A stretch of 64,000 bases of DNA from Serratia symbiotica (Periphyllus acericola) (lineage in GTDB: Bacteria; Pseudomonadota; Gammaproteobacteria; Enterobacterales; Enterobacteriaceae). Shown here one piece after another: positions 1 through 64,000 of the stretch. Location of the stretch: positions 310,001 through 374,000 of the forward strand of contig NZ_OZ026452.1 in the NCBI RefSeq assembly GCF_964019515.1, read 5' to 3'. The notes under the pieces were generated by a model. The model did not search any database. It saw only the letters and a program-made list of their open reading frames with translations, and was not told the DNA's origin. The number at the start of each line of letters is the position of its first letter. Within the stretch, counting starts at the first letter, position 1. The translations under genes were made by a program, and so were the position numbers.

Positions 1-949
1 GCTAGTGCTGGGCAAACGCCAGCTTGAAGATGGTTTTAACGAGTATATGGTGGCTTCTGAAAGCGCGGCGCTGGATACGCTGGGTTTTAAATTTCTGCGC
101 GATGTGGCACCGGGTGAGGCCGTCTACATCACTGAGAAAGGTCAATTGTTCACCCGTCAGTGCGCGGAAAACCCGAAAACCCATCTATGCCTGTTTGAGT
201 ATGTCTATTTCGCCCGTCCTGACTCCTTTATGGACAAAATTTCGGTCTACAGCGCCCGCGTACGTATGGGGCAGAAGCTGGGCGAGAAAATCGCTAGTGA
301 GTGGGAAGATCTGGACATTGACGTGGTGATCCCGATCCCGGAAACCTCTTGCGACATCGCACTGGAGATTGCCCGCATCCTGGACAAACCTTATCGCCAG
401 GGTTTCGTAAAAAACCGCTATGTAGGACGCACCTTCATCATGCCGGGCCAGCAGGTTCGTCGCCAGTCAGTGCGCCGTAAGCTAAACTCCAACCGTGCCG
501 AGTTCCGTGATAAAAATGTGCTGCTAGTGGATGACTCTATCGTGCGCGGCACCACCTCAGAGCAGATCGTTGAGATGGCGCGTGATGCCGGTGCTAAGCG
601 GGTGTACTTGGCCTCCGCCGCGCCAGAAATCCGCTTCCCCAATGTTTACGGCATTGACATGCCGAGCGTGAACGAACTGATCGCCCATGGCCGTGAAGTG
701 GATGAAATACGCCAGATCATTGGTGCTGACGATTTGATCTTCCAAAATTTGGCTGATCTAATTGAAGCGGTGCGTGACGAGAACCCGGATATCGCCCAGT
801 TCGAATGCTCGGTGTTTGACGGCATCTATGTCACTAAAGATGTTGACCAGAGCTATCTGGAGTATTTGTCGTCGCTACGCAACGACGATGCTAAAGCGCT
901 ATGTGGGCAGAGCGAAGCGGAAAATCTGGAAATCCATAACGAGGACTAA
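1..949 (+). CDS. purF: Amidophosphoribosyltransferase PurF (5' end outside window)
   Basis: First committed enzyme of purine synthesis: it moves glutamine amide nitrogen onto PRPP to give phosphoribosylamine in the cytoplasm. The frame is open from base 2 with no start in view, so about 190 N-terminal residues, including the Cys1 glutaminase domain, lie upstream of the window. What is visible is the phosphoribosyltransferase half, with the PRPP-binding motif [13 protein letters not shown] near 519-557 and the motif [11 protein letters not shown] earlier. The C-terminus (NLEIHNED) ends where the E. coli protein ends (NLEMHNEG). ubiX follows 120 bp later, the same order as in E. coli. No internal damage is visible. 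Confidence 0.96.
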
Positions 950-1069
950 GTGCTATCTTGGTGCACTGCGGCGTTCGTCGCGGTGCATCGTCCTTCTCTG
1001 GCTTGCTTATCCCTCGACATTGCGGCAAAGTCTGACTGAGCTTATATTTCCAAAGCAGAGATCTACTTT

Positions 1070-1642
1070 ATGAAACGACTTATCATCGGTATTTCCGGTG
1101 CCAGCGGCGCGATATACGGCGTGCGCCTGTTGCAGGCATTACATGATGTCGCGGAAGTGGAAACCCATTTGGTGATAAGTAATGCGGCGCGACAGACACT
1201 GGCGCTGGAAACCTCGCTGAGCTTGCGTGAAGTGCAGGCGCTGGCTGATGTGGTGCACGATGCACGCGACATCGCCGCCAGTATCTCCTCCGGTTCGTTC
1301 AAAACGCTGGGCATGGTGATTTTGCCCTGCTCGATCAAAACCCTGTCTGGTATCGTCAACAGCTATAGCAATGGCCTGCTAATCCGCGCCGCCGATGTGA
1401 TATTGAAAGAACGCCGACCGTTGGTGTTATGCGTGCGGGAAACGCCGCTGCACCTTGGTCACCTGCGCTTGATGATTCAGGCGGCGGAAATGGGTGGGGT
1501 GATTATGCCGCCGGTGCCAGCGTTTTACAACTTGCCGAAAAGCGTGGATGACATCATTGATCAGACCGTCAATCGGGTTATCGATCAGTTTGGCATTGCA
1601 TTGCCAGTAGATCTTTTTACCCGCTGGGAAGACCCCTACTAG
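1070..1642 (+). CDS. ubiX: Flavin prenyltransferase UbiX
   Basis: Makes the prenylated FMN cofactor used by the UbiD decarboxylase in ubiquinone synthesis. The 190-residue product has the usual family length. It opens with the flavin-binding Rossmann motif GISGASGAIYG at residues 7-17 and carries the SSGSF and CVRETPLHLGHL segments typical of UbiX. It lies directly behind purF, as in E. coli. Downstream synteny (argT-hisJQMP in E. coli) is missing and IS copy 1 starts 96 bp after the stop. Confidence 0.95.
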   Translation: MKRLIIGISGASGAIYGVRLLQALHDVAEVETHLVISNAARQTLALETSLSLREVQALADVVHDARDIAASISSGSFKTLGMVILPCSIKTLSGIVNSYSNGLLIRAADVILKERRPLVLCVRETPLHLGHLRLMIQAAEMGGVIMPPVPAFYNLPKSVDDIIDQTVNRVIDQFGIALPVDLFTRWEDPY

Positions 1643-1738
1643 CAGAGTTATCGGCAAATGGGCCTATGTTGCCCCACTGCGTGACGTCACTTCTTGCGGT
1701 GGCTCATGGTCATGGAAACCGAATCAGCATAGCGCAGA

Positions 1739-2507
1739 GGCTTTGTTGAATAAATCGGATTTGGAATAAAGAGTCCCGTGAATGGGCATCTTTCAGGCAT
1801 ACCGGCGAGCGTCATCTTGTTTAATGCACAGATCATGGCCAGCGCCTCTGCAACTTGCCCATCATAATCTCGCAGCGACAGGTGACCACCAAATAGCTGT
1901 TTTACTCTGTACCTCGCTGTTGCCGCTATCGAACGTCGGTGGTAGCCTGTGATACTTTTCCACCGTGTGTTGTCTCCGGTAACGCGCTGGTTCGCCACCG
2001 CTTGATTTCGCTCTGCATAGTCTGCTGACCAATAACGGGCTCCGATTTCCTGACCGTGTTTTTTTACCTTCTACTCCCCTTCACCCAACACGTTGAGCCC
2101 GCTAGAGTCGATAACGAGGTGCGCAATTTCACCCGGCGTTGCGGTTTTAAACGGGACATGGCCGGATTTTGCCCGCTTACTGATGCAGGTATCGTCCGGG
2201 CAGTTCAACGGCACTTTGATCAGTGTGACAATGGAGTCGACGAAGCCCTGGAAGGCGCGCAGTGTCAGGCCGAAAATCCGTTTCAGCATCAATACGCTGG
2301 TGATTGCCATAGAGAAGGTTTTGCCTCGCATTACCACCGTTTCATCCACCGAGAAAGTGAGTGAACCCAGAGTGATAATGGCGTTGTTATAAGCCTTCCA
2401 GTTGGTGATGTTGAACTTTTGCTGGGCCACGGAATGTCGCTATTTTGACAGAAGGAGAGTGATCGGATCCGCGTGCCGGCCAAAAGTTCGATTTATTCAA
2501 CAACGCC
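1739..2507 (-). mobile_element. IS903-like (IS5 family) element, copy 1, internally deleted
   Basis: Both 18-bp ends are present: GGCTTTGTTGAATAAATC at 1739 and its partner (GGCGTTGTTGAATAAATC read on the minus strand) ending at 2507. They match IS903 termini. The length is 769 bp against about 1055 bp for full copies here. The transposase reads on the minus strand from the GTG at 2430. It has lost two short N-terminal stretches, a Trp codon has become TAG after GEGE, and a large central part is missing (QE joins to IGARYW). The three deletions are shared with copy 3 (35660-36446). An extra 18 bp is lost near 1800 compared with copy 3. Flanking 9-mers do not match, so there is no target duplication. 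Confidence 0.93.
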
Positions 2508-2616
2508 GAGGGGATGTTAACGCACTAATTTATACACAATAAAACTCTTTGAAAAGCACGCATTGATTAACCAGCGCGCCGGATGCACCGCGCATAAAAA
2601 TAAAAGGTTTTAGAGG

Positions 2617-3165
2617 ATGGCGGAACAGGTTCAGGCTGCAAATACCGAGTGGGTTGATATCGTCGACGAGCAAAACGAGGTGATTGCTCAATCCAGTATT
2701 TAACAGGTGAGGGCTGAACGGCTGCGCCATCGTGCTACTTATATTGTGGTGCATAATGGTATGGGAAAAATCCTGGTGCAGCATCGCACCTATATCAAGG
2801 ACGTCTATCCAGGTTAGTTGGATGCCACTGCCGGTGGTGTAGTGCAGAGCGGTGATAATGTGCTGGATTCAGCGCGCCGCGAAGCCGAGGAAGAGCTAGG
2901 TGTACCCTTCGCCGAGCACGGTCTGTTTTACTTTGAAGAACAGCAGTACCGAGTATGGGGTGCGCTGTTCAGTTGTGTATCGCACGGGCCTTTTGCGTTG
3001 CACGCAGAAGAAGTGGCTGAAGTGAGCTGGCTGACGCCGGAAGAGATCACTGCCCGTTGCGACGAGTTCACGCCGGATTTGCTGAAGGCGCTGTCGCTGT
3101 GGCTGACGCGCAACAACGAACAGGGCTATGGCAAACCGCGACACGATGTAGATGAAAACGCCTGA
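2617..3165 (+). pseudogene. yfcD: Nudix hydrolase YfcD, two in-frame stops
   Basis: The whole frame aligns with E. coli YfcD, a Nudix-family hydrolase of uncertain substrate. TEWVDIVDEQNEVIAQ opens the protein, and the Nudix box GGVVQSG...REAEEELG is still readable. TAA at 2701-2703 stands where E. coli has Glu in REQ, and TAG at 2815-2817 replaces the residue before LDATAGG. No frameshift is seen, and the C-terminal 115 residues remain open. The first 28 codons are followed directly by a stop, so no full protein can be made without readthrough. Upstream neighbours of the E. coli locus are gone; IS copy 1 ends 109 bp before the start. Confidence 0.9.
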
Positions 3166-3260
3166 CTTCGCGTGATGCTGAATATAAAAAGCCGATCAAT
3201 GACCCAATAGAGCCAGTCCATAATCTTGTTTCACTTCCTGCGTATTAAAGCCTGAATAAC

Positions 3261-3779
3261 CTGACGTTGTTTATCGATGACAACGAGCAGCAGTTGGATG
3301 TCCTGTTGGACGACGTGATCAAACCGTTTGACCTACCCGCCAAATTCCGTGCTTTCGGCTTTTAGGCACAGACTATCCAAGGGTAACGACATCGCCGCAT
3401 TGCGCGATGCAGTTTCGCCGATGCGCAGCGGCGAGCAGCGGCCATTGGTGGTCATTCTCGACAGTATCAAGAGGCCGGGCGTGGCCTGTCAGGAAAACCC
3501 ACAGAATTCCCATCACCTGTGCCTGAGGCCGTAGATGCGGTAGGAAATGCACCATCGGCAAGGGCAACCTGCTGGGCGATGGGAATGACATCACGTTGAT
3601 CGCCAACGGCATCATGATGGCAGATACGCTGGCGGAGGAATGCCCAGTACAAATGCGCTGGGTGGGGGGAAGAGAGTTACGGCCAGGTGGGCACCTAGGT
3701 TTTGCTGCAACAAGAATACGGCCTGAGCGCCGAGCATATTCTGGACGCTGCCAACCCACTGCTGCGCCGAGCGGGCTGA
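3261..3779 (+). pseudogene. Relics of a split transketolase (N- and C-terminal subunit pieces)
   Basis: Scattered frames read as transketolase. LTLFIDDNEQQLD...DVIKPFDLPAKFRAFG starts at 3261 and stops at TAG 3363. In another frame follow GNDIAALRDAV, VVILDSIKRPGV and NSHHLCLRP, which resemble the end of the thiamine-diphosphate domain. Further on, DGNDITLIANGIMMADTLAE (near 3576-3636) and EYGLSAEHILDAANPLL (near 3716-3765) resemble the C-terminal transketolase domain. The central part is missing and several frames are used, so the locus is dead. It may come from a two-gene transketolase-like pair; which one cannot be told. Confidence 0.7.
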
Positions 3780-3831
3780 AAAGGAAAACGCCGGTCAGTG
3801 AACGACGTTTTTTTAGCTAATAGCCTTACGG

Positions 3832-5994
3832 TTACCGGGCCTTGTCGGCCGCAGCGTCAGCCTGGGAAGACTGGATCGCCGTCAGCGCCACGGTGTAAAC
3901 GATATCGTCTACCAATGCACCACGCGATAGGTCGTTCACCGGTTTACGCATACCTTGCAACATTGGCCCGATAGACACCAGATCGGCAGAATGTTGTACC
4001 GCTTTGTAAGTGGTGTTGCCAGTATTTAGATCCGGGAAGATGAACACGGTAGCCTGGCCAGCAACCGGTGAATTCGGTGCCTTGGATTTCGCTACATCGG
4101 CCATGATGGCAGCATCGTATTGCAACGGGCCGTCGATGATCAAATCAGGGCGTTTTTCCTGCGCCAAACGGGTCGCTTCGCGGACTTTCTCCACATCGCT
4201 ACCCGCGCCAGAATTGCCGGTGGAGTAGGAGATCATCGCTACGCGCGGTTCAATGCCGAAGGCGGCGGCAGAGTCCGCTGACTGAATAGCAATTTCAGAT
4301 AGTTGCTCGGCGGTCGGGTCTGGGTTGATGGCACAGTCGCCGTACACCAGTACCTGATCAGGCAACAGCATGAAAAATACGGAGGATACCAGCGAGCTGC
4401 CTGGTGCGGTTTTGATCAGTTGCAACGGCGGACGGATGGTGTTGGCGGTGGTGTGAACCGCGCCAGATACCAAGCCATCGACTTCGCCCTTATCCAGCAT
4501 CAGGGTGCCGAGCGTCACGTTGTCTTCCAACTGCTCACGTGCAACCACTTCGGTCATGCCCTTGCTTTTACGTAGTTCAACCAAACGCGGCACATAGTTT
4601 TCACGCACGGCGACGGGATCGACGATCTCGATACCTTTGCCCAGTTCAATGCCTTGTGCCGTAGCCACGCGCTGGATCTCGTCCGGTTTGCCTAGAAGCA
4701 CACATTTTGCAATGCCCCGTTCGGCACAGATGATGGCTGCTTTCACAGTGCGTGGTTCATCGCCTTCCGGCAGCACGATGCGTTTACCCGCTTGGCGTGC
4801 CAGTTCGGTCAGCTCGTAGCGGAACGCCGGGGGAGAAAGGCGGCGTGAGCGCTCGGAGGCAGCGGACAGCGATTCGATCCACACAGCATTGATGTGGCTG
4901 GCAATATAGTTCTGCACTTTCTCAATGCGCTGATAGTCGTCAGACGGCACTTCGAGGTTGAAACTTTGCAGGTTGAGCGAAGTTTGCCAGGTATTGGTAT
5001 CGACCATAAAGACTGGCAGGCCAGTTTCAAAGGCGCGTTCGCACAGCTGCTTGATCAGCTCGTCGATGGCATAGCCGCCAGTGAGCAGAATAGCGCCGAT
5101 TTCCACGCCGTTCATTGCTGCCAGACAGGCGGAAACCAGTACGTCGGGATGGTCTGCTGAGGTGACTAACAGGGAACCCGGGCGCAAGTGTTCCAGCATG
5201 TGCGGAAGGCTGCGTGCACAGAAGGTCACGGATTTCACGCGGCGGGTCATTATATCGCCTGTGTTGATCACACGTGCCTTCAGGTGACGGGCCATGTCGA
5301 TAGCGCGCGTAGCGATCAGGTCGAAGCTCCATGGCACGCAGCCTAGCACCGGTAACGGGCTGTTAGCGAACAACTGTGTAAGATCGAGATGGGTAATGCT
5401 GGCTTTGGGGGAGTCGTCAAAGATTTCGGACAAGTCAGGGCGGGTGTCACCTTGCTCGTCAACCGGGGCGTTAAGTTTATTGATGATCACGCCGGTAATG
5501 TTCTTGTTTTTACTGCCACCAAAGCTGCTGCGTGCCAGTTCGATACGTTCTTTCAATTGCGTTGGGGAGTCGTTGCCCAGCGCCAGCACGAAGACGATTT
5601 CTGCATTCAGTGTCTTGGCGATTTCGTAGTTTAACGCGTTGGCGAACTGGTGTTTACGGGTTGGCACCAGCCCTTCGATCAATACCACTTCCGCGTCTTT
5701 GGCGCTCTCGTGGTAGCGAGCCACAAGCTCTTCCATCAGAACATCCTGCTGGTTGGCACTCAGCAAGCGTTCAACATAGCTTATGCGCAGCGGTTCGGCC
5801 GCTGGGATGGGGGAATGGCTGCGGATGACGGTAGTGGTTTGATCCAGGAGATCGTCTCCAGCACGGGGTTGGGCGATAGGTTTGAACACGCTCAGGCGAA
5901 TGCCTTTCTGTTCCATAGAACGAATGACACCTAAACTGACGCTGGTCAAACCAACGCTGGTGCCAGTGGGGATCAACATTATTGTACGTGACAC
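3832..5994 (-). CDS. pta: Phosphate acetyltransferase Pta
   Basis: Interconverts acetyl-CoA and acetyl phosphate; with AckA it forms the acetate overflow and acetate uptake route. The 720-residue product has the enterobacterial long form: an N-terminal P-loop-like domain ([16 protein letters not shown] at residues 7-22), a middle DRTGG domain (about 230-340), and the catalytic PTA_PTB domain from about residue 390, with [15 protein letters not shown] and [15 protein letters not shown]. It is 73 bp downstream of ackA in the same direction, the usual operon. E. coli Pta is 714 residues, so the gene is full length. Confidence 0.97.
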
Positions 5995-6067
5995 AGAACA
6001 GTTCTCTTCACAGTTAACATGAGGCTGAAATAACCCTGTCCGCCTGGGCTGACAGGACTTGAACGCA

Positions 6068-7270
6068 TTACATGGTCAGACGAAAAGCGTCCTGCGCGAT
6101 GACCCGTTCTTCGTTAGTCGGGATAACCAGCGCCAGACGGCTGCCGTCTTTGGTGATGGTGCCAGACTTGCCGAAGCGGGCTGCGATATTGCGTTCATGA
6201 TCGATTTCAAAGCACAATAGGCCCAGTTTACCGAGGGTCAGTTCACGCACTTTACTGGAGTTTTCGCCGATGCCGCCGGTGAAGATCACCGCGTCGAGAC
6301 GCCCGTCCATCAGGGCGCTGTAGGCACCGATGTATTTGGCTAGGCGGTGACAGAAAACATCCATTGCGCGCTTAGCATCGGCTTTACTGTCATAGTTGTC
6401 TTCCATATAACGGCAGTCGCTAGTGATGCCAGTCAGGCCCAACAGGCCGGACTCTTTAGTGAGCATTTTGTTGATCTGGTCGATGCTCATGCCCGGAGTG
6501 GCGTGCAGGTGGAAGATGATCGCCGGATCGATGTCACCGCTGCGGGTGCCCATCACCAGACCTTCCAGCGGGGTCAAACCCATTGACGTGTCAACGCACT
6601 GGCCGTTGCGCACTGCGGTGACAGAACCGCCGTTACCCAGATGGCAGGTGATCACGTTTACTTCTTCCACTGGTTTGTTCAGCATTTTCGCAGCTTCTTG
6701 TGTCACGTAGAAGTGGCTAGTGCCGTGTGCACCGTAGCGGCGAACACCGTGATCACGGTACAGGCTGTACGGCAGGGCGTAAAGATAGGATGTTTCCGGC
6801 ATGGTTTGATGGAACGCAGTGTCGAACACGGCAACGTTTTTATCAGCCAGTTGAGGAAAAGATTGGAAAGCTTCTGCGATACCGATCAAGTGCGCTGGGT
6901 TATGCAAAGGTGCAAACGGTACAGAATCTTTGATACCCTGTAGCACATCGTCGTTGATGATGGCCGATGTGGTAAATTTCTCGCCGCCGTGTACGATGCG
7001 GTGGCCGATAGCGGTCAACTGCGCGGAAAGCGCCGGTTTTTGTGCCAGAATAGTGCTAACAATGAAGTTCAGCGCTTCGCTGTGCGCAGCACCAGCACCC
7101 AGGTCAGCTTGGTGTTTTGCGCCGTCAATTTTCCACTTTATACGTGATTCAGGCAGTTGGAAACACTCAGCCAAACCGGAAAGGAACTCTTCACCGCTAG
7201 CAGCATCGATAATGGCGAACTTCAGGGAAGAACTGCCACAGTTAAGAACCAGTACTAGCTTACTCGACAT
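6068..7270 (-). CDS. ackA: Acetate kinase AckA
   Basis: Phosphorylates acetate with ATP, or makes ATP from acetyl phosphate. The 400-residue frame is full length. It has the two acetokinase signatures, [13 protein letters not shown] near the N-terminus and the stretch around GHRIVHGGE, plus the catalytic-aspartate motif [13 protein letters not shown] and the nucleotide-binding [10 protein letters not shown] near the C-terminus. It is first gene of an ackA-pta operon and is divergent from yfbV, as in E. coli. Since frdABC are broken in this window, acetate production may be a main remaining fermentative ATP source (inference). Confidence 0.97.
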
Positions 7271-7614
7271 GGAAGTACCTACTTAAGTAGTTGAGTTTGT
7301 GTCGTTAAAGGAAAACCAAGAACACACGGCAAATTATTTGCCAATCAGGCAACTGCGTAGCGCTTACAGCCATCAACATGGATAATTAGCCTCATGTAAT
7401 GGGAAAAGATTACAAGATGATGAAAAACCGATTATTTTACTGTGGCTTAGATAAAATTGATTTTTATAATGCTAAAGGGTGACAAAATTTTTATCATCTT
7501 TGATGGTCAAAATGCCTGTCTAGGATACCGATAGCCTGCCGTAAACACAAAATAAATTTTAAAGATTCAAATCTTTAGGCTTGTGTAGCACTTTAGATGA
7601 AGTGGAGGTACGTA
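7271..7614. other. Divergent ackA / yfbV intergenic region
   Basis: A 344-bp AT-rich stretch without a coding frame, presumably holding the back-to-back promoters of ackA-pta and yfbV. Two small palindromes are visible: TTTGATGGTCAAA at 7499-7511 and AAAGATTCAAATCTTT around 7561-7576. Neither fits the FNR consensus spacing (TTGAT-N4-ATCAA), so no regulator is assigned. A ribosome site GGAGG lies at 7604-7608 before yfbV. Confidence 0.5.
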
Positions 7615-8070
7615 ATGACAAGCAAACAAACCGGTTCTGTAAGCTGGTTCCAGGTCTTCCTGTGCGGGCAGCATTATATGAAAACCTGGCCGTCAGACAA
7701 ACGCCTGGCTCCGGTCTTTCCTGAGCATCGCGTGGCACGCACCACCCGTTTTGCTATTCGTTTTATGCCGCCCTTGGCGATATTTACTTTGACCTGGCAG
7801 ATCGCGTTGGGTGGCCAGCTCGGCACGGCGATCGCCACCGCGCTGTTCGCCTGTGTTCTGCCGATGCAGGGGTTGTGGTGGCTGGGCCGCCGCTCGCTCA
7901 CGCCATTGCCACCGATGCTGTTGCAGTGGTTCATTGATGTGCGCAACAAGCTGGAGGCATCAGGCCAGGGGGGAGTTCCGACTGAAGGGACACCTACCTA
8001 TCAGGCTCTGGCAGATTTGCTGAAACGTGCCTTCAAGCAACTGGATAAAACTTTCCTCGACGATCTGTAA
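7615..8070 (+). CDS. yfbV: UPF0208 inner-membrane protein YfbV
   Basis: Conserved enterobacterial membrane protein. The E. coli orthologue has been linked to Ter-region condensation, but its biochemical role is not settled. The start chosen is the ATG at 7615, six bases after GGAGG, giving 151 residues, the E. coli length; an upstream in-frame ATG at 7597 would overlap the ribosome site. Two hydrophobic helices ([16 protein letters not shown] and [17 protein letters not shown]) are followed by the conserved tail [20 protein letters not shown]. coli yfbU, yfbT and yfbS, normally next, are absent here. Confidence 0.94.
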
Positions 8071-8150
8071 GCGTAAAAAAGTTGCAACGATGGCGATTAC
8101 ACTTTGGTTGTTAGATTTTGGCAGGTACCATGAGAGCCGCGCCGATGGAG

Positions 8151-8750
8151 TTATAGCAAGGAATCGAGGCTAATTTCTTCCAGCGACATGCTAAAGCCTG
8201 GGATAAACACCTCCATAAAATAGTCCATCTCTGGGCTACGGCGCCGCTGTAAGATTTTGTCCAACCGCGTCTTGCCCAGCGTGAATTCATTATTGCCGGC
8301 GTACAGCTCCTCCAGGCACTTTAGGTAGGCACTCAGCGCGTCGGCTTGTTTCACCACCAGCTTTTCATCTTCATTGTAGTAATGCTCATCGAGAATCAAA
8401 CGGAAATCATCACGCAGTTCTACCGGGATCATATCAAGCAACTTCTGTTGGGCTATTTTTTCGATTTTCTTGTACTCGTGAGCGATCTGCGGATTGTGGT
8501 ACTTGATCGGTGTCGGCATGTCACCGGTGATCACTTCACTGGCATCGTGGTACATCGCCAACAATGCCACGCGATCAGTGTTCAGGTTGCCATTGAATTT
8601 GCGGTTCTTGATTACCGCTAGCGCGTGGGCGACAAAAGCCACCTGTAGGCTGTGCTCGGAAACGTTCTCGGTACGCACGTTGTGCATCAGCGGCCAGCGG
8701 TTGATCAGTTTCAAGCGGAACAGGTGGGCAAAGAAATGGCTCTGGCTCAT
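8151..8750 (-). CDS. yfbR: 5'-deoxynucleotidase YfbR
   Basis: HD-superfamily phosphohydrolase that removes phosphate from deoxyribonucleoside 5'-monophosphates and takes part in dUMP supply and nucleotide salvage. The 199-residue product shows the metal ligands His33 (SEHSLQVAF) and His68-Asp69 ([11 protein letters not shown]) at the positions of the E. coli enzyme, and [16 protein letters not shown] holds the last Asp ligand. It lies next to alaA on the same strand, as in E. coli. Confidence 0.95.
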
Positions 8751-9032
8751 GATTGTCTCTATCTACAACGGCAAATGTGAAGGTGTCATTGTGAGCAGTG
8801 CTGGCGGGTTATGCAAATATCCTTCACACTGCACGCCGCGTTCAAGTTTTCTCTCGACAGATTTATCTCCCTGGTCAAGGAGTTATTTATGCTTCTGGGG
8901 ATAATACGCCTCATTCTTAAGGCTCATTTTACGAGCCAGCGCTGTTCAAATCCGTTCCAAACCGATTTGTTGCTCAGTGGCCGCCTAGATGCGTCTCGAA
9001 GTATTTCAGCCATTGCCAGAGTGTGCTCGTTT

Positions 9033-10247
9033 TTACTGCCGGTAGTTTTCCAGGAAATGGCTTAATTTGCCGATCGCCATTTCTAACTCATCCACGCGGG
9101 GTAGCATGACGATGCGCAGGTGGTCTGGATACGGCCAATTGAATGCGCTGCCTTGCACCAAAAGCACCTTTTCTTGCAGCAGCAGGTCAAGCACCATTTT
9201 TTGGTCGTCGTGGATGTTGAAATGTTTGGTGTCGATGCGCGGGAACAGGTACAACGCACCTTGTGGTTTCACGCAGGAGACTCCGGGGATATCGTTGAGC
9301 ATTTCCCAGGTGCGGTTGCGTTGTTCATATAGCCGACCGCCGGGCTGAATGAATTTGCTGATGCTTTGGTAGCCACCCAGCGCGGTCTGGATAGCATGTT
9401 GCATCGGCACGTTGGCGCACAGGCGCATTGAGGCCAGCATTTCCAACCCTTCGATGTAACCCTTAGCCTGTTTCTTCGGCCCGTTAAGCACCATCCAACC
9501 TTGGCGAAAGCCTGCCACGCGATAAGTCTTCGACAAGCCGTTAAAAGTAACAGTCAGCAGATCGGGTGCCAGCGCGGCGATCGAATGGTGCTCAGCCTCG
9601 TCATACAGGATTTTGTCGTAAATCTCGTCGGAAAAGATGAGCAGATTATGCAGACGGGCGATCTCGACGATCTGCTCCAGCAAGGCTTTGCTATAGACTG
9701 CGCCGGTTGGGTTATTCGGGTTGATGATCACAATGCCACGGGTGCGTGGTGTGATCTTGCTTATGATGTCGTCCAAATCCGGGAACCAACCGGCCTGCTC
9801 GTCACATAAGTAATGTAACGCCTTGCCACCAGACAGCGACACTGCTGCGGTCCACAGTGGGTAATCGGGTGCTGGCACCAGCATTTCATCACCAGTGTTG
9901 AGCAGCGCCTGCATGGATTGGACGATCAACTCGGATACGCCGTTGCCAATGTAGATATCTTCAACAGTAACGTCATGCATATTGCGCGCTTTGTAGTGCT
10001 GCATGATCGCCTTACGTGCCGAAAAAAGCCCTTTGGAATCACAATAACCTTGCGCAGTAGGCAGATTGCGCAACACATCAACTAGGATTTCGTCCGGAGC
10101 ATCGAAGCCGAACGGGGCAGGATTACCGATGTTCAGTTTCAGTACATTATTGCCTTCTTCCTCAAGACGTTTAGCTTCTTTGAGCACCTGGCCACGAATG
10201 TCATAACAGACGTTGTCTAATTTGCTGGATTTCTCAATAGGTGACAT
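9033..10247 (-). CDS. alaA: Glutamate-pyruvate (alanine) aminotransferase AlaA
   Basis: PLP-dependent class I/II aminotransferase that makes alanine from pyruvate and glutamate. The 404-residue length equals that of the E. coli enzyme. The PLP lysine sits in FNGLSKTYRVAGFRQGW, and the cofactor-binding motifs NPNNPTGAVYS and FSDEIYDKI precede it. It is the last gene of the first conserved block: the E. coli neighbours lrhA and nuo are absent, and IS copy 2 begins about 100 bp upstream of its start. Confidence 0.95.
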   Translation of the reverse strand: MSPIEKSSKLDNVCYDIRGQVLKEAKRLEEEGNNVLKLNIGNPAPFGFDAPDEILVDVLRNLPTAQGYCDSKGLFSARKAIMQHYKARNMHDVTVEDIYIGNGVSELIVQSMQALLNTGDEMLVPAPDYPLWTAAVSLSGGKALHYLCDEQAGWFPDLDDIISKITPRTRGIVIINPNNPTGAVYSKALLEQIVEIARLHNLLIFSDEIYDKILYDEAEHHSIAALAPDLLTVTFNGLSKTYRVAGFRQGWMVLNGPKKQAKGYIEGLEMLASMRLCANVPMQHAIQTALGGYQSISKFIQPGGRLYEQRNRTWEMLNDIPGVSCVKPQGALYLFPRIDTKHFNIHDDQKMVLDLLLQEKVLLVQGSAFNWPYPDHLRIVMLPRVDELEMAIGKLSHFLENYRQ

Positions 10248-10349
10248 AGGAAGTAGAACCTTTTACTTACTGGGATAAGGCGTTGTTACTGTGGAACAGC
10301 GCAAACCACCTAATGTACTACTGACGCTGATGTTTTTGAAGCGTTGAAC

Positions 10350-11399
10350 GGCGTTGTTGAATAAATCCAACTTTTGGCTGGGACGCGGATCAGATCACTC
10401 TCCTTCTGTCAACATAGCGACATTCCGTGGCCCAGCAAAAGTTCAACATCACCAACTGGAAGGCTTACAACAACGCCCTTATCACTCGGGGTTCACTCAC
10501 TTGCTGGGGGGATGAAACGGCACTTCACGCCTGGTACTGCGAGGCAAAACCTTCTCTGCGTGGTCGCACACCACATTATTCCGATATGGCAATCACCAGC
10601 GTATTGATGCTGAAACGGATTTTCGGCCTGACACTTCGCGCCCTCCAGGGCTTCGTCGACTCCATTGTCACACTGATTAAAGTGCTGTTGAACTGCCCGG
10701 ACGACACCTGCATCAGTAAGCGGGCGAAGTCCGGCCATGTCCCGTTTAAAACACCAACGCCAGGTGAAATTGCGCACCTCGTTATCGACTCTAGCGGGCT
10801 CAACGTGTTGGGTGAAGGGGAGTGGATGGCAAAAAAACATGGTCAGGAAAAACGGCGGATCTGGCGAAAACTGCATTTGGCCGTAGATACAGAAACACAT
10901 GAGGTCATCTGTGCTGACCTTTCCTTGAGCAATGTCACCGATACCGAAGCCTTCCCAGGTCTTATCCGCCAGAGGTACCGTAACATCAAAGTCGCCTCGG
11001 CGGATCGGGCTTAGGATACGCGAGTGTGTGATGATGAGTTAAGGGGCAAGAAGCTCAAGGCGTTAATACCGCCCAGCAGCGGAGCCCGTTATTGGTCGGC
11101 AGACTATGCAGAGCAAAATCAAGCGGTGGCGAACCAGCGCGTTACCGGAGACAACACACGGTGGAAAAGTATCACAGGCTACCACCGACGTTCGATAGCG
11201 GCAACAGCGAGGTACAGAGTAAAATAGCTATTTGGTCACCTGTCGCTGCGAGATTATGATGGGCAAGTTGCAGAGGCGCTGGCCATGATCTGTGCATTAA
11301 ACAAGATGCCGCTCGCCGGTATGCCAGAAAGTGTACGCCTTGCCTGAAAGCTACCCATTCACGGGACTCTATTCCAAATCCGATTTATTCAACAAAGCC
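10350..11399 (+). mobile_element. IS903-like element, copy 2, near full length
   Basis: Bounded by GGCGTTGTTGAATAAATC at 10350 and the complementary end at 11382-11399. It is 1050 bp long, close to IS903. Flanking 9-mers (GCGTTGAAC / ACTTCGTGC) differ, so no target duplication remains. It sits exactly where the alaA block meets the rluE-mnmA block, which are far apart in E. coli, and its right end lies inside rluE. Confidence 0.95.
10427..11347 (+). pseudogene. IS903-like transposase of copy 2, two stops, catalytic Glu replaced
   Basis: One continuous 306-codon frame from a GTG start aligns along the whole IS903 transposase (307 residues). Catalytic Asp121 (LVIDSSGL) and Asp193 (SADRA) are kept. 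TAG stands at codon 196 (11012-11014), where IS903 has Tyr, and a second TAG at 11225-11227. The third catalytic residue, Glu259 of the Y-(2)-R-(3)-E-(6)-K signature, is Ala (GCA at 11201-11203, within YHRRSIAATARYRVK). One codon is missing near 11235. It cannot be an active DDE transposase. Confidence 0.9.
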
Positions 11400-11710
11400 A
11401 CTTCGTGCAGATAGAAGACGTGCCGCAAAATCACGATCTGGCACCGTTGCGCCACGGCGTCACCTTAAAAGATGGCCCCACCTTGCCCGCTATAGTGGAA
11501 CAGGTGGACTAACCGCAATGGATGTGGCCGCGCAATCCACCGATCCGCGAACACAAATCAATCCCCACCACTTGGCTGAAAATCACCCTGTTCGAAGGCT
11601 GAAACCGTCAAATACGCCGCATCACGGCACATATCGGTTTCCCTACCCTGCGCCTGATTCGCTAAAGTATGGGCAACCTTTCATTAGGTGAGCTGCAACC
11701 CGGTGAATGA
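11400..11710 (+). pseudogene. rluE: RluE (23S rRNA pseudouridine synthase) 3' relic
   Basis: The C-terminal part of the large-subunit pseudouridine 2457 synthase starts right after the IS end. Segments HGVTLKDGPTLPA, WPRNPPIREHKSIPT, WLKITLFEG, RQIRRITAHIGFPTLRLIR match the family. At least three in-frame stops interrupt them, and the N-terminal half with the catalytic Asp is gone. In E. coli rluE-nudJ-mnmA are consecutive; here nudJ is absent and mnmA follows after 94 bp. Confidence 0.85.
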
Positions 11711-11804
11711 AAAAATCTTGATTCCCTATTAATGGCCGTGCGCCCACATGCCCGACGTGATATGATTTTTTGCTTATTTTTATCTGCCGGCTCATGAGAC
11801 CCCC

Positions 11805-12905
11805 ATGTCAGACAACAGCCAGAAAAAAGTCATCGTCGGCATCTCCGGCGGCGTCGATTCTTCCGTTACTGCCTATTTATTACAGCAGCAGGGCTATCAG
11901 GTCGCTGGTCTGTTTATGAAAAATTGGGAAGAGGACGATGATGAAGAATACTGCTCAGCAGCCGCCGATTTAGCCGATGCGCAAGCGGTATGTGACAAGC
12001 TGGGTATCAAGCTGCATACGGTGAACTTCGCAGCGGAATACTGGGACAACGTGTTTGAACTGTTCCTGGAAGAGTACCAAGCAGGTCGCACACCTAACCC
12101 AGATATTTTGTGTAATAAAGAGATCAAATTTAAAGCCTTCCTGGAATTCGCTGCAGAAAATCTAGGGGCTGACTTTATTGCCACCGGCCACTACGTGCGC
12201 CACCAGGATGTGGACGGTAAATGCCGCCTGCTGCGCGGTATCGACAGTAACAAAGACCAAAGTTACTTCCTGTACACGCTGAGCCACGAGCAGGTGGCGC
12301 AAAGCCTTTTCCCGGTCGGTGAGCTGGAAAAACCGCAAGTGCGCCGCATCGCCGAGCAGTTGGCGCTGGTCACTGCCAAGAAGAAGGACTCTACCGGCAT
12401 TTGCTTTATTGGCGAGCGCAAGTTCCGCGACTTTCTAGGGCGTTATCTGCCCGCTCAGCCAGGCTTAATCGTCAGCGTTGATGGCCAGACCGTCGGCAAG
12501 CACAAGGGGCTGATGTATCACACCCTGGGCCAGCGCAAAGGGCTAGGCATCGGTGGCATGAAAGACAGCAGCGAGGAGCCGTGGTACGTGGTGGACAAAG
12601 ATGTGGCCAACAATATGCTGGTCGTCGCGCAGGGGCATGACCACCGGCGTTTGATGTCCGCTGGCCTAATCGCGCAACAACTGCATTGGGTTGATCGCAT
12701 GCTACGCAGTGAGCCATTCCGTTGCACAGTGAAAACCCGCTATCGCCAGCAGGACATCCTCTGCCGCGTTACACCACTTGACGATAAGCTCATCGAAGTG
12801 CGATTCGACGAGCCGGTAGCTGCCGTGACTCCAGGCCAATCTGCCGTGTTCTATCAGGGAGAAATCTGCATTGGAGGCGGAATTATCGAACAACGTCTGA
12901 CGTAA
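11805..12905 (+). CDS. mnmA: tRNA-specific 2-thiouridylase MnmA
   Basis: Adds sulfur at position 2 of wobble uridine 34 in the tRNAs for Glu, Gln and Lys. The 366-residue product has the N-terminal PP-loop GISGGVDSS (residues 11-19) for ATP, followed by both catalytic cysteines, in [12 protein letters not shown] (about residue 102) and [12 protein letters not shown] (about 199), and the C-terminal barrel. The gene is intact and starts the mnmA-hflD-purB series, though a 383-bp gap now separates it from hflD. Confidence 0.96.
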
Positions 12906-13288
12906 AAAAGGGTCAGGTGCTGCAATCACCGCAGCCCATGAACGCCTTTATTTAAAATGTTGAGTTACCCAATCAGGCGCAAGCTCTAATAGTTCCGACA
13001 CGATCAGTGCGAGAAGAACTGACCACCACAATATGCCTGTGTCCTCCGCCAGAGCATGCCGGCTTTTTGCGCTGCTCTACGTCACACGGCAGCTCTGCCT
13101 TAGCGTCGGCGTACTAGGCACTGGGTTTAGCGCTGATTTTGTGGCATGATCTGTAACATTTGTTGTCATCGTTGTTGTTACAGCCATGGCTGATCATCAC
13201 CGAATTGTAGCCACTGCCGTCACCCTTTCGATACAAATAATTTTATAGAGTAAGCCATGTACCATTAACCGTGTTTACAGGAGTAGCC
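12906..13288. other. Gap between mnmA and hflD
   Basis: 383 bp without a recognisable gene. Any frame is short and no homology was recognised. It ends in the hflD ribosome site AGGAG at 13281-13285. In E. coli the two genes are close together, so this may be eroded spacer or hold a separate promoter for hflD-purB. Confidence 0.4.
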
Positions 13289-15314
<2,026 letters not shown>

Positions 15315-15365
15315 ACAGGTAACCACCGAGCTAATATAAGTTGGAACCAGTGGCAGTAAAATTAT

Positions 15366-15395
15366 CCAGAAACCTTGTTGGTTTCCGGATTTTTT
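15366..15395 (+). terminator. Rho-independent terminator after purB
   Basis: CCAGAAACC (15366-15374) and GGTTTCCGG (15380-15388) form a nine-position stem with one mismatch around a TTGTT loop, followed by ATTTTTTA. It lies 52 bp after the purB stop and separates it from the phoP promoter region. Confidence 0.85.
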
Positions 15396-15527
15396 ATGCC
15401 GATAGTTCAACTTGCCCTACACTTCAGGCATGCCCGTCATCCCTTGGCTATCTGCAAAAATCCTGCTCTCAAATACACCTTTGGATGAAATGCTGAGTTT
15501 ATGTTTTATTAAACTTTGCACCAGAAC

Positions 15528-15544
15528 TGTTTATTCAGCGTTTA
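15528..15544 (+). promoter_or_regulatory. PhoP box upstream of phoP
   Basis: TGTTTA-TTCAG-CGTTTA matches the known PhoP direct repeat (G/T)GTTTA-N5-(G/T)GTTTA in 11 of 12 defined positions. It is about 190 bp before the phoP start, in the position of the autoregulatory site of E. coli phoPQ. The operator has survived although phoP and phoQ are broken. The rest of 15396-15734 holds no gene. Confidence 0.75.
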
Positions 15545-15734
15545 TCAGCCGTTGCCGATAATAAGTCAGATCAAAAATCAATAACGTTTTTTCCGCTTAC
15601 CTTGGGAACAAAACGGGCTATATCTACCATAACTTCGAATGGATAAGGTGCCCGTGCGCGTTCGCTAGAAAGCGTGTTACCTTTTATAACGTGGGTGCCA
15701 GGCCTGTTCACCAGAACATCTATAGGAGTTCACC

Positions 15735-16406
15735 GTGCGAATACGCGTTGTCGAAGATAATGGTTTATTATGCCACCACCTTTCCGTTCAGATGCGTGAA
15801 ATGGGTCATCAGGTTGATGCTGCTGAATACGCAAAATAAGCCGATTACTTCCTGCAAGAACACGCGCCAGATATTGCCATTGTCGATCTTGGACTGCCAG
15901 GCGAAGACGGCCTTAGCCTGATCCGACGCTGGCGCGCTCACCAAATGAAATTGCCGATTCTGGTTCTGACCGCGCGCGAAATCTGGCAGGACAAAGTGGC
16001 AGTGCTAGAGGCCGGTGCTGACGACTATGTCACCAAGCAGTTTCATTTAGAAGAAGTGATCGCTCGCATTCAGGCGTTAATACGCAGTAACAGCGGCTTG
16101 GCCTCACAGATTATTGTGCTGCCGCCGTTCCAGATCGATCTGTCGCGCCGCGAGCTGAGTGTTAATGAGCATAACATCAAATTGACTGCCTTTGAATACA
16201 CCATTATTGAGACGCTGATCCGCAATGCCGGCAAAGTGGTCAGCAAAGATTCGTTGATGCTACAACTGTACCCGGACGCCGAATTGCGCGAGAGCCATAC
16301 CATCGATGTGCTGATGGGTCGCCTGCGCAAAAAAGTACAGGCAGAATATCCGCAGGACGTGATCACTACTGTGCGTCGCCAAGACTATCGCTTTGATGTA
16401 AAATGA
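15735..16406 (+). pseudogene. phoP: Response regulator PhoP, one internal stop
   Basis: Full-length OmpR-type regulator frame from a GTG start after AGGAG. It is damaged by a single TAA at 15837-15839, where E. coli has Glu (DAKEADY). The phospho-acceptor region [14 protein letters not shown] is intact, but other sites have drifted: the conserved Lys-Pro of the receiver reads KQFH instead of KPFH, and the DNA-binding wing motif RGQGY reads RRQDY. The changes at sites normally fixed suggest that loss is not recent. Residues 71-223 could be made only from an internal start and would lack the receiver core. Confidence 0.92.
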
Positions 16407-16508
16407 GCAGTACGCTTAATGAGGATATAAAACCGTTTTCATTGTGCGCGCTTTTTAATGGCAACTGCTGGTGTGATCCTAGCATTGTCTCTGTCTTACT
16501 GCTTCTAG
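16403..16508 (+). pseudogene. phoQ: PhoQ N-terminal relic (first membrane segment only)
   Basis: An ATG overlaps the phoP stop (ATGA), as expected for phoPQ. KPFSL leads, with a frameshift, into FLMATAGVILALSLSYCF, the first membrane helix of the PhoQ sensor kinase. TAG follows at 16506-16508. All periplasmic, HAMP and kinase parts are missing: the sequence passes directly into the roxA 3' part, so one deletion removed most of phoQ and the start of roxA. Confidence 0.75.
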
Positions 16509-16835
16509 CAATGGTTAGGCGAGTTTATCTCTCAGTCACGCCACGAGTTGGATATAGCACCACTGGAACCACCCCATCAAATCAGTGAAATTTGCCAATT
16601 GCTGCAACAAGGTGAATCGCTTCAGCGATTAGGTGGCCTGCGTGTACTGCTCATCGGCGGTCAATCTTTCATCAATGGTGAAGTGATTGACACCGAGCAC
16701 TTGCCAGCAGTAGATGCTTTGTGCCATAACTTCAGTGTTGATGCAGCCTTGCTTGGCGAAGCAGTGGACGATCCGTCATTTATGGGGCTGCTGGCCATGT
16801 TGGTAAACAGCGGATATTGGTATTTCATCCACTGA
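16509..16835 (+). pseudogene. roxA: RoxA (ribosomal protein L16 arginine hydroxylase) C-terminal relic
   Basis: An open frame of about 108 residues matches the C-terminal third of E. coli RoxA/YcfD: QWLGEFISQSRHELDIAP, then RLGGLRVLLIGG, and VNSGYWYF at the end. The JmjC-type cupin domain with the iron ligands is gone, so the oxygenase cannot work. E. coli gene order phoP-phoQ-roxA explains the adjacency. Confidence 0.85.
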
Positions 16836-17276
16836 TCCTAGCACTGAGAAGGTGACGGCACTGTCAGTTTTCAGGGTAGTACCGTAGGTGCTGGTGCTTA
16901 TGGGATATAGTGCCACTGCGTGTTCCATCCCCACCAGTGACACACCGTGGCAATTGTAACCGCCGGTAAACAAATTTGGACAGGACAGAATGACAACTGG
17001 GTGCCATTGGTGCCACCACAGATCGGCTTTACCCTCTGTTCGATAAAGCTGGCATTGCTGGGATTATTTGTCGCATCATGATAAAACAAGCGACACTGAA
17101 TCGGAACGGCTTTCAATTCCGTCTTACAGAGTCTATCATGCGCGCTCTAAAGTTTTCTATTGGCACTGCTGGTTTTGAAGCTCCATTCAATCATTGGGGC
17201 AACCCTAGAAGCTTCGGCAGTCTTTTCCAGTTGCGGTTCTATCTGCATTAGACCACGGGATAGAGTGACATTATAA
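16836..17276. other. Unassigned region before potA
   Basis: 441 bp that I could not assign. Minus-strand frames show short protein-like stretches, for example GTTLKTDSAVTFSVLGS (near 16830-16890) and KAVPIQCRLFYHDAT (near 17070-17116), in different frames, suggesting a decayed gene read on the minus strand. E. coli has pepT between roxA and potA, but no PepT motif was seen. The 3' end should contain the potABC promoter. Confidence 0.35.
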
Positions 17277-18392
17277 ATGACTGAGAAATCCTCTCTGATA
17301 CCTCTTATTGAACTGCATGCCCTAAGCAAAGAGTTCGACGGTAAAACGATCATTGCCGATCTCAACCTAACAATTAACCACGGTGAATTCCTTACTATTG
17401 TCGGCCCTTCCGGCTGTGGTAAAACTACAGTGCTACGTTTGATCGCTGGATTGGAGACTGTCGATCAAGGACGCATCCTGGTTGATGACCAAGACATCAC
17501 CGCCATCCCCGCCGAGCAGCGTCACGTCAATACCGTATTCCAAAGCTACGCCCTGTTCCCGCATATGACGGTGTTTGAAAACGTCGCCTTTGGCTTGCGG
17601 ATGCAGAAAATCCCGGCAGCCGAACTGACGCCCCGCGTCAATGAGGCACTACGCATGGTGCAATTAGATAAGTTCGCCCAGCGCCGTCCAGGCCAGCTTT
17701 CCGGTGGTCAGCAGCAGCGTGTGGCTATCGCCCGTGCCGTGGTCAATAAACCGAAGGTGCTACTGTTGGACGAGTCGCTATCAGCGCTAGACTACAAACT
17801 GCGCAAGCTAATGCAAAGCGAACTGAAGGCACTACAGCGCAAACTGGGCATAACCTTCGTGCTCGTCACCCATGATCAAGAAGAGGCGCTGACCCTGTCA
17901 GACCGCATCGTGGTGATGCGTGATGGCCGCATTGAGCAGGCCGGCACACCGCGCGAAATTTACGAGGAGCCAAAGAACCTGTTCGTCGCGCGCTTTATCG
18001 GCGAGATCAACACCTTTGACGCCGTGGTATTGCAGCGCCTTGATCCACGGCGGATACGTGCTGATGTCGAAGGTCGCGAGTGCGACATCTATGCCGAACT
18101 GCCGGTTGAAGCAGGCCAGCGGCTGAAGGTATTGCTGCGCCCAGAAGACCTACAGGTGGAGGCAGCGAACGACGGTGCACAGCAGGATGGTCTGATCGGC
18201 TATGTACGTGAGCGCAACTACAAAGGCATGACACTGGAATCAGTGGTCAAGCTAGAGAGCGGCAAGATGGTAATGGTCAGCGAATTCTTTAACGGAGACA
18301 ATCCGGATATCAACCGCTCGCTGAACCAAAAGGTGGCAGTGACTTGGGTCGAAAGCTGGGAGGTGGTGCTAGCTGATGAAGAAATCGCGTAA
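17277..18392 (+). CDS. potA: Spermidine/putrescine ABC transporter ATPase PotA
   Basis: ATP-hydrolysing subunit of the PotABCD polyamine importer on the cytoplasmic face. The 371 residues hold Walker [14 protein letters not shown]-loop [10 protein letters not shown], signature [13 protein letters not shown], Walker [12 protein letters not shown] (DES rather than DEP, as in E. coli), H-loop VTHDQEEA, and the C-terminal regulatory TOBE part ([10 protein letters not shown]). The gene overlaps potB by 17 bases. All four transporter genes are intact. Confidence 0.97.
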
Positions 18393-19236
18393 AGTCTTCC
18401 AAAATGCAGTGATCGTCGGCGTGGTAGCTTGGCTATTGTTGTTCGTCTTCTTGCCGAATCTGATCATTATTGGCACCAGCTTTCTTACCAGCGACGACGC
18501 TAATCTGGTGCAGGGGGTATTTACGCTCAACAACTACAGTCGGCTCTTCGATCCGCTGTATGTGCAGGTGCTGTTGCATTCGTTAAATATGGCGCTGATT
18601 GCCACCTTGTGCTGCCTTGCGCTCGGTTATCCGTTCGCCTTTATCTTGGCGCGCCTACCGCAGAAGCTGCAACCCCTGTTATTATTTCTATTGGTCGTGC
18701 CCTTCTGGACCAACTCACTAATCCGCGTTTACGGCCTAAAGCTGTTCCTCAGTTCCCGTGGCTACCTCAACGATGCACTGCTAAGCATCGGGCTGATCGA
18801 CCAACCGCTGCGTATCATGTACACCTCAGGGGCAGTGATCCTTGGGCTGGTGTATATTCTGTTGCCGTTTATGGTGCTGCCGCTTTACTCCAGCATTGAA
18901 AAGCTGGACAAGCCCTGTCTGGAGGCAGCGCGCGATCTCGGTGCCAACAAGCTACAGACTTTTATCCGCATCATAGTGCCGCTGACCATGCCAGGCATCA
19001 TCGCTGGTTTCCTGCTGGTGCTGCTGCCAGCCATGGGCGTATTCTACGTGGCGGATCTGCTGGGGGGGTCCAAGAACCTACTGATCGGTAACGTGATTAA
19101 AAGCCAGTTCCTCAATATTCGCGACTGGCCGTTTGGTGCGGCCACCAGCATCTGTTTAACACTGGCGATGGGGCTATTGTTACTGGTTTATTACCGGGTC
19201 ACCCAACTGCTGAACAGGCAAGAGGGGCTGGTATGA
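18376..19236 (+). CDS. potB: Spermidine/putrescine ABC transporter permease PotB
   Basis: Membrane subunit of the polyamine importer. It has 286 residues with about six hydrophobic helices, the first at [20 protein letters not shown]. The ABC-permease coupling loop is [20 protein letters not shown], which contacts PotA. It starts inside potA and its stop overlaps the potC start by four bases, indicating a translationally coupled operon. Confidence 0.95.
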
Positions 19237-20015
19237 TTATGCGTCTGCTGCGCGGTGGGTTCATGGCCCTGGTTTACGCCTATTTGTATGTTCCGATTAT
19301 TATCCTGATCGTTAACTCGTTCAACGCTTCGCGCTTTGGCTTCAGTTGGCAGGGTTTTACCACCCATTGGTACAGCATTTTGTTCAACAACGACAGCTTA
19401 CTACAAGCGGCGGGTCAATCGTTAACCATGGCGGTACTGTCTGCTACTTTCGCCGCACTGATTGGCTCGCTGGCCGCAGTGGCGCTGTATCGTTACCGTT
19501 TTCGCGGCAAACCCTTTGTAAACGGCATGCTGTTTGTGGTGATGATGTCGCCAGATATTGTGATGGCGATTTCCCTTCTGGTTCTGTTTATGCTGCTGGG
19601 GATTTCGCTCGGTTTCTGGTCTCTGTTGTTCTCACACATCACCTTCTGTCTACCGTTTGTGGTGGTTACCGTCTACTCCCGGCTAAAGGGGTTTGACGTG
19701 AAAATGCTCGAAGCGGCACGCGATCTCGGTGCCGGCGAAGTCACCATCCTGCGCCAGATTATCCTACCGCTGGCGATGCCAGCAGTGGCGTCTGGCTGGC
19801 TGCTGAGCTTCACCTTATCCATGGATGACGTGGTAGTCTCTTCGTTCGTTACCGGCCCTGGCTATGAGATCTTACCGCTGAAGATCTATTCGATGGTGAA
19901 GGTCGGTGTGTCGCCGGAGGTCAACGCCCTGGCCACCATCCTGCTGCTGCTGTCCTCGGTTCTGGTGATTGCCAGCCAATGGGTGATGCATGACCGCAGC
20001 CCTAAAATCCGATAA
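19233..20015 (+). CDS. potC: Spermidine/putrescine ABC transporter permease PotC
   Basis: Second membrane subunit of the polyamine importer, 260 residues. The coupling loop [20 protein letters not shown] mirrors that of PotB, and helices such as LVYAYLYVPIIILIVNSF are clear. The start codon overlaps the potB stop. The last residues differ from E. coli (HDRSPKIR), and potD does not follow directly but after 245 bp. Confidence 0.95.
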   Translation: MIMRLLRGGFMALVYAYLYVPIIILIVNSFNASRFGFSWQGFTTHWYSILFNNDSLLQAAGQSLTMAVLSATFAALIGSLAAVALYRYRFRGKPFVNGMLFVVMMSPDIVMAISLLVLFMLLGISLGFWSLLFSHITFCLPFVVVTVYSRLKGFDVKMLEAARDLGAGEVTILRQIILPLAMPAVASGWLLSFTLSMDDVVVSSFVTGPGYEILPLKIYSMVKVGVSPEVNALATILLLLSSVLVIASQWVMHDRSPKIR

Positions 20016-20170
20016 TGTTCTGGATGCTGCGGCACCCAAACGTCGGATGAGTAGCGCCCTGTGGTGGTTTGCGCTTGCTCGTCTATCCCGCTGTGTTGGC
20101 GTGCAAACCAAGTAAAAGTACGCCAGCGTTACATAGCCCGGTGGCACCGACTTTACCCACTACGTCCCGG

Positions 20171-20215
20171 CACCTATAATCACCCTTTCTGGGGTATGGC
20201 GCACCATTATAGGTG
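20171..20215. repeat. Perfect 10-bp inverted repeat in the potC-potD gap
   Basis: CACCTATAAT (20171-20180) and ATTATAGGTG (20206-20215) are perfect inverted copies around a 25-base loop. They lie 45 bp before the potD start. No T-tract follows, so this is not an obvious terminator. It could be an RNA hairpin limiting readthrough from potABC or a small repeat remnant. Confidence 0.55.
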
Positions 20216-20260
20216 GCGGCGCATACCGGATCAACTCAATACTGTTGAAGGACATGCTGC

Positions 20261-21304
20261 ATGAAAAAGTGGTCACACCTGTTGGTAGCCGGGATGATGG
20301 TGCTGAACCTAGGCTCTGCAAATGCCTCTGATGGCAAAACGCTGTACTTCTATAACTGGACAGAATACGTTCCGCCGGGGCTGCTTGAGCAGTTCACCAA
20401 AGAAACCGGCATCAAAGTGATTTACTCAACCTACGAATCCAATGAAAGCATGTACGCCAAGCTGAAAACCTACAAGGATGGCGCATACGATTTGGTGGTG
20501 CCTTCCACCTACTTTATCGCTAAGATGAGCAAGGAAGGTATGCTACAAAAGATCGACAAGAGCAAGCTCAGCCACTTCAATGATTTAAACCCCAACCTGC
20601 TGAACAAACCTTTCGATCCTGACAATGACTATTCAATCCCTTTTATCTGGGGCGCTACAGCCATTGGCGTCAACACAGATGCGATCGATCCCACCACCAT
20701 CACCACCTGGGCTGATTTCTGGCAGCCACAATATAAGGGTCGCCTGTTGCTGATCGACGACGCGCGCGATGTATTTCAAATAGCGCTGCGCAAGCTAGGC
20801 TACTCAGGCAACACCAGGGATGCTAAACAGATCGAAGCCGCCTACCATGAGTTGCAGAAGCTAATGCCAAACGTGCTGGCCTTTAACTCCGATAACCCAG
20901 GAAATCCATTTATAGAAGGGGAAGTCAATCTGGGGATGGTATGGAACGGTTCTGCGTTCGTGGCGCGCCAAGCGGGCACTCCGCTGGAGGTCGTCTGGCC
21001 GAAGGAAGGCGGCATTTTCTGGATGGACAGCCTAGCGATCCCGGCAAACACACAGAATGTTGCGGGGGCGCTAAAGCTGATCAATTTCCTGCTACGGCCG
21101 GAGATTGCAGCACAGCTAGCAGAAACTATCGATTACCCCACACCTAATCTGGCAGCGAAAAAGCTACTCTCGCCTAAAGTCGCTAACGACAAATCGCTGT
21201 ACCCTGATGATGCGGTGATCAACAACGGCGAATGGCAAAATGATGTGGGCGATACCAGCAGGCTGTACGAAAACTACTTCCAGAAATTGAAAGCCAGGCG
21301 CTAA
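20261..21304 (+). CDS. potD: Spermidine/putrescine periplasmic binding protein PotD
   Basis: Captures spermidine or putrescine in the periplasm and delivers it to PotABC. The 347 residues begin with a Sec signal peptide (MKKWSHLLVAGMMVLNLGSA, cleavage probably after NASA-like NA/S). The mature part has the family's polyamine-site segments LYFYNWTEYVPPG, YSTYESNESMYAKL and WNGSAFVARQAGTP. Length and ending (YFQKLKARR) match E. coli. It is separated from potC by an unusually long spacer. Confidence 0.96.
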   Translation: MKKWSHLLVAGMMVLNLGSANASDGKTLYFYNWTEYVPPGLLEQFTKETGIKVIYSTYESNESMYAKLKTYKDGAYDLVVPSTYFIAKMSKEGMLQKIDKSKLSHFNDLNPNLLNKPFDPDNDYSIPFIWGATAIGVNTDAIDPTTITTWADFWQPQYKGRLLLIDDARDVFQIALRKLGYSGNTRDAKQIEAAYHELQKLMPNVLAFNSDNPGNPFIEGEVNLGMVWNGSAFVARQAGTPLEVVWPKEGGIFWMDSLAIPANTQNVAGALKLINFLLRPEIAAQLAETIDYPTPNLAAKKLLSPKVANDKSLYPDDAVINNGEWQNDVGDTSRLYENYFQKLKARR

Positions 21305-21591
21305 GCGACCTTAACCGGGCGATCACTTCGCCCCTCATTCCTCTAATTAGGTTAATTCTCTTGCTTAGCCGATAAAACGCTAAAACCTTGCCGCTTGGCG
21401 CGAAAAAGAGTGCCAAATGAAGGTACAATGATCTACATCGGCAGCAAACTAAGAACCAATTTCACCAGGTTCACCAGGCTATTTTTTCGCTATTTTGGCC
21501 CTCTGGGCAGTGCTCGCCATCCTCAATGACTCCCTGTACGCTGCGGTTATTGTGTGCGGTACTAGTTCAAACTGGCTGCAACAATGTACGC

Positions 21592-22449
21592 CTAATAAGA
21601 TAGATTCTCAGGGAGATTCCGATCTGCCCGCGCCACTTTGCCCACCAAGAATTTGTGCACTAAGTACGGCACCACCTCGCTGGCTGGGCCGTAATGCTTT
21701 TCGTTAAACTAGTTTTCCACCTGGCTGGGTTCCAGGTTCAATTCCATGGTGTAAGCCCCTGCCAACCGTGCCTCCTGTACAAAGCTTGTCGCTGGATAGA
21801 CATGGCCAGAGGTACCAATGGTGATAAAGAAATCAGCCTTAGCCAACACCTGATAGATTTCGTCCATACCCAGCGGCATTTCCCCAAACCACACGACATG
21901 AGGGCGCAGCGGTGCAGAGAGCTGGCAGCAGTGGCAACGATCCTCAAAGCTAAGATTTTCAGGCCAGTCGAACACCTGGCCTGAATTGGTGCAACGCACC
22001 TTCAACAACTCGCCATGCATATGCAGCACCCGCTTGTTACCCGCACGTTCATGCAGGTTATCGATATTCTGAGTAACCAGCAGGAAGTTTTCCCCCATCC
22101 ACGCTTCCATATCTGCTAGCGCGCGGTGCGCAGCGTTGGGCGCAATCTCTGCGGCCTGTAGCTGGCGGCGGCGCGCGTTATAAAACTCCTGCACCAATAC
22201 CGGATCGCGCTGATAGCCTTCCGGCGTGGTGACGTCCTCCACCCGGTGCTGTTCCCATAGTTTATCTGCCGTGCGGAAAGTACGAATACCCGATTCGTCG
22301 GAGATGCCAGCCCCGGTCAACACCACCACAAACGGCTTTTTCAGCTTGGCCACCGCCATGATATCACGATAAAAAATACGTGAACGAAAACGCTGATGCA
22401 GCACATGCTTACTCTTGCGAAACTGACACAGCCGATGGCGAGTGTGCAT
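21592..22449 (-). pseudogene. cobB: NAD-dependent protein deacylase CobB, late nonsense codon
   Basis: Sirtuin that removes acetyl and succinyl groups from lysines. The long enterobacterial form starts at 22449. [20 protein letters not shown] (substrate-acid recognition), [12 protein letters not shown], catalytic His in HMHGELL, zinc cysteines and GTSGHVYPA are all present. TAG at 21709-21711 replaces Glu in the motif after NLEPSQV; beyond it the frame continues (NEKHYGPASEVVPYLVHKFL) to 21592. The truncated 246-residue product lacks the last 38 residues, which close the NAD pocket. It may be inactive or weakly active, so calling it a pseudogene is a judgement. Confidence 0.8.
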
Positions 22450-22492
22450 TCATTTCCTCCTAAATAGGGCAGCTTCTCTGCCTGCAATTTGA

Positions 22493-23740
22493 TTATTGCC
22501 CGCTTAACACGCGCGCCGGATCGATACGGCTGGCACGCCTGGCAGGATACCAACTGGCCAGCAGGCTTAGCACGAGGGCTGTCGCCAGCACGATCACCAC
22601 ATCCGGCCAATGCAGCTCAGAAGGCAGAAAGTCGATGAAGTAAATATCGCCCGATAGTAATGAATGACCGATCAGTTTTTCTACGCCTTTGGTGATAGTG
22701 GTCAGTTGTAGTGAGACGGCCACCCCTAGCACCACGCCGATCAGGCTCCCCACCAACCCAGCCAGTAGGCCGTACCAAATAAAAATGGCACGGATGAAGC
22801 CATCTTTAGCACCTAGAGTGCGCAGCACCGCGATATCTCCGCTCTTGTCCTGCACCGCCATCACCAACGTGGAAACAATATTAAAGCAAGCCACGCCGAT
22901 CTCCAGCACCATCGCCAGATACATAATGGCGCGGATCATCTGAATATCGCGGTACATATAACCATAAGTACTGATCCAGCTCTTGACGTAGACGTAAGAA
23001 TCAGCCACCTCCCCAGCATCGCGCACCAGTTTGTTGGCGGCGAACACCTGGTTCACTTTGATAGCGATGCCAGTGACGCCGTCACCTATATCGAGATACT
23101 GTTGCGCATCGCTCAGTGGCACCAGCACCAGGCCATGATCCAATTGGCCACTAAGTTGCATAATACCAGTTACATGCAGGCGGATGCGCTTAGGTTGCAG
23201 TAGCTTCAGTTCAGGATCGCTGTTGGGGATCATCACCGTGACGTAAGCACCCCGTTTGACACCCAGCGCATCTGCCACGCCCTTACCAAGGATCACCTGC
23301 TGCTCGCCAGCCTTGAAATTAACCCAGGCATCGCCCTGTACGAACTGTGGCAACGCGCTGAGCTGATTTTCCTGCTGCGGGTTTACCCCTTTGACCTGTA
23401 CCGCACGCAGTTGTACGCCGTTTTCCATCAGGCCAGTAAAATTGATGTAAGGAGCAGCGGCCAGAATGCCCGGCACTTTCTCCACCCGCCTTAGCATAGA
23501 CAGCCAACCCTGAAGCGGCTGATTCACCGCTTCGATCTCACTATGAGGCACTACTGCCAGAATACGGTTTTGCAGTTCACGTTCGAAGCCGTTCATCGCA
23601 CTCAGGCCAACGATCAGTACTGCTACCCCTAACGCAATGCCGATGGTGGAGATAACCGAAATCAGCGATACCATGCCGCTGCGCTTGCGGCCACGGCTAA
23701 AACGCAGAGCCGTCAGGAAGGAAAGTGACGCACACGCCAT
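22493..23740 (-). CDS. lolE: Lipoprotein-releasing system permease LolE
   Basis: Inner-membrane subunit of LolCDE, which extracts outer-membrane lipoproteins from the inner membrane and passes them to LolA. The 415 residues have an N-terminal helix ([20 protein letters not shown]), a large periplasmic domain, and three C-terminal helices including [17 protein letters not shown]. The start overlaps the lolD stop by one base. E. coli nagK, which follows lolE, is missing: cobB comes next after 43 bp. Confidence 0.96.
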
Positions 23741-24444
23741 TACTCGACCCCCAACAGAGTTAATGGCGTCTGAAGTTGGCCATCGACCATTTCCAATTGA
23801 CGGCTGAGGCGCTTGGCCAACTGCAAATCATGGGTCACGACTAAAAATGCCGTACCCTGGCGCACGTTCAGCTCACCCAATAAATAAAGGATGCTGTCTG
23901 CGGTCCGTTTATCCAGGTTTCCGGTCGGTTCGTCTGCCAACACCAGCGCTGGGTTGTTGACCAGCGCACGGGCGATCGCCACACGCTGGCGCTCACCGCC
24001 TGATAGTTCATAGGGGCGATATTTGCTGCGCTTCTCCAGCCCAACCGCCGCCAGCATCTCCATCGCCTTCTTCTGCGCCAGTGCGGTATGGATGCCACCG
24101 ATTAGCAACGGCATGGCGGCATTCTCTAACGCGGTAAAGTCTGGCAGCAGGTGGTGAAACTGATAGATAAAGCCGAGCTGGCGGTTGCGCAGTTCCGCCT
24201 TGGCCGCCGAAGACATGCTATTTAACGATAGGCCTTTGAAGATAACCTCGCCAGCATTTGGTGAATCTAACCCACCCAGCAGGTGCAGCAAGGTACTTTT
24301 ACCGGAACCCGAACTACCGACGATCGCTATCATCTCGCCAGGCTGCATGGCAAAATTGACATTGCGCAACACATCGGTGTGCAGGTTACCTTCCTTATAG
24401 CTCTTGCATAGGTTGTCACACTGCATCAAATGAAGGTTACTCAT
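23740..24444 (-). CDS. lolD: Lipoprotein-releasing system ATPase LolD
   Basis: ATPase that drives lipoprotein release by LolC/LolE. The 234 residues include Walker [17 protein letters not shown], signature [15 protein letters not shown], Walker [14 protein letters not shown] and the switch His in VVTHD, in the usual order. It overlaps lolC by eight bases and lolE by one, so the three genes form a tight operon read from about 25639. Confidence 0.97.
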
Positions 24445-25639
24445 AACGTAAAGCCTCAGCAGGTTGTACGGCGGCAGCGCGCAATGAAGGGTAGAGCGTA
24501 GATATCAAAGACACCGCCATTGCCACCACAGCAATGAACGTCACTTGCAGCGGATCAACCGCTACTGGTAACGAAGCGCCATCAATAAATGCGCCAAGGA
24601 CTTGCATCAGGTTATTCAGATTGCTGGCCAGCAGCACACCGAAAAACGTGCCGATCAGTGAACCTATGATGCCAGCACTCGCACCCTGCACCATAAACAC
24701 CACCATGATATGGCCGCGAGTCAGGCCTTGGGTTTGCAGGATAGCCACCTCGCTCTGTTTTTCCATCACCAGTAAGCCCAGCGAAGTGATTATGTTGAAC
24801 GCGGCAACCGCAACGATCAGACTAAGTAGCAGTCCCATCATGTTTTTCTCCATGTACACCGCCTGGAACAGTTCGCCTTTGCGCTCACGCCAGTCTTTCC
24901 ATTCAGTTCCTTGTGGCAGCGTCTGCTGGCTAAGGGTATCGACCATCAGAGGCTTCTGTAGGAACAGACGCCAGCCTGTAATGTTGCCAGCCGGATAACG
25001 CATCAGGCGCGATGCATCCTGCTGGTTGACCAGCAACTGATAGCTGTCCACCTCGCTGTTGGCATGAAAGGTGCCGATAATGGTGAACAGCCGTTGGCTA
25101 GGAATGTGACCCATTGGCGTGAACTGGCTGGCACTCGGCACCATTAGCCGCAGCAAATCGCCGCGCTTGACGCCGAGCTGGCTGGCCAATTGCTCACCAA
25201 TAATGATGTTATAGTGGCTCGGTTGCAGTTGCTGCTGTTTGATATTGACTAGATAAGGGGTCAAGGGATCGGCTTCGTCCGGGTTGACACCGAGCATTAC
25301 ACCCACCGCCACACTTCGGGCGCTTTGCAGCACCACATCGCCAGTGGTCATTGGCGCAACGCGGCTGACGCCCTTCAACCCCTGAACTGCCAAGGCGGGT
25401 AGCCACTGAGGGTTGATCGACCCCTGTTTACTGGTGATCAAAGCCTGCGGCATTAAGCCAAGGATGTTGTTTTCCAGATCCTTTTCAAAACCGTTCATCA
25501 CCGAGAACACAGTGACCATCGCCATCACTCCCAAAGTGATGCCGATGGTCGATAGCCAGGAAACAAACCGCCCGAAGCGGTCTGAAATACGCCCGCGCAT
25601 GTAGCGCAGGCCAATGAATAACGCGACAGGTTGATACAT
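24437..25639 (-). CDS. lolC: Lipoprotein-releasing system permease LolC
   Basis: Partner permease of LolE; its periplasmic domain docks LolA. The 400 residues start [17 protein letters not shown] first helix ([20 protein letters not shown]) precedes the periplasmic domain, and three helices follow, with the MacB/LolC-type ending [20 protein letters not shown]. It is first gene of lolCDE and is divergent from mfd across 307 bp that hold no other recognisable gene (E. coli ldtC is absent). Confidence 0.96.
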
Positions 25640-25946
25640 GAAATCCGTTTTGTTGCTATGGTTAAAGCAATGTAATTATCGATAATAAAGGCTCTCCCGC
25701 GCCAAGGGAACACCCGGTGGCCTTTTATTCCGCTGACAGCGCTGGCCGAAACTCAGGCAAAACCGGACTGGCCGAACAAAATCCTGGCCGTTAACCAATT
25801 AAGTTTTAGGTTAAAACCTGATTGTGGCATTTTTAACTGTGTCAGTTTGCTGACTGCTGGGCTACTATAGCGTAGAGCACAGTTTAAGGCGCTTTATCGA
25901 TTATTGCTGCCGGGCGCAATCCAACACGATGATTAAAGATACTTGA

Positions 25947-28900
25947 ATGAGCATTTCCAATAGCCGCAGCCGTTCCTCATCCCACCGTTATTCTCTCCCC
26001 GAACGCGCAGGTGATCTGCGCCGATTAGGCCAGTTGTCCGGTTCAGCCTGCGCCGTGGAATGCGCCGAAATCGTTGAACGCCATAACGGGCCAGTGATGC
26101 TAATCGCACCAGACATGCAAAATGCCCTACGGCTGCGCGACGAGATCCAGCAGTTTACCGATCAAAGGGTCACCACGCTGTCCGACTGGGAAACTCTACC
26201 CTATGATAACTTCTCACCACATCAGGACATCAGCTCGGCCCGCCTGTCGAGCCTGTATCATCTGCCTACCATGGCGCACGGGGTGATCATTTTGCCGGTC
26301 AATACCCTAATGCAGCGCGTCTGTCCGCATGAATTTCTGCATGTTTACGCGTTGGTGCTGAAAAAAGGCCAGCGCCTGTCACGCAATAAGCTGCGCAGCC
26401 AATTGGAACAGGCCGGTTACTGTAGCGTCGCGCAAGTGATGGCGCATGGCGAATTCGCCACCCGGGGTGCCTTGTTCGATCTCTACCCGATGGGCAGCGA
26501 AGAACCATACCGTATTGACTTCTTCGACGACGCAATCGACAGCCTGCGCACCTTCGAGGTCGACAGCCAGCGCACGCTGAGCGAGGTCGACGCCATCAAA
26601 CTGCTACCGGCCCATGAGTTTCCAACCGACAAAAACGCCATCGAGCTATTCCGCAGCCAGTGGCGTGAGCAATTTGACTTGCGCCGTGATCCTGAGCATA
26701 TTTACCAGCAAGTCAGTAAAGGTACCTGGCCTGCAGGTATCGAATATTGGCAACCGCTGTTCTTCAGCCAACCGCTGCCATCACTGTTCAGTTATCTGCC
26801 AGCTAACACCTTGATCGTCAACACAGGCAACGTTGAAAACGCCGCCACGCGCTTCTGGCAGGACATCAGCCAGCGTTACCAAAGCCGCCGCATAGATCCG
26901 ATGCGTCCGCTGCTGGCACCGGATACCCTGTGGTTACGCGTCGATGCACTATTCGGCAAACTAAAATCCTGGCCGCTCATGGCGTTAGAAACCGTAGATC
27001 TAGCGGCCCAGGCGGGTAACACCAACTTGGGCTACCACGCCCTGCCAGATCTGGCAGTGCAGGCTCAAAACAAACTGCCGCTGGAGAATTTGCACCGCTT
27101 TGTTGCAGACTTTGACGGCAGTATAATTTTTTCGGTCGAGAGTGAGGGCCGGCGCGATACGCTACAGGATCTACTCGGTCGTATCAAACTCGGTACCTCG
27201 CTGATCCAGCACCTCGATCAGGCACAGCCGACAGGCCGCTATATGATGGTCGGCGCTTGCGAATGCGGTTTCTTCGATAGCATGCGCAACTGGGCGCTAA
27301 TCTGCGAAAGCGATCTGTTGGGAGAACGGGTTAGCCGCCGCCAGCAGGATAATCGCCGCACCATCAACACCGATACGCTGATCCGCAACCTTGCGGAGTT
27401 GCATCCTGGTCAACCAGTGGTGCACTTGGAGCACGGTGTTGGGCGCTATGTCAGTCTAACCACTCTGGAGGCCGGGGGTATTAAGGCCGAATATCTGATC
27501 CTATCCTACGCTGGCGAAGATAAACTGTATGTACCAGTTTCTTCGCTGCACCTGATCAGCCGTTATGCTGGCGGCGCGGACGAAAATGCCCCGTTGCACA
27601 AGTTGGGCGGCGATGCCTGGACACGCGCAAGGCAGAAGGCCGCCGAGCGGGTGCGGGATGTGGCCGCCGCACTGCTGGATATCTACGCCCAGCGCGCCGC
27701 CAAAACGGGCTTCTCTTTTCAGCACAACCGTGAACAGTATCAGCTTTTTTGCCAAACATTCCCCTTTGAGACCACACCTGATCAGCAGCAGGCCATCAAC
27801 GCAGTGCTGAGCGACATGTGCAAGCCGTTAGCCATGGATCGTCTGGTGTGCGGCGATGTCGGCTTCGGTAAAACAGAGGTGGCGATGCGCGCCGCCTTCC
27901 TGGCGGTAGAAAACGGTAAACAGGTGGCGGTATTAGTGCCCACTACCCTGCTGGCACAGCAGCACTTCGAAAACTTTCGTGATCGCTTCGCCACTTGGCC
28001 AATCCGTATTGAAATGATGTCACGCTTTCGCAGCACCAAAGAACAGCAGCAGGTACTTAACGCTGCGGCCAACGGCGAGGTGAATATCATCATCGGCACC
28101 CACAAGATGTTACAAGGCGATCTGTGCTGGAGAGAATTGGGATTGCTGATCGTCGATGAAGAGCACCGCTTTGGCGTGCGCCATAAAGAGCGCATTAAAG
28201 TGATGCGCGCCGACGTAGACATTCTAACGCTGACTGCCACCCCAATTCCACGCACCTTGAATATGGCGATGAGCGGCATGCGCGACCTATCTATTATCGC
28301 CACCCCACCCGCACGCCGTCTGGCAGTAAAAACCTTCGTAAGCGAATATGACAGCCTGATGGTGCGTGAAGCGATCCTACGTGAGGTACTACGTGGCGGG
28401 CAGGTTTATTATCTGTACAACAATGTGGAGAGCATCGAGAAGGCCGCGCAAAAGCTGGCGGAACTGGTACCAGAAGCGCGTATCGCCATCGGCTACGGCC
28501 AGATGCGCGAACGCAATTTGGAGCGGGTGATGAAGGATTTCAACCATCAACGCTTCAACGTGCTGGTTTGCACCACCATTATCGAAACCGGCATCGATAT
28601 TGCCAGAGCAAATACCATTATTATCGAGCGCGCCGACCGCTTTGGGCTGGCACAACTGCACCAGTTGCGAGGCCGTGTCGGGCGTTCACACCATCAGGCT
28701 TACGCCTACCTGCTAACACCCAATCCGCAAGCCATGAGCGACGATGCGCAAAAACGGTTGGCAGCTATCGCTTCGCTGGAGGATCTGGGTGCTGGCTTCG
28801 CGCTAGCCACCCATGATCTAGAAATTCGTGGTGCAGGTGAGCTGTTGGGAGAAGATCAGAGCGGCCAGATGACCACCATCGGCTTCTCGTTGTATATGGA

Positions 28901-29426
28901 ATTGCTGGAAAGCGCAGTTGACGCACTGAAAAATGGCCGCGAACCGTCGCTGGAAGATCTCACCAGTAGCCAGGTGGAAGTGGAGTTACGCATGCCAATC
29001 CTGCTGCCGGACGACTTCGTGCCAGACGTCAATACCCGTTTATCATTCTATAAACGCATTGCCAGCGCTAAAAATGGCAACGATCTTGAAGAGCTAAAGG
29101 TAGAACTGATTGACCGTTTCGGCGTGCTGCCGGAACCGGCGCGCAACCTGTTGCAAAGCGCAACGCTGCGCCAGCACGCAAAAACGCTGGGGATCAAACG
29201 CATTGAGGGTAATGAGTACGGCGGATGTATCGAGTTCGGCGACAACCACTGTGTCGATCTGGGCTACCTGATCGGCCTGCTGCAAAGCAATCCACAGATA
29301 TATAGCCTCGACGGGCCAAGCAAATTAAAGTTTATGCTCGATTTGAGAGATCGTCAGATACGGCTGAAGTTTACTAAAGATCTGTTAAGCACCTTCTTGG
29401 CGCACAGACTGGTGCTATCGACTTAG
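25947..29426 (+). CDS. mfd: Transcription-repair coupling factor Mfd
   Basis: Displaces RNA polymerase stalled at DNA damage and recruits UvrAB. The 1159-residue protein is full length. It has an N-terminal UvrB-like module, the RNA-polymerase interaction domain beginning near VVHLEHGVGRY, and then translocase motifs: Walker A CGDVGFGKTEVAMR (about residue 634), Walker B VDEEHRFG (about 736), motif III TATPIPRTLNMAMSG, motif VI QLRGRVGRS, and the C-terminal D7 domain. Retention of such a long intact frame among so many pseudogenes suggests selection on repair. Confidence 0.97.
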   Translation: MSISNSRSRSSSHRYSLPERAGDLRRLGQLSGSACAVECAEIVERHNGPVMLIAPDMQNALRLRDEIQQFTDQRVTTLSDWETLPYDNFSPHQDISSARLSSLYHLPTMAHGVIILPVNTLMQRVCPHEFLHVYALVLKKGQRLSRNKLRSQLEQAGYCSVAQVMAHGEFATRGALFDLYPMGSEEPYRIDFFDDAIDSLRTFEVDSQRTLSEVDAIKLLPAHEFPTDKNAIELFRSQWREQFDLRRDPEHIYQQVSKGTWPAGIEYWQPLFFSQPLPSLFSYLPANTLIVNTGNVENAATRFWQDISQRYQSRRIDPMRPLLAPDTLWLRVDALFGKLKSWPLMALETVDLAAQAGNTNLGYHALPDLAVQAQNKLPLENLHRFVADFDGSIIFSVESEGRRDTLQDLLGRIKLGTSLIQHLDQAQPTGRYMMVGACECGFFDSMRNWALICESDLLGERVSRRQQDNRRTINTDTLIRNLAELHPGQPVVHLEHGVGRYVSLTTLEAGGIKAEYLILSYAGEDKLYVPVSSLHLISRYAGGADENAPLHKLGGDAWTRARQKAAERVRDVAAALLDIYAQRAAKTGFSFQHNREQYQLFCQTFPFETTPDQQQAINAVLSDMCKPLAMDRLVCGDVGFGKTEVAMRAAFLAVENGKQVAVLVPTTLLAQQHFENFRDRFATWPIRIEMMSRFRSTKEQQQVLNAAANGEVNIIIGTHKMLQGDLCWRELGLLIVDEEHRFGVRHKERIKVMRADVDILTLTATPIPRTLNMAMSGMRDLSIIATPPARRLAVKTFVSEYDSLMVREAILREVLRGGQVYYLYNNVESIEKAAQKLAELVPEARIAIGYGQMRERNLERVMKDFNHQRFNVLVCTTIIETGIDIARANTIIIERADRFGLAQLHQLRGRVGRSHHQAYAYLLTPNPQAMSDDAQKRLAAIASLEDLGAGFALATHDLEIRGAGELLGEDQSGQMTTIGFSLYMELLESAVDALKNGREPSLEDLTSSQVEVELRMPILLPDDFVPDVNTRLSFYKRIASAKNGNDLEELKVELIDRFGVLPEPARNLLQSATLRQHAKTLGIKRIEGNEYGGCIEFGDNHCVDLGYLIGLLQSNPQIYSLDGPSKLKFMLDLRDRQIRLKFTKDLLSTFLAHRLVLST

Positions 29427-29871
29427 TTCTCCCTCCTGTCGCAGGCTGATTCACCCGATGATAGTAACGGGTGTTCTACTGTCTATCCTCTGGCGAGGCG
29501 GACATCCCGAAGAGGGGAAGAAAGTATCGAACTGCTTGCCACGACAATCGGCATACTGCAATCCGCTCAAATATTACACCTTTCATACCAGGGGAGTCAG
29601 TTGGTTAAATAGGAGCCTATCCCTGTAGGCGTGCTTGTTTTAGAATTTGTGTTCCTAAGAGAGGTCATTGAAGGGAGCAAAGCCCCCTATGTATCTATCT
29701 TTCTGCCGATATTTTTTTATTCCAAATGTATGTCTCTTTGCCATCAGAGTTAATTGTTTTGTCAGGAACGCTTTGGTATCCCTACTTAAAACGTGCTCCA
29801 TTCCCGACACGCTCAGCAGTTCCACAGTTATCCAGGTTATAGCCACACAGCAGAGCCAGCGATAATAGCGC
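29427..29871. other. Non-coding gap between mfd and kdsA
   Basis: 445 bp between two convergent genes. No domain, tRNA or IS end was recognised; the longest frame is 65 codons and shows no familiar motif. This is a joint between blocks that lie apart in E. coli (mfd and kdsA regions) and the one such joint in the window without an IS copy. Confidence 0.45.
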
Positions 29872-30753
<882 letters not shown>

Positions 30754-30757
30754 TTAG

Positions 30758-31567
30758 TTAATGCAGCGTGACTCTCTTCCGATCCATCGTGTAGATGTGT
30801 AATTTAGTCACTTCGTTCACCGGATCTTCATGACACTGCTCGACAAAATAGTTAAGGTCGGAAATGGCGATATGGTTGCACTCAAGCTGGGCGTAAATCA
30901 GCCCACGGTCTCGGATCTCGTAAGGATCGTCTGGGTCAAAGCACAAGGCGGTTTCGCTGGCACTCAGTGCCATTTCCATCTATTTTTCTTCCATCAGGGC
31001 GGCTTTCAAAGCATCGAGCATCTTACGTACCACCATGAGGTTATCCGATTCGTCGAGATCGTTATCTTCCAACTCAGCACACAGCCCTAGGCTACCTTTG
31101 ATCCACACTTCCAATTGATGCTCGTTTAGCGTTTTGCCGTTCAATGGGTTGATCAGCCACATTTCATCATCTAGCCAGTCGGCACGTAAAATAAGCTGAG
31201 TGGGGAAAATTACCGGCATCAGCGGCAGATCCAACTGGTGCGCGATATGCAAGAAAATGATGCCCAATAATACCGGGGTACCCCGACATTCTTCCAACAC
31301 CTTATCCAACCAGATGGCATCGGACAGGCGATAAACACCACCAACGCCACCGAAACCCCAGATAGTGAAGAAAAGCTCAATGAGTGCGTCCAGTTGCTGC
31401 TCCTGATTGAGATAATCCAGCATCGCTGCGCGTGCTTCATCGACCAGTTGCTGTAGCTTGCGCTCAACCTCGGCCACCGGAAAATCGCACCGTATCGACT
31501 ATGACACGAGGATCACACCGGCACTCAGTGGCGAGGTGTTAAATTCAAAATCCGCAATACGGCTCAT
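30758..31567 (-). pseudogene. sirB1: SirB1 (transglutaminase-like/TPR protein), two in-frame stops
   Basis: The frame from ATG 31567 matches SirB1 over its length with no frameshift. TAG at 31499-31501 stands for Glu near the N-terminus (before SIRCDFP), and TAG at 30980-30982 for the Gln before MEMAL. Segments GVYRLSDAIWLDKVLEE, PVIFPTQLILR and DDPYEIRDRGLIYAQLEC are well kept. The start overlaps the sirB2 stop by four bases (TCAT on the plus strand). A 165-residue internal piece could be translated but would lack both ends. Confidence 0.9.
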
Positions 31568-31961
31568 AGGTATCCCATCAGAAACGGTATTTTCGTCGTG
31601 GCAAGTTTAATTATCAGGTACAAGCAACCCAGCTCCAGAACGAACGCCAAAACGCGCAGTTTCTGACTTTTGCTCTTCTTATCCAAGGTGGCGTGGCCAA
31701 GCAGGATGTAGATAATAACGCCAAACAATTTCTCGGTCAGCCATTAGTCCATAGCCAGCAACGGATAAAATCCGAATATAACCACCAGCATGATGCCACT
31801 GGCAAACAGCAGTGTGTCATTAAGGTGCGGTGCAACCTGAACCCAACGCCAATTCATGATAGCCAATTACGCCACTGCAAAAATAAACGCAGCATAAACA
31901 AGGTGATAATAATGAAAACCATTAGCAAATGACAATCTTTCAACACAGTGTATGCGGTCAT
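31564..31961 (-). pseudogene. sirB2: SirB2 membrane protein, frameshift plus stop
   Basis: A four-helix membrane protein family of unknown function. NWRWVQVAPHLNDTLLFASG, WLTEKLFGVIIYILLGH and LIIKLATTKIPFL identify it. The first part from ATG 31961 is in a different frame (shift near 31855), and a TAG precedes WLTEK. It sits between prmC and sirB1, as in E. coli. Confidence 0.88.
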
Positions 31962-31996
31962 GGTGCTTCCTTACATTGCCTTACGCTTCGTTATTA

Positions 31997-32848
31997 TCAA
32001 TTTTTGGTCAATGCGGACGGCCACTGGCCGAGGGTCACGCGCTCATTGTGGCCGTAATCACGGTAAGTGGCAACCGCCCTAAATCCAGCGGCCAGCATTA
32101 GCGCGCGCACGCTGCGACCCTGCTGCCAGCCGTGTTCCAGCAATAGCCAGCCCTGAGGTTGCAGATGCTGCGGTGCCTGGCGCACGATGGCGTCCAAATC
32201 CGCCAGCCCCTGTTGCGCCGCTACCAGCGCGTTGGCAGGTTCAAAACGTACATCCCCCTGCATCAGGTGCGCGTCGTCAGCGTCTATATACGGCGGGTTG
32301 CTGGCGATTAATGCAAAATGCTGGGGTGCCAGTGAACTGAACCAGTTACCCTGTAAGAATTGCACATTGCTGATCGTCAGCTTCTGCGCATTATGCTGGG
32401 CCAGTGCCAGCGCGTCGGGCTGCACATCAACGCCAATGACCGTACAATCCGGACGTTCGCTGGCCAGCGCTAGCGCGATGGCACCAGTGCCAGTGCCGAG
32501 ATCGAGAATGTGGCAGGACGCGATCGGTAGGCGTTCCAGTGCCAGTGCTACCAGGCATTCGCTATCCAGGCGCGGGATAAGGGTAGCAGGGGAAACCGAC
32601 AGCGGTAGCGACCAGAATTCACGCTCACCGACCAGATAGGCTACTGGTTCACCCTGTTCACGGCGTACCAGCAGCGCTTCCAGTTGCTGCTGCTGTTGCG
32701 GCGTCAGTCGCGTTTCATCGAACGCCAGCAGAAAGGCTCTGGCCCGGCCAGTAATAAAACCCAGCAAGATTTCCGCATCGCGTCTGGGACTATCGCTGTG
32801 CGTTAACCGGGCAGCGGCGGCTTTCAGCCAGTGGTGATAATCCATCAC
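31997..32848 (-). CDS. prmC: Release factor glutamine methyltransferase PrmC
   Basis: Methylates the glutamine of the GGQ motif in release factors, using S-adenosylmethionine. The 283 residues contain the SAM-binding motif [16 protein letters not shown] and the catalytic NPPY motif ([12 protein letters not shown]). It overlaps its substrate gene prfA by four bases, so the two are probably co-translated. Intact. Confidence 0.96.
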
Positions 32849-33930
32849 TCTTGCTCAGCAGACAGCGCGGCAAGTTGGTCGGCCTGGTATTCCTGCACGA
32901 TTGGTTGGATCAGCAAGTCCAGCTTGCCTGCCATCACCTCGTCCAGACGATACAGTGTCAGATTGATGCGGTGATCGGTCACGCGCCCCTGCGGGAAGTT
33001 GTAGGTGCGGTGGCGGTCAGAACGATCACCGCTACCCAGTAGGTTGCGGCGGGTTGAAGCTTCTGCCTGTTGGCGTTTAGCCATTTCAGCAGCATGGATG
33101 CGTGCGCTGAGCACCGACATCGCCTTGTCCTTATTTTTGTGCTGCGAACGCTCGTCTTGGCATTCCACGACAATGCCAGTCGGCAGGTGGGTGATGCGGA
33201 TCGCCGAGTCGGTGGTATTAACATGCTGACCACCCGCGCCAGAAGAGCGGAATGTGTCGATTTTCAGATCGCTTTGAGTGATGTCGGGCCTTTCAGCCTC
33301 TGGCACTTCCGGCATCACCGCCACAGTGCATGCGGAGGTGTGGATACGCCCCTGAGACTCGGTTTCCGGCACCCGCTGCACACGGTGACCACCAGATTCA
33401 AACTTCAATTGGTAATAGACACCCTCACCAGAGACTTTGGCGATCACCTCTTTGTAGCCACCGTGTTCTCCCTCATTAGCGCTGATCATTTCTACACGCC
33501 AGCGGCGAGTTTCGGCATAGCGGCTATACATGCGGAACAAATCGCCGGCAAAGATCGCCGCCTCATCGCCGCCGGTACCAGCGCGCACTTCCAGAAAACA
33601 GCCGCACTCATCGTCAGGATCTTTTGGCAACAGCAGCACCTGTAGCTGTTGTTCCAGTTCTTTGGTTGTCGCTTTGGCCTGCTTGAGTTCTTCTTGCGCC
33701 ATTTCGCGCATTTCAGGATCGTCTTGCATCATTTCCGCAGTCGCCAAATCCCCCTGTATATGACGCCATCTAAGGAAACAGCGGCTGACATCGGTCAATT
33801 GTGCATATTCTCGCGACAGTGCGCGAAACCGATCCTGCTCAGCAATAACGCCAGCATCGCCGAGCAACGCCTGCACTTCTTCATAGCGCTCTTGTAACGC
33901 TTCCAGTTTGTCAACAATAGAAGGCTTCAT
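32845..33930 (-). CDS. prfA: Peptide chain release factor 1
   Basis: Terminates translation at UAA and UAG. The 361 residues include the stop-codon reading PxT motif (here PET, in [14 protein letters not shown]) and the peptide-release motif in [15 protein letters not shown]. Full length compared with the family. Functional RF1 is relevant to the amber codons shared by the IS transposases here, because it would normally terminate at them. Confidence 0.97.
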
Positions 33931-33967
33931 GCGTGGTATTAGACCCTGTTAATTAAGAAAACTAATG

Positions 33968-35224
33968 CTAATCCAGCCGGAGGATGTTGCGTAATAATTG
34001 CAACCGCTCCACATCGCCATCGCTGGCAGCCTGCTGCAGGGATTTGGTGGGGGCATGGATAAGACGGTTGGTCAATCTGTGCGCCAACTCGTGGATAACC
34101 TGTTCAACAGTGGCACCCTGCGCAATGGCGGCCAATGCTTTGGCTTCCATTCCCGCACGAATTTGCTCGGCCTGCGAGCGATAATCACGAATGGTTTCCA
34201 CCGCCCCCTGCGAACGTAACCAAGCCATAAAATTGGTGCTTTCCTGCTGTATGATCACTTCTGCCTGCGCCGCTGCAGCCTTACGCTGCGCCAGGTTATT
34301 ATGGATGATGGCGTGCAGATCGTCTACACTGTACAAATAAGCACTCGCCAGTTTGCCGACCTCCGGCTCGATATCGCGTGGTACAGCGATATCCACCAGC
34401 AGCATAGGCTGGTAGCGGCGCGCTTGTAGCGCCCGTTCCACCATCACTTTACCGATGATCGGTAACGGGCTGGCGGTAGAGCTGATTATAATATCTGCAT
34501 CAGCCAGACGTTGGTCAATCTCCAGCAAGGTGATCACTTCCGCGCCGACTTCACCCGACAGCCTTTGAGCACGTTCGCGGGTACGGTTAGCAATGATCAT
34601 ATGCCGCACTTTGTGCTCGCGCAGATGTCGTGCGACCAACTCGATGGTTGCACCGGCACCAACCAGCAACACGTTTAGATCGGCCAGCGATTCGAAGATT
34701 TGACGTGCCAGTGTACAGGCAGCAAAGGCAACAGATACGGCGTTGGCACCGATTTCGGTTTCGGTGCGCACGCGTTTGGCGACGGAGAAGGAAGTTTTGA
34801 ACAGGCGATCCAACTCACCGGAGAGCGACTGGCCACGCTGGGATTCAGCGAAGGCCCTTTTCACCTGCCCGAGGATCTGAGGCTCACCCAATACCAACGA
34901 GTCCATTCCGCTGGCCACGCGCATCAGGTGGCTGACCGCGTCGTTATCGTGATGCCAGTAGAGGCTTTTTTGCACATCTTCGGGGCGAAGGTGATGATAT
35001 TCACACAGCCAGGCAACCAGGTGTTCGTGGATATGTTCCTGTTGCTCTACGCTAATGTACAGCTCGGTGCGGTTGCAGGTAGACAACACCACACCGCCCT
35101 GCACCAAAGGTTGTTGGAGCAAACTGGTCAGCACCTGATCGAGAGACTCTGGTGAGAAGGCCACCCTTTCACGCAGAGAAATCGGAGCGGTTTTGTGATT
35201 AATACCCAACGCTAGCAGGGTCAT
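33968..35224 (-). CDS. hemA: Glutamyl-tRNA reductase HemA
   Basis: First enzyme of C5 haem synthesis: it reduces glutamyl-tRNA to glutamate semialdehyde with NADPH. The 418 residues hold the catalytic Cys in [11 protein letters not shown] (about residue 50), the signature [19 protein letters not shown], and the nucleotide-binding motif [17 protein letters not shown]. It heads the hemA-prfA-prmC series. lolB, divergent in E. coli, is missing upstream. Confidence 0.97.
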
Positions 35225-35659
35225 TACCTAGAGTAATACTTATCTTGATATGGTTTCTCGTTGCAGGGCATTCTACTTGATGCACGGGAGCAATAAAAGC
35301 CACAAACGAATCTTGCGTTCAATGACTAACTGTAGGCCAAGAAAACCAATAAATTAATAAATTACATCCAGTTACCAATAAACTGCTTAATCGGCACGCG
35401 CCTCCGGTGCGTAAATGCAACCTACGCCAATCATATGTAGCGAAACTATTACAAGATTATGGAATAAAGGCTACAAGATTATGGAATAAAGGCACGCCCC
35501 CGGAGAACGGAGGCGATGAAAACCTTTTAACGAGCGTTAAAGAAGGCATCATGCGTTTTTAGGCAGGATGGGAAAGCGGTTAGTTTGTCTTTCTAAACCT
35601 CCCCAAACGGGAGATTTTATTGTAAACAGCCTTTCAGAAACTGATCATATGGAAAAATC
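35225..35659. other. Non-coding region upstream of hemA
   Basis: 435 bp that should include the hemA promoter. No coding frame was recognised. It contains a perfect 22-bp tandem duplication (listed separately) and inverted arms CGCCTCCG (about 35399-35406) and CGGAGGCG (about 35507-35514). IS copy 3 starts at its end; lolB-ispE expected from E. coli are not present. Confidence 0.5.
35450..35493. repeat. Perfect 22-bp tandem duplication
   Basis: The 22-base unit that begins TACAAGATTATGG occupies 35450-35471 and again 35472-35493 with no difference. It looks like a recent replication-slippage duplication upstream of hemA. Confidence 0.9.
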
Positions 35660-36446
35660 GGCTTTGTTGAATAAATCGGATTTGGAATAAAGAGTCCCGT
35701 GAATGGGCATCTTTCAGGCAAGGCGTACACTTTCTGGCATACCGGTGAGCGGCATCTTGTTTAATGCACAGATCATGGCCAGCGCCTCTGCAACTTGCCC
35801 ATCATAATCTCGCAGCGACAGGTGACCACCAAATAGCTGTTTTACTCTATACCTCGCTGTTGCCGCTATCGAACGTCGGTGGTAGCCTGTGATACTTTTC
35901 CACCGTGTGTTGTCTCTGGTAAGGTGCTGGTTCGCCACCGCTTGATTTCGCTCTGCATAGTCTGCTGACCAATAACGGGCTCCGATTTCCTGACCGTGTT
36001 TTTTTACCTTCTACTCCCCTTCACCCAACACGTTGAGCCCGCTAGAGTCGATAACGAGGTGCGCAATTTCACCCGGCGTTGCGGTTTTAAACGGGACATG
36101 GCCGGATTTTGCCCGCTTACTGATGCAGGTATCGTCCGGGCAGTTCAACGGCACTTTGATCAGTGTGACAATGGAGTCGACGAAGCCCTGGAAGGCGCGC
36201 AGTGTCAGGCCGAAAATCCGTTTCAGCATCAATACGCTGGTGATTGCCATAGAGAAGGTTTTGCCTCGCATTACCACCGTTTCATCCACCGAGAAAGTGA
36301 GTGAACCCAGAGTGATAATGGCGTTGTTATAAGCCTTCCAGTTGGTGATGTTGAACTTTTGCTGGGCACGGCATGTCGCTATTTTGACAGAAGGAGAGTG
36401 ATCTGATCCTCGTCCCGGCCAAAAGTTCTATTTATTCAACAACGCC
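35660..36446 (-). mobile_element. IS903-like element, copy 3, internally deleted
   Basis: Ends GGCTTTGTTGAATAAATC at 35660 and the matching end at 36446; 787 bp. The element has the same three internal deletions as copy 1, including the joint QE-IGARYW, and the same TAG after GEGE in the minus-strand transposase frame. Ala replaces the catalytic Glu259 here as well. Flanks (GGAAAAATC / TCTGACGTC) are not duplicated. It separates the hemA block from the mscL block. Confidence 0.93.
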
Positions 36447-36557
36447 TCTGACGTCGTTCATGTCGGGGGATGGGTGCTATGATCGGCATTACTCAGTCCG
36501 GTTGTGAGGGTTTGTGATGTTTGGCGATTGATCAGATTGCTCAAACAGGATTGAGTT

Positions 36558-36591
36558 CCTTCAGTGATCTACTACCTTCAGTGATCTACTA
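36558..36591. repeat. Perfect 17-bp tandem duplication
   Basis: CCTTCAGTGATCTACTA is present at 36558-36574 and again at 36575-36591. It lies 27 bp past the 3' end of mscL, in spacer. Confidence 0.9.
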
Positions 36592-36617
36592 TTTGGCACA
36601 GGTATTTAGTCTGTATT

Positions 36618-37031
36618 CTACAGTTTTGGTTGTTGTTGGCTCAGAAAATCACGAATTTCAGTCAGCAGTTTTTCTTCTGCGGTTGGTGCTGGCGGGATAA
36701 CAGGCTTTTCTTCCTGCTTACGACGCGCTTTGTTCATTAATTTAATCGCTAGGAAAATAGGGAAAGCAATAATAACGAAATCGAAAATAGTCTGAATAAA
36801 TGAACCGTAGTTTATCACTACAGTAGGAACAGTGCCTTGAGCTTCGCGTAATACCAAATGGAATTGTTTGAAATCAACACCACCGATCAGTAAGCCCAGT
36901 GGTGGCATGATGATATCCGCAACCAAAGATGAAACGATCTTGCCAAACGCAGCACCAATAATAATACCTACTGCTAGATCAACCACATTGCCACGCATGG
37001 CAAATTCACGGAACTCTTTCAACAAACTCAT
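36618..37031 (-). CDS. mscL: Large-conductance mechanosensitive channel MscL
   Basis: Pentameric inner-membrane channel that opens under high membrane tension to release solutes in osmotic downshock. The ATG at 37031 gives 137 residues starting [20 protein letters not shown]. Both transmembrane helices ([37 protein letters not shown]) and the cytoplasmic helix [11 protein letters not shown] are intact. A GTG three codons upstream is possible but not needed. It is last in def-fmt-rsmB-trkA-mscL. Confidence 0.96.
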
Positions 37032-37155
37032 AGATCGCACCCCTTGCAGAAATTAATAACTCAAGTTAAACAAAGTACTTCCCTTTCGCCATAAATGGAG
37101 GAAAGATTTTTATCTTTTTCCTCGGCAGAGAAGAATATCTGTTAATAGATGTGTT

Positions 37156-38532
37156 CTACAGGAAGAATGGACTTGGCTGAAATAGCCGCTCTACATCAGG
37201 GACGAATTTCTTGTCGGTAATAAACATAATAACGTGATCGCCCTGCTCAATTTTGCTGTTGCGGTTAGCGATAATAACGTCATCGCCGCGCACGATGGCA
37301 CCGATGGTAGTGCCTGGTGGCAGTTTGATCTCTGCCACGATCCGGCCAACCACTTTCGAGGTAGATTCATCACCGTGGGCGATGGCTTCAATCGCTTCGG
37401 CTACACCGCGGCGTAATGAAGAAACACTAACAATATCTGCTTTGCGTACGTGACCCAACAATGCTGAAATCGTCGCTTGCTGTGGCGAAATAGCGATATC
37501 AATCACGCTTCCCTGTACTAGATCGACATAGGCACGGCGCTGGATCAACACAATTACTTTCTTTGCACCCATCCGCTTTGCCAGCATGGCAGACATAATG
37601 TTGGCTTCATCGTTGTTGGTGATAGCGATAAATACGTCCACCTGATCGACATGTTCTTCTGCTAGTAGTTCCTTATCAGAGGCATCACCATAAAACACGG
37701 TAGTATCGTGAAGCTGCTTGGCCAGTTCGGTGGCACGTTGCTGATCACGCTCAATCAGCTTCACGTTGTAAGACTTCTCCAGCCGCTGAGCCAGCCCAGC
37801 GCCAACATTGCCACCACCGACGATCATGATGCGTTTATAGGGTTTCTCCAACCGTTGCAGTTCGCTCATTACGGCACGGATATGCTGCGAAGCGGCAACA
37901 AAGAACACCTCATCCCCAGCTTCAATAATGGTTGAACCTTGTGGACGAATGGGTCTATCCTGCCGGAAAATGGCGGCGATACGGGTATCTATGTGCGGCA
38001 TATGCTCGCGCATAGAGGATAACGCATTACCTACCAGAGGCCCACCATAGTAGGCTTTTACCGCCACGATGCTGATCTTGCCTTCGGCAAAGTTCACCAC
38101 TTGCAATGCGCCAGGGTATTCGATCAGCTTGTAAATGTAATCGATAACTAGCTGTTCCGGTAAAATCAGGTGGTCAATCGGCACTGCTGCCGGTTGGAAT
38201 AGCTTTTCTGACTCGCAGATGTAGTCTGGCGCACGTATACGAGCAATACGATTGGGGGTATTAAACAGCGAATAGGCGATCTGGCAGGCGACCATATTAG
38301 TTTCGTCAGAGTTGGTGACGGCGATCAGCATATCTGCGTCTTCGGCACCTGCTTCGCGTAGTACACGCGGATGAGAACCGTGCCCCTGCACCACTCGCAG
38401 GTCAAATTTATCCTGTAATTGCCGTAGGCGACCAGAATTAGTATCGACGACGGTGATATCGTTATTTTCGCCTACCAAGTTTTCCGCCAGCGTATCGCCA
38501 ACCTGGCCTGCACCAAGAATAATTATTTTCAT
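37156..38532 (-). CDS. trkA: Trk potassium uptake regulatory protein TrkA
   Basis: Cytoplasmic NAD-binding subunit that gates the TrkG/TrkH potassium channels. The 458 residues contain two RCK units, each with a Rossmann motif: [17 protein letters not shown] at the N-terminus and [17 protein letters not shown] near residue 235. Two TrkA-C domains end the halves. Intact; the order rsmB-trkA-mscL follows E. coli. Confidence 0.96.
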
Positions 38533-38588
38533 TTGGTTCCCTGCTTCACACTGAAAGATTTAGGGGGGCTTGGGCATGCCCTGAAGAA

Positions 38589-39887
38589 TTATATTTTAAT
38601 CAGCTTAGCGTAAAAGAAGCCATCACCATCCTTGGGATGTGGAAGGTTCTGTCGGCCCGGCTGATCTGGGCTACCGGTTTCGACCAACCTGACGTCGTAA
38701 TGGTGTTGCAGGAAGGCGGCGATTTGTTCGCTGTTTTCTTCCGGCAGGATCGAGCAAGTGGCGTAGACCCATCACACCGCGGGATTTCAAATGTGGCCAT
38801 ATCGCCGCCAGCATTTTCGCCTGTAGACCAGCTAACTCGGCGATATCACGGTCACGACGTAGCCATTTGATGTCAGGATGCCGACGAAAAACGCCGCTGG
38901 TCGAGCAAGGAGCATCCAGTAAAATGCGATCAAACTGTTTGTTGCCGCACAACTGTTGCGGTGTGCGGCCATCGCCCAGTTTTACCTCGGCATGCAAGTG
39001 CAGGCGCTGGAGGTTCTCTTTGACACGAGTGAGCCGGTGCTCATGGATGTCAATGGCCATCAGCTGTGCCTTGGGCGCAGATTCCAGAATATGGGTGGTT
39101 TTTCCACCAGGAGCCGCGCACAGGTCGAGGATTTGTTCACCGTTTTGTAGATCGAGCAGAGCAATACAGCCCTGCGCCGAATCGCCGAAGCATCCTGTAC
39201 AGTAACCCAGCCATCGGCAAAGCCAGGCAGAGCGCTCACAGCGTACGGTGTTAGAAGACGTAGTGCGTCAGTATATTCAGCGTGAGGTTCGGCGACTATG
39301 CCGACCTGGGTCATTAATTGCAGGTATGCTTCGGGGGTGTGATGCAGACGGTTGACGCGCAGCCACATTGGAGGTTTCTGGTTATTGGCATCGACAACCT
39401 GCTCCCACTGCGCCGGGTAGGCCTGCTGGATGCGTTTCAACAGCCAGCTTGGGTGTAAGTAGCGGCAGTTGTTATCGGCAGCGTGCTGCATCAGTGCGTA
39501 TTGCTGACGCTGGAACTGGCGTAATATGCCGTTAATCAGCCCTTTAAGTTGCGGAAGTTTCAGCGCTACTGCACCGTTCACCGTTTCAGCCAGCACCGCG
39601 TGCGGTGGGATGCGAGTATACAGCAGTTGGTAGAGGCCAACCATCAGTAAATAGTACAGTATGCGCTGTTTGCCGATCATTGGCTTGGACATCAACTGCT
39701 GAATGCACCATTCAAGTTGGGGCAGCGTGCGTAAGGTACCAAAGCACAGTTCCTGTAAAAATGCACGATCCTTGTCATTGATGGTACTTTGCATTGCTGG
39801 CAGGACAGTGCTGAGCGACTGACCTTGATCCAGTACCTGGCCGATGGCTTTGGCAGCGTGACTGCGGAGGTTGTAATTGTTTTTCAT
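38589..39887 (-). pseudogene. rsmB: 16S rRNA m5C967 methyltransferase RsmB, two frameshifts
   Basis: Reading from ATG 39887 ([19 protein letters not shown]), the RsmB N-terminal NusB-like domain is kept. Near 39174-39190 an 8-bp tandem duplication (TTCGGCGA repeated) shifts the frame just after VTVQDASA. The frame resumes as [18 protein letters not shown] with the SAM site [15 protein letters not shown] and [11 protein letters not shown] second shift near 38777 comes before the catalytic-cysteine segment [19 protein letters not shown]. The end [13 protein letters not shown] reaches 38589. Most of the protein is still readable, so loss is recent. Confidence 0.93.
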
Positions 39888-39946
39888 GATAACGGTCAGC
39901 ATTAAAAAAAACATCCCGGCGATTAATGGCCGGGCTATGGAGGAGG

Positions 39947-40891
39947 CTACAACTGGTTGCCAGGGGTAAACCATGCGCGGCGTGAATTCAGTAAATCCTT
40001 CGCTGACATCGGTTTTTTCCCTGCTGGCTGCAACTGAGTTAGGTTAAGAATGCAGTTGGCAGTCGCCACCTGAATGCCGTGCTTGTCGGCATGGACAATG
40101 GTGCCTGGTTCTGCGTCTGCGGTTTCCACCAGCACACTGGCTTGCCAAACTTTCACCGGCTGCCCATCCACGGTTAAATAACTGACCGGCCATGGGTTAA
40201 GGGCGCGAATGCAACGCTCTAACTGCGCAGCGGACAGGCTCCAGTCCAGGCGCGCTTCTTCTTTGCTCAGTTTCTCAGCGTAGGTCACCTGCGCCTCATT
40301 CTGAACTTCACGTTTAACCGCGCCATCTGCCAACAGTTGTAACGTTGTCAGCAGCCCCTGCGGGCCAAATTCGGCCAGTTTGTCATATAGGCTGGCGCTG
40401 GTATCCGTTGCCTCGATAGGACACACGATCTTGTGTATCATGTCGCCGGTATCCAACCCCACATCCATCTGCATGATGGTCACCCCGGTTTCGTTGTCGC
40501 CTGCCCACAAAGAACGCTGGATTGGTGCCGCACCACGCCAGCGTGGCAGCAGTGAACCGTGCACGTTAATGCAGCCCAAATGGGGCATATCCAATACTAT
40601 TTTCGGCAAAAGCAGTCCATAAGCAACCACAACCATCACATCTGCGTTAAGATTGGCAACCAATTGCTGATTCTCTTCAGGCCGTAATGATTTCGGCTGA
40701 AATACTGGCAGTTGATGTCGTTCCGCCAGCACCTTGACTGAACTTGGTGTTAGCTTATTGCCACGTCCAGCCGGACGATCGGGCTGGGTGAATACGCCGA
40801 CGATCTGGTGCTCAGATGATAACAACGCGTCAAGGTGACGTGTTGCGAAGTCAGGTGTTCCGGCGAAAATAATCCGTAAAGAGTCAGACAC
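39947..40891 (-). CDS. fmt: Methionyl-tRNA formyltransferase
   Basis: Formylates initiator Met-tRNA with 10-formyltetrahydrofolate. The 314 residues have the N-terminal formyltransferase fold with the catalytic region [18 protein letters not shown] and VGLDTGDMI, and the C-terminal tRNA-binding barrel. It lies 17 bp after def, the usual def-fmt pair. Intact. Confidence 0.97.
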
Positions 40892-40908
40892 GCTGATTTC
40901 TTGATCGG

Positions 40909-41418
40909 TTAGGCGCGGGCATTAAGCTTGGCTATTTTTTCCAGTTTCTGGCGGATGCGCTGGCGCTTGAATGGCGACAGGTAATCTATGAACAGCTTGC
41001 CTACCAGGTGTTCCATCTCGTGTTGGATGCAGATCGCCAACAGGTCGTCCGCTTCCAGCTCGAAAGGCTTGCCGTCGAAGTCGAGCGCGCGGATCTTCAC
41101 GTTGGCTGCGCGCGGTACCAGAGCGCGTTGTTCAGGTAACGAAAGGCAGCCTTCTTCGATGCCGGTTTCGCCGCTTTTTTCCAGCAGTTCCGGGTTGATC
41201 AGCACCAGGCGCTGATCGCAGTTATTGGAAATATCAATAACGATAATGCGCTGGTGGATATCCACCTGAGTTGCAGCCAAGCCAATGCCTTCCTCTGCGT
41301 ACATGGTTTCAAACATGTCATCTACAATGCGCTGTATATCTGCATTGACTTCTTTTACCGGCGCTGCGATTTTGCGCAGCCGATCGTCTGGGAAATGTAA
41401 TACCTGCAAGACTGACAT
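40909..41418 (-). CDS. def: Peptide deformylase
   Basis: Removes the N-formyl group from new proteins. The 169-residue metalloenzyme shows its three motifs in order: [19 protein letters not shown] with the metal Cys, and QHEMEHLVG with the HExxH ligands. The last reads HEMEH rather than the common HEMDH, a conservative change that keeps the metal site. It is transcribed with fmt and divergently from the dprA relic. Confidence 0.97.
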
Positions 41419-41551
41419 ATATCTTTAGATCTGTATCCGAGTGATAAACGAGGTTTAGCTTTCATTCTAGACATTTCCCTGCCTGATTGACAGCATTGTG
41501 CATCAATTGCTCGAATGGTTAATCCCAGCGCTTTCTGCGAGGGAAAGGGTG

Positions 41552-42652
41552 ATGCAGCCAGAAGAAATTAGCTTAGGGATGCGTAGGGTGAAGGGGCTGG
41601 ATACGTCATTAGCTAGCCAAATTATACGGCAGTTGATAGCGGCCGGTACTGAACCTTGCAAGTTGTTGTGGTAGGTAGGGCTGAATGACCGGCAGCAAGC
41701 TCAATTTCAGTAGGCGGATGCCCACTATTTGGCCTCCACACTGCGCTGGTTGGAGCAGGTGGGCTGCCAGATGCTGCTCTATGGTGAGGTCGGATACCCA
41801 TAGCGCTTGAAGCATATTAATGATGCGCCGTTGTTGTTGTTAGTGCAGGGCAACCCGCAAGTACTGCAATAGCCACAAATTGCTATTGTCAGCAGTCGGC
41901 AATGTAGCCACTACGGTGAGCATTGGGGGCGCTACTTCGCTAGTGAATTAACGTATTTTGGCCTTACCATTACCAGCGGCTTGGCTATTGGCATTGATGG
42001 TATCTGCCATCGCGCTGCACTGGCGGCCAGTGGTTGCACCGTGGCGGTCTTGGGCAGCGGGTTGACCAACGTCTATCCGCGCCAGCATCGGCGGCTTGCT
42101 GAGCAGATTGTTGAACAGGACGGTGCCGTAGTTTCTGACCATATGGTCACCCATTTGCCGTTGGCCGCACACTTTCCACGGCGTAACCGTATTATCAGCA
42201 GCCTAAGCTTGGGCGTGCTGGTGATTGAAGCCTCGTTGCGCAGTGGCACCCTGATCACCGCCCACTATGCGTTGGAGCCGGGGCGCGAGGTGTTCCCTCT
42301 TCCTGTCACGCTAGGGAACCCGATGAGCGAAGGCACGCATTTGCTGATCCAGCAAGGCGCTTATCTGGTCACTAGCCCGAAAGACATCGCCGAACAGTTG
42401 GGAAGTAGTCTGCATTGGCTGTCAATAAACGAAAATACACCTCTTTGTGTATCTGAGACCGAAGTTGAATTGCCATTTGCCTATGTGTTGGCTAACGTAG
42501 GAGATGAGGTGACGCCTGTTGATGTCGTCGCTGAACGTGCTGGCCAACCCGTGACAGAAGTAGTGATCAAGTTATTGGATTTGGAGCTAGCAGGCTGGAT
42601 CGCAGCGGTACCTGGTGGTTATGTCCGAATAAAGGAAGGCAAGTCATGTTAG
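41552..42652 (+). pseudogene. dprA: DNA processing protein DprA, four in-frame stops
   Basis: DprA protects incoming single strands and loads RecA in transformation. One frame from ATG 41552 runs through TAG codons at 41672, 41711, 41801 and 41870. After these the Rossmann-like core is open and recognisable: TITSGLAIGIDGICHRAAL, VAVLGSGLTNVYP and HFPRRNRIISSLSLGVLVIEA. The expected SRAHSWYG-like segment reads SSRQCSHYGEHWG. The stops cluster in the N-terminal third. It is followed by smg with a seven-base overlap, as in the intact operon. Confidence 0.92.
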
Positions 42653-43114
42653 ACGTACTTATGTACTTGTTTGAAACTTATCTTCACAATGGACCAAAGT
42701 TGCACGTCGATCAGGATCAACTGACCGACGATCCCGCTCATGTGGGCTTTCATCTAGATTATTTCTATAAATAATTGAATTAGTTAGAAAATTTTTTGAT
42801 TTGCAGGTGGAAAAAATGCATCTTACTTTATCGATATTGACCCACTAACGATGCGGATTTACACCAAAAAGGAGAACGTGCGTTTGGATGCCAGTTGCCG
42901 TGTTTTCCTCCTGTTATTGGAACAGATTCAGGTATTAAACCTTGAAATCCGTGAAATGGTTATCGATCGTGTTATGGCCTTGGACAATACGGAGTTTGAT
43001 CTCGAAATTCTAAAATGGGTGGTGCTGATGGTACTGTTTAATATCCCCGGATATGAAAATTCCTATCAGCAAATGGAAGAACTGTTGTTTGAAGTAGAAG
43101 GCTATCTGCACTAA
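42646..43114 (+). pseudogene. smg: Smg family protein, frameshifted centre
   Basis: Small acidic protein of unknown function encoded beside dprA. It begins [15 protein letters not shown] at 42646 and stops in frame near 42771. The rest is in another frame from about 42827: [36 protein letters not shown] and [16 protein letters not shown] at the end. The middle (42770-42830) is scrambled with extra stops, so no full protein is made. Confidence 0.88.
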
Positions 43115-43139
43115 ACCGGTTACACGCATAGAAAAAGTT

Positions 43140-43743
43140 ATGACTAAAACAGCGATTTTTGCCACCAGGAAAAATGAATCCTGTCCGGAATGCGGGGCTG
43201 AATTGGTGATCTGCTGTGGTCGCAACGGCTCCTTTAGGGTGTTCTCATTATCCCGAATGCCAGCATATCCGGCTGCTTAAAGCACAGGCCGATGGTCATA
43301 TCGTCAAGGTATTAGAAGGGCAGCCATGCCCGAAGTGCCAGGCGATTCTGGCGCTACGTCAAGGGCGTTATGGTATATTCATCGGTTGCTGTAATTATCC
43401 AAAATGTGTCCATACCGAAGTGATTGATAAGCCGGACGAAATCAGCATAGTTTGCCCGCAATGTAGACAGGGAAAACTATTGCGGTGCAAGTCGCGTTAC
43501 GGTAAGATATTCCATTCCTATAATCGTTATCCGGGGTGTCAGTTTGCTCTCAATTTTAAACCAGTTGCTGGCGAGTGCTCCTACTGCCACTATCCATTAC
43601 TAATGGATCAGCGTACGGCAAAGGGGTTGATCCTCTGCTGTGCTAATAAACTTTGTGGAAAACCTGTAGCAACCACCGAATCATTACATAATGAACTCAG
43701 AACCTACTTCCACCCTCGCATCTATTATCGACGCGCTGCATAA
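43140..43743 (+). pseudogene. yrdD: YrdD, topoisomerase-type zinc-finger protein, frameshifted
   Basis: DNA-binding protein made of several C4 zinc fingers like those at the end of topoisomerase I. The frame from ATG 43140 gives MTKTAIFATRKNESCPECGA and then, at NGSF near 43231, loses about two bases in a T-run. The other frame carries GCSHYPECQHIRLL, CPKCQAILALRQGRYGIFIG, CPQCRQGKLLRCKSRYG and CHYPLLMDQ. Some Cys are lost (HSYNRYPGC for HSCDRYPEC). The normal end has drifted too: the second frame runs 53 bases into tsaC. Confidence 0.85.
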
Positions 43744-44260
43744 TCAGCAGGTTATCGCCTATCCTACCGAAGCTGTATTCGGTCTGGGATGTGACCCCGA
43801 TAGCGAACAGGCGGTTAATACGTTGCTGTCCCTGAAACAGCGGTCGTGGGAGAAGGGATTGATCCTTATCGCCGCCGACTACCAGCAGTTAATCCCGTAT
43901 ATTAATGACAGCACGTTGAGTGAGCCGCAACGTGCTGCGATATTCGCCAGTTGGCCGGGGCCGGTAACTTGGGCAATCCCTGCCCGGCCTGAAACTCCAC
44001 GCTTTCTGACTGGCCGCTTCAACTCGCTAGCGGTGCGCGTCAGTGCCCATCCGCTGGTGCAGCAACTGTGTCGGCAGTATGGCAAACCATTGGTATCGAC
44101 CAGCGCTAACTTCAGCGAGTGTGAACCCTGCCGTAATACAAATGATGTGACACAGCAATTCGGTACTGTGTTCCCGGTGTTGGTGGGTAAAGTTGGTGGT
44201 TACCTTAACCCTTCAGAAATCAGAGATGCTTTGAGCGACGAACAGATCCGCCAGGGTTAG
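43691..44260 (+). CDS. tsaC: Threonylcarbamoyl-AMP synthase TsaC
   Basis: Makes threonylcarbamoyl-AMP for the t6A37 modification of ANN-decoding tRNAs; essential in E. coli. The 189 residues include [14 protein letters not shown], the ATP/threonine-binding [13 protein letters not shown] region, and SSANFS-type [12 protein letters not shown]. Intact while its three upstream operon neighbours dprA, smg and yrdD have decayed, which argues for purifying selection and for a working promoter within or before them. Confidence 0.96.
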
Positions 44261-44275
44261 ACAGAGGTAATGTGC

Positions 44276-45097
44276 ATGGAGAAATTTGCGGTATTCGGCA
44301 ACCCTATCAGTCACAGCAAATCACCATTGATTCACGCGTTGTTCGCCGAACAGACAGGAATTTATCACCCGTATGGCACCGTGCTGGCACCCCTAGAGAG
44401 TTTTGAGGCCAGCCTGCAAGCATTTATCAGTGCGGGTGGTCAGGGGGCAAACGTCACAGTACCTTTTAAGGAGCGTGCCTTTCAATCTGCGTCTGAGCTG
44501 AGTGAGCTCGCCTCGCTGGCTGGTGCTGTGAATACGCTTAAGGTATTACCAGAAGGTGGTTTGCTGGGAGATAACACGGATAGCATCGGTCTATTAACCG
44601 ATCTTGAACGCCAACAACTGATCTGGCCGCAGGATCACATTTTGCTGGTGGGGGCAGGTGGTGCGGCGCGTGGTGTGATCTTGCCGCTGTTGTCCTTGGG
44701 CTGTGAACTAACGATCACCAACCGAACTTTTAGACGGGCGCAGGAACTGGCTCAGCTCTTCCAACACCGTGGTGAGATCTCGGCGCAACCGATGGATCAG
44801 CTTGATCAGCATCGGCAATTCAATCTGGTGATCAATGCCACGGCTTCCGGCATCAGCGGTAAGATACCGGCGTTGCCAGTCGGTGTGGTCAACAGCAAAA
44901 CCCGGTGTTATGACATGTTCTATCAGTTGGGAAGGACACCGTTCCTCGCTTGGGCGCAGCAACAGGGGGCAACGGAGTTTGCCGATGGTCTGGGGATGCT
45001 GGTTGGGCAGGCTGCTTATGCGTTCTTGCTGTGGCACGGTATAATGCCTGAGATCGAACCGGTATTGCGCTGTGTGCGTAGTAAGTTGGCGGCATAA
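44276..45097 (+). CDS. aroE: Shikimate dehydrogenase AroE
   Basis: Reduces 3-dehydroshikimate with NADPH in aromatic amino acid synthesis. The ATG at 44276 is preferred because AGAGG lies eight bases before it; the ATG at 44270 would be too close. This gives 273 residues. Shikimate-binding [12 protein letters not shown], catalytic Lys in [10 protein letters not shown], Asp in GDNTDSIG, the dinucleotide motif GAGGAARG and NADPH-selecting NRTFRRA are all present. Confidence 0.96.
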
Positions 45098-45134
45098 GCG
45101 AAGCACCTGTTCCCGATCAGGTAATAGGTGCTAG

Positions 45135-45563
45135 TCAGATAGCTTTCGGAAGGTATTCGTCATTCCAGCGCACAATAGTTATTGGCAGAGTAGAGTAATC
45201 CTTCCAACTCGGCGGCGTTTAGCGGGCGAACCTGGCGCGCTGGGCTACCCATATAGAGATAACCGCTGACCTGGTATCACCAGGCTGCCAGCACTAATCA
45301 TCACATCATATTCTATTACTACACCGTCTAGCAGGATCGCACCCATACCTACCAGTACCCGATTGCCGATGGTGCAGCCGTGTAGTATGGCCTTATGGCC
45401 AACAGTAACGTCATCGCCAATCAATAATGGGTAACCTTCGGGGTTATGTTTCGATCTATGGGTTACGTGTAGCACACATCCATCCTGAATATTGCTGCGT
45501 GTGCCAATCTTATATCGCATTAACGTCACCACGAATGGCGACCATAGGCTAAATACTGACATC
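45135..45563 (-). pseudogene. yrdA: YrdA gamma-carbonic-anhydrase-like protein, truncated and frameshifted
   Basis: Left-handed beta-helix (hexapeptide) protein. IGTRSNIQDGCVLHVTH, IGDDVTVGHKAILHGCTIGN and VGMGAILLDG are readable and include the metal-ligand histidines. The N-terminal third is missing, since the frame begins just beside the IS copy 4 end. After AGSLV the frame shifts to YLYMGSPARQVRPL, and again near the C-terminus (WNDEYLPKAI). Confidence 0.85.
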
Positions 45564-45567
45564 GTTG

Positions 45568-46622
45568 GGCGTTGTTGAATAAATCGAACTTTTGGCCGGG
45601 ACGAGGATCAGATCACTCTCCTTCTGTCAACATAGCGACATTCCGTGGCCCAGCAAAAGTTCAACATCACCAACTGGAAGGCTTACAAAAACGCCCTTAT
45701 CACTCGGGATTCACTCACTTGCTGGGGGGATGAAACGGCACTTCACGCCTGGTACTAAGAGGCAAAACCTTCTCTGCGTGGTCGCCCACCACATTATTCT
45801 GATATGGCAATCACCAGCGTATTGATGCTGAAACGGATTTTCGGCCTGACACTTCGCGCCCTCCAGGGCTTCGTCGACTCCATTGTCACACTGATTAAAG
45901 TACCGTTGAACTGCCCGGACGACACCTGCATCAGTAAGCGGGCAAAGTCCGGCCATGTCCCGTTTAAAACCCCAACGCTGGGTGAAATTGCGCACCTCGT
46001 TATCGACTCTAACGGGCTCAACGTGTTGGGTGAAGACGAGTGGAAGGTAAAAAAACACGGTCAGGAAAAACGGCGTATCTGGCGAAAACTGCATTTGGCC
46101 GTAGATACAGAAACACATGAGGTCATCTGTGCTGACCTTTCCTTGAGCAATGTCACTGATACCGAAGCCTTCCCAGGTCTTATCCGCCAGAGGTACCGTA
46201 ACATCAAAGTCGCCTCGGCGGATCGGGCTTAGGATACGCGAGTGTGTGATGATGAGTTAAGGGACAAGAAGCTCAAGGCGTTAATACCGCCCAGCAGCGG
46301 AGCCCGTTATTGGTCGGCAGACTATGCAGAGCGAAATCAAGCGGTGGTGCACCAGCGCGTTACCGGAGACAACACACGGTGGAAAAGTATCACAGGCTAC
46401 CACCGACGTTCGACAGCGGCAACAGCGAGGTACAGAGTAAAACAGCTATTTGGTGGTCACCTGTCGCGGCGAGATTATGATGGGCAAGTTGCAGAGGCGC
46501 TGGCCATGATCTGTGCATTAAACAAGATGACGCTCGCCGGTATGCCAGAAAGTGTACGCCTTGCCTGAAAGATGCCCATTCACGTGACTCTTTATTCCAA
46601 ATCCGATTTATTCAACAAAGCC
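45568..46622 (+). mobile_element. IS903-like element, copy 4, full length (1055 bp)
   Basis: GGCGTTGTTGAATAAATC at 45568 and the complementary end at 46605-46622 bound 1055 bp, the IS903 length. Flanking 9-mers (ACATCGTTG / CATCTGACG) do not match. It joins the yrdA end of the aroE block to the yceF-rne block, which lie far apart in E. coli. Confidence 0.95.
45645..46568 (+). pseudogene. IS903-like transposase of copy 4, full-length frame with two stops
   Basis: From GTG 45645 the frame has exactly 308 codons including the stop, the same as IS903 (307 residues), so residue numbers transfer directly. Asp121 (LVIDSNGL) and Asp193 are present. TAA occupies codon 38 (45756-45758) and TAG codon 196 (46230-46232). 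Codon 259, Glu in IS903, is GCA for Ala (46419-46421). The second and third defects are shared with the other copies in the window that retain these positions. Confidence 0.92.
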
Positions 46623-46720
46623 CATCTGACGCGTACATGGCGTACGTGAGGAGGGTGAGCACTGCCAGAGTCAAAATGGGATAGGGGCTGAGTTCACACT
46701 TTTATGGTTAGTAAAAAATC

Positions 46721-47297
46721 ATGCTGAAAATACTTCTAACTTCCACGTCACCCTATCGAAAAATACTGTTGGAAAAGCTGCAACTGTCCTTCTCCTGCGC
46801 AGCAGCGGAAGTGGATGAAACGCCAATGGCCGATGAAACCGCCGAGGCGCTAGTGCTTAGGCTGGCGACAGCAAAAGCTCAGGCACTGGCCAGCGCCTAT
46901 CCCGACCACCTGATTATCGGTTGCGATCAGGTCTGCATGATTGACGGAAAAACCACCGTCAAGCTGCACAGTGCCGAAAACGCATGCACCCAATTGCGCC
47001 AGGCCAGCAGCCAAATCGTCACCTTTTATACTGGTCTGGCTCTGTACAATAGCCGCAGCAGGTATTTGCAGGTGCTGTGCGAACCGTTTCAGGTGCATTT
47101 ACGCACGCTTAGGGAAGGCGGAGATTAGCGCCTACATAAGCCTGGAGCAGCCACTGAATTGCGTCGGTAGCTTTAAAAGTGAATGATTGGGGATTGCCCT
47201 GTTCGATAGACTAGAAGGCCGAGATCCTAATGCGCTGGTTGGCCTGCCGCTGATCGCGTTGCTCGCTATATTCGTGCTGAATGCGTCAACCCGCTAG
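46721..47297 (+). pseudogene. yceF: Maf-like nucleotide pyrophosphatase YceF, frameshift and stop
   Basis: House-cleaning pyrophosphatase (m7GTP in E. coli). The N-terminal two thirds are good: [23 protein letters not shown] and IIGCDQVC. The frame then breaks near 47105 and the other frame reads [20 protein letters not shown], with TGA after KSE before [15 protein letters not shown]. The end is near 47297. It converges on rluC, as in E. coli. Confidence 0.9.
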
Positions 47298-47307
47298 CCT
47301 GACCGGT

Positions 47308-48267
47308 TTATTGGGCTGTCTGACAGCGCAACCTCTGCAAACATTGGCGCAGCACCCCATCCATCGGTGCTTCAATGCACACGGTTTCACCGGTGGCAGG
47401 ATGCTTGAAGTGCAGCGCCGACGCATGCAGGAATAAACGCTTGAGGCCGGTGCCAAGCAGTTTCCGGTCAAACTCGCGATCACCATAGCGATCATCAAAA
47501 GCGATCGGGTGCCCCGCATGCAGCGCATGCACGCGGATTTGATTAGTGCGCCCAGTAATCGGGCTGGCTTTGACCAGCGTGGCAAACTCGTAACGTGCTT
47601 CCACTTTAAAGCGCGTTTCCGAGGACTTGCCTTCACTGCTAACGCGCACGATACGTTCACCGCTGTGCAAAATGTTTTTCAGCAAGGGTGCCTGCACCAC
47701 TTTGCAGTGGGACTGCCACTGGCCGCGCACAAGCGCCAGATAGTCCTTTTGCATTCCTTTCATCCGTAGTTGCTCATGTAGCGACCTCAGCGCCGAACGC
47801 TTCTTTGCTACCAGCAGTACGCCGGAGGTATCACGATCCAAACGGTGCACCAGTTCCAGGAAACGGGCTTCTAGCCGCAGCGCGCGCAGCCCTTCAATGA
47901 CGCCAAAGCTCAGGCCGCTACCGCCATGCACCGCCGTACCCGAGGGTTTGTTCAAGATCAGCAGGTGATCGTCTTCATACAAAATGCAGTTGGCCAGCGC
48001 AACCACTTTATTCAGTTTGGCGGATACCAGCACCACTTCCCTCTCAGCTATGCGCACCGGCGGTACGCGCACCAGATCGCCCGCAGCCAACTTGTACTCA
48101 GCCTTGATACGCCTTTTATTTACGCGCACCTCGCCTTTGCGCACGATGCGGTAAATAATGCTCTTCGGCACACCTTTCAGGCGAGCGAGCAAAAAGTTGT
48201 CGATTCTCTGACCGGCTTCGTCGTCAGAAATCGTGATTACTTGTACTGCCGGATTGTTAATTTTCAT
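47308..48267 (-). CDS. rluC: 23S rRNA pseudouridine synthase RluC
   Basis: Converts uridines 955, 2504 and 2580 of 23S rRNA to pseudouridine. The 319 residues have an N-terminal S4 RNA-binding domain (DNFLLARLKGVPKSIIYRIV) and the catalytic Asp motif VHRLDRDTSGVLLVAK. Intact, divergent from rne with a 550-bp shared upstream region, as in E. coli. Confidence 0.96.
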   Translation of the reverse strand: MKINNPAVQVITISDDEAGQRIDNFLLARLKGVPKSIIYRIVRKGEVRVNKRRIKAEYKLAAGDLVRVPPVRIAEREVVLVSAKLNKVVALANCILYEDDHLLILNKPSGTAVHGGSGLSFGVIEGLRALRLEARFLELVHRLDRDTSGVLLVAKKRSALRSLHEQLRMKGMQKDYLALVRGQWQSHCKVVQAPLLKNILHSGERIVRVSSEGKSSETRFKVEARYEFATLVKASPITGRTNQIRVHALHAGHPIAFDDRYGDREFDRKLLGTGLKRLFLHASALHFKHPATGETVCIEAPMDGVLRQCLQRLRCQTAQ

Positions 48268-48499
48268 GGTGCGGAATTCTAAAGAGAGCGCGTTAATAGC
48301 GCCACATCTATTTCTGTGCTTAACTGTCTCTTAGATGGCGTGTGAAACCCCGGCGACAAATAAGCAAGACAGTATGCCGATTTGAACGTTTGCGATTTCC
48401 TCCACCGTTGGAAAAGTCACCTTGCTATAACGGCATCAGCAATGGAATAATGTAGTTTCTTTCTGCGTTTATTCTAGTTACAGGAAAAAGGTGGAATTA

Positions 48500-48817
48500 T
48501 GGATTTGTCAGATCGCGCAAAAACGCAGCAATGGCGTAAGACGTAATGCGAAATCACACAAATAGCGGGCTGCAGGTTTTAGCTTGGGCGGCAAATGGAA
48601 TCAGGTCTGTCAACGTTAATCATAAGCTATTCCCAAAATAAAATTGCTGTCTTCACAAAGAAATATCGGCATTACCGAAATAATGCGCCCTTATGCAGGC
48701 GACAACCGTGAGGCTGAAGGCTTTGCAAGAAAATTTGGGGTTTTCGGTTCTGATCCGGCCATGTGGTTATTTTGCCCGCAGCTTTGTCGATAATGTAAAA
48801 ATAACGAGTAAGTTAAG
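48500..48817 (+). promoter_or_regulatory. rne 5' leader (autoregulatory UTR)
   Basis: RNase E controls its own mRNA through a long structured leader. From memory of E. coli, matching blocks are present here: GCAGCAATGGCGTAAGACGTA near 48526, AGCGGGCTGCAGGTT near 48564, AACCGTGAGGCTG near 48703, and a block just before the start with TTGCCCGCAGCTTTGTCG (about 48773-48790) and TAACGAGTAAGTTA. These cover the hp2 and hp3 stem-loop regions. The rest of the 48268-48500 interval holds no gene; promoters are probably near 48430-48470. Confidence 0.7.
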
Positions 48818-51800
48818 ATGAAAAGAATGTTGATTAACGCAACTCAGCGGGAAGAGTTGCGTGTTGCTCTCGTAGATGGACAACGGCTGTATGACTTGGA
48901 TATCGAGAGCCCAGGCTATGAACAGAAAAAAGCGAATATTTACAAAGGCAAAATCACCCGCATTGAACCAAGTCTTGAAGCAGCATTCGTGGATTACGGT
49001 GCAGAACGTCATGGTTTCCTTCCGCTTAAAGAAATTGCCCGCGAATACTTCCCCAGTAACTATTCTTCCCATGGTCGTCCAAACATCAAAGATGCGTTGC
49101 GCGAAGGCCAAGACGTCATCGTTCAGATAGACAAAGAAGAGCGCGGCAATAAAGGCGCAGCCTTAACTACCTTCATTAGCTTGGCAGGCAGTTACCTGGT
49201 GCTAATGCCGAACAACCCGCGCGCCGGTGGTATTTCCCGCCGTATTGAGGGTGATGACCGCACCGAACTGAAAGTGGCGCTTTCCTCCCTGCAACTGCCG
49301 GATGGTATGGGTTTGATCGTTCGCACTGCCGGTATTGGTAAATCCGCTGATGGGCTGCAATGGGATCTCTCCTTCCGTTTGAAGCATTGGGAAGCCATCA
49401 AGAAAGCTGCCGAAGGCCGCTCCGCGCCGTTTTTGATCTATCAGGAAAGCAACGTGATCGTGCGCGCATTCCGCGATTACCTGCGCCCGGACATCGGCGA
49501 AATATTGATAGACAACCCGAAAATTCTCGATCTGGCCAAAGAGCACATTTCAGCGCTGGGTCGCCCAGATTTCAACAGCAAAATCAAATTGTATAGCGGT
49601 GAAATTCCTCTGTTTAGTCACTACCAGATCGAATCACAAATTGAATCAGCTTTCCAACGTGAAGTGCGCTTGCCCTCGGGCGGTTCGATCGTTATCGACA
49701 GCACTGAAGCGCTGACTGCTATCGACATCAACTCTGCACGTGCTACCCGTGGCGGCGACATCGAAGAAACTGCGTTTAATACCAATTTGGAAGCGGCAGA
49801 CGAAATTGCCCGCCAGTTGCGTCTGCGCGACCTCGGTGGACTGATCGTCATCGACTTTATTGATATGACCCCATTGCGCCACCAACGTGAAGTTGAAAAC
49901 CGCCTGCGTGACGCAGTGCGCCAAGACCGCGCACGCATCCAGATTGGCCGCATTTCCCGCTTCGGGCTGCTTGAGATGTCGCGTCAGCGTCTCAGCCCGT
50001 CGCTGGGAGAATCCAGCCATCACGTCTGCCAGCGCTGTAAGGGGACCGGCACTGTCCGTGATAACGAATCACTGGCGTTGTCCATCCTGCGTTTGATTGA
50101 AGAAGAGGCACTGAAGGAAAATACCAAAGAAGTTCACGCCATCGTACCCGTTCCGGTTGCCTCTTACCTGCTGAACGAAAAGCGTGATGCGGTCAGCGCG
50201 ATCGAAAAATGTCAGGCGGGCGTGAAAGCGATCATCGTGCCAAATGATCAAATGCAGACGCCACATTACTCGGTATTGCGCGTACGCAAGGGGGAGGAAA
50301 CCTCTACTCTCAGCTACCTGCTACCGAAACTGCATGAAGAAGAAATGATGCAACTGCCTGAAGATGCATCCACTGAGCGCAAACGCCCAGAACAGCCAGC
50401 GCTGGCGACCTTCTCATTGGCTGCTGACAACCCGTTGCCTACCGAGGAACCCGTGATTACCCAATCGGCAGCCGCCATCGCTGTTGCCAAGCCGGGTCTG
50501 TTAAACCGCCTGTTCGGTGGCTTGAAGGCGTTACTCGCCTTTGAAAAGCATCCCGCGGCTATCGAAACCAAACTAGCTGAAGCGCCGCAGGTAGAAAACA
50601 ACGTTAAAAACCGTTGCCCACAGCGTCGTAGCCGGCAGGGTTCTGGTCGCAAAGTGCGTGCTGAAGGCCGTGACAGGCGTGAAAATCGTGAACCGCGCGA
50701 GTCTGGCGAAGAACCACGCCGCAACCGCCCCAATCAGCCGCAAAACGTACCGGTTGTCGAAGAGCATATATCTGATGAAGTTGGCATGCCCTTGCGTGAT
50801 GAGCAACAACAACGTCGTGAACAACGTGCAGAACGTCAGCGTCGCCGCCAGGAAGTAAAAGCGCAGGAAAGCACTGCTGTCGATAACGGTGAGGCACCGG
50901 AAGACAAACAGCAGACGCAAAACATGCAGCGCCGCCAACGCCGTCCCCTGACGCAGAACGTCCGCCTACTGTCCTCTGAGGAAGAATTGGATCGCGCGGC
51001 GGAAGAACTGCTGGCACCAAAAGCACCGGCTGCTAAAATTGAAGAGGCTCAGCAGGTAAGCCTAGAAAACAGCGTTAAACTGCTACCGAAAACCATGGCT
51101 GCTCAGGTAGAAAATGATGCCCAGGGCGATAACCGTAGCAATAACGAAAACAGCATGCCGCGCCGCTCACGACGCTCACCGCGCCACTTGCGCGTCAGCG
51201 GTCAACGTCGTCGACGTTACCGTGATGAACGTTACCCGCTGCAATCGCCCATGCCTCTGGCCGGGGCTTTCGCTTCACCGGAGCTAGCGTCAGGCAAGGT
51301 TTGGGTAGGCTACCCGGTTGCTCAGGCAGCGCAGACGAAAACAACTGAAGTTAAGACCAATTCCCACCAGACCACGCAAGACAATGTGCTAACGTCAGCA
51401 GAGGTCACAGTGTCAGTTATCGATGACGCCGTTGAACCGCAAATCATTAATATTGAAAAAACCACCTCTGGGGTTGCAGCCGCATCTATAGTGCAATCAA
51501 CTACCGTTGTTGTAATTGCAACTGAGGCAGCCCCCGCCATGGAAGGGGTTGCAGAAGTGCAGACATTCGAGCCAATGATAGCCAGCGAAAAAGCCCCAGC
51601 AGAGATGGAAACGCCAATGTATAAAGCTGCTGTTCCGGTCACTGCCGAACTGGCTTCAGCGCTGCAACAACAGCCTCCGGTGAAAGTCGTGCCAAATACA
51701 CAGTGCAAGCATATTGCTAGTGCACCGATGACCAAAGCTCCTGCGTTGGCTTATGTGCCAGAAGAACGCAAGCATAGCGACTGGCAGCGCCCTTCCTTCA

Positions 51801-51889
51801 GTTTCACAGGCACAGGTACCGCAGGTGGGCATGCGGCAGTGAACCAGGCTATGTCACCGGCCGTCAAACCGCCGCCGATTAACGACTAA
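48818..51889 (+). CDS. rne: Ribonuclease E
   Basis: Main endoribonuclease for mRNA decay and rRNA/tRNA processing, and scaffold of the degradosome. The 1023 residues comprise an S1 domain, the DNase-I-like catalytic domain with metal Asp in [13 protein letters not shown] and [11 protein letters not shown], and the zinc-link CQRCKGTG. The membrane-targeting helix is [17 protein letters not shown]. The C-terminal half is disordered: arginine-rich RNA-binding AR2 [20 protein letters not shown] and the PNPase-binding tail [11 protein letters not shown]. Slightly shorter than E. coli (1061), mostly in the low-complexity C-terminal half. Open throughout. Confidence 0.97.
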
Positions 51890-51962
51890 AGTTAGCCCGT
51901 CTGATAAAAAACGGCCATTTGAAGTGATCCGTTCTATTGGACACCTTGTCTGGCAGTCTGAT

Positions 51963-52006
51963 ATAGCCTAAGCGCAGTATTGCACCGATCTTAGGCTATC
52001 TTTTTT
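51963..52006 (+). terminator. Rho-independent terminator downstream of rne
   Basis: ATAGCCTAAG (51963-51972) pairs perfectly with CTTAGGCTAT (51990-51999) around a 17-base loop, then CTTTTTT. It is 74 bp after the rne stop. The truncated IS copy 5 starts about eight bases later, so the terminator marks the last native sequence on this side. Confidence 0.85.
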
Positions 52007-52014
52007 CACTCGCT

Positions 52015-52831
52015 GGCAATGACCAGCGTATTGATGCTGAAACGGATTTTCGGCCTGACACTTCGCGCCCTCCAGGGCTTCGTCGACTCCATTGTCACAC
52101 TGATCAAAGTGCCGTTGAACTACCCGGACGACACCTGCATCAGTAAGCGGGCGAAGTCCGGCCATGTCCCGTTTAAAACCCCAACGCCGGGTGAAATTGC
52201 GCACCTCGTTATCGACTCTAGCGGGCTCAACGTGTTGGGTGAAGGCGAGTGGATGGCAAAAAAACACGGTCAGGAAAAACGGCGTATCTGGCGAAAACTG
52301 CATTTGGCCGTAGATACAGAAACACATGAGGTCATCTGTGCTGACCTTTCCTTGAGCAATGTCACCGATACCGAAGCCTTCCCAGGTCTCATCCGCCAGA
52401 GGTACCGTAAAATCAAAGTCACCTCGGCGGATCGGGCTTAGGATACGCGAGTGTGTGATGATGAGTTAAGGGGCAAGAAGCTCAAGGCGTTAATACCGCC
52501 CAGCAGCGGAGCCCGTTATTGGTCGGCAGACTATGCAGAGCAAAATCAAGCGGTGGCGAACCAGCGCGTTACCGGAGACAACACACGGTGGAAAAGTATC
52601 ACAGGCTACTACCGACGTTCGATAGCGGCAACAGCAAGGTACAGAGTAAAACAGCTATTTGGTGGTCACCTGTCGCTGCGATATTATGATGGGCAAGTTG
52701 CAGAGGCGCTGGCCATGATCTGTGCATTAAACAAGATGAGGCTCGCCGGTATGCCAGAAAGTATACGCCTCGCCTGAAAGATGCACATTCAGGGAACTCT
52801 TTATTCCAAATCCTATTTATTCAACAAAGCC
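52015..52831 (+). mobile_element. IS903-like element, copy 5, 5' end missing
   Basis: Similarity to the other copies begins at GGCAATGACCAGCGTATTG and continues to the right end at 52831. About 240 bp with the left terminal repeat and the transposase start are missing. The remaining frame (52019-52777) has TAG at codon 196 equivalent (52439-52441) and Ala for Glu259 (SIAATARYRVK). Since only one end is left, it cannot transpose, and its position next to a rne terminator and a relic gene points to a deletion that removed one end. Confidence 0.92.
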
Positions 52832-52835
52832 ACCT

Positions 52836-53091
52836 AACATATCCAACTTGCTATCAACCTGGCTGACAAACAATTGGAAATGCCTAGCTACACTAGGTTT
52901 ATCCAAGGCTTCACTGCTAGCCCAACGCTCGAAGCTGTCGAAGGTATCCGGCTTTTCCAAATCGTGGAGCGGACGTTCTGTAGGTTACCCAACTTTTTGC
53001 GGCTTGGTTAAATAAGCTCGTGTCTCGCATCGCTGACGATAGACGCAAACTCAGGTTTCTCTTGTCGCCTGGCAATGACGCTTATTTCCAT
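52836..53091 (-). pseudogene. Antibiotic-biosynthesis-monooxygenase (ABM) domain protein, relic
   Basis: From ATG 53091, MEISVIARRQEKPEF starts a small ABM-type (YgiN-like) ferredoxin-fold protein. TAA follows after 27 codons. Further on, in another frame, DLEKPDTFDSFERWASSEAL is the typical centre of this family, then HFQLFVSQVDSKLDML. The 3' end abuts IS copy 5. Assignment rests on the motif pattern only, and no specific gene is recognised. Confidence 0.5.
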
Positions 53092-53312
53092 TTCTTTCCC
53101 CCTATCCAGATAATAAAGACCAGGCTCTGGGCGCTTCAATCACCAGGATCATTAAAATCCCTACCACTATGTGGCCAATAGCCAATTGATTTGAACTTGG
53201 TTGCAACAAACAGATGCATCAAGGGAATTTTCCACTTATCCTTACAGCCCGGCGTGGATAACCCCATTATTCGCTTATAGATAAACGTTTTCTGACCGCT
53301 GGAGCCAGCACC

Positions 53313-53328
53313 ATGACTGCATGACTGC
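53313..53328 (+). repeat. 8-bp tandem duplication at the pyrC start
   Basis: ATGACTGC occurs at 53313-53320 and again at 53321-53328. It duplicates the start codon of pyrC: the first ATG reads Met-Thr-Ala and then TGA, while the second opens the true frame ([13 protein letters not shown]). Confidence 0.88.
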
Positions 53329-54357
53329 ACAACCCCAATCCCTGAAAATTCGCCGCCCTGATGACTGGCATATCCATCTGCGTGACAGCGAGATGCTGAA
53401 AACGGTGGTGCCCTATACCAGTCAGGTGTTTGGCCGGGCGGTAGTGATGCGGAACCTGGCTCCGCCAATCACCACTGTGGACGCCGCTCACGCCTACCGT
53501 CAGCGCATACTGGCCGCCGTGCTGCAGGGCGACATCTTCACCCCGCTGATGACCTGCTACCTGACCAACTCTCTCTCCGCTAAAGAACTCGTTAACGGAT
53601 TTGAACAAGGTGTGTTTACCGCCGCCAAACTGTATCCCGCAAATGCTCCAGCAACGGCGTGAGTAATGTAAAAGGCATTTATTCACTGTTTGAGAAAATG
53701 CAAAAAATCGGCATGCCGCTACTGATCCACAGAGAAGTCACCGATGTCGCTGTCGATATCTTTGACCGCGAGGCGTGCTTTATTGAACAAGTGATAGCGC
53801 CAATCCGCCTACAGTTCTCCGAACTAAAAATCGTCTTCGAGCACATCACCACCAAAGAAGCTGTTCAATATGTGCAGGATGGCGATCGATTCCTTTGTGC
53901 CACAATCACACCGCAACATCTGATGTTCAATCGCAACCATATGTTGGTTGTAGGCATTCGTCCGCATCTGTTTTGTCTGCCGATCCTCAAACGCAATATT
54001 TATCAGGTAGCGCTGTGTAAAGCGGCCACCAGCGGTTCAGATCGTTTTTTTCTCGGTACTGACTCAGCACCGCACACCAAACACCGCAAAGAATCCGACT
54101 GAGGTTGCGCAGGCGTGTTCAATGCCCCGAACGCGATATCGGCCTACGCCACTGTCTTTGAGCAACTAGACGCGTTGCAACACCTTTAAGCGTTCTGCTC
54201 ACTGAACGGGCCGCGCTTCTATGGCCTACCGGTCAATGAAGATTTTATCAAACTGCAACACGGGCCGACCACTCAACCAGCAGAGATAGCTCTGGGCAAC
54301 GAATCTGTCATACCTTTCTTTGCTGGCTAACCCCTGAACTGGTCGCTAAATGGCTAA
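53321..54357 (+). pseudogene. pyrC: Dihydroorotase PyrC, frameshift and three stops
   Basis: Third step of pyrimidine synthesis. The frame starts [20 protein letters not shown] (metal ligands in DWHIHLRD). After AAKLYPANA it shifts near 53640 and continues [12 protein letters not shown]. Stops then follow: TGA at 54100 (for Cys in ESSCGC), TAA at 54190 and TAA at 54328 (both for Glu in E. coli). LIHREV replaces LVHGEV near a metal His. [25 protein letters not shown] and FLGTDSAPH are still clear. The damage is extensive enough to exclude function. Confidence 0.93.
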
Positions 54358-54393
54358 TCTTTTTTAGCATTATTATTGCTCCCACAGAGGAGA

Positions 54394-54413
54394 AACTGTA
54401 TAAATAATCAGTA
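54394..54413 (+). promoter_or_regulatory. LexA box upstream of dinI
   Basis: AACTGTATAAATAATCAGTA contains CTG-N10-CAG (54396-54411), the core of the LexA operator, with the AT-rich centre typical of strong boxes. It ends 20 bp before dinI, the position expected for an SOS-controlled promoter. Confidence 0.85.
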
Positions 54414-54432
54414 AAATACTTTAGGAGCAAAT

Positions 54433-54672
54433 GTGCGTGTTGAAGTCACTATAGATAAAACCAAGCCGCTGCCATCAGGAGCTATTGAGGCTCTGACCGT
54501 CGAGCTGATCAAGCAGGTGAACCGCCAATTTCCTGACGCAGTAATTCAGGTACGTTATGCCAGCGCTAACGGGCTATCAGTGCTACGGGGGAGGAAAACC
54601 AACCGGGATCTGATCGAGGAAATACTCCAGGAAACGTGGGAAAGCGCGGACGAGTGGTTCAGCACAGAATAA
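54433..54672 (+). CDS. dinI: DNA damage-inducible protein DinI
   Basis: Small SOS protein that binds RecA filaments and modulates their co-protease activity. 79 residues, full length (MRVEVTIDKTKPLPSGAIEA ... EILQETWESADEWF). The in-frame start is GTG at 54433, six bases after AGGAG. An ATG at 54431 overlaps it (ATGTG) but is out of frame. E. coli uses ATG, so an extra TG may have been inserted at the start. The LexA box upstream shows SOS control. Confidence 0.92.
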   Translation: MRVEVTIDKTKPLPSGAIEALTVELIKQVNRQFPDAVIQVRYASANGLSVLRGRKTNRDLIEEILQETWESADEWFSTE

Positions 54673-54937
54673 ATACTGCAATGCTGCTTTTACCAATGCT
54701 TGCTTAGTTTTCCAACTGTTTTGTTTTCGGCATCCCGCCACCCAACTCGGATACAACCATTATTAATCATTCAATTCACCGATAAAATTGGTAAATAAAC
54801 ATTTATTTTGCAAAATAAGTGGTGAAAAGTGCCAACAAATGCAATCAGATGCGTATACTGTAGTTGCTCTCATGATGATGAGCCGCATTGATCCTCGTTA
54901 GTCACTCAGGGTAGTTACTACTTAATAAGGGGTCTTT

Positions 54938-55192
54938 ATGGACAGAAACGATGAAGTAATTCAGACACACCCGCTTGTTGGTTGGGATATCAGCACTGTC
55001 GATATTTACGATGCTATGATGATACGCCTTCATTATCTGTCTTCACTAGACCAAACGCCCGTAGAAGCTCAAGTAGACAGAACGCTTTGGCTTACTACAG
55101 ATGTCGCTCGTCAATTAATCAACATATTAGAAGCCGGTATCGCCAAGATTCAGTCTACAGATTATCAAGCTCACAATATAAGCAAACATTAA
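54938..55192 (+). CDS. bssS: Biofilm regulator BssS
   Basis: Small cytoplasmic protein that affects biofilm formation and signal transport in E. coli; mechanism unknown. The 84-residue length and sequence (EVIQTHPLVGWDISTVDIYD, LWLTTDVARQLINILEAGI) match. A GGGG-containing ribosome site lies just before the ATG, and a TATACT -10-like hexamer is at 54854-54859. The dinI-bssS order follows E. coli. Intact, which is notable among so many lost accessory genes. Confidence 0.93.
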   Translation: MDRNDEVIQTHPLVGWDISTVDIYDAMMIRLHYLSSLDQTPVEAQVDRTLWLTTDVARQLINILEAGIAKIQSTDYQAHNISKH

Positions 55193-55212
55193 TTCACTGA
55201 GCCAAAACCTGA

Positions 55213-55240
55213 AGCGCCGTGACTATCCTGGCGCTTTTTT
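55213..55240 (+). terminator. Rho-independent terminator after bssS
   Basis: AGCGCC (55213-55218) pairs with GGCGCT (55230-55235) around an 11-base loop, followed by a T-run to 55240. It is 20 bp after the bssS stop. The following 55241-55526 has no recognisable gene. Confidence 0.85.
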
Positions 55241-55526
55241 GCCTGAGTGCCGCATGACAGATGTATTGTCGTAGCCGACCTTTTATCATAATCCGCCAAG
55301 CGACATCTAAACAGAGAGAATAGGTACGTAGAATGGCTTTGTTGATGGTGCTTAAAGCCGCTAGGGCATTTCGCCTGCAAAATAGGGCTTACATGAGAGG
55401 GGGAACAATACGGAAATTTAACAGGCAGATATAATAATACTACTGTTGCATTTTTACTTAATATGAAAAGAATTAGCAAGTTAATAAACCTAACCTGATA
55501 GCAATTTGCCCGCTGCAGACGGATGG

Positions 55527-56425
55527 GGCGTTGTTGAATAAATCAAACTTTTGGCCGGCACGCGGATCAGATCACTCTCCTTCTGTCAACATAGCGACAT
55601 TCCGTGGCCCAGCAAAAGTTCAACATCACCAACTGGAAGGCTTACAACAACGCCCTTATCACTCGGGGATCACTCACTTTATTATTCCGATATGGCAATC
55701 ACCAGCGTATTGATGCTGAAACGGATTTTCGGCCTGATACTTCGCGCCCTCCAGCGCTTCGTCGACTCCATTGTCACACTGATTAAAGTGCTGTTGAACT
55801 GCCCGGACGACACCTGTATCAGTAAGCGGGCGAAGTCCGGCCATGTCCCGTTTAAAACCCCAACGCCGGGTAAAATTGCGCACCTCGTTATCGACTCTAC
55901 CGGGCTCAACGTGTTGGGTCAAGGGGAGTGGAAGGTAAAAAACACGGTCAGGAAAAACGGCGGATCTGGCGAAAACTGCATTTGGCCGTAGATACACAAA
56001 CACATGAGGTCATCTGTGCTGACCTTTCCTTGAGCAATGTCACCGATATAGAAGCCCTCCCAGGTCTCATCTGTCAGAGGTACCGTAAAATCAAAGTCGC
56101 CTCGGCGGATCGGGCTTAGGATACGCGAGTGTGTGATGATGAGTTAAGGGGCAAGAAGCTCAAGGCGTTAATACCGCCCAGCAGCGGAGCCCGTTATTGG
56201 TCGGCAGACTATGCAGAGCGAAATCAAGCGGTGGCGAACCAGCGCGTTACCGGAGACAACACACGGTGGAAAAGTATCACAGGCTACCACCGACGTTCGA
56301 TAGCGGCAACAGCGAGGTACAGAGTAAAACAGCTATTTGGTGGTCACCTATCGCTGCGAGATTATGATGGACAAGTTGCAGAGGCGCTGGCCATGATCTG
56401 TGCATTAAACAAGATGACGTTCGCC
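55527..56425 (+). mobile_element. IS903-like element, copy 6, 3' end missing
   Basis: Left end GGCGTTGTTGAATAAATC is at 55527. Similarity stops around AAGATGACG at 56411-56425, in the last 40 codons of the transposase, and the sequence passes into an ipdC fragment. The transposase frame starts at GTG 55604 but has an internal deletion after the first 20-odd residues, a frameshift near 55938, TAG for codon 196 (56117-56119) and Ala for Glu259. About 170 bp of the right part, with the terminal repeat, is gone. Confidence 0.92.
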
Positions 56426-56849
56426 CTTGGCCGCGGCGTTTGGCGCACAGATTGCCTAGCCGAACCACCGCGTTGTGCTATTGATTGGCGACGGTGCTGC
56501 GCAGATTACCGCGCAAGAACTTGGATCGATGGTGCGAGATGGGCTGAAGCCAGTGATCTTCTTGTTGAACAAAGAGGGGTATAACATTAAGCGTGCAATC
56601 CGCAGCCCTGAACAGCGTTACAACGATATTGCCCAGTGTAACTGGACACTATTATTGCAGGCGCTGGCCAACGAACATCCGGTACAGACGCTGCACGTCA
56701 CTGAACCGGAGCAACTGCAGCAGGCACTGCTTGAAGTGGCAGATTTTCGCCAATTAGCTTTTATTAAAGTGTTACTGCCAAAGATGGATATCCCAGAATT
56801 GCTGAGTTTCATCTCTCGAGCTATCCAGAAGAGCAACACTGTTTTGTGA
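56426..56849 (+). pseudogene. ipdC: Indolepyruvate decarboxylase-like C-terminal fragment
   Basis: Reads LAAAFGAQIA, TAG, then PNHRVVLLIGDGAAQITAQE. This is the GDG motif that binds thiamine diphosphate and Mg, followed by MVRDGLKPVIFLLNKEGYN and the tail of an indole/phenylpyruvate decarboxylase, open to TGA at 56849. Only the last quarter of the enzyme remains. The gene is known from Enterobacter and Serratia and supports a Serratia-like source. It could also be a related pyruvate decarboxylase-type enzyme. Confidence 0.75.
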
Positions 56850-57194
56850 ACAGTGTTTATGCCAATCCAGAACTAGCGATTAGTGATGAGCCGTTGCCGA
56901 ACTGCAACTGAACCCGCACTTCTGATTTTATGTAATATAGGCGTTTTACTATTAAGCTCTGGCAATTCCTGCACCGCGATCATTTTCTACTGTAGTGGGA
57001 AATGGGGATCAGAACCGCTGTTTAGGAATGCAACACTAGAGTTAGGAAGATGGCCTAACTAAACTTGCTGTAGAGTGCAAATGTTTCAGCCAGCGCACAG
57101 GCACCTAGGCTGATGCTGCAAAGCGCGTTATTTTCGAGTATCATCTGCGCCGTGCAGTAAATCAGTCACCTCCCGAAAGATAGGAAAGTACACA
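56850..57194. other. Non-coding gap before trhO
   Basis: 345 bp with no recognised gene. An inverted repeat AGTTAGG (57040-57046) / CCTAACT (57054-57060) has a seven-base loop but no T-run. The trhO promoter must lie in the last part; its ribosome site is the GATAGGA before 57195. Confidence 0.45.
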
Positions 57195-58262
57195 ATGCCA
57201 GTGTTACATAACCGAATTTCTAATGAGGAACTAAAGGCGCGCATGCTGGCTGAAACCGAGCCGCGTACCACAGTTTCTTTTTATCAATACTTTGTTATCG
57301 ACGATCCCAAAGCGTTTCGTGACAACCTTTATATCCAGTTCGACAAGATAAAGGTTTTCGGCCGCGTTTACGTGGCAAAAGAGGGCATCAACGCGCAAAT
57401 TAGCGTGCCACAAAACAATTTTGCTGCTTTCAAAGATGTGCTGTTTGCCTCACACCCGGCGCTGGATAAGGTGCGTCTAAATATCGCGTTGGAAGATGAC
57501 GGCAAATCCTTTTGGGTGTTGCGCCTGAAAGTGCGTGAGCGCATTGTGGCTGACGGCATTGATGACGATAGTTTTAACCCGGCAAATGTTGGTGAATATC
57601 TGCAAGCCGATCGCGTTAACCAAATGATCGATGATCCAGATACGCTGTTTGTCGATATGCGCAATCACTATGAGTATGAAGTGGGTCACTTTAAAAATGC
57701 CATTGAGGTGCCTTCAGATACCTTCCGTGAGCAACTGCCGATGGCGGTTGAGATGTTACAGGAAAGCAAAAACAAAAACATTGTCATGTACTGTACTGGC
57801 GGTATTCGCTGTGAAAAAGCCAGCGCCTACATGCGGCATAACGGGTTTGAAAACGTTTACCATGTAGAAGGAGGGATTATTGAATATGCGCGCAAGGCGA
57901 AAGAGCAAGGGCTATCGCTGAAGTTTGTCGGCAAAAACTTTGTGTTCGATGAGAGAATGGGCGAACGGATAACTGATGATGTGATCGCCCATTGCCACAA
58001 ATGTGGCATACCATGCGATACCCATACCAACTGTAAAAATGAGGGTTGCCACCTGTTGTTTATTCAGTGTCCGATTTGCGACGCCAAGTTTGAAGGCTGT
58101 TGCAGTGAGATCTGCCGCGAAGAGCTGGAGCTACCGCGTGAAGATCAACACGAACGTCGCGCAAAGCGTGGGAGTGGCATAAAGATCTTTAATAAGGCGA
58201 AAAGTCTACTGCGTACCACGATGCACCTTCCAGCACAAGAAAAAGCCGGGTCGGCCAAATGA
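57195..58262 (+). CDS. trhO: tRNA uridine(34) hydroxylase TrhO (rhodanese family)
   Basis: Oxygen-dependent hydroxylation of U34 as a step toward 5-methoxy/carboxymethoxy-uridine in tRNA. The 355-residue protein has an N-terminal acylphosphatase-like domain ([18 protein letters not shown]) and a rhodanese domain with catalytic Cys in [17 protein letters not shown]. The C-terminal cysteine-rich part is [14 protein letters not shown] ... [12 protein letters not shown]. Intact and close to E. coli YceA in length (350). Confidence 0.95.
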
Positions 58263-58345
58263 TGATGCCGAAGTCTTTCAGCTTGATCTTGCCGCTGGCT
58301 TCAAAGCCAGCACAGTAACCGTCCCAAGAATCATTCCCTTGACCA
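58262..58345 (-). pseudogene. yceI: YceI C-terminal relic
   Basis: On the minus strand, [20 protein letters not shown] and KIKLKDFGI match the periplasmic lipocalin-like YceI near its C-terminus. Only about 30 codons remain. It is joined to the end of yceJ in the same direction, so a deletion has merged the two neighbours. The trhO stop lies at the other side. Confidence 0.75.
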
Positions 58346-58731
58346 ATCAGCTTGGTAGCCAGCCCGTGCAGCAGCTAAAGCACGATCACGGCCCAGGCCA
58401 GGTAAAGGGTATCGGTAATGCCAGTTTGCTCGGCCATGCTGCTGATGGTGGTGGGAACCTAAAACTAGCCGAACACGCTGATTGGCTAGCCACCTGCGGG
58501 GAGAAAAGATAGCCGTTGATCAGAATGCTAAACAGCGTTACATACAGCGTTGGTTGAATCAGGCTGCTACTGATACGCGTAAAGCGTCTGTAACGAGTCA
58601 GCAGTATGCCAATACCTTTATGGTTCTTCTGTACCTTATTATACCAAGCATAGTAATAGCCCTGCGTTACTCTCCACAGACCAAAAGCGAACATAATGTA
58701 CGCAATCAGTGCCACTAGCGCGTGGATCAAC
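58346..58731 (-). pseudogene. yceJ: Cytochrome b561-like YceJ, relic
   Basis: HALVALIAYIMFAFGLWRVT, then SYY-type GYYYAWYNKVQKNHKGIGIL, followed by a shifted and shortened middle (TLYVTLFSILINGYLFSPQ), and [22 protein letters not shown] near 58365-58400. These are helices of the di-haem b561 family. The N-terminus is removed by IS copy 7, whose end starts at 58733, and several stops and shifts are present. Confidence 0.8.
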
Positions 58732-58732
58732 A

Positions 58733-59751
58733 GGCGTTGTTGAATAAATCGAACATTTTGCCGGGACGAGGATCAGATCACTCTCCTTATGTCAAAATAG
58801 CGATATTCCGTGGCCCAGAAAAAGTTCAACATCACTAACTGGAAGGCTTACAACAACGCCCTTATCACTCGGGGTTCACTCACTTTCTCCGTGGATGAAA
58901 CGGCACTTCACGCCTGGTACTGCGAGGCAAAACCTTCTCTGCGTGGTCGCCCACCACATTATTCCGATATGGCAATCACCAGCGTATTGATGCTGAAACG
59001 GATTTTCGGCCTGACACTTCGCGCCCTCCAGGGCTTCGTCGACTCCATTGTCACACTGATCAAAGTGCCGTTGAACTGCCCGGACAACACCTGTATCAGT
59101 AAGCGGGCAAAGTCCGGCCATATCCCGTTTAAAACCCCAACGCCGGGTGAAATTGCGCACCTCTTTATCGACTCTACCGGGCTCAACGTCTTGGGTGAAG
59201 GGGAGTGGATGGCAAAAAAATACGGTCAGGAAGATACAGAAACACATGAGGTCATCTGTGCTGACCTTTCCTTGAGCAATGTCACCGATACCGAAGCCTT
59301 CCCAAGTCTCATCCGCCAGAGGTACCGTAAAATCAAAGTCGCCTCGGCGGATCGGGATTAGGATACGCGAGTGTATGATGATGAGTTAAGGGGCAAGAAG
59401 CTCAAGGCGTTAATACCGCCCAGCAGCAGAGCCCGTTATTGGTCGGCAGACTATGCAGAGCGAAATCAAGCGGTGGCGAACCAGCGCCTTACCGGAGACA
59501 ACACATGGTGGAAAAGTATCAGAGGCTACCACCGACGTTCGATAGCGGCAACAGCGAAGTACAGAGTAAAACAGCTATTTGGTGGTCACCTATCGCTGCG
59601 AGATTATGATGGGCAAGTTGCAGAGGCGCTGGCCATGATCTGTGCACTAAATAAGATGCCGCTTGCCGGTATGCCAGAAAGTGTACGCCTTGCCTGAAAG
59701 CTGCCCATTCAGGGGACTTTTTATTCCAAATCCGATTTATTCAACAACGCT
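58733..59751 (+). mobile_element. IS903-like element, copy 7, nearly complete
   Basis: Left end GGCGTTGTTGAATAAATC at 58733; the right end at about 59751 reads ...CAACAACGCT, with the last base changed. It is 1019 bp. The transposase frame (GTG 58810 to 59697) has an in-frame deletion of 12 codons after KKYGQE, TAG for codon 196 (59359-59361), and Ala for Glu259. It has inserted, or recombined, between yceJ and frdA. Confidence 0.94.
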
Positions 59752-60930
59752 GTTAAAACACCAACGGCGGCATCGTCACTGGTTATAGCATGGGCATTGT
59801 ATTCCACCATGGCGTGCCATTGCGCGATATGGAATTCGTACAAGATCACCCAACTGGCCTACCCGGCTCTGGTATCCTGATGACTGAAGGCTGCCGTGGT
59901 GAAGGTGGCATTATGGCCAACAAGGATGGCTACTGTTACCTACAGGATTACGGTATGGGGCCGGAAACACCACTAGGCGAACCAAAGAACAAATATATGG
60001 AGCTTGGCCCACGCGACAAAGTCTCCCAGGCGTGCTGGCCGAACCATCGCCACCTCACGCGGCGATGTAGTCTATCTTGATCTGCGCCATCTGGGTGAGA
60101 CAAAGCTACTGGAGCGGCTACCGTTCATCTGCGAGCTGGCCAAAGCCTACGTCGGCGTGGATCCGGTGCAGACGCCGATCCCAGTACGCCCAACTGCGCA
60201 CTACACCATGGGCGGCATTGAAACCAACAAGACCTGCGAAACCCGTATCAAGGGGTTATTCGCGGTTGGCGAGTGCTTTTCCGTTGGGCTGTATGGTGCC
60301 AACCGCCGCGATTCCAATTCGCTGGCCGAGTTGGTGGTATTCGGGAAGGTAGCCGGTGAACACGCCGCACGATGGGCGCTGGAAAGCGGCCCGGCCAACA
60401 GTAGTGTACTTGAAGCCAAAGGACGCGATGTCGAGACCTGACTGAGCAACCTGATGAAACAAGAAGGCAACGAAAATTGGTCGAAGATCCGCGACGAGAT
60501 GGGTCTATCGATGGAAGAAGGTTGCGGTATCTACCGTACGCTAGATCTGATACAAAAAACCATCGATAAGCTGGCGGAACTGAAAGAGCGCTTCAAACGG
60601 GTCAAAATCACCGACAAAGCCAGCGTATTCAACACCGATCTGCTATACACCATCGAGCGGGGATACGGCTTAGAAGTTGCCGAATGCATGGCGCCCTCCG
60701 CTATCAATCGCAAAGAATCACGCGGTGCGCACCAGCGTCTGGATGAAGGCTGCACCGAACGTGAAGATGTCAACTTTCTCAAGCACACGCTGGCGTTTCA
60801 TAACCCAAATGGCGTACCACACCTAGAGTACAGCGATGTGAAAATCACCAAACTGCCACCCGCGAAACGCGTTTACGGTACTGAAGCCGATGCGCACGAG
60901 AAAAAGATTAAGGAGCAGGCCAATTACTGA
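59752..60930 (+). pseudogene. frdA: Fumarate reductase flavoprotein FrdA, 5' half missing, frameshift and stop
   Basis: Starts inside the gene right after the IS end (NTNGGIVTG), so about the first 210 residues with the FAD dinucleotide site are gone. Active-site segments [20 protein letters not shown] and RPTAHYTMGGIETN are kept. A frameshift near 60030 leads to [19 protein letters not shown], and TGA sits at 60439-60441 after VET. The C-terminal 155 residues (MEEGCGIYRTLDLIQKTIDK...) are open. Confidence 0.94.
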
Positions 60931-60931
60931 G

Positions 60932-61657
60932 ATGACCCCCCTAAAAATCGAAGTCATGCGCTATAATCCAGAATGCGATACCGAACCGTATTTCGAGACC
61001 TTCTCGGTGCCTTACGATGAGTAGACTTCGCTGCTCGACGCATTAGGTTACATTAAGGATAACTTGGCACCGGATCTCTCCTACCGCTGGTCTTGCCGCA
61101 TGGCAATCTGCAGTTCATGCGGCATGATGGTCAACCAAGTGCCGAAGCTGGCCTGCAAAACCTTCTTGCGTGAATACAGCGACGGCATGAAGGTCTAAGC
61201 ACTGGGCAACTTCCCGATCGAGCGCGATCTGGTGGTCGACATGACCCACTTTATTGAGAGCCTAGAGGCGATGAAGCCCTATATCATCGGCAACAACTGC
61301 AAACCGGAGGAAGGCGCGAACGTGCAAACCCCAGCACAAATAGCAAAGTATCACCAGTTTTTCGGCTTCATCAACCGTGGCCTGTGCTATGCCGCTTGCC
61401 CGCAGTTCGGCCTCAATCCGCAATTTATCTGCCCGGCAACGATCACCTTGGCGCAGCGCTACAACCTGGATAACTGCGACCATGGCAAAAAACAGCGTAT
61501 GGTGCCGCTCAACGACCAGAATGGGGTCTGGAGCTGCACCTTCGTCGGCTATTGTTCCGAAGTCTGTCAGAAACACGTTGATCCGACCGCCGCCATTTAG
61601 CAAGGCAAAGTAGAAAGCACTAAAGACTTCATGATCACCATGCTGAAGCCGCAATAA
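60932..61657 (+). pseudogene. frdB: Fumarate reductase iron-sulfur protein FrdB, three in-frame stops
   Basis: Frame conserved end to end with no shift. TAG at 61022, TAA at 61196 (Glu in E. coli) and TAG at 61598 (Gln in E. coli) interrupt it. Cluster ligands have also changed: the motif [12 protein letters not shown] reads [12 protein letters not shown], losing two cysteines, although [14 protein letters not shown] at the [2Fe-2S] site keeps its Cys. Substitution of ligands shows that selection has been absent for some time. Confidence 0.94.
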
Positions 61658-61672
61658 GGAAGAAAATTTGCA

Positions 61673-62061
61673 ATGAAAACTCAACGTAAGCCCTATGTGC
61701 GCGCCATGACGCAGTCCTGGTGGCAAAAACTTGGATTCTATCGCTTCTATATGCTGCGCGAAGGCACCTCGGTGCTAGCGGTATGGTTTAGCATCGTGCT
61801 GCTGTATGGCGTGTTCGCGCTGCAAGGCGGCGCGGACAACTGGGCCAATTTCGTCGGTTTCCTGCAAAACCCGTTGGTGCTACTGATTAATGTGGTCGCC
61901 CTGCGGGAGGCGATAATGCACACCAAAACTTGGTTCGATTTGGCACCAAAAGCCGCCAATATCGTGATTAACAGCGAAAGAGTGGGGCCAATGCCGATCG
62001 AGGACTATGTGTGGTCACCCTGCTAGTCAGTGTGATCATTCTGGCCGTGGCCCTGATGTAA
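61673..62061 (+). pseudogene. frdC: Fumarate reductase membrane subunit FrdC, frameshifted C-terminus
   Basis: FrdC anchors FrdAB and binds quinone. Residues 1-113 are good ([35 protein letters not shown]). Near 62012 four bases seem lost from a GTCAGTCA-like repeat, so the product ends ...DYVWSPC (117 residues). The native third helix [16 protein letters not shown] continues in another frame to 62061. The product could fold partly but has lost its last helix. Confidence 0.85.
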
Positions 62062-62073
62062 TACGGAGGAAAT

Positions 62074-62433
62074 ATGATAAATCAAGCACCTGAACGCTCT
62101 GACGAGCCAATTTTCTGGGGATTTTTCGGCGCTGGCGGCATGTGGAGTGCGATAGCCGCGCCAGCCATGGTGTTGCTAGTCGGCATTCTGCTTCCGTTGG
62201 GACTGTTCCCCGGCGAAGCGCTGAGCTATGAAAGAGTGCTAGCGCTCTGCCAAATACTGATCGGCCGCCTATTCCTGCTGCTGATGATCATTCTGCCACT
62301 ATGGTGCGGCCTGCACCGCATCCATAATGCGATGCATGACTTGAATATCCATCTACCAGCCGACAAATGGGTGTTCTACCGCCTGGAGGCGATCCTCAGT
62401 ATGGTCACTCTGATTGGGGTCATGGCCTTGTAA
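62074..62433 (+). CDS. frdD: Fumarate reductase membrane subunit FrdD
   Basis: Second membrane anchor, 119 residues as in E. coli, with three helices ([56 protein letters not shown]). The frame is intact, with a ribosome site GGAGGA 6-7 bases before the ATG. With frdA, frdB and frdC broken it has no partners in this locus, so it is probably unselected and intact by chance. Confidence 0.9.
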
Positions 62434-62476
62434 GCCCTCCTGGCGGCCAATGTCGTTGGCCGCCTCTCCCAACCTC

Positions 62477-62805
62477 TTAATGACTGCTGAACTTCAGGCC
62501 AAGAATACCGATCATAATCAGGCACAGGCTGATAATACGAGCGATGTTGGTCGACTTGCCCAACAGTACCATCCCCATAATCGCCGCCCCTACCTCACCG
62601 ATGCTAGTCTATACCGCATAGGCGGTGCCAGTAGGCAACGTTTTCATAGCGTGCGCCAACAGCAACATGCTGATTACCATCGCGGTGATGGTGATGATGC
62701 TGGGGGTCAAACGGGTGAAACCCTAGGTGTATTTCAGACCAATAGCCCACACCACTTCGAGCAAACCAGCAATAGCACTTTAAGTGGGCAAGCCGCGTCC
62801 TAAAC
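62477..62805 (-). pseudogene. sugE: SMR-family guanidinium exporter SugE/Gdx, several stops
   Basis: Minus-strand frame readable almost fully: [50 protein letters not shown] [12 protein letters not shown], and [19 protein letters not shown] at the end. The membrane Glu in LLEVVWA is kept. At least three stops (one near the start region and two internal) interrupt it. Located beyond frdD, as in E. coli except that ampC and blc are absent. Confidence 0.88.
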
Positions 62806-62865
62806 TGCGTAAAATTTATTAAGGCTTGCGGTCTAATACCGTCTTTCTTAGCACGAATACATAAC

Positions 62866-63054
62866 TATACCCTAAATAATTCGAGTAGCAGGAAGGTGGC
62901 TGTGCAGTGAAAAATCGGTTGGGAAGTGATTTGAACAGCGCTTGCATGGGCACGGGCTGAACCTCAGAAATGAGATTGATTAGTCCCCACCAGTCAGTGA
63001 CTGGGGTGAGCGAAGAAAGCTCACTCATAGGCAACTCGATGTATGACGGGTATA
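62866..63054. repeat. Enterobacterial intergenic palindromic repeat, interrupted
   Basis: Starts TATACCCTAAATAATTCGAG and ends GATGTATGACGGGTATATC, so the outer bases TATACCC / GGGTATA are inverted. The GTGACTGGGGTGAGCGA segment near 62994-63013 is also familiar. I recall this element type from Serratia and Yersinia spacers, where it is about 125-130 bp. Here it is longer and contains unrelated sequence in the middle (about 62911-62985). The rest of 62806-63255 shows no gene. Confidence 0.5.
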
Positions 63055-63255
63055 TCTAATGATCTTAGCTGGCTGTAAGCGATATAGCCTAAACACCTTC
63101 GCCAGAACCGTGAAACCTATTTACAACCGCTAAGGAACATAAGTAATCACAGGGTGACCATAGCCAGCAGAGTTTTCTCCATCATGTGGAGTATGCCAAC
63201 GTGCAACAGGCAGGGATATAACCGAGGAGGAACAGTGGTTCCTCTGCCTTGCCAA

Positions 63256-63822
63256 TTATTTAACGCGAGAGACGTACTCGCCACAACGGGTGTCAACACG
63301 GACCACTTCGCCAATCTGTACAAACAACGGTACCTTAACCACAGCACCGGTACTCAGGGTTGCTGGCTTACCACCAGAACCTGCAGTATCACCTTTCAGC
63401 CCTGGATCGGTATCAGTGATTTCTGCTTCGATAAAGTTTGGTGGCTGAACAGCGATAGGACAGCCGTTCCACAGCGTGATAATACATTCCGCATTATCCT
63501 GGAGCCACTTTGCCGCATCAGAGACGGTTTTTGCTTCAACCTGATGCTGCTCAAAAGTCTCAGGGTGCATAAAGTGATAGAAATCACCGTCGCTGTACAG
63601 GTAGTTCGTGTTGGTATCAATAACATCTGCGCCTTCACAAGAATCGGTAGATTTAAAGGTTTTTTCCACGCGGGTGCCAGTCAACAAACGGCGCATTTTT
63701 ACGCGGGCAAACGCCTGGCCTTTACCAGGCTTAACGAACTCGCTTGACTCGACAGCGTAAGGTTCGCCCTCGAACATTATTTTAATACCCGGACGGAAAT
63801 CTTTGCTAGAATATGTCACCAT
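63256..63822 (-). CDS. efp: Elongation factor P
   Basis: Rescues ribosomes stalled at polyproline. The 188 residues have three beta-barrel domains. The lysine to be modified is in [12 protein letters not shown] (Lys34), and the C-terminal signature [20 protein letters not shown] is intact. It is divergent from epmB, whose product starts modification of this lysine, so factor and modifier remain side by side. Confidence 0.97.
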
Positions 63823-63857
63823 GATAGCCTTCTCAATATTTGAACTGTTAGGAAAAA

Positions 63858-64000
63858 ATGACCCATATTCTAACCCAAAATACAGCTTATAGAGAAGATT
63901 GGTTACATCAACTCGCCGATGCTATTACCAATACTGATGAATTACTGCGGTTTTTGTCATTGAGTACACATCCAGAACTGTCACAGGGGCACGATGCACG
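63858..64000 (+). CDS. epmB: EF-P (R)-beta-lysine pathway: lysine 2,3-aminomutase EpmB (3' end outside window)
   Basis: The first 47 codons are visible from ATG 63858, six bases after AGGA-like [28 protein letters not shown], then [15 protein letters not shown]. This matches the N-terminus of EpmB, the radical-SAM enzyme that converts lysine to (R)-beta-lysine for EF-P. The catalytic CxxxCxxC lies beyond the window end, so integrity cannot be judged. Confidence 0.88.

Follow-up and report, generated by a model that had tools for sequence, protein, structure and literature searches.

The window, the whole 64,000-nucleotide stretch of DNA analysed here, belongs to the degenerating, Serratia symbiotica-like genome of an aphid symbiont (G000) and carries seven copies of an IS903-group (IS5 family) insertion sequence (IS), whose coordinates are given in Table 1. 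We applied to the 308-codon frame of copy 4 the IS903 numbering of the DDE positions, which we take to be valid for this element. The 142-aa piece of copy 4 encoded at 45804-46232 scored above the Pfam cut-offs for PF13737 and PF01609, and the element has the transposase DDE domain of the IS5 family, IS903 group. As the sequence-only reading had described, copy 4 retains Asp121 and Asp193 and carries TAG at codon 196 and GCA (Ala) at codon 259; GCA259 recurs in 7 of 7 window copies and TAG196 in all five testable ones (2, 4, 5, 6 and 7), and the alignment also showed the 12-codon deletion of copy 7, besides which this copy has a single in-register stop. The private-looking TAA at codon 38 of copy 4 is present in 5 aligned copies. 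At its left junction copy 4 matches copy L407 (over a 73-bp flank) of G008, a sister genome that itself matches Serratia symbiotica PERIS-14S.

Table 1. IS copies in the window, with elements of the reference copy and two flanks shared with G008.
Feature	Position	Strand	Remarks
IS copy 1	1739..2507	-	Two pieces; codons 193-196 missing; GCA259; placed by blastn projection
IS copy 2	10350..11399	+	Full length; TAG196 and GCA259; left junction orthologous to G008 copy L302
Copy 2 left flank	8851..10349	.	95.5% identity over 1499 aligned bp to G008 DNA ending at the L302 IS border
IS copy 3	35660..36446	-	Two pieces; codons 193-196 missing, like copy 1; GCA259
IS copy 4	45568..46622	+	Full length, 1055 bp; reference copy
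Copy 4 left terminal inverted repeat	45568..45585	+	Comparison of consensus ends
Copy 4 transposase frame	45645..46568	+	308 codons; stops TAA38 and TAG196
Copy 4 codon 121	46005..46007	+	GAC, first catalytic Asp
Copy 4 codon 193	46221..46223	+	GAT, second catalytic Asp
Copy 4 codon 196	46230..46232	+	TAG; Tyr in relatives
Copy 4 codon 259	46419..46421	+	GCA (Ala); catalytic Glu (GAA) in relatives
Copy 4 right terminal inverted repeat	46605..46622	-	Comparison of consensus ends
IS copy 5	52014..52831	+	Left-truncated; TAG196 and GCA259
IS copy 6	55527..56425	+	TAG196 and GCA259; five gaps; left junction orthologous to G008 copy L312
Copy 6 left flank	54056..55526	.	89.8% identity over 1506 aligned bp to G008 DNA ending beside the L312 IS border
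IS copy 7	58733..59750	+	36-bp (12-codon) deletion; TAG196 and GCA259

Across G000 (1,897,958 bp, one contig) we aligned 173 copies or fragments of the element; at least 13 further family members found in the PF01609 search lie outside this alignment, and the counts exclude two diverged relatives (L010p68 and L137p1285) and L293, which occupies the same place as L176. TAG196 was present in 133 of the 140 readable copies (the others being 6 TAC and 1 CTC) and GCA259 in 137 of 143 (otherwise 4 GAA, 1 GTA and 1 gap), leaving the element without an intact D-D-E triad; the two changes are thus family-wide in G000, yet not in strictly every copy. Two outcomes that the sequence-only reading had set against itself did not occur: the defects are not limited to the window copies, and Ala is not natural to the reference family, as Glu is carried by L009, G008, G026, G017 and the longer G020 copies, and Ala259 was found among relatives only in one 269-bp G020 fragment. 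TAG196 is the sole stop of the consensus frame. Nonsynonymous over synonymous variation relative to expectation (N/S) was 1.07, 0.93, 1.04 and 0.68 from singletons up to variants in at least 15 copies; the value of 0.68 for the commonest variants may hint at some older constraint. That the protein still works, with the amber codon read through and catalysis proceeding without Glu259, is scarcely credible: the consensus frame is otherwise open, but none of the 36 indel-free full-length frames is free of stops, further stops occur in up to 17 copies, N/S is near neutral, and none of the 51 of 53 Rfam tRNA hits called by ARAGORN has a CUA anticodon, the other two, read by eye, showing GTC and no CTA at all. 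The earlier suggestion of catalysis differing from the IS903 model, like amber suppression, is left unsupported.

We compared the insertion junctions of both genomes using 75-bp flanks, requiring at least 80% flank identity and working with an incomplete G000 set; this cut-off removed L308 (75.7%), and 1 of the 48 G008 loci had no projection of at least 400 bp. Under these settings, 27 of the 48 examined G008 copies have a junction in common with a G000 copy on one side or both, to within 6 bp of the IS border; for 5 of these, both junctions match a single G000 copy. No shared junction was found for the remaining 21. Junctions common to both genomes imply that those insertions are older than the genome split. 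TAG196 was present in 0 of 45 G008 copies and Glu259 was kept in 38 of 39, while the lesion common to most G008 copies is a 48-bp deletion that removes Asp121 (about 66 copies). The same insertion sites with different family-wide lesions indicate that the defects spread in place. The sequence-only reading had concluded that identical defects mean changes before multiplication, which is refuted at the testable sites by the 27 G008 copies that share junctions without these defects.

Copies at orthologous sites carry genome-specific alleles: in the five pairs matched on both sides, 20 near-fixed differences between the genomes follow the genome, with two exceptional cells (G008 L298 at 678 and G000 L136 at 933) and a few G008 cells with a third base. 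Orthologous copies are also no closer than non-orthologous ones, as in only 5 of 23 pairs (both-flank plus one-flank) is the identity higher than the average that the G008 copy in question shows to 137 G000 copies, with 1 tie. Mean identity, calculated without copies of fewer than 800 aligned positions, was 95.63% within G000, 85.15% within G008 and 87.01% between them, so that greater likeness within than between genomes holds for G000 only, and conversion in G008 seems to have ceased while decay continued. Trans-species polymorphism gave a weak signal: of 34 common G000 sites, 11 have both alleles in at least 3 copies of G008, against a second allele in at least 3 G008 copies at 147 of 719 control sites. 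Sm-Midelt (G060) was considered as a third genome, and its long matches (>500 bp), only 65-68% identical, ruled out an ortholog test with it.

Linkage among the G000 copies decays over short distances, with a mean r2 of 0.108 for pairs of common sites less than 60 bp apart and about 0.01 beyond, and all four haplotypes occur in 649 of 703 pairs of common sites. Conversion plus mutation, simulated with tracts averaging 200-800 bp, produced a roughly similar decay, in an unfitted model whose short-range r2 was somewhat below that observed. In 4 of the 4 shared-deletion groups tested, carriers resembled each other more than random copies near the deletion and not far away; the 7 carriers of a 68-bp deletion, for instance, were 99.2% identical near it (96.6% in random copies) and 95.6% far from it (95.4%), so that deletions of 2 to 68 bp move in tracts. 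Some of the linkage equilibrium could stem from recurrent mutation. Such mutation at hot sites as the origin of the same changes in many copies has, however, a very slim probability: recurrence may account for part of the C>T and G>A variants at 10-50%, and transition pairs have a lower mean r2 within 30 bp (0.056) than transversion pairs do (0.120), but recurrence cannot bring a single amber change and a single missense change to a frequency of about 95%, or place a 48-bp deletion at one site in about 66 G008 copies, and local haplotype blocks surround shared variants at several sites. A mixing of reads from different copies during assembly or polishing, creating false mosaics and flank pairings, is somewhat less improbable and still quite unlikely. 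Our result does rest on the assembled sequence, in which a single contig holds some 170 nearly identical repeats, each up to 1 kb long; against this, deletions move in tracts as described above, base polishing is an unlikely source of the 48-bp and 68-bp deletions, and G008, assembled separately, carries another family-wide lesion at these sites.

The element did transpose in the past. IS903 duplicates 9 bp of target, and duplications of this length flank 10 of the 132 two-ended copies (7 exact and 3 at 8/9), with 0 near-matches at 8 or 10 bp among them; when ends of different copies are paired, about 27 ordered pairs match in the 9-bp register compared with about 2 at 8 bp and about 1 at 10 bp, which points to target duplications shuffled between copies by crossover. 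The genuine duplications at some copies, together with the consensus frame in which only TAG196 is a stop, would fit a dead master bearing TAG196 and Ala259 that an active relative moved in trans and from which all copies descend, so that the defects predate multiplication. Trans mobilisation of pseudogenised IS has a precedent as a suggestion, having been raised for the IS903-type ISSoEn1 of SOPE (PMC3914690). We nevertheless consider this origin unlikely, and the junctions shared with G008 copies that lack these defects refute it as sole cause, barring independent insertions at the same base. A star-like burst from one such master was also rejected, as only 317 of 4101 differences from the G000 consensus are singletons and linkage is near equilibrium. 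PF01609 scored above cut-off at 150 places in G000, and among these 150 scored of 177 candidates there is no intact full-length helper; the only stop-free match reaching the domain end, copy L110, carries Ala259 and covers the model from position 23 onwards. This search covered PF01609; helpers of other families may exist, and a helper may since have been lost. The cis preference of the IS903 transposase, in which Lon has a role, also speaks against a dead master; Derbyshire (1990 and 1996) reportedly ascribed the preference to instability of the protein. Loss of Lon, which would free the transposase from this preference, was discarded because lon is intact in G000 and G008 (803-aa open frame). 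Trans mobilisation, one of the explanations offered by the sequence-only reading, is not needed for the sharing, and its gene conversion alternative is supported by the shared junctions, the linkage and the tracts.

Very probably, then, homologous recombination or gene conversion spread dead alleles after insertion among IS copies already in place. Many insertions, at least those matched at the 27 G008 copies, predate the split of G000 and G008, after which short conversion tracts would homogenise the copies and crossovers would shuffle their flanks. Loss of selection on the transposase presumably came first, and because of it catalytically dead alleles would drift or be driven through the copy pool: TAG196 and E259A, alongside G194R and M262R, in G000, and the 48-bp deletion taking out Asp121 as their counterpart in G008. 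RecA, whose gene has an intact frame in both genomes, probably carries out the exchange, and conversion is likely to have acted at the unmatched insertion sites as well. The roughly 170 G000 copies are much like a recombining population within one chromosome.

A further pattern concerns the class of the substitutions that spread. Among the polarised derived alleles present in at least half of the G000 copies, 23 of 24 belong to the transversion classes A>C/T>G and C<>G, which sets them apart from the rare variants (p=4e-11, in a post hoc test made after the pattern was seen; earlier data cuts gave the same picture), and C<>G changes account for 11 of the 24, compared with 25 of 275 singletons. 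No class bias was found in G008 (p=0.77). Neutral conversion does not predict this high-frequency bias. Mismatch repair may filter which alleles spread, a hypothesis that is the more speculative part of our account: tentatively, mismatch type would filter conversion between G000 copies, so that alleles escaping MutS or pushed by MutY sweep, whereas transitions and A<>T changes remain private. The C<>G heteroduplex (C.C) would escape MutS, and MutY would push A.G to C.G and thereby favour A>C and T>G; this filter, rather than selection, would have chosen the family-wide TAC to TAG and GAA to GCA alleles. Both genomes have an intact mutS frame (853-aa MutS, TIGR01070). General GC-biased conversion was discarded as a complete explanation: W>S transitions make up 0 of the 24 alleles in at least half of the copies, and C<>G changes do reach that frequency. 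A mutT mutator, which yields A>C/T>G, was likewise rejected as a full account because C<>G would be left unexplained, and it may have a partial role. The simple repair-filter model leaves unexplained the excess of C<>G fixation over supply and the absence of bias in G008.

Defects common to every IS copy invite the reading of a dead founder moved in trans, and two sister genomes with shared sites and different family-wide lesions show that such a reading can mislead, since lesions can spread after insertion. With about 170 copies, tract length, drift and conversion bias can be studied within a single genome. The class bias, if confirmed, would be relevant to the question of bias in bacterial gene conversion and of the repair enzymes behind it; if the filter is true, this IS family would offer a natural readout of heteroduplex repair in bacteria.

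By descent the G000 element is a dead member of the IS903 group. It shares with IS903 the 308-codon frame, the DDE layout, the 9-bp target duplication and related terminal repeats; its nucleotide sequence is about 71-73% identical to the enterobacterial plasmid copies listed (71.4% for plasmid hit H18, under which an IS903-family transposase is annotated) and 91% to the S. symbiotica plasmid copy H1; unlike IS903, it is catalytically dead. For Wolbachia wBm, Cordaux is said to have described in 2009 how gene conversion maintains IS copies that no longer function, and this system is also described in PMC3196728. Both endosymbionts have highly similar non-functional copies kept alike in this way; beside that description, G000 and G008 offer about 170 copies or fragments, orthologous sites in two genomes, a separate catalytic lesion per genome and a strong class bias in one, features of which wBm may share some. 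Amoebophilus asiaticus has an inactive IS load in which 83% of full-length copies are without direct repeats (PMC3196728), and most full-length copies in G000 also lack them. The Sodalis-like symbiont SOPE, too, carries an expanded IS903-group element with many disrupted copies, ISSoEn1 (IS5 family, IS903 subgroup), which has expanded to 311 copies; families there are >94% identical, and recent expansion or gene conversion is named (PMC3914690). SOPE retains 189 intact copies (PMC3914690), whereas none was found in G000, where conversion was tested with orthologous sites. That gene conversion can maintain dead IS copies has thus been reported before, in Wolbachia wBm, and the class bias of G000 is the unexpected part.

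Within the single 1,897,958-bp contig of the source genome (G000), a pattern from the left end of the 1055-bp IS903-group element gave 110 + 80 matches (at most 3 mismatches; these may include other related elements) and an internal pattern gave 66 + 91, with no match for the control patterns of either search. From the matches listed we took 155 stretches, in which 173 copies or fragments were aligned, 124 of the 173 over at least 900 positions. Since at least 13 more PF01609 matches lie outside these stretches, the aligned set is large and incomplete. The sequence-only reading had described an amber stop at codon 196 (TAG196) and alanine at the catalytic-Glu codon 259 (GCA259), and its description of the codon defects was correct for all 7 copies of the window. 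Throughout the aligned family, TAG196 was found in 133 of 140 readable copies and GCA259 in 137 of 143; where both codons could be read (n = 131), 125 copies were TAG/GCA, the remaining 6 being 2 TAC/GCA, 1 TAG/GAA, 1 TAC/GAA, 1 TAG/GTA and 1 TAC with a gap. The whole transposase frame was covered in 105 copies and free of indels in 36, none of which had a stop-free frame. Tyr196 and Glu259 are present in the plasmid copy of S. symbiotica Pl-LLN, and also in relatives' genomes G026, G017 and G020 (longer copies in the latter; those readable at these positions), and both residues were therefore taken as ancestral.

Features recorded alongside the IS family
Feature	Coordinates	Observation
GCA259 fragment in a relative	G020:C1:857365-857633 (L177)	269 bp, in a relative of the same genus with a genome of 3.6 Mb; at 7 other readable diagnostic sites, G000 allele at 1 (an ancestral one) and G000 derived alleles at 0
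Diverged IS903-like element, fragments in G000	L010:68-229; L137:1285-1373	about 72-73% identity over 89-164 bp
Linked IS sites in G000	IS positions 154, 157, 160 (codons 26-28)	G-G-G and T-C-T are the main derived haplotypes; G008-like T-G-T rare; r2 among the three sites 0.75-0.94
rne5 (RNase E 5' UTR element, RF00040)	window 48459-48793	upstream of the open frame below
Open frame	window 48818-51889	1023 aa, matches rne relatives; nearest named rne records S. symbiotica Sm-Midelt (90%) and PERIS-14S (88%), in a comparison that may lack records very close to G000
Decayed-looking tRNA-like gene	L331:443-517	downstream of 5S rRNA and tRNA-Thr genes, with GTC at the anticodon place; Rfam match, not called by ARAGORN

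The same element is present in the 1.5-Mb sister genome (G008, matching S. symbiotica PERIS-14S), of which we examined 48 copies, 30 of them picked up because they resemble an undeleted copy, which disfavours the deletion described below, and 18 selected through the junction of that deletion, which favours it. In 27 of the 48, at least one flank aligned to the flank of a G000 copy and ended no more than 6 bp from the IS border, with offsets mostly 0 where given: both flanks matched one G000 copy in 5, a match was found on one side in 17, and in another 5 the two flanks lay at different G000 copies, which marks breakpoints of rearrangement between IS copies. Altogether 32 of the 155 G000 stretches and 39 flanks take part in these matches, and 8 of the flanks have a match to a further G000 flank as well. 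The remaining 21 copies gave no shared junction when 75-bp flanks were compared with the incomplete G000 set. Copies 2, 4 and 6 of the window are among the matched insertions, and the flank matches of copies 2 and 6 extend for 1.5 kb at 95.5% and 89.8% identity, respectively.

The lesions at these shared insertions differ between the two genomes. Among the matched G000 copies read for these codons, every one readable at codon 196 carries TAG, and all those readable at codon 259 but one (GTA) carry GCA. Of the G008 copies examined, 38 of the 39 readable at codon 259 have GAA; at codon 196, 35 of 45 have TAC or TAT, 6 have TTC and none has TAG. Codon 121, that of a catalytic Asp, falls within a gap in 37 of 44 readable copies, the gap being a 48-bp deletion in 21 of the 23 measured. 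Pattern counts over the whole of G008 (at most 3 mismatches) gave about 66 deletion junctions (69 matches, 3 of which look undeleted) versus 17 undeleted stretches. Because the same insertions bear different family-wide lesions in G000 and G008, the lesions came after those insertions. The proposal that the defects preceded multiplication thus had the order wrong, as insertions shared with G008 stand there without TAG196 and with Glu259 kept.

Variation among the G000 copies bears on how the defects spread. Across 38 common sites, all four haplotypes, each in at least 3 copies, were present in 649 of 703 pairs, and mean r2 was 0.108 for sites less than 60 bp apart and fell to about 0.01 at greater distances, the latter close to the 1/n baseline. 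Unfitted simulations in which conversion and mutation were the sole processes, run with two seeds for each mean tract length between 200 and 800 bp, gave a roughly similar decay, with short-range r2 of 0.08-0.12 versus the observed 0.133. In all 4 tested groups sharing a deletion, carriers exceeded random copies in likeness beside the deletion and were about as alike as random copies, or less, far from it. Matching target duplications flank only 10 of the 132 two-ended copies, and matching halves were found on different copies in about 27 ordered pairs, to which a few flanks repeated in the genome contribute, versus 2 and 1 off register; PMC11708052 describes how such duplications are lost when IS copies recombine with one another. 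The ratio of N to S over expectation was 1.07 for variants in 1 copy, 0.93 for 2-4, 1.04 for 5-14 and 0.68 (30 N, 17 S) for at least 15, stop variants are present in up to 17 copies, and recA is intact in both genomes. These results indicate that the G000 family evolves by conversion and crossover under little or no selection. Of the three explanations first offered for the shared defects, gene conversion was supported; a dead master mobilised in trans is not needed for the sharing, and a catalysis departing from the IS903 model is unsupported. One result goes against conversion: copies within G008 are less alike (85.15%) than copies from the two genomes (87.01%), so that conversion in G008 has apparently stalled; linkage there is likewise near its baseline.

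The substitutions that rose in G000 are of unusual classes. Over 920 sites polarised with G008 and at least one outgroup, the 24 derived alleles with a frequency of 50% or more among G000 copies comprised 12 A>C/T>G, 11 C<>G and 1 transition, compared with 53, 25 and 116 among 275 singletons, which also included 62 C>A/G>T and 19 A<>T (Fisher p = 4e-11 for the excess of the first two classes, post hoc, the pattern having been seen first). Both TAC>TAG and GAA>GCA belong to the favoured classes. The excess was absent in G008 (5/14, p = 0.77), where C<>G alone was marginal (p = 0.05). An unpolarised comparison of the G000 and G008 IS consensuses gives 19 C<>G, 15 A/C or G/T, 5 transition and 3 A<>T differences. 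Other DNA aligned between the two genomes gives 25, 234, 425 and 40, respectively, over 12,133 bp drawn from the lon and recA regions and from two flanks, some of it coding and hence under selection. We hypothesized that heteroduplex repair could cause this bias. A.G and C.T are poorer MutS substrates, and MutY converts A.G into C.G. Excerpts of two studies report that MutS corrects G.G but not C.C mispairs (PMC5021808) and that C-C mismatches also evade repair in Vibrio natriegens (PMC8956659); MutS is intact in G000 and G008. Such a model would cover the absent classes and the direction of the A/C changes, but it explains neither how many C<>G changes became fixed nor why G008 lacks the bias.

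In searches with most subscription journals outside their coverage, no literature stood out on conversion among these S. symbiotica copies or on MutY-biased conversion of this kind. A 2009 work by Cordaux, cited in PMC3004938, bears a title on gene conversion maintaining nonfunctional insertion sequences in Wolbachia. In Wolbachia wBm, non-functional IS copies are maintained by gene conversion, according to a portion of PMC3196728, and the likeness to G000 lies in this conversion among non-functional copies. PMC3914690 considers both recent expansion and conversion for SOPE's IS elements, the IS903-type ISSoEn1 among them, and raises trans mobilisation. The G000 family is a large example of conversion among IS copies, which is a known process, and shows one anomaly of strong statistical weight, the substitution-class bias, that is worth following.
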